Positions 1 through 25,138 of a stretch of DNA of 25,138 bases are shown piece after piece. This stretch comes from a virus. The notes beneath the pieces are model-generated. The model saw nothing but the letters and a program-made list of their open reading frames with translations, made no database searches and was not told the origin of the DNA. Made by a program: the position numbers and the translations under genes. Where the stretch lies: positions 1-25,138 of the IMG/VR virus record IMGVR_UViG_3300049595_002268. One strand, 5' to 3'. Within the stretch, counting starts at the first letter, position 1. Every line of letters begins with the position of its first letter.

Positions 1-58
1 AAGCCGCGACAAGCAAGAACACTGGAGCGGCGTAAGTGTCTCAGCTTGTGCGGCTTTT
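1..58. other. Long imperfect hairpin at the left edge
   Basis: Bases 1-14 and 44-56 are nearly perfect inverted copies with one bulged base, and a shorter ACACT/AGTGT pairing sits inside the loop. The hairpin lies directly beyond the 3' end of the tRNA-Ser fragment. It could be a terminator for a tRNA or another gene, or part of the recombination region. Only one flank is visible, so the role is open. Confidence 0.3.
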
Positions 59-69
59 ACAGAGAAAAC

Positions 70-127
70 TGGCGGAAGGGGTGGGATTCGAACCCACGGT
101 TGGTTTAACCCAACGCTCGATTTCGAG
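70..127 (-). other. 3' portion of tRNA-Ser(CGA); candidate phage attachment site
   Basis: Read on the minus strand, this stretch holds an anticodon loop CTCGAAA (anticodon CGA), the 3' strand of the anticodon stem (TCGAG), a long class II variable arm with TTGG/CCAA pairing, a perfect T arm (GTGGG, TTCGAAT, CCCAC), the acceptor strand CCCTTCC, a G discriminator and an encoded CCA. The matching 5' half is absent: the bases beyond 127 do not pair with the anticodon stem and no GGAAGGG follows. A tRNA truncated exactly at the anticodon loop is the usual mark of a tyrosine-integrase att site. It may be one prophage end (phage to the right) or attP of a free phage. No integrase is visible in the window. 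Confidence 0.75.
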
Positions 128-169
128 GGGAGCGTTCGCTTGTAATAGTCAGGCAGTTACAAAAGCCCT

Positions 170-198
170 GCCAATGATTGCCAACATTGGCGTTTTTT
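170..198 (+). terminator. Rho-independent terminator facing right
   Basis: A 7-bp stem, GCCAATG (170-176) with CATTGGC (185-191), has an 8-nt loop and is followed by G and six T residues. It would stop rightward transcription crossing the attachment region before it reaches the cassette that begins at 233. Bases 128-169 hold no gene; a weak TTGTAA/TTACAA inverted repeat lies at 140-162. Confidence 0.65.
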
Positions 199-210
199 CT
201 ATGTCACGCT

Positions 211-216
211 TTGACA
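211..216 (+). promoter_or_regulatory. TTGACA start-associated element (spacer 16 to GTG 233)
   Basis: The hexamer lies 16 nt before the GTG at 233. This is the plus-strand example of the recurring element, and it supports GTG 233 as the start. No Shine-Dalgarno sequence is present, and the spacing leaves no place for a -10 box and leader. Confidence 0.5.
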
Positions 217-232
217 CCTCGTTCGCCCATGC

Positions 233-979
233 GTGGCGACGATCACCCGAAAGTGGAAAAGATGGGTAGCCCTGACTTGCTCTCACGGGTCCGACATTGA
301 CCCCAAAGCCCGCGAGGCCGCGCTGACTTTTATTGATCGCTGGAAACCCGAGCAGCGCCTGCACCTTGGCGATGCCATCGACCTAGCCTGTCTGCGAGCC
401 GGTGCCAGGCGCGATCCTGATGAGCCAGACCGCGCTCAGTCCCTCATGGACGATCTGCTATCTGGCTTGTCTTTCCTGCATGAGCTTCGCCCGACAATCT
501 GGTTTCATGGAAATCATGAGGCGAGAGCCGCCGCCCTATGCCACAGCGGCAATGCCGTGGTCGCCTATGCCGCCGGGGCCGTCATGGCGAAGATGCACGA
601 CGGCCTCGCCAAATACAAAACCGAGATCGTTCCGTATCGCGGCATCCTGCGCGAAAGCGTCCGCGATTTAGGCGGGACGGCATTCCTCCACGGCGCGCTC
701 TTCAACGTCTCAGCCGCCCGCGACACAGCGGAAACGATCGGGCGGCACTGCGTGTTTGGGCATACGCACCGCGTAGCCGTAGAGGCCGCGCGAACGCATG
801 GCGATGCCATTGGCTACAACATCGGATGTCTAACGCGCCTCGACATGGAATACGCGGCGGGAAGGCGCGCAACGTGCGCTTGGAGGCATGGCCTCGCCTA
901 CGGCGAATACCTTCCCGACGGCACCGGCTGCACCGTGAACGTGCTGACGCTTTCCCCCCACTACCGCCTCCCCCTATGA
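233..979 (+). CDS. Calcineurin-like metallophosphoesterase
   Basis: This 248-residue protein shows the metallophosphoesterase motif series: a motif I region T-C-S-H at 15-18, GDAID at 46-50, GNHE at 93-96, a histidine in FLHG at 151-154, and GHTH at 176-179. Such enzymes bind two metal ions and cleave phosphomonoesters or phosphodiesters, including nucleic-acid ends and cyclic nucleotides; the substrate cannot be told here. The usual Asp of motif I (D-x-H) appears as Cys16, which may alter metal binding or activity. The GTG start is chosen because a TTGACA element lies 16 nt upstream; no ATG is in frame nearby. Its stop overlaps the next start as ATGA, so the two genes are probably translationally coupled. 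It opens the only plus-strand cassette at this end. Confidence 0.8.
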   Translation: MATITRKWKRWVALTCSHGSDIDPKAREAALTFIDRWKPEQRLHLGDAIDLACLRAGARRDPDEPDRAQSLMDDLLSGLSFLHELRPTIWFHGNHEARAAALCHSGNAVVAYAAGAVMAKMHDGLAKYKTEIVPYRGILRESVRDLGGTAFLHGALFNVSAARDTAETIGRHCVFGHTHRVAVEAARTHGDAIGYNIGCLTRLDMEYAAGRRATCAWRHGLAYGEYLPDGTGCTVNVLTLSPHYRLPL

Positions 980-1239
980 GCCGCAAACCCAAACAAATCG
1001 GCTCAGACGCCGACCTCGCCGCCTGGTGCGCTGCCCTAGCATCGCCTTCCGTTGCCGCCGAGGCCGTGCCCGCCGGCTGGTTCACTGTGGCCGATTTAGC
1101 CGACCAGACGCAGCGCAGGCCCGTCACGGTGAGCGGGCGAATGCGGGACTTCGTGCGCCAGGGCAAGGCCGAGATGCGCCGTTTCCGAATAATGACCGGG
1201 CGCGGCGTTTATCCCGTGCCGCATTACCGACTGCTTTAG
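976..1239 (+). CDS. Small winged-helix-like protein
   Basis: This is an 87-residue basic protein. The stretch from about residue 33 to 80 (W-F-T-V-A-D-L-A, then a recognition-like R-M-R-D-F-V-R-Q-G, then a short beta-like end G-V-Y-P-V-P-H-Y) has the pattern of a small winged helix-turn-helix, as in many phage DNA-binding proteins. The ATG at 976 overlaps the phosphoesterase stop, which argues against the longer frame that runs upstream through that gene. No enzyme motif is visible. It could regulate this cassette or bind phage DNA. The DNA-binding role is inferred from pattern only. Confidence 0.65.
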   Translation: MSRKPKQIGSDADLAAWCAALASPSVAAEAVPAGWFTVADLADQTQRRPVTVSGRMRDFVRQGKAEMRRFRIMTGRGVYPVPHYRLL

Positions 1240-1256
1240 GCAAGCGAACGACGGCA

Positions 1257-1862
1257 ATGAGCAAGCAATCAGCCCGCAAATCAGTCAAGCCGCGCACCCG
1301 CATTGCCGCTTTTATTGGCGAGTGCGTCATCCGCTACCATCGGACGCACAGCTTGACCTTCGCCCGTGGCGCGACCTTGCGCCTTGGCAAGACCCGTTGC
1401 AGCGGATGGTGCGACGATACCAATATCAAGGTAGCGACAGGCTCCGACTTTACGCATTGGCTCGGAGTGCTGGCCCACGAAAGCTGTCACGCCGACCAAA
1501 TTCGCCAAGACCGCAAATGGTTCAAGCTGGCCGATCAAGGTCTAGCCTGCCTCGACGCATGGTTGCAGGGCGGCAAGGCCGTGCGAGTTCGTAAGGCCAC
1601 GCTGCAATCTATCCGCCTTGAGCATGACTGCGAGGCCCGCAGCATCGCCAAGATTCGCCGCCACAAGCTGCCCATTAACCTTGTGGAATACACACAGAAG
1701 GCCAATGCGTATTTGCTCGGCTACCACGTGACCTTGCGCGAGCGCAAATGGTGCTTCCGCGCCTACCGGGATAAAGCGATCTGGGGTAAGATGCCGACTC
1801 GTTTGTTGCCGCTCAACGAAGTCCTCAAGCCAAAAGCGGAACTGCTTTCCTTGTTCGCATGA
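1257..1862 (+). CDS. Putative HExxH zinc metallopeptidase
   Basis: This 201-residue protein carries H-E-S-C-H at 74-78 within A-H-E-S-C-H-A-D-Q, the classic HExxH zinc-binding and catalytic motif. About 45 residues later L-E-H-D-C-E (121-126) could supply the third, glutamate ligand, as in gluzincin-type peptidases. The C-terminal part (Y-T-Q-K-A-N-A-Y near 145-152, then K-W near 164) fits my recollection of a phage and environmental family of unknown role built around HExxH plus an E-x-D-C-E segment. No signal peptide or membrane helix is seen, so it should act in the cytoplasm. ATG 1257 is chosen because the frame upstream overlaps the previous gene. Its stop overlaps the next start (ATGA). 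The substrate is unknown. Confidence 0.7.
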   Translation: MSKQSARKSVKPRTRIAAFIGECVIRYHRTHSLTFARGATLRLGKTRCSGWCDDTNIKVATGSDFTHWLGVLAHESCHADQIRQDRKWFKLADQGLACLDAWLQGGKAVRVRKATLQSIRLEHDCEARSIAKIRRHKLPINLVEYTQKANAYLLGYHVTLRERKWCFRAYRDKAIWGKMPTRLLPLNEVLKPKAELLSLFA

Positions 1863-2011
1863 CCTTCTGGCCCTTGCTCATCTGCACCCTGTGCTATGTC
1901 GCCACCAGCGCGGGTTTTGCCTTGGAAAAAAACTGGCCGATGGCCGCAATTTTCCTTGGATATTCAGGGGCTAACTTGGGCTTCCTCGCTATTGCTGCGG
2001 GTTGGCGCTAA
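1859..2011 (+). CDS. Small two-helix membrane protein
   Basis: The 50-residue protein begins with an ATG that overlaps the metallopeptidase stop (ATGA). Two hydrophobic segments, roughly residues 3-21 and 30-48, are split by a short charged and aromatic turn (E-K-N-W-P). It is the last gene of the plus-strand cassette and is followed directly by an inverted repeat. It could be a membrane anchor for the preceding peptidase, a holin-like protein or an exclusion protein. There is no sequence signature to choose between them. Confidence 0.6.
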   Translation: MTFWPLLICTLCYVATSAGFALEKNWPMAAIFLGYSGANLGFLAIAAGWR

Positions 2012-2031
2012 CTGTCACAAAGTGACAGTTA
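2009..2031. promoter_or_regulatory. Perfect inverted repeat after the plus-strand cassette
   Basis: Arms of 10 bp (2009-2018 and 2022-2031) are exact reverse complements around a 3-bp AAA centre. The left arm includes the stop codon of the small membrane gene. The short centre and lack of a clear T tract suit a protein-binding operator at least as well as a terminator. Confidence 0.5.
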
Positions 2032-2055
2032 TTGTGCAGAAGTGTATATGTTTTG

Positions 2056-2090
2056 CAAAAACTTAGACACGTTTCCGACAACGTGTTTAA
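2056..2090 (-). terminator. Terminator of the leftward late transcript
   Basis: Inverted repeats at 2063-2073 and 2080-2090 pair over 11 positions with one G-T wobble around a 6-nt loop. On the minus strand the stem is followed within a few bases by five T residues. It lies just past the last minus-strand gene, where it would end the late transcript before it runs into the convergent cassette. No gene is seen in 2012-2102. Confidence 0.6.
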
Positions 2091-2102
2091 GCCATCGACA
2101 TA

Positions 2103-2243
2103 TTAGGCCAGCAGCGTCAGCAAGCGTCTGAACAAACGCCACAAGCTGAACTTCCCCGCAGGGAAACTCGGCGCGTGCCGCTCGACGTAGCCGACCCCGC
2201 CATACGGCCCATAAAAAAGGCCAAGCTCGGTTGATCGGTGCAT
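2103..2243 (-). CDS. Small basic protein at the end of the lysis cassette
   Basis: This is a 46-residue protein with a strong ribosome binding site: AGGAGG ends 6 nt before the ATG at 2243. The upstream in-frame extension lies inside the endolysin gene and is not needed. The protein has a Gly/Tyr-rich N-terminal half and a C-terminal amphipathic, arginine- and leucine-rich stretch (F-R-R-L-L-T-L-L-A). It resembles no family I can name. Its position after the endolysin makes a lysis-accessory or exclusion role possible. It is one of only three genes in the window with a full AGGAGG. Confidence 0.6.
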   Translation of the reverse strand: MHRSTELGLFYGPYGGVGYVERHAPSFPAGKFSLWRLFRRLLTLLA

Positions 2244-2249
2244 AGGTGT

Positions 2250-2255
2250 CCTCCT
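2250..2255 (-). promoter_or_regulatory. Strong Shine-Dalgarno AGGAGG for the 46-residue gene
   Basis: The full consensus stands 6 nt before ATG 2243. It decides the start of this short gene against a much longer in-frame extension. Confidence 0.7.
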
Positions 2256-2292
2256 TTTATCTTCGTAATAACAAAAGCAATCGCTGTGCCGA

Positions 2293-2859
2293 TTAGGCTG
2301 GCAATTCAAAGTGCGGTCGATCCGTCTTGCCGCCCTTCCACCGCCCGCCCCATACAAGGCCAAGCTGCTCGCCAATCTCGCCAGCGCGGGTGTAGTGCTT
2401 GCTTTCCCAGACCACATTTTTTCCGCTGAATAAAGCAAGGTCAATGGCGCGGCCAGTAAGATGTCGGCTGTTGCGCGTCCATGTGACTTTCGGGCCGGGC
2501 TTCGTGCGACCTTTTGCCCAGAGCGCATCCTGCTCGGCCTGCGTCCTGCGGCCTTGGATGACCTTGAAAGTTAAGCCCTCGGCGGCAAGACGGCGCAGCA
2601 ACTCACGGCCCAACTTCTGCAAACGAGGCTCGACTGTGGCGAGGTTTTTCTCGCTGCGGGGGTCAGCGACCCACTCGCTTGCTTTTGCTTCGCTTGTCGG
2701 CTTCGGCGTGGATGCGTTGATGGGCTGCGGCAAGGACTTCGGCAAGGTCGGAGAGATCGAGCTTTTTGATAAGGGCGAGGGCGATGGTGCGTTGGTCGCT
2801 TTTGGGCCAACCTTTGATCCCGCGAATAAGTTCTTGAACCATGTAAATAAGGATTTCAT
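2293..2859 (-). CDS. Endolysin, L-alanyl-D-glutamate peptidase type (M15)
   Basis: This 188-residue lysis enzyme cuts the peptide stem of peptidoglycan. The catalytic domain fills about residues 72-188: R-R-T-Q-A-E-Q-D-A-L-W near 104-114, S-R-H-L-T-G-R-A-I-D-L at 131-141 giving zinc ligands His133 and Asp140, and W-G-G-R-W near 170-174 followed by R-P-H-F-E-L with His183. This matches the VanY/T5-endolysin-like M15 family. The N-terminus has a short amphipathic segment (K-S-L-F-T-W-F-K-N-L-F) and then a Ser/Pro/Lys-rich linker of about 50 residues, unusual for an export-free endolysin and perhaps a membrane-interacting tail. The ATG lies 3 nt after the preceding stop with AGGA adjacent. Confidence 0.88.
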   Translation of the reverse strand: MKSLFTWFKNLFAGSKVGPKATNAPSPSPLSKSSISPTLPKSLPQPINASTPKPTSEAKASEWVADPRSEKNLATVEPRLQKLGRELLRRLAAEGLTFKVIQGRRTQAEQDALWAKGRTKPGPKVTWTRNSRHLTGRAIDLALFSGKNVVWESKHYTRAGEIGEQLGLVWGGRWKGGKTDRPHFELPA

Positions 2860-2862
2860 TTC

Positions 2863-3024
2863 CTAAAAATCAGCGTTGCCCCGGATGCCGATGAAGTTGA
2901 TGCCCTTTTGAAAACTCCCGCGCACAACCAACTTGAGTGACGAGACGAGGCGCACGAACAAGGGGCGCGTGTCAGATGGTTGCGGTTTCGGCGTCAGCGC
3001 GTGCTTCAGCCACCAGCTTTTCAC
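2863..3024 (-). CDS. Small basic protein between lipoprotein and endolysin
   Basis: This 53-residue frame starts at a GTG that overlaps the lipoprotein stop (GTGA), the same coupling used throughout the cassette. It has a basic, tryptophan-containing N-terminus (K-S-W-W-L-K) and a moderately hydrophobic middle, but no clear membrane helix or known motif. A longer reading of this frame would overlap most of the lipoprotein gene and is unlikely. Its function is unknown. Confidence 0.45.
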   Translation of the reverse strand: MKSWWLKHALTPKPQPSDTRPLFVRLVSSLKLVVRGSFQKGINFIGIRGNADF

Positions 3025-3236
3025 GGAAGGATGATCTTGTCGGCGGCAATGGCGGCATCGCTTTCTGCTTTGCCCCACGGACGCCAAAAAAGAAGAAACC
3101 ACGCTTTTTTCTCAAGGTCAGCACCTCCGGTCATGCGCCAGCCAGACCCAGCCAACGGCAAGCCGCCGTCTTTGAGATCGGGCATAGACGCGCAGCCCGT
3201 AAAAAGCAGGGCCGCAATCATGCAGGCCCAGCGCAT
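3021..3236 (-). CDS. Phage lipoprotein, possible outer spanin
   Basis: The 71-residue protein begins with a short lipoprotein signal: basic start, hydrophobic stretch and lipobox L-F-T-G-C at residues 11-15, so Cys15 should be lipidated and the mature protein exported. The mature part is 57 residues and carries W-F-L-L-F-W-R-P-W-G near 50-59. Small lipoproteins next to holin and endolysin genes are often outer-membrane spanins, but the mature part is not obviously proline-rich and no inner-membrane partner stands beside it. The ATG at 3236 shares a base with the holin-like stop (TAATG), and GGGAG upstream in that gene gives a fair ribosome binding site. A longer frame starting further upstream lacks the signal at its N-terminus. 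Confidence 0.7.
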   Translation of the reverse strand: MRWACMIAALLFTGCASMPDLKDGGLPLAGSGWRMTGGADLEKKAWFLLFWRPWGKAESDAAIAADKIILP

Positions 3237-3406
3237 TATTTCTTCTCCCGGCGAAAGACTTCGTAGAGCGAGATGGCAGCAATCACCGCCGAGGCAATCG
3301 AGCCCCATTCCTCTGGTGAGAGTTTCCAGCCGACCGCCGCTGTAAGCGTGGCGAGTCCGGCCCATGTGCTGCGTTCTTTCAGTCTAGCGAGGATCGTGGT
3401 GACCAT
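3236..3406 (-). CDS. Small holin-like membrane protein
   Basis: This is a 56-residue protein. The middle (W-A-G-L-A-T-L-T-A-A-V-G-W, then S-P-E-E-W-G, then I-A-S-A-V-I-A-A-I-S-L-Y) gives two hydrophobic segments around a short polar turn, with charged residues at both ends (K-E-R near 10-12 and R-R-E-K-K at the C-terminus). This is the layout of small phage holins, which time lysis by opening the inner membrane. It starts the lysis cassette, ahead of a lipoprotein and an M15 endolysin. A TTGACA element lies 13 nt before the ATG, with GAGGG also close to the start. Confidence 0.72.
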   Translation of the reverse strand: MVTTILARLKERSTWAGLATLTAAVGWKLSPEEWGSIASAVIAAISLYEVFRREKK

Positions 3407-3419
3407 GCCCTCGCCGGGG

Positions 3420-3425
3420 TGTCAA
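3420..3425 (-). promoter_or_regulatory. TTGACA start-associated element (spacer 13 to ATG 3406)
   Basis: It lies in the 22-bp gap between two genes, 13 nt before the holin-like start. Confidence 0.5.
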
Positions 3426-3428
3426 AGC

Positions 3429-3803
3429 CTACCCGGCGAGGTCGGTGACGGCCTCAGACGAAGCCTCCGCAAAGCTCGCCTGCGGCACGCCGAAAGACTC
3501 CGCTGGTGCGGGTGTCGGGTTTGCGGCCCATGAAAGCATCACGCCTTCAAGCCACTGCTTTGCGGCGGTCATCTTCGGACCGAGGGGCTTGTCTGCTTGC
3601 AGGAGGGCCATCTCAAAACGCTGGAGGGCGAGCGTCTGGTATGGCGAGAAGTATGCAGAGACGGCCTGCTCTGCGGTCAAAAGCGGCGGCACCTCCACAA
3701 CTGGTTCGGGCGTATAAATCTCCCAACCCTTGCGAACCAATGTGTCGATCACGCTCTGTTCGGTTTCGGTGCGGGTCTGGGATTCGTAGCGGAGATGGGT
3801 CAT
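3429..3803 (-). CDS. Hypothetical protein between fibre and lysis genes
   Basis: This 124-residue acidic protein has an N-terminal part rich in charged residues (T-E-T-E-Q-S-V-I-D-T-L-V-R-K-G-W-E) followed by a proline-valine run and a helix-rich middle (A-V-S-A-Y-F-S-P-Y-Q-T-L-A-L-Q-R-F). No catalytic motif or membrane segment is seen. Short proteins directly downstream of fibre genes are often fibre-assembly chaperones or minor fibre parts, but nothing here proves that. ATG 3803 lies a few bases after the end of the lectin-like gene. Confidence 0.7.
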   Translation of the reverse strand: MTHLRYESQTRTETEQSVIDTLVRKGWEIYTPEPVVEVPPLLTAEQAVSAYFSPYQTLALQRFEMALLQADKPLGPKMTAAKQWLEGVMLSWAANPTPAPAESFGVPQASFAEASSEAVTDLAG

Positions 3804-3808
3804 GGCGG

Positions 3809-4498
3809 TTAGTTGCAGCTAATTTTCCAAGCGAAAGCGGCAGAATGTTCAAGGCGCTTGCGTAGTGCGTCTGTAAGGTTTTCAGAAATAGCAACGACAA
3901 ACGCAATGCGGCCATTGGGTTGATTGCCTGTAAAATATACTCGCCCAAGCGCGTCAAAATTGTCGTTATCTCCAGTTGTAACAATTTGCGTTCTTGTCCG
4001 CTGAGAGCCGTTTACATAAACGGAATCAAGCTGGTCTGTAATGGTGCTAAAAATGGTGGCGCTTGTAAAATTGCCAGTTCCAAAAGACCCACCTCGTATA
4101 CCCCGACCGCTTGCGTAAATGGTTCCGTCGCTCCAATCGGTAGCCGCGTAGGTGTTTGAGTTAATACCCCGAGCCGTTTCGTTAGAAAGCGACACGATTC
4201 TTGCGCCAGCGGCATTTTTCCACTGCACGGCAATTATTGAAACGGGGCGCGTGGAAGGAATTGTTGAAGCAAACGACATTACTTGTGCGTTAAAATTCAA
4301 TGCGGGTTGCCCCCCAGAAGCCGAAGCAACAAATGTTGGTCGGGACGCGCTTGTTGCTTGCGCTGCATCACGCGAATTGCCGCTTTGATCGCTCCAAGTT
4401 TGGACGGAATCGCCATTTGACGCGCTAACATAGCGAGCATCCAGACAGACGGTTGCGCCAAGGCTTTTGCTTTTAAGATGCCTGTGCCGCGCTCTCAT
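3809..4498 (-). CDS. Lectin-like (LamG/concanavalin fold) distal tail protein
   Basis: The protein has 229 residues. After a basic N-terminus comes a domain beginning C-L-D-A-R-Y-V-S-A-S-N-G-D-S-V with W-S-D-Q-S-G-N-S-R-D-A-A-Q, then R-P-T-F-V and Q-P-A-L-N-F-N. This is the pattern of LamG/concanavalin-like jelly-roll domains in secreted and phage adhesion proteins, which bind sugars or cell-surface polymers. Its place after the main fibre suggests receptor recognition. The DNA is visibly richer in A and T than the neighbouring tail genes, a hint of separate acquisition. ATG 4498 follows the fibre stop by two bases; no good ribosome binding site is seen. Confidence 0.72.
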   Translation of the reverse strand: MRARHRHLKSKSLGATVCLDARYVSASNGDSVQTWSDQSGNSRDAAQATSASRPTFVASASGGQPALNFNAQVMSFASTIPSTRPVSIIAVQWKNAAGARIVSLSNETARGINSNTYAATDWSDGTIYASGRGIRGGSFGTGNFTSATIFSTITDQLDSVYVNGSQRTRTQIVTTGDNDNFDALGRVYFTGNQPNGRIAFVVAISENLTDALRKRLEHSAAFAWKISCN

Positions 4499-4500
4499 GG

Positions 4501-6249
4501 TCAGTTGAATAGAATCTCTACACCGAGCAGACGCGCATCCACGGCCAACGTGTCGGCGGCATCTGCGACCACGCGGGATATTTGGAAGTTGATCGCCTTA
4601 TTGGCCGCTGGCGTCCCGTCGATGGTCACGGCGCTTGTGGCGGCGGTCACATGGACATCGTTGGAGGCGAGCAACGTGTCGGTGACAACGATGCGAGTTC
4701 CTGTGGCGGCGTCGATAGGGTCATCGTCTCCGAAAGCGCGGCCACTGATGCCCCAAGCTACACCTCCCGAACCCGAAGATGCAGTCCAGTAGAAGCGGGC
4801 CGTGATGGTGCTGTTGTTGTAATTGGACGGCATAACGACGAGCGCCTGTGCAAACTCCTCGCTGCCTGTATCAAAAAGTAATTGGTCGAGATTCTGGCGA
4901 TTGGTAGCCCCTATCTCTACCGAGTCCACGCCGCAACCCGATGTCGTGCGCGGAATCCATGCCGAGGCGGGAATCCAGAGGTTTGTTGCGCCGCCTGTGG
5001 CGGTGACGGTCATCGTCGTCCCGCTAATCGACAGCCCCGATCCCGCCTCCAGATAGCGCCACTTGCCCTCGCTATCGTCGTAGAAAACGATGCGGTCGGC
5101 ATTTGGGTCATCGGCAACCAGATCAGACCCCGACACGCTCAAGACATCGGCGGTGGATGCGCCGACTGCGGTGATGCCCGATCCCGTTGCCGACAACTCC
5201 CCCGCCGACAAGCTCAAGCCCGAGCCGATTTGGATCTCCTCGATGGCACCTGTGCTGCTGCTTGTCCTTCCGAGTATCCGCGCTGTGGCTTGGGTGAGGC
5301 CGCTGGTGGTGATGGAGCCGCTGGCGGCTGCGCCTGTTACGTCTGCGACAACGTGGGTGTGCGTATCGACGGCAACGGGCGTCCAATCTTGCGGCCCTGC
5401 CCTGTAAATAAAGCGATATTGCTGCCCAACTGCCGTTATTGTGCCAATCGTGACTGGCAATGAACCAGACGGCTCATAAATAATACTGACAGAGGCAGCA
5501 ATTAGATTGGTGGCGCGAAAAACTACGATGTCTCCATTTTGCGAATTTGTAAGCGGCAAAATAATGTTATATGCACTGCCAAAGTTGCTTACATCGAAGA
5601 TGCGGGCGCGGCCCGCTGACAAAGTTGTTGCGCTTGTGATGCTTGAAGATGTGAACAACGACTGCGCCCCAATATCGCTTGGAGCCAGCGCATCCGTGCC
5701 GCCTGTGGAGTGGGACGATTTGTGCGCCGTGGGCGTCCTCGCGTCCGAAAGCCGCGCATCGTTCCCCTCGCAAAACGTCCCTGCCGATGTGCCGAAAGAA
5801 CCCGCCTCGACTACACCGCCACTGCCTGTGCGGAGCGGGAGGTTTGCGGTTGTGCCGATGGCTCCTGCGTTCGTGAGGTTGCCGTGGGTGTGGGCGGTGG
5901 GGGTGCGGGCGTCGGAAAGGCGAGTATCCGATCCGAGAACAACTTCTGACGAGGAGGCGTTGCCTGTGGTCGGTGTGTTTTTTGTGGCGGACAAACCGAG
6001 TCCCAAATTTGAACGAGTTGTTGTTCTGTTCTGCTCTGAATTAAAATTTAGCGGCGTTTCCAAGCGCACTTCGGTGACACCAGAAACATTGAGTTTGCCG
6101 TCAAAAAAATAAGCGGAAGCAGAATCTTCTTTGTTTGCAAAAATATCCGAGTTGATCTGGTCAAAAGCTAGAATCTCGCTTTGCAAAACGACCTCATCGT
6201 ATTTGCCAGACGCATTTTCTTTTGGAACAACAATGTCGTTAAGTGCCAT
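4501..6249 (-). CDS. Tail fibre protein with repeated modules
   Basis: This 582-residue protein has an N-terminal attachment-like region (about 1-90), then a pair of modules each holding R-L-S-D-A-R-T-P-T-A-H, about 60 residues apart, joined by L-T-N-A-G-A-I-G and T-A-N-L-P-L-R-T-G. A linker S-S-H-S-T-G-G-T-D-A-L follows, and later D-T-H-T-H-V-V-A-D-V. Such modules are common in the shafts of phage side and tail fibres. The C-terminal 150 residues look like a beta-rich tip. It probably mediates host contact as a trimer with the collagen-like protein encoded just before it. The start follows the previous stop by 6 nt. Confidence 0.8.
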   Translation of the reverse strand: MALNDIVVPKENASGKYDEVVLQSEILAFDQINSDIFANKEDSASAYFFDGKLNVSGVTEVRLETPLNFNSEQNRTTTRSNLGLGLSATKNTPTTGNASSSEVVLGSDTRLSDARTPTAHTHGNLTNAGAIGTTANLPLRTGSGGVVEAGSFGTSAGTFCEGNDARLSDARTPTAHKSSHSTGGTDALAPSDIGAQSLFTSSSITSATTLSAGRARIFDVSNFGSAYNIILPLTNSQNGDIVVFRATNLIAASVSIIYEPSGSLPVTIGTITAVGQQYRFIYRAGPQDWTPVAVDTHTHVVADVTGAAASGSITTSGLTQATARILGRTSSSTGAIEEIQIGSGLSLSAGELSATGSGITAVGASTADVLSVSGSDLVADDPNADRIVFYDDSEGKWRYLEAGSGLSISGTTMTVTATGGATNLWIPASAWIPRTTSGCGVDSVEIGATNRQNLDQLLFDTGSEEFAQALVVMPSNYNNSTITARFYWTASSGSGGVAWGISGRAFGDDDPIDAATGTRIVVTDTLLASNDVHVTAATSAVTIDGTPAANKAINFQISRVVADAADTLAVDARLLGVEILFN

Positions 6250-6255
6250 AGGTCT

Positions 6256-6900
6256 TTACCACGCTGCGACAGGGACGCGCCTCCAAGTATTTACACCAAC
6301 GCAAATGTAAAAATACGGGTCTGAATACGCGATCTGCCCCGTGCTTCCGCTTGTTGTGGGAGTTGTCGGTGCAACTGGTTGCCACTCCAGCTTCACCCCT
6401 AAATAGGTGTCAAGACGCTGTGCGGTTCCGCTTACTCTACGATAAATAAGCTGCTCGGCGTTAAATGTTCTTTCGCTACCATCTGGAGCTTGCGGCGTTG
6501 ATGTGTTGCGGGTTAATTGCACGCCAGCGCCCGAATCGCCGTTTGGCAAAAGCACGCCTGTTACATTGTATTCTTGGACGGCGTTGTCGATTGAGGGGGC
6601 GGAAACGTCAGCAGCGGCAAGCACTACGGCTCCGGTCAAAGTATTCACGCTGGACACGCCCGACGCCGGGGCTGCGCCCCATTCGGGTGCTGTGCCGCCG
6701 CTGTTGACCTTTAGAATTTGGCCTGCGGTGCCGATGCCGAGGCGCTGCCCGCCGCTTGCGTCTCGGTAGAGCATATCGCCGGTTTGCGTAAGCGTAGTCA
6801 GCCCTGCCCCGGCAGCGCCCTGCGGCCCCTGCGGGCCTTGCTCGATGACCTTGATGACATCGGTTGAGGAACCCGTGCGTATTGTGATCGTCTCGCCCAT
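6256..6900 (-). CDS. Collagen-like short tail fibre protein
   Basis: This 214-residue protein begins with a short beta segment, then a brief collagen-type run (G-P-Q-G-P-Q-G-A-A-G-A-G near 28-39), then a Thr/Gly/Val-rich shaft that includes G-D-M-L-Y-R-D-A-S-G-G and V-S-S-V-N-T-L-T-G-A-V-V-L. These motifs are frequent in trimeric phage fibres and fibre adaptors. It lies immediately upstream of the larger fibre gene with a gap of 6 nt, so the two products may form one appendage. The ATG lies four bases after the previous stop; no Shine-Dalgarno or TTGACA element is seen. Confidence 0.72.
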   Translation of the reverse strand: MGETITIRTGSSTDVIKVIEQGPQGPQGAAGAGLTTLTQTGDMLYRDASGGQRLGIGTAGQILKVNSGGTAPEWGAAPASGVSSVNTLTGAVVLAAADVSAPSIDNAVQEYNVTGVLLPNGDSGAGVQLTRNTSTPQAPDGSERTFNAEQLIYRRVSGTAQRLDTYLGVKLEWQPVAPTTPTTSGSTGQIAYSDPYFYICVGVNTWRRVPVAAW

Positions 6901-6904
6901 GTGA

Positions 6905-7267
6905 TTAGCGGGTAATCTCGCGGCTCACGACAGCGCGGCCTTCCATGAGCCTGCGGACAGCGCCGGATGGATTGACCACTTCAAGGTCGTAAAGGTAGGT
7001 TGCTGCTGTGATCGTGGCAGACGAGATGGCCGAATAAGACAATCCGATCACGCCGTTGCTGGCGGCGGTCATTGTGTTTGTTGCGGTGGAAAGCGAAACG
7101 GTGGGCGATGCGGCCTCTGCCGTTGTGCGGAGCATCATGCGCGCCGTCCAGCCTGTGAGGTTCACGGGTTCGCCGTCTGCCTCCCAGAGCAGGGTTGTGT
7201 CCCATGTCTGCCCTTGTGGCAGGCAGAGATCAACTTGCGCGGGGCATTTGCCGAAAAGTTCGCTCAT
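6905..7267 (-). CDS. Baseplate/fibre-attachment protein, BppU N-terminal-like
   Basis: The 120-residue protein has the features of a small phage baseplate domain: Q-G-Q-T-W-D-T-T at the first strand, then G-E-P-V-N-L-T-G-W-T-A-R-M-M-L-R near 33-48, a serine-rich repeat region, and near the end A-T-Y-L-Y-D-L-E-V-V-N-P-S-G-A-V-R-R-L-M-E-G. This resembles the N-terminal domain of BppU-type baseplate proteins, which dock fibres to the tail tip. It has a strong AGGAGG 9 nt before the ATG, and its start overlaps the previous stop (ATGA). Confidence 0.65.
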   Translation of the reverse strand: MSELFGKCPAQVDLCLPQGQTWDTTLLWEADGEPVNLTGWTARMMLRTTAEAASPTVSLSTATNTMTAASNGVIGLSYSAISSATITAATYLYDLEVVNPSGAVRRLMEGRAVVSREITR

Positions 7268-7467
7268 TTTGCGTTTCCTCCTCTGCGGTAATAGTCTGCC
7301 TCAAGCCGCTCGACGCGCGGCGAAAGCGCGTCAAGAGCCTCGCCCTGGTTGCTGACTTCGGCCTGCAATGTCGCGGCCCACCATACAACGGCGACTGTTT
7401 GGATAAGCAGAACCACGGCGAAGGACGCCAACGCAATGTTAACGCTGCGGCGTTCTTGGTCGCTCAT
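7264..7467 (-). CDS. Membrane-anchored coiled-coil protein
   Basis: The 67-residue protein has one strong membrane helix at about residues 11-32 (A-L-A-S-F-A-V-V-L-L-I-Q-T) followed by a short coiled coil (L-Q-A-E-V-S-N-Q-G-E-A-L-D-A-L and V-E-R-L-E-A) and a basic end. This layout fits an inner-membrane spanin or other membrane-tethered accessory, although it sits among fibre genes far from the lysis cassette. A strong AGGAGG stands 4 nt before the ATG, and start and stop overlap with both neighbours (ATGA). Its role is not established. Confidence 0.65.
   Translation of the reverse strand: MSDQERRSVNIALASFAVVLLIQTVAVVWWAATLQAEVSNQGEALDALSPRVERLEADYYRRGGNAK
7277..7282 (-). promoter_or_regulatory. 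Strong Shine-Dalgarno AGGAGG for the BppU-like gene
   Basis: It lies 9 nt before ATG 7267, inside the end of the preceding gene. The three full AGGAGG sites in the window serve genes that lack the TTGACA element. Confidence 0.6.
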
Positions 7468-8309
7468 TGAACCTCCTGCAAGATGCCGTTGGAGAAAACT
7501 AGCGTGTTGGTGTTGTTGGTTCCGACTACCGATACAGAACCGCTAAACGGATGGTTGGTGTTGGTTGACCCCGACAGCGCCCGCATCATGGTGACGTCGC
7601 TGGTGTTGGTCAGGGCGGCGAGCGGCAAGCCGAGGTTGGTGCGGGTGGTAGTAGCGGCTGCTGTGGTGGAAAAAGCAATGCCGCTTTGAATGGTTAGGTT
7701 TGTGTTCGCTGCGTACCAAATAAGGGCTGCGTCTCTAAAATATCCAAAATCGCTAGAGCCAGCGCCGATCCCTCTAAACCCAGTATTTGTTTGTCCAAAT
7801 GTAAGGGTAAAGATTCCAGATGATGCGACCTGCGTGGAACGAAGTGTTGCAAAAATGCCATTGTTAGTTTCTCCCAACCCAATGTCGCTGCGGAAGTTCG
7901 TGACGTTGGTGTTGGTGAGCCATGTGGCTCCGAGGTTAACCGCACTCCGCGCATCGCTGGAGTTGGTTGATTTCCAGAATGTGTTGAGGTTTGCAGAGAA
8001 GCCGAGGGAAGAGCGGACAGATGGATCATCCCAGACGCCCCCTCCAAGTTCAACGGGATTGTCGGAAGGGATATTAAGAACACTTCCATTCGGGCCAGTT
8101 TGAAAATTTATACCGCTTACGTTTACGGTAATAGTTTGCCCGCCGCCAGCGTCGATAACAATTCCATTACTTCCCATAAACGTCAGTGTGTTGGTCCCGC
8201 TATAAACTACCTGCCCGTTTGTTGTGTTGTAACCAAGCGTCTTGATCGTCTGCCCGTAGCCATTGGCCGCGCAGAAAGCGGCGAGGAGGAGGGTGAGAAG
8301 AGTTTTCAT
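7464..8309 (-). CDS. Fibre-like protein with an N-terminal signal peptide
   Basis: This 281-residue protein starts with a textbook export signal: M-K-T then L-L-T-L-L-L-A-A-F-C-A-A-N-G-Y-G-Q, with likely cleavage near residue 20. The rest is an Asn/Thr-rich beta protein with repeated fibre-type phrases (D-A-R-S-A-V-N-L-G-A, R-T-N-L-G-L, F-R-S-D-I-G-L) like phage tail fibres. A Sec signal on a virion fibre is odd: it may be a secreted decoy, a host-derived surface protein, or a hydrophobic plug. ATG 8309 is preferred over the longer frame because that extension overlaps the previous gene and hides the signal peptide. The gap to the preceding stop is 2 nt. Confidence 0.7.
   Translation of the reverse strand: MKTLLTLLLAAFCAANGYGQTIKTLGYNTTNGQVVYSGTNTLTFMGSNGIVIDAGGGQTITVNVSGINFQTGPNGSVLNIPSDNPVELGGGVWDDPSVRSSLGFSANLNTFWKSTNSSDARSAVNLGATWLTNTNVTNFRSDIGLGETNNGIFATLRSTQVASSGIFTLTFGQTNTGFRGIGAGSSDFGYFRDAALIWYAANTNLTIQSGIAFSTTAAATTTRTNLGLPLAALTNTSDVTMMRALSGSTNTNHPFSGSVSVVGTNNTNTLVFSNGILQEVQ
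7472..7477 (-). promoter_or_regulatory. Strong Shine-Dalgarno AGGAGG for the membrane coiled-coil gene
   Basis: It lies 4 nt before ATG 7467, at the end of the signal-peptide-bearing fibre gene. Confidence 0.6.
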
Positions 8310-8311
8310 GC

Positions 8312-9400
8312 TTAATTTTTGGTGGCTGTTAGGATGCCGCTGTTGTCGATGGAGATTGTCCAAGTGGATGCATCGGGGGATTGCAGCGTGAAACTACTGT
8401 TTGATGGAACAGGCGTTGGCGACGCGCTGCTTATAATGTCTGAGGAAAGGGTAACTCCGCGCCGATAAGTCTGTCTTTTTCCGCCGCCGGCGACTTCGAT
8501 TTCTAATGAGACAGAGGTTGTGCCAGCAGCAACCAAAGCTGCAATTTCGTTGGTCGTAAAATTGACGTTGGCTTGCAGCCCGTAGGGGCCGAGAAGAGTT
8601 GAGCCAACCACCGACACGTTTGAATAATTGCGGTTAGCTGATCCGTTCGCGTATGTCAGAGTGTATTCTTTGCCCGGAGATCCGGTCACAACAATTTGAG
8701 CAATGCCCGAAGCAACCAAACCCGCATTAGCGATGGCTGTTTCGACTTGGCTCGGTGTGGCGTTGTAAGAAAGTTGTCCTGTCGTTGTGGCTGGTAACGT
8801 AACCGTGCCTCCGCCAGAAGTGACTGAGGCAGTGAGGGCCGTTGTTGAAGAAACGGTAGAGGCCAGTGAAAAAGCGTCTTTGCTGTTGCGGATGACGAAA
8901 TAACTCGAGTCGTTTGCGACAGAAGAGGCCGTAAAGCTAAATGCGGTAAGGCTGACCGATTGCCCCGAATACAACCCGTGGTCGGCGGCGGTAAACACAT
9001 TGGCCGAAACACTGCTAACCGTGACGCTGCGGCTCGGAAATTGAATAGCGAATCCCCCAATGACCGGCTTTGGCGACAAGCTGATCTTTTGCTGGGCATT
9101 GGAGCCGCTGCCGCCTGTGACCAGAGACGTGATGGTGGCCGTTACGGCGGTTGCCAGCGGCGACCAAGTCACTTGAAGCGCCGCCGGCGTAGTGCTTCCT
9201 ACGGCAAATTTGACCGTGTTGGCGGAGTAATCGACATAGTCGTATGGCCGCGTGGCATCGCCCGTTGGCTCCAGAAAAAACAACTCGATAGACTCAACAT
9301 CCTCCTCAAAAAAAGCAGCATCACCGGCTGAAAAAGATGAGTCGGGCGAAGCAATAAACGCCCGGCTTTGCGTGTCTAAATAGAATTTGCGGGCCTGCAT
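8312..9400 (-). CDS. Distal tail protein with FCCH-like beta domain
   Basis: The 362-residue protein begins M-Q-A-R-K-F-Y-L-D-T-Q-S-R-A-F. The middle contains F-T-A-A-D-H-G-L-Y-S-G-Q-S-V-S-L, a small beta-barrel motif (FCCH-like) common in phage tail proteins, followed by a serine/threonine-rich part and Y-T-L-T-Y-A-N-G-S. It lies between tail-core genes and fibres, where baseplate hub and fibre-docking parts are usual. ATG 9400 is taken as the start because TTGACA stands 14 nt before it; the upstream in-frame TTG and GTG codons fall within that spacer. Confidence 0.65.
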   Translation of the reverse strand: MQARKFYLDTQSRAFIASPDSSFSAGDAAFFEEDVESIELFFLEPTGDATRPYDYVDYSANTVKFAVGSTTPAALQVTWSPLATAVTATITSLVTGGSGSNAQQKISLSPKPVIGGFAIQFPSRSVTVSSVSANVFTAADHGLYSGQSVSLTAFSFTASSVANDSSYFVIRNSKDAFSLASTVSSTTALTASVTSGGGTVTLPATTTGQLSYNATPSQVETAIANAGLVASGIAQIVVTGSPGKEYTLTYANGSANRNYSNVSVVGSTLLGPYGLQANVNFTTNEIAALVAAGTTSVSLEIEVAGGGKRQTYRRGVTLSSDIISSASPTPVPSNSSFTLQSPDASTWTISIDNSGILTATKN

Positions 9401-9414
9401 CACCAACTAGGACG

Positions 9415-9420
9415 TGTCAA
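9415..9420 (-). promoter_or_regulatory. TTGACA start-associated element (spacer 14 to ATG 9400)
   Basis: It overlaps the TGA stop of the previous gene and decides between three possible in-frame starts of the downstream gene. Confidence 0.5.
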
Positions 9421-9677
9421 GAGCCAGGAATCCTTTGGGCAAAAAAGGCGTATCTGACGGGCTTGCCGTTTTCGCAGACATCAAAGGCTTTTTGAGGAAC
9501 CAAGCGGTAAGGCATATTCGGCCCGCCCGGTCGATCTACGCGGTAAGGATCGTCGGGGCCGTTGCTGTCCATGATGGAGCAAATCTTGAAATTCCTGTCC
9601 AAGTCGCTTGCCCGAATAACAAACGGCGGCGCGCTTAACTCAGAACCAGACAGCTGACTTTTGAACTCGTGCAACAT
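9417..9677 (-). CDS. Small tail-region protein of unknown function
   Basis: This 86-residue protein carries F-V-I-R-A-S-D-L-D-R-N-F near 19-30 and a proline-rich middle (D-D-P-Y-R-V-D-R-P-G-G-P-N). It has no membrane segment or catalytic motif. It starts 3 nt after the previous gene and ends within the TTGACA of the next one. Tight packing supports a real gene, probably a minor tail component. Confidence 0.6.
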   Translation of the reverse strand: MLHEFKSQLSGSELSAPPFVIRASDLDRNFKICSIMDSNGPDDPYRVDRPGGPNMPYRLVPQKAFDVCENGKPVRYAFFAQRIPGS

Positions 9678-9680
9678 AAA

Positions 9681-10322
9681 TCACGTCACGACAAGCTGCT
9701 GTGTGACCGTTACCCTTTGGATTCCAGACTTTTCTTCAATGCTCGTTTCGTTGATCCTTCGCAGGGTGCGAGCAATAAATCCTGGGAAATTTGTCACAAT
9801 GAGCGTGTTTCGGTCTGGGCCATACAAAATGCCCGATCCGCTCTGTGCGTAAACGGCAATCAAATTGGCATCGCGCGGAACTGCGCTGAAAACAGAGTTT
9901 GCCAAAATGCAATAGGACACAGAGGTCGTTTCTGCCAAATAACTCACAGACCATGTATTGACATCTCCGTCTCCGTATTCCCTCGACTCGGTGTAAGATG
10001 CTGTTGAGGACGATTTAGAGTGCACAAGCGGCGGCGGATTGACCGCGCCAATAACGCCGAGAGACAGTTGGGTAATCCCGTTTTTGACTTCGACAGAACG
10101 CCTTTCGACAAACAGTGGACCCTGTAAGGCGGTTCCGTCCAAAGATTTGAAGAGGCTTTGACTGACGGTTGAGCCAAGCGGATACTCTGACGCCCCGCCG
10201 GCCACAAGAAATCGAATATCTCCAACAACCAAGCCGTCGTTACTGACGGAAGCCGTTGCGTCCAGCGGCTTGCCAAGCCCGCTGGCCGGGTAACCGGATT
10301 TATAAATGACGGTGGAGGGCAT
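9681..10322 (-). CDS. Tail protein of unknown function downstream of the tape measure
   Basis: This 213-residue, mainly beta-pattern protein contains G-K-P-L-D-A-T-A-S-V near 17-26, V-E-V-K-N-G-I-T-Q-L-S-L-G-V-I near 76-90, and S-G-I-L-Y-G-P-D-R-N near 158-167. It directly follows the tape measure gene (3-nt gap), the position of distal-tail or tail-tip proteins in siphophages, but I do not recognise the family. No Shine-Dalgarno or TTGACA precedes ATG 10322; coupling to the upstream stop is likely. Confidence 0.68.
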   Translation of the reverse strand: MPSTVIYKSGYPASGLGKPLDATASVSNDGLVVGDIRFLVAGGASEYPLGSTVSQSLFKSLDGTALQGPLFVERRSVEVKNGITQLSLGVIGAVNPPPLVHSKSSSTASYTESREYGDGDVNTWSVSYLAETTSVSYCILANSVFSAVPRDANLIAVYAQSGSGILYGPDRNTLIVTNFPGFIARTLRRINETSIEEKSGIQRVTVTQQLVVT

Positions 10323-10325
10323 TGG

Positions 10326-12272
10326 TTAAGCGACCAGGATCGGGCGTTCTTTGATTTTGTTAAGGATGAGCTTGAGGGTGGCTTCGGTGGCCGGTGTTTG
10401 GCTTGAGCCTTTTGCAGAGTCGCCTTGTCCACCGCGCGATTTTGTTTTCTGCTCGGCTCGCTCCGATTCAGTCATGGCGGCTTCTCGGATGCTCTTTTCA
10501 AACTCGCTGCGCGTCATGCGGTCGCCCATTCGGGTTTCGCTTTGATAGTCGCGGTATGCTTCGCCAAAGTTTTTCCCGCCTAGAAGGTCTTTGATTCGGC
10601 CCTGCGTCATGGCTCGGTCAAACGCGCGCTGCCCTCGATCTTGCTCTGCAACGGCAGAATTGAACGCACCACGAGCAATCAGTTCAGACGCTCTTTGATC
10701 GGACCTTGATTGAGCCGCCTGTCCGCGCAGTTCGGCTACTCTCTCGTTGAATGTTTTGGGAGCGGACGAAGAACCGCCGCCGAAAACACTTTTACCGGCG
10801 GTTGCATCCTGGGCGGTGCCCGTCCCTGCTGAAGTTGGAAAATTGCTTGAACCGCCGTAGCCAAGTTTGAACGGATCGCTTGCTGCGCCGCCAAGATCAA
10901 AGCCGCGCACATTATTAAGTGCATCAGAAATTGCTTTGCTTCCCTTGCCAAAGTTTTCAGCAACGGCGGCTGAACTGTCTTTCATGGTGGCGGCGGCTTC
11001 GTGCGCTTTTGCCATGTGCTCGGCGGCTTTCTGCAAATGCTGCTCCGCACCAAAGGTGTCTTCGTAGATGTATTTCGACGAAGCTGTAGCATTATTCCAC
11101 GCGGCTTGCATCTGCGTGGCCCCCTGCTCCATTTGGTTGGTGGCCGCAATTCCTGCGTCATTTATGCCGGCAGTGATTCCATCAAGTGCTTCTTTTGCAA
11201 GGCCCGTAAATGGTTTCCACAAAGGATTCCAATCCATGACCGACAACACGCTTTTGATGCCTTCGGCTATTGCCGAAGTAAAAACTGCGCCAACCTTGGC
11301 AAAGCCTGCTTCAATGTATCCAAAGAATCCGCTCCAGAAACCCGGGTTCTGCATCAGTTCGTAGTAAACATTGACCGCGTGCTGCATGGCGGCATCGAGG
11401 GCATTGGCGGCTTTGAGGACGCCAGCCAGCAAAAACTCGCCGATAGCCATTGCGTATTCCTGCGGAGCGGCAAATGCTGCGCGAATGGAGTTGCCTAGCT
11501 TTTCGCCAAAGCCAGCGGCGTCGATGCTGGCAAGGGCGCTTGCTAAATCCTTTGCGCCTGTTGCGCCAGCCGTTAGGCCAACGGCCAACTCGGTCAATTT
11601 GCTGCCAGCCGCGTTGGTCAGCTTGTCGCCAAGCTCGTCAAGCGATGCCGCGTTTTCGTCAAGGATGCGTGGCAGGCTGCCTAGTTCGCCTCGGGCATTG
11701 GCAAGCTCTCCAGCAAAATCCGAGGCCAGCGGAACAATCTCTTTGCCCGCCTTTTTGAAAACATCCATCGCCATCGCCGTCCGCAGGGCTGGGTCTTGGA
11801 TGCCGGCAATCGCCGCCATGAACACTCGCATCTGCTCGATGGGCGATTTGCCAGCTAAGTCTGCCATGCTGATGCCGAGGCGATCCATGGTGGCGCTTGC
11901 GGTTTTACTTCCAGCTTGGAAGTCCGTCATGAAGTTGGACATCGAGGCGATTGCCATGCCCATCCGCTCGCTGCCGACGCCAGCGTTATCAAAAGCCCGT
12001 TCTAAAATCGCCAAATTGCCAGCCGTCTCGCCTGTCGTTTTAGACAGATCGTTAAGACGCCCGCCCATATCCAAGGCGTTTTTGACCGAGTTGACCGCTG
12101 CGTAAAGTCCAACAAAGGGCGCGATGACCCCCGCAATACTCGCGCCCATTGAGGCAAAGGAGGCCGACACTTTGCCGGAGGTCGCAGCGGCGACTTGCTG
12201 CAAACGCGCAGCGCCGGAGTCAAACCCAGCGGTGTTGAGCGAGGCGTTGAACCTGATTGCTTCTCCGGCCAT
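10326..12272 (-). CDS. Tail tape measure protein
   Basis: This is a 648-residue, largely helical, alanine-rich protein. The N-terminus (N-A-S-L-N-T-A-G-F-D, then a hydrophobic stretch I-A-G-V-I-A-P-F-V-G-L-Y-A at about 46-58) and the following L-N-D-L-S-K-T-T-G-E-T-A segment are typical of phage tail tape measure proteins. The C-terminal third is charged and helical. Tape measure length sets tail length at roughly 0.15 nm per residue, so a tail near 95-100 nm is expected by that rule. It lies after the tail chaperone frames with one gene in between. A TTGACA stands 16 nt before ATG 12272; an AGAGG also lies in that spacer. Confidence 0.85.
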   Translation of the reverse strand: MAGEAIRFNASLNTAGFDSGAARLQQVAAATSGKVSASFASMGASIAGVIAPFVGLYAAVNSVKNALDMGGRLNDLSKTTGETAGNLAILERAFDNAGVGSERMGMAIASMSNFMTDFQAGSKTASATMDRLGISMADLAGKSPIEQMRVFMAAIAGIQDPALRTAMAMDVFKKAGKEIVPLASDFAGELANARGELGSLPRILDENAASLDELGDKLTNAAGSKLTELAVGLTAGATGAKDLASALASIDAAGFGEKLGNSIRAAFAAPQEYAMAIGEFLLAGVLKAANALDAAMQHAVNVYYELMQNPGFWSGFFGYIEAGFAKVGAVFTSAIAEGIKSVLSVMDWNPLWKPFTGLAKEALDGITAGINDAGIAATNQMEQGATQMQAAWNNATASSKYIYEDTFGAEQHLQKAAEHMAKAHEAAATMKDSSAAVAENFGKGSKAISDALNNVRGFDLGGAASDPFKLGYGGSSNFPTSAGTGTAQDATAGKSVFGGGSSSAPKTFNERVAELRGQAAQSRSDQRASELIARGAFNSAVAEQDRGQRAFDRAMTQGRIKDLLGGKNFGEAYRDYQSETRMGDRMTRSEFEKSIREAAMTESERAEQKTKSRGGQGDSAKGSSQTPATEATLKLILNKIKERPILVA

Positions 12273-12288
12273 TTGCTTTGCCCTCTAG

Positions 12289-12294
12289 TGTCAA
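12289..12294 (-). promoter_or_regulatory. TTGACA start-associated element (spacer 16 to ATG 12272)
   Basis: It contains the TGA stop codon of the preceding gene, so end of one gene and start signal of the tape measure are fused. Confidence 0.5.
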
Positions 12295-13049
12295 GACATC
12301 TGCGCGAGTCCGGGGTAGCGGGCGAGCACGCTCTTAATCGTCCCAGCCGCCTTCAGTTCTACCGCCTTGCTGAAATACTTGGCGCGCGCGTTGAGCGCCC
12401 GGCGGAAAGCTGTGCCGGCCTGCGCCCAGCGGTTCATGTGCGTGAGGTTGTTAACGAATCCGACCTCGTATTTGTCGCCGCTGCCCTTGCTGTGCACCTC
12501 AATCAATTCGGTAAGCGGGCCTTTCTTGTGGTGGGCCGCGCCGCGCACATATCCAGGCGCTTCCACCGGGATGCCCAGCTTGTCGCCAATCTTGACAAAC
12601 ATCGAGGCGGCTAGACCGCGCGCCTTGCGGCGGTTGAGCAAGCTGGCCTGGCGCTGTTCTTGAATTTGTTGCCACAGCCAAGACGGATACCGCTTGGACT
12701 GATTGCTTCCGCCCAAATAATACACCAGCCTGCCGCGCTTGCCCGACGCCCTGCGCTGCGCGGCTCGTTGACGCAGGCGGGCCACCTGGGCCTCGCTGTA
12801 TTGTTTGCCCGTTCGCGTCTCGGGGCCAGCATACTCAAAGGCGTATTGCGAGCCAGGCTGCTTTTGCCAGTTGTTAAAGATGCTTTTTTCGGTGGCTTTT
12901 TTGGTTCCGCGCACGGCGCTTTTTAGCATCGCACCAAGCTCGCTTTTTATGACCGTCTCGAAGTCCTTACCGCTGATCTTGCGAATGTCGCGCATGGCCG
13001 CATGAAACCGCTGCGCGGCTTTCTGGTCTGGCGTGACTTTGACTTGCAC
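12291..13049 (-). CDS. Minor tail protein of unknown function
   Basis: This is a strongly basic 252-residue protein. It has a helical N-terminal part (A-A-Q-R-F-H-A-A-M-R-D-I-R), an arginine-rich region with R-L-R-Q-R-A-A-Q-R-R near 90-99, and a C-terminal part with Y-E-V-G-F-V-N-N-L-T-H-M-N-R-W-A, a pattern recalling phage head-tail or tail-completion proteins of the HK97 gp10 type. It sits between the tail chaperone frames and the tape measure. The start is a GTG at 13049, supported by CTGACA, a one-base variant of the start element, 13 nt upstream. Exact role unknown. Confidence 0.62.
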   Translation of the reverse strand: MQVKVTPDQKAAQRFHAAMRDIRKISGKDFETVIKSELGAMLKSAVRGTKKATEKSIFNNWQKQPGSQYAFEYAGPETRTGKQYSEAQVARLRQRAAQRRASGKRGRLVYYLGGSNQSKRYPSWLWQQIQEQRQASLLNRRKARGLAASMFVKIGDKLGIPVEAPGYVRGAAHHKKGPLTELIEVHSKGSGDKYEVGFVNNLTHMNRWAQAGTAFRRALNARAKYFSKAVELKAAGTIKSVLARYPGLAQMS

Positions 13050-13050
13050 A

Positions 13051-13278
13051 CTAAACGCCGCCTGTCAGCGCATCGGCCAGCATGGCGTCAATGCTCTGCG
13101 CGCCCTCGGTCCCGCTGTCGATCCATCGCGGAGTGCGGCCATTGCATAGCTCGTCCCAGACAACCATCTGGTTAAGCGCCGCAAGCGGAAAATGCCAGAT
13201 CGCTTGCTCTAGGCTGATGCCGTATTTAGCGACCCGCGCGGCAAGGCAAAGCTGCCAAGCAGGGCGGGCCTTTAGGCT
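13051..13278 (-). CDS. gpT-like extension of the tail assembly chaperone, made by -1 frameshift
   Basis: This frame has no usable start codon of its own near the end of the preceding gene. It is reached by a -1 slip at the heptamer C-CCA-AAA (13278-13284), which joins residue 132 of the upstream protein to 75 residues beginning S-L-K-A-R-P-A-W, for a product of about 207 residues. The extension contains Y-G-I-S-L-E-Q-A-I-W-H-F-P-L-A-A-L-N-Q-M, the type of segment found in lambda gpT-like domains, which bind tail tube subunits and the tape measure during assembly. Reading it as a separate gene from a GTG far upstream would require a 91-base overlap and is less likely. Confidence 0.72.
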   Translation of the reverse strand, partial: SLKARPAWQLCLAARVAKYGISLEQAIWHFPLAALNQMVVWDELCNGRTPRWIDSGTEGAQSIDAMLADALTGGV

Positions 13279-13673
13279 TTTGGGGCTTTTGGATCGGTGG
13301 GCTCGGTCGGGGTGCTTTGCGTGATAGTCGCGGCCACTTGCTCCATTTGGCCGGTGATCCACGGAACATACACAAAGACGTTGCCTACGGCCTGCGAATC
13401 CATGAACTCGTAGATGTCCGCGCGCAGGTCGTCGATGGTGGCGATGCGCTTGCGGATTTCCGCTATCGGCTTGCTGTGCAGATACACGAAGGAATAGACC
13501 GCAAAAGCGTAGTCGCCGTCTTGCTGGCCGGTGACGAAGCCGTTTTTAAGCCGGGCCAAAAGCGACCAGGTGGCCGCTGTGACCGGGCGAAGCTCCGCTC
13601 CTTCGATTTCGCTTGTTGCGCCTAACGCCGCTGCCTCAAGCAGCCCTTCTCTTTTCTCTGGGTCGATGTCCAT
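13272..13673 (-). CDS. Tail assembly chaperone, gpG-like
   Basis: This is a 133-residue acidic helical protein (E-K-R-E-G-L-L-E-A-A-A-L-G-A near 6-19, A-A-T-W-S-L-L-A-R-L-K-N-G-F near 33-46, I-A-E-I-R-K-R-I-A-T near 70-79). Position before the tape measure gene, size, acidic character and the -1 slippery site near its 3' end all match the lambda gpG type. Such chaperones hold the tape measure and guide tail tube polymerisation, and are absent from the virion. ATG 13673 has TTGACA 16 nt upstream and no Shine-Dalgarno. Confidence 0.78.
   Translation of the reverse strand: MDIDPEKREGLLEAAALGATSEIEGAELRPVTAATWSLLARLKNGFVTGQQDGDYAFAVYSFVYLHSKPIAEIRKRIATIDDLRADIYEFMDSQAVGNVFVYVPWITGQMEQVAATITQSTPTEPTDPKAPKA
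13278..13284 (-). promoter_or_regulatory. Programmed -1 frameshift site CCCAAAA
   Basis: On the minus strand the zero-frame codons read GCC CCA AAA GCC TAA. The heptamer C-CCA-AAA follows the X-XXY-YYZ rule, lies one codon before the stop, and slipping back one base enters the open gpT-like frame. Tail chaperone gene pairs in long-tailed phages typically use such a site. Confidence 0.75.
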
Positions 13674-13689
13674 ATCGACCCGAGCGACT

Positions 13690-13695
13690 TGTCAA
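13690..13695 (-). promoter_or_regulatory. TTGACA start-associated element (spacer 16 to ATG 13673)
   Basis: It overlaps the TGA stop of the upstream gene, as at the tape measure start. Confidence 0.5.
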
Positions 13696-14378
13696 GCCAA
13701 GTCTGGAAATGGGCGAAGCTGTCGCCCTGTGGTTTTGTCGTAGATCGGCCCGAGGCCGTCTTTTGGGTCGTATTCCCAGTATTCTGTTACAGCAAGAGAC
13801 GGAAGAAACAGACCTCCGTCAGTAATTCCATCGTTATATAATTCACAATGAAATTGAAACACGGTTTCGTCGACCATCGTCAAATCTGCTTTTTCATAAT
13901 AGTAATCTTCATCAGTTGACTCTAATGACCTTAAATTCCAACCGGCCCGATATTGTAGCTCGTCGTAAACAATAGCGACCCTCCAACGGACTTTCGGATT
14001 TTTCTGGTCAGATTTGTCCAACCATGAAGGAAATAGCACGTTTAGTTCTACGGCTTCTGAATTGTGTGTGTCTTCAATATTCCAATTTTTTCCACCCACT
14101 CCCCCGTTTTCAAAACCACAAACTAAGTATTTTTCGTTTTTTTCATTGCGTTCAAATGTTGTGGTTGTTTCTTTTTCTGGCAGGGTGACCTCTTCGCCGT
14201 CTTCAATAAATGTCGTTTCTGGAAGAGTGAAAGTGGCTGTCCACTTTTTGACGCGCCAATAAAACATCACAGAGGCGGGGATGCTGTTAATTGTTTTAAA
14301 GTCTTGATTCAGTGCTGCAAACGGATTTTTTAGCGGCAAGCAATTGGGGAACAGGCCGAGATGTCTCACGGTCGCCAT
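13692..14378 (-). CDS. Tail-region protein with atypical low GC
   Basis: The 228-residue acidic protein begins M-A-T-V-R-H-L-G-L-F-P-N-C and contains F-Y-W-R-V-K-K-W-T-A-T-F near 39-50, many Glu/Lys/Asn codons, and Y-Y-Y-E-K-A-D-L. The DNA, especially 14040-14350, is clearly richer in A and T than the genes on both sides, suggesting recent acquisition or other constraints. It sits between a tail-tube-like gene and the tail chaperones, where a tail tube or tube-associated protein is usual, but I cannot name the family. TTGACA stands 14 nt before the ATG. Confidence 0.68.
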   Translation of the reverse strand: MATVRHLGLFPNCLPLKNPFAALNQDFKTINSIPASVMFYWRVKKWTATFTLPETTFIEDGEEVTLPEKETTTTFERNEKNEKYLVCGFENGGVGGKNWNIEDTHNSEAVELNVLFPSWLDKSDQKNPKVRWRVAIVYDELQYRAGWNLRSLESTDEDYYYEKADLTMVDETVFQFHCELYNDGITDGGLFLPSLAVTEYWEYDPKDGLGPIYDKTTGRQLRPFPDLA

Positions 14379-14392
14379 GCGCTAAAATGCCC

Positions 14393-14398
14393 TGTCAA
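14393..14398 (-). promoter_or_regulatory. TTGACA start-associated element (spacer 14 to ATG 14378)
   Basis: It lies in an intergenic gap, not over a stop codon, which shows that the hexamer is not simply a by-product of stop-codon context. Confidence 0.5.
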
Positions 14399-14414
14399 GA
14401 AACAGAGCGGCGGA

Positions 14415-14816
14415 TCACATCACCATTTGCGCCACTTGGCGCTTGGTTTCGGGGGAAAGTTTTTCGTCGGCGAGCATGACGCCGCCTTGCGGGAGATTGA
14501 CCATGACCAGCCGGCGGGTCTTTTTGAAAATCACGTCAAGCAGGATCTCGCGGTTGTAGAGCGCGGCGCGGGCGCCGGGGAGGTCGGGCAACTGGTCGCG
14601 CAGGGCTTCGCAGGCGTCTTGGCTCTCAAGGATGGCCTCGACGATTTTGCCCGTGGGGATGCCGCCCGCGCCATCGCAGTCGAACCAGTAGTGGACAACC
14701 TCGCGGCCTTTCTGCACCACGCGGCTGATGGGGTCTTGCTGGCGAAGTTGGACGCCGACCGTGCAGAGGCACGAGGCGACCTTGGTGTCGGTTGTAGCGT
14801 AATAGGCTGCTTGCAT
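14415..14816 (-). CDS. Hypothetical tail-region protein
   Basis: The 133-residue protein is probably mixed alpha-beta, with V-V-H-Y-W-F-D-C-D-G near 40-49, a helical acidic middle (A-I-L-E-S-Q-D-A-C-E-A-L-R) and a basic strand K-K-T-R-R-L-V-M-V-N near 97-106. No known motif is recognised. It lies between the tail-tube-like gene and the low-GC gene with short gaps. Its start has neither TTGACA nor a clear Shine-Dalgarno. Confidence 0.65.
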   Translation of the reverse strand: MQAAYYATTDTKVASCLCTVGVQLRQQDPISRVVQKGREVVHYWFDCDGAGGIPTGKIVEAILESQDACEALRDQLPDLPGARAALYNREILLDVIFKKTRRLVMVNLPQGGVMLADEKLSPETKRQVAQMVM

Positions 14817-14850
14817 AATCTGGATCTCTGGTTGCGCCTAACGGCGCGGC

Positions 14851-15198
14851 TTAGAAGCCGTGGTTGCTGGCGCCGATCGTAACTTGCTGGAAGTCGTTCG
14901 GGGCGCGGGACACGGCCACGGAATCGACGAAAAACGTGCCAGTGACGCCGCCAAGGCCCGACGTGGCGTTGGCAAGAGTGATTGACGCGCCGATGGTTGG
15001 CGTGGCGGCTTTCAGGAAGCCACTCATTGAGGCAACAGACTTTTTGCCGTGAAAAGCAACGGCCACATGGTCGCCGTCTTCGTCAACGACGATGGTTTTG
15101 TCGCTGTCAGAGGTCTGCGAGAAAGAGGTGAAAACGGCAACGGTTTCCGCCGAGCCGCCAAAAGTGATGTTCGTGAGTCCTACGATTGTCGCTGCCAT
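14851..15198 (-). CDS. Candidate tail tube (major tail) protein
   Basis: This 115-residue protein is almost wholly of beta character: I-V-G-L-T-N-I-T-F-G-G at the start, D-G-D-H-V-A-V-A-F-H-G-K-K-S-V-A in the middle, and N-D-F-Q-Q-V-T-I-G-A-S-N at the end. Size and pattern suit small tail tube subunits, and gene order (after tail-completion-type genes, before the chaperones) agrees, but the call is by position and pattern. ATG 15198 is preferred over the in-frame ATG at 15207 because TTGACA then has the usual 16-nt spacer. Confidence 0.5.
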   Translation of the reverse strand: MAATIVGLTNITFGGSAETVAVFTSFSQTSDSDKTIVVDEDGDHVAVAFHGKKSVASMSGFLKAATPTIGASITLANATSGLGGVTGTFFVDSVAVSRAPNDFQQVTIGASNHGF

Positions 15199-15214
15199 GA
15201 TGAACATGGCGCGA

Positions 15215-15220
15215 TGTCAA
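15215..15220 (-). promoter_or_regulatory. TTGACA start-associated element (spacer 16 to ATG 15198)
   Basis: It would leave only 7 nt to the alternative ATG at 15207, so it decides between two starts. Confidence 0.5.
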
Positions 15221-15221
15221 C

Positions 15222-15446
15222 TTAGCGGACGCGATAGATGCCCGTCCGTTGCCCGGCTTTCTGCTCGTAGCCTTCAAACGATGCGCCCTCAACACTCGCC
15301 GCCACGGCCTTGTCGGCTAGGCAATCGGGCCAATTCGGCAGGCGGATCGCGCCGCCAACGGGCTCAAGGCGCGGGCGTTGGGTAAGCTTCGTTGCACCAG
15401 GCTCGGAGGTTGATGGTGCGGCGGAAGCTGCGGGTTTCGTTTTCAT
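15222..15446 (-). CDS. Small protein overlapping the tail-completion gene
   Basis: This is a 74-residue frame whose first 28 codons overlap the end of the preceding gene. The N-terminal part is Ala/Pro/Ser-rich; the C-terminal part (R-L-P-N-W-P-D-C-L-A-D-K-A-V and G-I-Y-R-V-R) looks like an ordinary small fold. It fills an otherwise empty 140-bp gap and ends two bases before the next start element. A TTGACC lies only 9 nt before the ATG. Function is unknown and the exact start is uncertain. Confidence 0.5.
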   Translation of the reverse strand: MKTKPAASAAPSTSEPGATKLTQRPRLEPVGGAIRLPNWPDCLADKAVAASVEGASFEGYEQKAGQRTGIYRVR

Positions 15447-15858
15447 AAGAGGCAGGGTCAAATTCGATGCCCCAGACTTTCACAAGGTCGGTGGCGTTGA
15501 GGTTGGTGAGGAAATTCGGGCCGTCCACGTTGGCCCAGAGGTCGTGCCAAAGCTCTTTGAATCCCGCCGCGCCTTCGTCATCGTCGGCGGGGTCGGGCAG
15601 GCGGCGCTCGTTGCGCTCTTCGTCGGGCGTCTCGTCGGCCGCTGTGGTCAGGGTGATGGAAATGCGGGTGTTCCACGTTTGCATCCCAAGCACAAGCTCA
15701 TCGAGCTTTTCGGCTCGGATGGCGATCATGGGCAGGCTGTCCTCGTCCGACTCGTCGGCCGAGGTGATGCGGCAGGTGGCAAGGTTGGCGTCGGCGCTGA
15801 GAACCGTATCGACGGCGCGCTCTAGGCACTCTTCTAGGCTGTAAGCGGGGGCGCTCAT
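15364..15858 (-). CDS. Probable tail terminator/minor tail protein
   Basis: This is a 164-residue acidic protein. The N-terminal helix (S-L-E-E-C-L-E-R-A-V) precedes strands with S-L-P-M-I-A-I-R-A-E-K-L-D-E near 42-55, a long acidic loop (T-P-D-E-E-R-N-E near 77-84), and a C-terminal segment L-V-K-V-W-G-I-E-F-D-P. Length and place between the adaptor gene and the tail-tube candidate suit a tail terminator (lambda gpU position), but sequence identity to that family is not evident. The start overlaps the previous stop (ATGA). Confidence 0.55.
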   Translation of the reverse strand: MSAPAYSLEECLERAVDTVLSADANLATCRITSADESDEDSLPMIAIRAEKLDELVLGMQTWNTRISITLTTAADETPDEERNERRLPDPADDDEGAAGFKELWHDLWANVDGPNFLTNLNATDLVKVWGIEFDPASYENETRSFRRTINLRAWCNEAYPTPAP

Positions 15859-16160
15859 TTGCTGTCAGGGCTTTGCAGGGTCAGGTCGATGGTGGCGGTG
15901 TCGGTGTCGATGCCGGTGATGCGGTAGCGGCGGTCTTGAAATTTGACGATGCCGCCGAGGCGGAAGGTCGGTGCGCCTGCTTTCAGAACGGTGGCCGTTA
16001 GCCCCCTCGCCGCTTCAAAGCCGCCTTCTCCGAGTTGGTTGCCGTAAGTCTCTTCTCCGACTACGGCCAGATAGGTGCGCTCGCGGTATTCGATCTGGTC
16101 GCGTATCGTGCCGACGGCCTCGGTGCTGGCGGCGGTGTAAGCCTGGGCGAACTGACTCAT
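15855..16160 (-). CDS. Head-tail adaptor-like protein
   Basis: The 101-residue protein has a helical N-terminal third (Q-A-Y-T-A-A-S-T-E-A-V-G) and a beta C-terminal half with I-V-K-F-Q-D-R-R-Y-R-I-T-G-I-D near 71-85, a pattern seen in small head-completion and stopper proteins of siphophages. Its position between head and tail genes supports such a role. A CTGACA variant lies 13 nt before the ATG inside the glycosyltransferase gene, whose stop overlaps this start (ATGA). Confidence 0.55.
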   Translation of the reverse strand: MSQFAQAYTAASTEAVGTIRDQIEYRERTYLAVVGEETYGNQLGEGGFEAARGLTATVLKAGAPTFRLGGIVKFQDRRYRITGIDTDTATIDLTLQSPDSK

Positions 16161-17944
16161 GCGCTGGGGGCGGTGTCAGCGGGCTTGGGCGCAAGGTCGG
16201 GATTGCGGCGGCGGAAGATTTTCTCGCCGAGCTGGTAGGCTTCGTCCGAGTTCTCCATCGCGTAGGTATCGTCGGACGGCACGGCGGGATTCCAAAAGGG
16301 ATGCTCGTGCTTGAAGACGATCTCGGACGGCACGAGGAGCCCGCTTTTGCCTGCGCGCAGGGAAAACTCGGTGTCGCTGAAAATGCCGGGATAGTCAGGG
16401 GCCAAGATGTTCTGCGCGCCGTAGCCGAGACGCTTGAACGTGGGGCGCGTGACGCAGAACGTGACCATGAGATCGTCGTTGCGGTAGCCGTCTTTGATTT
16501 GCAGGACGGCGGGCTGGCGTGCGTCCACCTTGGCGCGCAAGGCTTCCTCGATGGCAAGATCCCAGTGGAGCGGCGGGAAGACATCATCCTGGGCGGTGAT
16601 GATGATCTGCCCGGTGGCGGCGTTGGTCGCTGCGTTGTAGTTCTGGACGGCAGTTCCGCCCGGACGCTCAAGATTGCCGGCGGGCGAAAGCGCGTGGCGA
16701 AAGCGGGAGAGCAGGCCGACTGATTCCTCGTCATCGGCGCTGAAGCCGAAAATGTATTCAATGCGCTCCGGGTTGGCGGCGGCATCGAGCCAGCGTTTGC
16801 GCGTCATGGCCGCTTGATGGGCGCGGGCGCGGGTCGGGTGGCAAACGCTGATGCTGTATTTGTGGCCTTTGAGCCGGGCGCGTTCGATCTCGTCGGCTTT
16901 GTCTTGCTGCCCCGCCATGCGGAGCCATTGCGTCCAAAGCGCCTCCCCCGCCCAGCCGTAGAGGCCGTCGCGGTGCGTCCACGGTTTATCTATCGGGCGC
17001 GGCAGGGCCATCATGCTGCGGATATAGGCTTCGGCGCTCACCATGTCGCCGAGGTCGAGGTGCATGGCACCGAGTAGGGCCAAGGCTTCGCGGCGGTTGG
17101 GCTGCGTTTTGTAGGCGCTATGCAACGCCGTCATCATGGCTTTGTATTCGGGCGAGTCGGTTTGCAGGATTTCGGGGCGGGCGAGTTCGCAGATGTTTAG
17201 ACAAAGCTCGTAGCGTTCGGTGGCTTTGAGGTCGGGATGGGCCAGCGCCTTCTTGGCCAAGTCCATCGCTTCTGGCTTGCGTCCCTGCCCCATGTATTCG
17301 CCGTGCAGGTGGTAGACCTCCGAGATTGTGCGCTCGGCTTCGGGGATCGACTCCAAGATGGTCAGGTTGCGGTTGCTGCCCTGCTTGGGTTCATCGTCGG
17401 GCAAATGGATCACGGTCGGCTCGTCGCACTTGGCAATGCGGGCGTCGGCGACGAGTTGGAAATTCTCGTGGATGCGATTAACCCACTTGCCTTTGTCGCG
17501 GAGCACGAGGCGCTCGCGGAGGTTGTGGGCGATGCCGCGCCCGGCGACATTGTGGAACAGGGCGAAGGCGTCGAAGTTCTCGCCGTGCTTTTCAAGGAGC
17601 TCGTGCAGGGCGGGCGCGAAGTTTGGCCCCGGCGTATCGTCCGCGTCCACCCACAGCGCCCAAGGTTTGCTGGCAAGGTCGAAGGATTTCTGGCGGGCGG
17701 CGCCGAAGTCATCAACGTGAGGCCACTCGTTTCCGGGGGCGTTGGCATAAACATCATATTTGGCCCCGTGCTTCTGGCACACCTCGGCAATTTTGATGCT
17801 TTTGGCTTCGGCCCCGGTGGCGTGGACTACGACCATCTCGCTGACGGCGGGGGCAAATTGAGTCAAGCAACGGTCAAGCCGTTTGGGTTCGTTGCCGACG
17901 ATGACGCAAAGCGCGATCTGCTCGCGCGGGCTTTGTTTCTCCAT
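16157..17944 (-). CDS. Double-domain glycosyltransferase within the virion operon
   Basis: This 595-residue protein joins two GT-A-like domains. The first (about 1-200) starts A-L-C-V-I-V-G-N-E-P and has W-V-D-A-D-D at 98-103, the metal-binding DxD motif of family 2 transferases; it ends near K-W-V-N-R-I-H-E-N. A helical, repeat-like middle (about 210-370) resembles TPR linkers. The second domain opens Y-S-I-S-V-C-H-P-T-R and carries I-I-I-T-A-Q-D-D-V near 480-488. Both would move sugars from nucleotide donors, perhaps to virion proteins or host surface glycans. ATG 17944 is chosen because the longer frame runs through a terminator and the capsid gene. TTGACA lies 17 nt upstream. Confidence 0.78.
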   Translation of the reverse strand: MEKQSPREQIALCVIVGNEPKRLDRCLTQFAPAVSEMVVVHATGAEAKSIKIAEVCQKHGAKYDVYANAPGNEWPHVDDFGAARQKSFDLASKPWALWVDADDTPGPNFAPALHELLEKHGENFDAFALFHNVAGRGIAHNLRERLVLRDKGKWVNRIHENFQLVADARIAKCDEPTVIHLPDDEPKQGSNRNLTILESIPEAERTISEVYHLHGEYMGQGRKPEAMDLAKKALAHPDLKATERYELCLNICELARPEILQTDSPEYKAMMTALHSAYKTQPNRREALALLGAMHLDLGDMVSAEAYIRSMMALPRPIDKPWTHRDGLYGWAGEALWTQWLRMAGQQDKADEIERARLKGHKYSISVCHPTRARAHQAAMTRKRWLDAAANPERIEYIFGFSADDEESVGLLSRFRHALSPAGNLERPGGTAVQNYNAATNAATGQIIITAQDDVFPPLHWDLAIEEALRAKVDARQPAVLQIKDGYRNDDLMVTFCVTRPTFKRLGYGAQNILAPDYPGIFSDTEFSLRAGKSGLLVPSEIVFKHEHPFWNPAVPSDDTYAMENSDEAYQLGEKIFRRRNPDLAPKPADTAPSA

Positions 17945-17961
17945 CTCGGCGGGTGCGCCGC

Positions 17962-17967
17962 TGTCAA
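17962..17967 (-). promoter_or_regulatory. TTGACA start-associated element (spacer 17 to ATG 17944)
   Basis: It stands between the capsid-gene terminator and the glycosyltransferase start. A -10 box at promoter spacing would fall on the start codon itself. Confidence 0.5.
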
Positions 17968-17973
17968 CCGGAC

Positions 17974-18002
17974 AAACGAAAACCCCCGGCGTGTGCCGGG
18001 GG
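17974..18002 (-). terminator. Terminator behind the major capsid gene
   Basis: A perfect 8-bp GC-rich stem (17983-17990 with 17995-18002) with a GTGT/ACAC loop is followed on the minus strand by TTTTCGTTTG. It lies 32 bp after the capsid stop, so it should cut or attenuate the transcript between head genes and the glycosyltransferase/tail genes and raise capsid mRNA relative to the rest. Confidence 0.75.
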
Positions 18003-18033
18003 CTCCGTGTTGCGGTTGGGAGATGGAGACGAA

Positions 18034-18930
18034 CTACGCTCCGAGAGCCAATTTCGCGGCACCCGTGATCGCGCGGCTGCATCCGAAGACGCATTCGAAG
18101 GAAACGTAATGCTTGCCCGAACTTGGGTTGTAATGCCGGCGATACCCCAAAGTAAGACCACTCTGCGGATCGTTGACCACGGTCGCGGCGAGATACTCGC
18201 TGGGAGCCTGCGGTTCAAGGGCGCGGACGGCGATGGCGGCGGCGTTCGGGTGAACGGCCATAGCAGCCAAGCTGATGCTGTTGGTCGGCAGGATGAGCGA
18301 CTCGTAAGCATTCATGCCCAAGATGCGGGGCACGCGGCCTTCCGAGATCACGTCACGGCCACCAAACTGCGAGGCATCCAACAGGCCGCTCTGGGACAGG
18401 AGGCTGTCGTAAAGCGTGGTGTTGAGGATGAGGGCGCGGTCGGTCAGCGGGGCTTTCTCGTCGCTCAACGCTTTGCGGAGGGCGCGGGCGTTGGTGATCG
18501 TGAAGGCCGAGAGGTTGGTGAGCGTGGCGCTATACTGCGCGGCGCTGCCAGCCGTGGTGACGAAGAGGTTGTAGAATGAAGTCAGCACCGACTGCGCGAG
18601 GGCTTTGCCCTGCTGGGTGGCGAACTTCGTGATCTCTGCAGCCGAGGATTTGGAATACTCGGTGTCGGACAGCGAAACGGTGACGATGCGGTGGGTGTCC
18701 ACGTTGATCGTGACTTTGTTCATCGTGCCGCCGTCTGCCTCGTAAGAGTCAGCGAAGGTGGTCGCGGTGAGGTTTGCGATGAGCGGAACCTCGACGGACG
18801 CGCCACGACGCACAACTTCGTTGGAATACGAGGTGGTGAAAATCGAGAGCGGTTCGAGATCCGCAGTGAAGGACTCAAGCGCGGCTTGCGCGATGAGTTT
18901 ATCGTTTAGGGAACTATTGATTGTTGCCAT
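18034..18930 (-). CDS. Major capsid protein
   Basis: The 298-residue protein follows the protease/scaffold gene. The N-terminal part (A-L-E-S-F-T-A-D-L-E-P-L-S-I-F, then V-R-R-G-A-S-V-E-V-P-L-I near 41-52), the central S-D-T-E-Y-S-K-S and the C-terminal part (G-R-D-V-I-S-E-G-R-V-P-R-I-L-G-M near 190-205, and L-G-Y-R-R-H-Y) fit the HK97-fold coat proteins of the P22-like or unclassified siphophage type. A strong terminator just downstream fits a gene expressed at high level. No Shine-Dalgarno or TTGACA precedes ATG 18930, which comes four bases after the protease stop. Confidence 0.83.
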   Translation of the reverse strand: MATINSSLNDKLIAQAALESFTADLEPLSIFTTSYSNEVVRRGASVEVPLIANLTATTFADSYEADGGTMNKVTINVDTHRIVTVSLSDTEYSKSSAAEITKFATQQGKALAQSVLTSFYNLFVTTAGSAAQYSATLTNLSAFTITNARALRKALSDEKAPLTDRALILNTTLYDSLLSQSGLLDASQFGGRDVISEGRVPRILGMNAYESLILPTNSISLAAMAVHPNAAAIAVRALEPQAPSEYLAATVVNDPQSGLTLGYRRHYNPSSGKHYVSFECVFGCSRAITGAAKLALGA

Positions 18931-18934
18931 AAGA

Positions 18935-19306
18935 TTAGTAGACGGAGGCCATGATCTCCCGCTTGTTGTTGCGGTAGTATTCGACGGCTTCGGCGCCAGA
19001 AAGGTTGTTGAAAATTTGGGCGGGCGTCAGTTCTTGCTCGGCAGACACGACAGCCACGGGCTCAAGGCCAACAGAAGCGACGATTGCCGCAGCTTGTTCA
19101 CCAGCACTTTTGGACGCGGCAAGGAGATCATTGATCTGCTCGTCCTTGGATGCGCTTTCGGCGGTGAGGCGCTCGACTTCGGCCTTGAGGGTTTCAATTT
19201 CCTTGGCGATGTCCTCGCTGGCTTGCGCCTGCGCGGCTTCGGCTTCGACTTTGGCGGCGAGGTCGGCCTGGAGGGCGTCAACCTTCGCTTGAAGTTCGGC
19301 GTTCAT
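18935..19306 (-). CDS. Nested scaffold protein, short form (internal start)
   Basis: A second in-frame ATG at 19306 (residue 241) has TTGACA 17 nt upstream and GGAAG 7 nt before it. The product would be 123 residues and start at the first heptads of the coiled coil. Whether one or both internal starts are used cannot be told; the presence of both motif and a Shine-Dalgarno-like sequence makes this the better candidate for a free scaffold. Confidence 0.45.
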   Translation of the reverse strand: MNAELQAKVDALQADLAAKVEAEAAQAQASEDIAKEIETLKAEVERLTAESASKDEQINDLLAASKSAGEQAAAIVASVGLEPVAVVSAEQELTPAQIFNNLSGAEAVEYYRNNKREIMASVY

Positions 19307-19429
19307 GTTATCTTCCGAAGAAGTGTCAACCGCCTCGTCAGCGACGGGGGCTTCGACAATGGGCTCCGCGACAACTTCGGCGGGAGCGGCTTCTTCGGCC
19401 TTGATGGTTTTGGTCGATTTACGGGCCAT
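18935..19429 (-). CDS. Nested scaffold protein, long form (internal start)
   Basis: An in-frame ATG at 19429 (residue 200 of the protease) is preceded by TTGACA with a 14-nt spacer, the same arrangement as at gene starts here. It begins exactly where the protease domain ends and would yield a 164-residue protein consisting of the Ala/Glu linker and the coiled-coil scaffold. Lambda makes Nu3 from an internal start in gene C in the same way. This is inference from the motif and domain edge. Confidence 0.45.
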   Translation of the reverse strand: MARKSTKTIKAEEAAPAEVVAEPIVEAPVADEAVDTSSEDNMNAELQAKVDALQADLAAKVEAEAAQAQASEDIAKEIETLKAEVERLTAESASKDEQINDLLAASKSAGEQAAAIVASVGLEPVAVVSAEQELTPAQIFNNLSGAEAVEYYRNNKREIMASVY

Positions 19430-20026
19430 AGAGTTTTGGAAAGTGTCAAAGCGCGCACGGGCGGCTTCGGGGGTGATGGAGGCGGCGGCTTCGATGCCGT
19501 CTTCGATGGCGTCGGCAAAACCGAGGGCCACGGCTTCGGTGGCATCGAGCCACGTTTCGTCATCCATCATTTGCGCGACTTGCTCGGCTTCCATCCCGGT
19601 CTTGCGGACGTAAGCGTTGACCAGAGTGGCCTTGAGCTTGTCGAGGATGTCGGCTTCTTTGCGGAGTTCGTCGGCATCGCCCATCGTCATGCCCCACGGG
19701 TTGTGGATCATCACGAGCGCGTTGTCGGCAATCAGCGTTTCGTCGCCAGCCATAGCGATGACCGAGGCCATCGACGCCGCAAGTGCATCAATGTGAACGA
19801 CTAAGCCGCCTTTGTGCCGACGTAGCGCGTTGTAGATTGCGGCTCCTTCGACAACTGATCCGCCGACAGAATTGATGCGGAGGTGAACACGCTGACCGGA
19901 AAGTTTTTTGAGTTCGGCAAGAAATGTTTTGGCGCTAACCCCACCAAAGCCGATCTCATCATAAATGGCAATTTCGGCTTCGCCGTCTGCGGTCTGTTGA
20001 ATTGCATACCAGTGGCGCGCGTTCAT
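18935..20026 (-). CDS. ClpP-type prohead protease with C-terminal scaffold
   Basis: In this 363-residue protein, residues 1-190 form a ClpP-type serine protease: N-S-V-G-G-S-V near 52-58, A-A-S-M-A-S with nucleophile Ser85, and V-M-I-H-N-P with His108; an Asp near 172 would complete the triad. From residue 200 onward a low-complexity Ala/Glu stretch leads to a coiled coil (M-N-A-E-L-Q-A-K-V-D-A-L from 241) and a conserved-looking end (T-P-A-Q-I-F-N-N-L). It should process the prohead and scaffold the capsid, like lambda gpC with Nu3. ATG 20026 overlaps the portal stop (ATGA) and has TTGACA 14 nt upstream; the 52-codon upstream extension lies inside the portal gene. Confidence 0.85.
   Translation of the reverse strand: MNARHWYAIQQTADGEAEIAIYDEIGFGGVSAKTFLAELKKLSGQRVHLRINSVGGSVVEGAAIYNALRRHKGGLVVHIDALAASMASVIAMAGDETLIADNALVMIHNPWGMTMGDADELRKEADILDKLKATLVNAYVRKTGMEAEQVAQMMDDETWLDATEAVALGFADAIEDGIEAAASITPEAARARFDTFQNSMARKSTKTIKAEEAAPAEVVAEPIVEAPVADEAVDTSSEDNMNAELQAKVDALQADLAAKVEAEAAQAQASEDIAKEIETLKAEVERLTAESASKDEQINDLLAASKSAGEQAAAIVASVGLEPVAVVSAEQELTPAQIFNNLSGAEAVEYYRNNKREIMASVY
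19324..19329 (-). promoter_or_regulatory. TTGACA element before internal ATG 19306
   Basis: It occurs inside coding sequence with a 17-nt spacer to an in-frame ATG at the start of the coiled coil. Confidence 0.45.
19444..19449 (-). promoter_or_regulatory. TTGACA element before internal ATG 19429
   Basis: It occurs inside coding sequence with a 14-nt spacer to an in-frame ATG at the boundary between protease and scaffold. Confidence 0.45.
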
Positions 20027-21516
20027 TGCGCTTGCTGCGGTGTCAATGCGCTGCCGTTGTTTGTCGGCGGTGCAGGGTTGGGATTGAAAGTGGCAATGCT
20101 GTCGGCGCTGATGCCAAACTCGGCGGACAAGTCGGCCAGATATTTGGCCTCGACGGCGCGCTGGCGAAGCTGGTCTTTCCACTCAAGGCCGCGCTCGCTG
20201 TAGTCCTCGGAGTAAGTGCGCAGGCCGGCGCGGACATCGTTGAGGTTGGCTTGTGCTTCGCGTCCGTAGTCCACGCTTGCAGCCGCCGGGCGCTGCCATT
20301 CGACGCGCCACCAATTTTCGTTCTGCGGAATGAGGCCGCGCTGCATACCAAGCGTGATGACGTGGGCCCACACGCGGGAGCAGAGGCGGTCGATGAGCAG
20401 GGCTTGGCGCTGCTCAAAGGTGCGTTGCGCGCGAACCAACACGGCGCGCAAGGCCGCACCGCCCGCATCGGCGGGACGCGCGGCAAATTCCCACGGCACG
20501 CCGATGTTGAGGCAGACTTCTCTCAAGAGAAGGTCGCAGAAGTCGCGGAAGTTTTGCGTGGGGCGGTTGGATGTCCACGAGATCAGGTCTTCGCCCATGC
20601 CGAGGCGCGGGATGGCGCCGCCTGCGTTTCCGAGGCTTTCGACGGTGACCTCGCTGTTGTCTTGGCTGTTGACGGAGTGGGTCGCCTCGCCAAAGAAATC
20701 CGCGCCTTGCGGGTTGCTCGACTTGATGGCGAGGGCGATGTAGGAGGAAATTTTGAGCGCCATCTTCTCAAACGAGATGGCGTCCGACACATCGCGGAGG
20801 TGGTTGATGGACGGGGCGAGCGGCGTGACGTAGCGGAGCTCGTCGCCCTGGCTGGCCTCGCCAACGTGGATGAGTTGCTGCGCCGGGATGTCCTCAAAAC
20901 GCTGCGCGGGGTCAACGCCGTCGCCAACCAGATGGCGGTAGAAGATCGGGCGTAGCTGCGGATTGACCACCACGCCGTCGATGATGTTCTGCGCGCCTTC
21001 GCGGGCGGTCGGGTTACTCGGCTCGTAGATCGAGGAGCGGGCATCGCCAATGCGGTGGGCAAGGATAAGTTGCAACGCGGGATACCCGGTCGATTGTGCC
21101 GTGGCGCGGAAGAACACTTCGCCGTCGCGGTCGATAGCGACCGAGGCGATGCGCTGCATCTCGCGCCAAGTGTAGCGGCCTTGGATGTCGGCCACGCGCG
21201 ACCATTGCTCAAAGAAAGTTTCGGCGGCATTGTCCCATGCTTCATCTCCGCTGCGCGCCTGCGGGCGGATGCCTGTGCCTGTGGCGTATCTGGCCTTCTC
21301 GCAAATCAGCCCACGGACAAAGGGCATATTGTTGTAGACCCAGCGGCTCAACTTCATCAGCCGCTCGCGGTCGGCGCCGGATACGTCGATATGGCTGTCG
21401 GTCGCCGTGGCGTTGTAAGGGAATCGACGCTGAATCGAAGGCCGCGCGGCATCGTAGCTTTGCGCCTTGGGCGAGAATGCTTTCGTTACCAGTTTCCAGC
21501 GGTCGGCGAGTTTCAT
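20023..21516 (-). CDS. Portal protein (GpB/phage_portal_2 type)
   Basis: This 497-residue protein would form the dodecameric ring at the capsid vertex through which DNA passes. Typical features are the N-terminal R-R-F-P-Y-N-A-T-A-T-D, then L-M-K-L-S-R-W-V-Y-N-N-M-P-F-V-R-G near 53-69, T-G-T-G-I-R-P near 80-86, R-D-G-E-V-F-F-R near 129-136, I-D-G-V-V-V near 179-184, and R-Y-V-T-P-L-A near 227-233 followed by the clip and stem region. This matches the lambda gpB-type portal family. The C-terminal 40 residues are Pro/Asn/Gln-rich. ATG 21516 shares one base with the previous stop (TGATG); coupling likely drives its translation, as no ribosome binding site is seen. Confidence 0.9.
   Translation of the reverse strand: MKLADRWKLVTKAFSPKAQSYDAARPSIQRRFPYNATATDSHIDVSGADRERLMKLSRWVYNNMPFVRGLICEKARYATGTGIRPQARSGDEAWDNAAETFFEQWSRVADIQGRYTWREMQRIASVAIDRDGEVFFRATAQSTGYPALQLILAHRIGDARSSIYEPSNPTAREGAQNIIDGVVVNPQLRPIFYRHLVGDGVDPAQRFEDIPAQQLIHVGEASQGDELRYVTPLAPSINHLRDVSDAISFEKMALKISSYIALAIKSSNPQGADFFGEATHSVNSQDNSEVTVESLGNAGGAIPRLGMGEDLISWTSNRPTQNFRDFCDLLLREVCLNIGVPWEFAARPADAGGAALRAVLVRAQRTFEQRQALLIDRLCSRVWAHVITLGMQRGLIPQNENWWRVEWQRPAAASVDYGREAQANLNDVRAGLRTYSEDYSERGLEWKDQLRQRAVEAKYLADLSAEFGISADSIATFNPNPAPPTNNGSALTPQQAQ
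20041..20046 (-). promoter_or_regulatory. TTGACA start-associated element (spacer 14 to ATG 20026)
   Basis: It lies within the last codons of the portal gene. It supports the short protease start that overlaps the portal stop. Confidence 0.5.
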
Positions 21517-21836
21517 CAGTGCAGCGGGTAGTTGAAGGCCGCGATGGCGGTCTTGCTGGTCTTGCGTGTCAGCCAGAGTTCCAAATTGGCGGCGCTGAGA
21601 TCCTTAATCTCTTTCCAGCAATAGAACGCCAGATCCGCGACGGTGCCTGCGGTCTGGTCGGGGGGCAGCGCGAAAGAGTAGCTCTTGCCCCCCATTGAGA
21701 CGGAGGTGATGACCTTTCCGCCTTCCTTTGCAACGGTGAATTGGTTTGAGGCAATAGCCTCCAAAGCACTGACGGTTTTGGCCGCGTCCTTATTATTTGC
21801 CACCCAAACCGAAAAAACGAAGGAGCGCGGACTCAT
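21516..21836 (-). CDS. Small protein in the gpW position
   Basis: This is a 106-residue protein. An N-terminal beta part, then I-A-S-N-Q-F-T-V-A-K-E-G-G-K-V-I-T-S-V and G-K-S-Y-S-F-A-L, is followed by helices (A-D-L-A-F-Y-C-W-K-E-I) and a C-terminal L-W-L-T-R-K. Lambda carries the head-tail joining gene W at this place, between terminase and portal, but this protein is longer (106 against 68 residues) and of beta-alpha pattern, so a real relationship is unproven. ATG 21836 is chosen over an in-frame TTG at 21857, which is itself part of the TTGACA element. Confidence 0.6.
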   Translation of the reverse strand: MSPRSFVFSVWVANNKDAAKTVSALEAIASNQFTVAKEGGKVITSVSMGGKSYSFALPPDQTAGTVADLAFYCWKEIKDLSAANLELWLTRKTSKTAIAAFNYPLH

Positions 21837-21851
21837 TATTCCGCTTGCTTG

Positions 21852-21857
21852 TGTCAA
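21852..21857 (-). promoter_or_regulatory. TTGACA start-associated element (spacer 15 to ATG 21836)
   Basis: The TTG of this hexamer would be taken as a start codon by simple ORF calling; the motif argues for ATG 21836 instead. Confidence 0.5.
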
Positions 21858-21867
21858 AGCGCCGCGC

Positions 21868-21896
21868 TTGACATTGCCTTGAAAAAGCCCCTAAAT
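21868..21896 (+). promoter_or_regulatory. Sigma-70-like promoter of the HNH gene
   Basis: TTGACA at 21868-21873 and CTAAAT at 21891-21896 are 17 bp apart, matching the consensus -35 (6 of 6) and -10 (4 of 6) at ideal spacing. It points right, toward the HNH gene, against the late transcript. This is the one TTGACA in the window that has a plausible -10 partner. Confidence 0.65.
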
Positions 21897-21899
21897 AGC

Positions 21900-21933
21900 G
21901 ATGGCGAAACGAGGTGCAACTCGTCCCGCCATC
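21900..21933 (+). promoter_or_regulatory. Hairpin in the HNH gene leader
   Basis: The outer stem GATGGCG (21900-21906) pairs with CGCCATC (21927-21933), a 2x2 internal loop follows, and the inner stem ACGAG (21909-21913) pairs with CTCGT (21920-21924) around a 6-nt loop. It begins a few bases past the -10 box, so it would form the 5' end of the mRNA. It could stabilise the message or control translation, as leader hairpins do in some phage homing-endonuclease genes. Confidence 0.55.
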
Positions 21934-21954
21934 TAACCTCAAACATGAGCGAAC

Positions 21955-22770
21955 ATGAATGAAGCTGACTCGACTGTAATGTCACGGAATGCGGCAGACA
22001 AGGACGCCATTCGGCGCGCCAAGGCCGCAAAATATAGGCGCGAGTGGCTTTCTCGTCTTAAGCAAGACCCTGAAAAATATGCTGCTTTTTTAGAGAAAGA
22101 TCGGCAGCGATGTATTCTTAGGCAACAGCGCCTTGGAGACCAAATCCGCGAAAGGGACAGAAAGAATTACGCCAAAGATCCTACGCGCAAACTTGCGTCG
22201 GCAACTCGCTATTATCACGAAAACAAAAAAAGCGACCCTTCCTTTATTCAGCACAAGCGCGAACTTGCGAAGAAAAGATACGAGCGAGACAAGTTGAATC
22301 CCAAACTGATGGCTCGCCGAACGGGCTGGCGCAAAAAATGGAGAGAAGGGGTTTTTTCTGATTCCGAGAGGCTGGCACTGCAAAGAAAGAAGCGCGCAAA
22401 GTATGCCCGCGTAAAAAGAAAAACCGACCCAATGTTTCGCATGGCGTCACACTTGCGCGCCCGTCTTTGCTCTCTTTTGTGCGGCAAATCAAAACAAGCT
22501 CCGACTCTGGCGCTTATCGGGTGCTCTTTAGACGCTTTGCGTAAGCATTTGGAGTCGCGTTTTGATAGGCGCATGAATTGGGACAACTACGGAAGCTATT
22601 GGCACGTTGACCACATTGTTCCGCTTTGCGCTTTTGATCTTTCAGACGGAAGGCAGCTTGCCTTGGCAATGAACTGGCAAAACCTTCAACCTCTTGAGGC
22701 AATAGCCAACAAGAGCAAAAACGGCAAAATCACGCATCCTCAACTTCATTTGCCGCTATTGCAGGCTTGA
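21955..22770 (+). CDS. HNH endonuclease, likely homing type
   Basis: In this 271-residue protein, residues 1-180 are very rich in Lys/Arg and look like extended DNA-binding helices. The C-terminal domain has W-H-V-D-H-I-V-P-L at 216-224 (His217, Asp219, His220), N-W-Q-N-L-Q-P-L at 240-247 and N-K-S-K at 252-255: an HNH nuclease core that cuts DNA with one bound metal. It lies on the opposite strand to all its neighbours, has its own promoter, is richer in A and T than they are, and its last 41 bases overlap the end of the terminase gene. This suits a free-standing homing endonuclease. An HNH next to terminase can also help packaging (as in HK97), but such genes are usually co-directional. Confidence 0.82.
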   Translation: MNEADSTVMSRNAADKDAIRRAKAAKYRREWLSRLKQDPEKYAAFLEKDRQRCILRQQRLGDQIRERDRKNYAKDPTRKLASATRYYHENKKSDPSFIQHKRELAKKRYERDKLNPKLMARRTGWRKKWREGVFSDSERLALQRKKRAKYARVKRKTDPMFRMASHLRARLCSLLCGKSKQAPTLALIGCSLDALRKHLESRFDRRMNWDNYGSYWHVDHIVPLCAFDLSDGRQLALAMNWQNLQPLEAIANKSKNGKITHPQLHLPLLQA

Positions 22771-24511
22771 TGATGTTCCCGTATTCGGCCAGCGCCAGAA
22801 TCATTAATTCGCAGTCGAGCATATGGTTTGGCCTGCGCCCGATCTGTTTCCAGATGTAGTTCTCGCGGCCCGTGAGCGGCGAGCGTTTGACCACCTTGCG
22901 GTGCGCGTCGAGGTGCGCTTTGTATTCCTCGCTTGCGTCAGCGGCCACCGTCCACGCGGGGCCTTTGCCGCCGCGCAGCCATTCAAGCACATCCTGCGCG
23001 GCGGGTGACGAGAACAGCATGAGGAAATAGCCGCGCCGATACGGCTTGAGGACGGAGATGGCTTTGCGGAGCGTCTTACCGAATTTCACGCCGTAGCCGT
23101 CCGCGCGGTCTTCGCCCTTGGCCGGGATGTAGCGATTGCGGAGGCAGACATCCAGCACCTCGTCGGTGCGAAAGCCTGAGTCCACCACCACGAGCTTTGC
23201 CATCGTGCCGCCGATGTTGCGTTGCTGGTCAAGGCCGAGTTCCTGCACCTTAAACTCCAGATCCGCCCAGGTGGTGAGTCGGCCTTCGTCCACAAGTTTG
23301 CTGCTGCCGTCTTTGGCGAAGGCGCGACAGGCGAAGTAGAAACAATCCTGCTGAACGTCCACGGCCATGATGCGGGCGGTGCCTTCTTCGGGCTCGGTGC
23401 GGAGGTTGTATTCGCCAACGGTGAGCGGGCGGGATTCGTCGGTCATGGCATCTTCCCACGGCTCGGCGAGGATGCTGTTGACGAAATCTTGCAGGCCCAT
23501 GAGCGAGGACTTGTCTTGCAGGAATTTCACGGCCAGCGCGCCGAAGCTGCGGCGAACCGAGTAAAGCGCGGACAAGTGGTAGCTGCGATGCCCCGGCAAT
23601 GCGTTGGCGTTCTCCGCGCGCCATTCCCCTCCCCGCAGCATCTTGGTTTTGAGTGCGTCGGTGATATGGCCGTTGCAATGCGGACATTCAAGGCGGGCGG
23701 TTTCGCGGACGCGCTTCAGATCCCATTGGTTTTGGTCAATGCGGGCGTCATCGTCCCACTTCATCATCGGCCACGAAAGCAGGGTCATCTCGCCGCAATG
23801 CGGGCACGGCAACCAGAAGCGGCGCTGGTCGCCTTCTAGCCACGCCTTCCAGATCGAGCCTTCCTGAGTCGTGGGGGTGCTGGTCATCACGATGAGGTGC
23901 ATCGGGAAGGACGCGACACGCTGGACGGCAAGCTGCACGGCAGCGGCTTCCTGCTTGGTCTTGGTTTTGTATTTGTCCACCTCGTCCAAGCAGAGAAGCG
24001 AGATGGAGCGGCCCGCGAGGTTGCCGGGGCTGTTGCTGCCGATGAACCAGAGATGCATCCGCGCAAACGCTTGGTCGAGGTTCTTGAATTTGTCTTTGTT
24101 GCGCGGGAGTTGAGCGCGCAGAACCTCGTTGTCATCAATCATCACTTGCCAGCGCGACTCGGAAAACGATTGGGCGTTGGTCTGGGTGTCGAGCACCCAC
24201 AGCGCGGGAGCCGGGGCGCGGACGAGGCGGTAGGCCATGCCTACTTGGATGGCCGTGCTTTTTGCCACCTGGGCGCCGCAGAGCAGCGCCATCGAGCGGA
24301 CGCCGCTCGCAGGGTGGAAGCAGTCAAGCCACTCGCGCATATACGGATAACTGCGGACGCGGAACGGCCCCGGTGACGAGGTGAAGCGGGACGAGAAAGA
24401 CAAGTTGGCCTCGGCCCACTCGGTCACGCTTTGGCGCGGATGAGGCACCCATTGGGCCCGCCACATCGCCAGCGCCTTCTCGCGGCTGTCAGGAATCCAC
24501 GCGCAGCGCAT
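22730..24511 (-). CDS. Terminase large subunit (GpA family)
   Basis: This 593-residue packaging motor and nuclease has an ATPase domain with C-G-A-Q-V-A-K-S-T at 78-86 (Walker A-like), L-L-C-L-D-E-V-D at 172-179 (Walker B) and T-S-T-P at 210-213 (coupling motif). Two C-P-H-C knuckles (236-239, 276-279) are typical of GpA. The nuclease domain has acidic residues Asp385 in V-D-V-Q, Asp444 in V-V-V-D-S-G-F and Asp566 near the end. It cuts concatemers and pumps DNA into the prohead through the portal encoded downstream. The start overlaps the small subunit gene by 23 bases, with ACAGG close by. Confidence 0.93.
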   Translation of the reverse strand: MRCAWIPDSREKALAMWRAQWVPHPRQSVTEWAEANLSFSSRFTSSPGPFRVRSYPYMREWLDCFHPASGVRSMALLCGAQVAKSTAIQVGMAYRLVRAPAPALWVLDTQTNAQSFSESRWQVMIDDNEVLRAQLPRNKDKFKNLDQAFARMHLWFIGSNSPGNLAGRSISLLCLDEVDKYKTKTKQEAAAVQLAVQRVASFPMHLIVMTSTPTTQEGSIWKAWLEGDQRRFWLPCPHCGEMTLLSWPMMKWDDDARIDQNQWDLKRVRETARLECPHCNGHITDALKTKMLRGGEWRAENANALPGHRSYHLSALYSVRRSFGALAVKFLQDKSSLMGLQDFVNSILAEPWEDAMTDESRPLTVGEYNLRTEPEEGTARIMAVDVQQDCFYFACRAFAKDGSSKLVDEGRLTTWADLEFKVQELGLDQQRNIGGTMAKLVVVDSGFRTDEVLDVCLRNRYIPAKGEDRADGYGVKFGKTLRKAISVLKPYRRGYFLMLFSSPAAQDVLEWLRGGKGPAWTVAADASEEYKAHLDAHRKVVKRSPLTGRENYIWKQIGRRPNHMLDCELMILALAEYGNIIKPAIAANEVEDA

Positions 24512-25076
24512 TGCCTGTATTGCTTAACGTCGAGAAGACTTGCTCCAAGTAGTCGGCTACGGCATCGCGGGCCAGTTCGGGGTCGTGAGGGTTGGCTGCC
24601 ATAGCGATGGCGCCGGGCATGGCTTCAAGCAGGGCGCGGAGCTTGCCGACCTCCTCGGCAATGACGGTTTGCACTTGATCCCTGTGCATGAGGTTTTGCG
24701 CCTCTTGCTCGGAGCGCACGAGGTCGCGCTTGCGGATCTCGTGAGCCTCCTCGGCGTCTTTCACCGTGCGGCTGGCGGCGCTGCGCTCTTGGATCGTGCT
24801 GGCCCGCTCAAAGTCATTGACCGCTATGCGGCGAAGCTTGTCGGTGACGGCCAGATCATCGGGCAGTTCGGGCAGGGCGGAGAGGCCGATGGGCTCTGGG
24901 GTCGGGGTTGGCCCGGCGCTGACCTTGGTGCGTTTGGTGCTTTGGTTAACCCGTCGCCATGCCAGCGCGTCTTCAACGCTGGTCAGTGGCATCCCGCGCT
25001 TGGCGGCTTTGGCGACGGCTTGCTGGCTGATGCCAAGCGCCTTCGCCATTTGACCTTGAGACAACCCGTTCCCCAC
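24489..25076 (-). CDS. Terminase small subunit
   Basis: In this 195-residue protein, an N-terminal helix-turn-helix (L-S-Q-G-Q-M-A-K-A-L-G-I-S-Q-Q-A-V-A-K-A near 5-24) would recognise the packaging site. A linker with K-R-T-K and a proline stretch leads to a long helical region (L-R-R-I-A-V-N-D-F-E-R-A-S, then A-E-E-A-H-E-I-R-K-R) that would oligomerise and contact the large subunit. This is the gpNu1-like arrangement and it lies directly before the GpA gene. GTG 25076 is chosen because TTGACA lies 13 nt upstream; an in-frame TTG at 25085 and an out-of-frame ATG at 25089 are less likely. Confidence 0.8.
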   Translation of the reverse strand: MGNGLSQGQMAKALGISQQAVAKAAKRGMPLTSVEDALAWRRVNQSTKRTKVSAGPTPTPEPIGLSALPELPDDLAVTDKLRRIAVNDFERASTIQERSAASRTVKDAEEAHEIRKRDLVRSEQEAQNLMHRDQVQTVIAEEVGKLRALLEAMPGAIAMAANPHDPELARDAVADYLEQVFSTLSNTGNALRVDS

Positions 25077-25089
25077 AACCCACAACCAT

Positions 25090-25095
25090 TGTCAA
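25090..25095 (-). promoter_or_regulatory. TTGACA start-associated element (spacer 13 to GTG 25076), in a hairpin loop
   Basis: The hexamer lies in the 9-nt loop between ACAACC and GGTTGT arms (25082-25087 and 25097-25102), ahead of the first packaging gene. This is the only case where the element is clearly framed by an inverted repeat. Confidence 0.45.
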
Positions 25096-25102
25096 GGGTT
25101 GT

Positions 25103-25138
25103 AGGCTCGCAGAAAAACATCGGTCTGGTTCGGGCACT
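25103..25138. other. Right edge, no feature seen
   Basis: The remaining 36 bases upstream of the small terminase gene hold no recognisable gene or promoter. The packaging (cos) region may lie here or beyond the window. Confidence 0.3.

Follow-up and report, generated by a model that had tools for sequence, protein, structure and literature searches.

A conserved TTGACA element ahead of late gene starts in a phage family, a candidate Shine-Dalgarno-independent translation-start signal

The DNA analyzed here (the window) is a stretch of 25,138 nt from a virus, in which the exact hexamer TTGACA occurs 17 times on both strands. At 13 of these 17 sites a start codon of the same strand lies 13–17 nt downstream, and the variant CTGACA is found 13 nt ahead of two further starts, 16160 and 13049. 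The starts are those of phage genes, including terminase, head and tail functions, and in two cases in-frame ATG codons internal to the gene of the head maturation protease. Four TTGACA sites are without a start: 6408 (minus), 9958 (plus), 12592 (plus) and 21868 (plus). The counts and every coordinate agree with the original prediction, which had been made by eye. The features are listed below, the spacer being the distance between element and start codon.

211–216, plus strand: TTGACA, spacer 16 nt to start 233 (GTG) of the metallophosphoesterase-like gene 233–979; site kept in orthologues
3420–3425, minus strand: TTGACA, spacer 13 nt to start 3406 of a small gene; many relatives have a GC hairpin in this spacer
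9415–9420, minus strand: TTGACA, spacer 14 nt to start 9400 of the tail-region gene 8312–9400
12289–12294, minus strand: TTGACA, spacer 16 nt to start 12272 of the tape-measure gene
13063–13068, minus strand: CTGACA variant, spacer 13 nt to start 13049
13690–13695, minus strand: TTGACA, spacer 16 nt to start 13673
14393–14398, minus strand: TTGACA, spacer 14 nt to start 14378
15215–15220, minus strand: TTGACA, spacer 16 nt to start 15198
16174–16179, minus strand: CTGACA variant, spacer 13 nt to start 16160
17962–17967, minus strand: TTGACA, spacer 17 nt to start 17944 of a glycosyltransferase-like gene; spacer hairpin, with stems differing among relatives
18935–20026, minus strand: gene of the ClpP-type head maturation protease, with one external and two internal copies of the element
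19324–19329, minus strand: TTGACA, internal and in frame, spacer 17 nt to ATG 19306, Met241 of the protease gene
19444–19449, minus strand: TTGACA, internal and in frame, spacer 14 nt to ATG 19429, Met200 of the protease gene
20041–20046, minus strand: TTGACA within the 3′ end of the portal gene, spacer 14 nt to start 20026 of the protease
21852–21857, minus strand: TTGACA, spacer 15 nt to start 21836
25090–25095, minus strand: TTGACA, spacer 13 nt to start 25076 of the terminase small subunit

Since the starts used in the original prediction could have been picked with the motif in mind, all starts were re-called by coding potential alone, ignoring the motif. With the 28 starts called in this way in the window, 6 of the 17 TTGACA sites lie 12–17 nt before a start, against a mean of 0.055 and a maximum of 3 in 20,000 random placements of the sites (binomial p about 2e-11), and at this position no hexamer ranks above TTGACA. 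Dinucleotide shuffling of the window yielded 10.4 ± 3.3 copies, and 17 were reached in 5 of 100 shuffles. It is thus the position of the sites and not their number that exceeds chance, as had been proposed.

Using a terminase search we collected 77 related viral loci, which together with the window gave 78 sequences and 300 dereplicated starts called by coding potential. Upstream of these starts TTGACA is enriched above all other hexamers (59 seen versus 2.25 expected), with its first base at −23 to −19, and CTGACA is enriched too. This placement is confined to a 5-nt window with nothing comparable farther upstream, and across 203 dereplicated sites the spacing to the start is 12–17 nt, mostly 13–16. 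The element also follows the coding strand, 18 longer records having 7–13 pattern matches on one strand versus 0–2 on the other, and at orthologous starts hexamer and spacing are retained, the sequence in between being scrambled. Repeating the search with a diverged member as query added further groups of relatives. The motif is present in groups A (window-like), B, C and D, across which terminase identity drops to 38%; it is absent from group E (one short locus), and group F has none by the enrichment test and 2–3 sense matches in two whole records. The known hosts among the relatives are Verrucomicrobia. The enrichment in related phages, on which the original prediction had made itself depend, is overwhelming, and the TTGACA family is a real, conserved phage cis-element at late gene starts.

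The head-protease gene offers a view of the constraint on the element inside coding sequence. Its start at 20026 overlaps the portal stop in an ATGA. Among 87 related protease ORFs (330 aa or longer), three sites occur in 53 and two in 27, such that 80 of the 87 carry two or more. Valine at the second internal site is encoded by GTT in all 30 distinct contexts, GTT making up 18% of Val codons, and phenylalanine at the first by TTT in all 20 (44% usage); these contexts come from related sequences, so the counts are not independent trials. The residue that follows varies between T, I, K and N, and the first base of its codon is always A. These codon choices indicate that selection at the internal copies acts on nucleotides, against codon usage and amino-acid change. 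In phage lambda, an in-frame internal start in the head-protease gene C gives rise to the C-terminal scaffold Nu3, and the same kind of internal start is what the 80 ORFs share. The part of the protease after Met241 is coiled-coil-like, rich in heptad-like A, E, K and L residues, and may form a nested scaffold in the lambda style; the internal in-frame starts would probably yield such a nested protein. The case differs from lambda in that TTGACA precedes each internal start and that the protease is ClpP-type.

Distribution along the genomes was analyzed relative to f7, a helix-turn-helix protein encoded beside the late genes. Downstream of f7 the motif precedes 82 of 259 same-strand genes, whereas upstream it precedes 6 of 130, several of these six being terminase small subunits. 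Such a late-not-early distribution is expected of a phage late-gene control element. A gene-content comparison singled out f7 as one non-structural family missing from the motif-free set. An f7 profile matched most longer loci of groups A, C and D, some of B, one F record weakly, and the motif-bearing prophages described below (weakly in the one of genome G079); it matched none of the Akkermansia phages or motif-free prophage regions. The resemblance of f7 to sigma-70 region 4, KorA and other helix-turn-helix domains is weak and sub-threshold, and its structure models, of low confidence (pLDDT 69 and 72), gave no significant fold match.

The surroundings of the element bear on whether it is read in RNA or in DNA. 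A Shine-Dalgarno sequence (SD) is found at 4 of 113 motif starts versus 79 of 477 other starts (p = 1e-4), making the two signals nearly exclusive, and the motif serves 34 of 56 starts with a gap of 10–24 nt to the upstream stop versus 9 of 141 tightly overlapping starts. Between −50 and +60, conservation is limited to the start codon, the hexamer and the base that precedes the hexamer, and there is no second box. Contrary to what a melting region would show, the spacer is GC-rich (65% GC; comparable intergenic starts have 50%, p = 1.5e-9), and it is more structured (unpaired probability 0.39 versus 0.54); as a set, spacers fold more than shuffled sequence. Hairpins occur at some genes only, which rules out a universal spacer hairpin. 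The view of the original prediction that TTGACA is not acting here as an ordinary −35 element is therefore borne out, as there is no −10 box, no second conserved column within 50 nt on either side and a GC-rich spacer.

We favor the translation level because of the fixed distance to the start, the near-exclusion of SD, the dependence on the gap to the upstream stop and the in-frame internal use, and because of the missing second box together with the GC-rich, more structured spacer. The original prediction had suggested a start signal independent of SD, or a binding site of a phage factor, and this stands as the best reading: a late-gene translation-start element read by a phage factor, to which we give about even odds. 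Several observations count against it. No RNA-binding factor came to light as its reader, and hairpins form in some spacers only. Restriction to late genes is more typical of transcriptional control. The co-occurring regulator f7 looks, from its sequence, like a DNA-binding helix-turn-helix protein. Finally, stray TTGACA sites are avoided in group A on both strands (7 non-functional sense sites versus 47.5 expected, 10 antisense versus 36.4) and similarly in groups C, D and F, the last of which hardly uses the motif, and a purely mRNA signal does not require such two-strand avoidance. Stray sites are not avoided in the prophages (11 versus 11.7 expected and 7 versus 10.6), and the chromosome of the prophage carrier G129 also shows moderate TTGACA avoidance, which makes avoidance a poor means of telling DNA from RNA action.

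The main rival is a DNA-level late signal, in which each TTGACA would be a one-element late promoter or activator site for a phage late regulator, with f7 as candidate and with very short or absent leaders. Late-gene bias, two-strand avoidance in groups A, C, D and F, the weak likeness of f7 to sigma-70 region 4 and KorA, and the occurrence of f7 across the main groups wherever phages or prophages with the motif were found to encode it, but in neither the Akkermansia phages nor the other motif-free prophages, all fit this model, and the late genes of T4 are a precedent for many one-element late promoters. It has to contend, however, with a GC-rich spacer that offers neither an AT-rich melting region nor a second box, with a constant 13–17 nt to the start codon that is unlike −35 or −10 geometry, and with in-frame internal copies 120 nt apart. 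Moreover, the co-occurrence of f7 and motif is confounded by common descent, and f7 is only a candidate because the prophages in G070 and G186 have kept TTGACA despite a different recognition helix in f7 (SKQDFHYH versus TRAAVSKR). Overall, we consider a DNA-level signal the less likely of the two.

A further possibility is that the phages merely copy a translation-initiation signal of an unsampled host lineage. A contig titled ‘Verrucomicrobia bacterium UBA1412’ defined the phylum from which 388 genomes were scanned with a terminase profile. This revealed prophages, several of whose late regions bear the motif (for example L228–L233, 7–9 matches at near spacing per 20 kb versus 1–4 at far spacing), and the host genes flanking the motif-bearing prophages have no motif. 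In the carrier G129 the motif was found at 0 of 310 chromosomal starts (440 kb, −28 to −4), where 2 are expected, and SD-like tetramers are barely above background (14.5% versus 12.9%). The element is thus phage-specific, as judged from this one closely checked host, which does not use it. Pattern counts in 289 genomes gave no clear excess at near spacing, under a rough control in which far-spacing counts are raised in some genomes and may themselves hold promoter boxes. An early multi-genome enrichment had rested on a poor backwards control (GTA...ACAGTT); this host-wide signal was withdrawn because far-spacing counts were similar and motif discovery in four of the genomes with seemingly strong enrichment returned no such motif. 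Host identification via terminase matches in genome contigs was likewise given up (only about 22–33% identity). The only database matches of the group A integrase are the Akkermansia phages Chantilly and Chambord (25–31% identity), which have no motif. In PMC10783764, Akkermansia and a second verrucomicrobial genome are classed as SD-scarce, with CCUCC conserved, a context that lends the host-signal explanation some room; the G129 result, the sampled phylum and the lack of the motif at early phage genes nevertheless make it improbable. The original prediction is refined in that the element is not a general or host start signal, given the G129 chromosome and the concentration on late genes.

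Pairing with 16S rRNA outside the anti-SD tail, which the original prediction had named as a check, is not supported. The 16S 3′ tail is canonical in the six distinct 16S genes found, and full complements of the element (TGTCAA or TGTCAG) are internal, occur in two of the six and have no consistent accessible place.

Slightly less probable than a host signal is an RNA processing site, at which a sequence-specific endonuclease would cut UUGACA to give late mRNAs uniform short leaders. Constant distance, sense-strand use and many copies per operon would suit it, and MazF-type RNases with recognition sites of 5–7 nt exist; yet the examined gene content yielded no such nuclease, the model would leave unexplained why groups A, C, D and F avoid antisense sites, and the prophage set shows no avoidance of stray sense sites. 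Chance, or an artefact of start-codon choice, finds support in the bare TTGACA count of the window, which is within random reach, and is refuted by the motif-agnostic starts, the relatives and the codon-level constraint, leaving it a negligible probability.

Compared with known systems, the element fits no promoter or ribosome-binding site known to us, and a search of open papers (subscription literature and preprints lying outside it) returned no description of a TTGACA start element. It resembles the SD in being a short sense-strand motif at a fixed distance before starts and serves starts without SD, but is not complementary to the 16S 3′ end (GGATCACCTCCTTTCT in sequenced relatives), lies 13–17 nt from the start rather than about 5–9 and is phage-specific. 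With sigma-70 promoters it shares the identical −35 hexamer, but neither has a −10 box about 17 nt past TTGACA nor leaves room for one before the start codon. The late promoters of T4 (TATAAATA, read by the phage factors gp55 and gp33) likewise place a single short element ahead of many late genes; the T4 element, however, is AT-rich with a variable distance to the start, whereas here a GC-rich spacer of near-constant length follows. SD-independent initiation is also known from Flavobacterium (Bacteroidetes), where an A-rich, Kozak-like context with A at −3 and −6 and low structure is used (PMC6847099), in contrast to the hexamer seen here and its spacer, which is GC-rich and more structured. 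At leaderless genes an adjacent −10 box likewise places a short element at constant distance from the ORF (PMC12340547), but TTGACA is not a −10 sequence and lies too far from the start codon.

Taken together, (T/C)TGACA, 13–17 nt before the start, is a phage-specific cis-element marking late gene starts, internal in-frame ones included. We infer that it acts in translation and is read by a phage-encoded factor: UUGACA would act in the mRNA, at about −22 to −14, and together with the GC-rich, sometimes hairpin-forming spacer would direct initiation at AUG or GUG, replacing the SD. A reader made during phage infection is probable because the host chromosome does not use the element. More tentatively, and with less confidence than in the translational reading as such, these phages may have their own initiation code, UUGACA plus structured spacer, by which a phage-made factor redirects host ribosomes to late mRNAs independently of SD.

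If translational, the element would be an SD-independent, sequence-specific start signal that serves a virus but not its host. The phylum concerned includes SD-scarce members, and how starts are selected in it is poorly understood. At the DNA level, by contrast, it would be an unusual late control site, made of one element and lacking a melting region. In both cases, these phages provide a testable element with several orthologous natural variants and a candidate regulator, f7, as well as improved start calling and a predicted nested scaffold protein.

Among phages carrying TTGACA ahead of late-gene starts, a candidate regulator co-occurring with the motif was found next to the late genes, namely the f7 family, for which comparison with curated families gave no match above the cut-off:
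12028-12642 of the related viral locus L112, (-) strand, and homologues: divergent helix-turn-helix family

Small hairpins were observed between TTGACA and ATG in the spacers of starts 17944, 9400 and 3406 and of their orthologues, with stem sequences varying among relatives (e.g. CCTGC/GCAGG and CCTTGC/GCAAGG).

Three genes of the window were considered:
16157-17944, (-) strand: glycosyltransferase-family-2-like gene (Pfam PF00535)
18935-20026, (-) strand: head-protease gene with two conserved in-frame internal starts
21955-22770, (+) strand: gene lying between late genes, on the strand opposite to them

The first sits inside the head/tail gene cluster and is kept by relatives. The second probably contains a nested scaffold gene. 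The product of the third is weakly similar to PHROG 9599 (E=1e-4), and its HNH-like appearance points to a homing-type insertion.

In the bacterial genome G159, TTGACA was encountered nearly three times as often 27-32 nt before ATG (n=207) as 12-17 nt before it (n=73), with the same tendency in several other genomes; this far-spacing excess in G159 is the pattern that leaderless or short-leader promoters would give.
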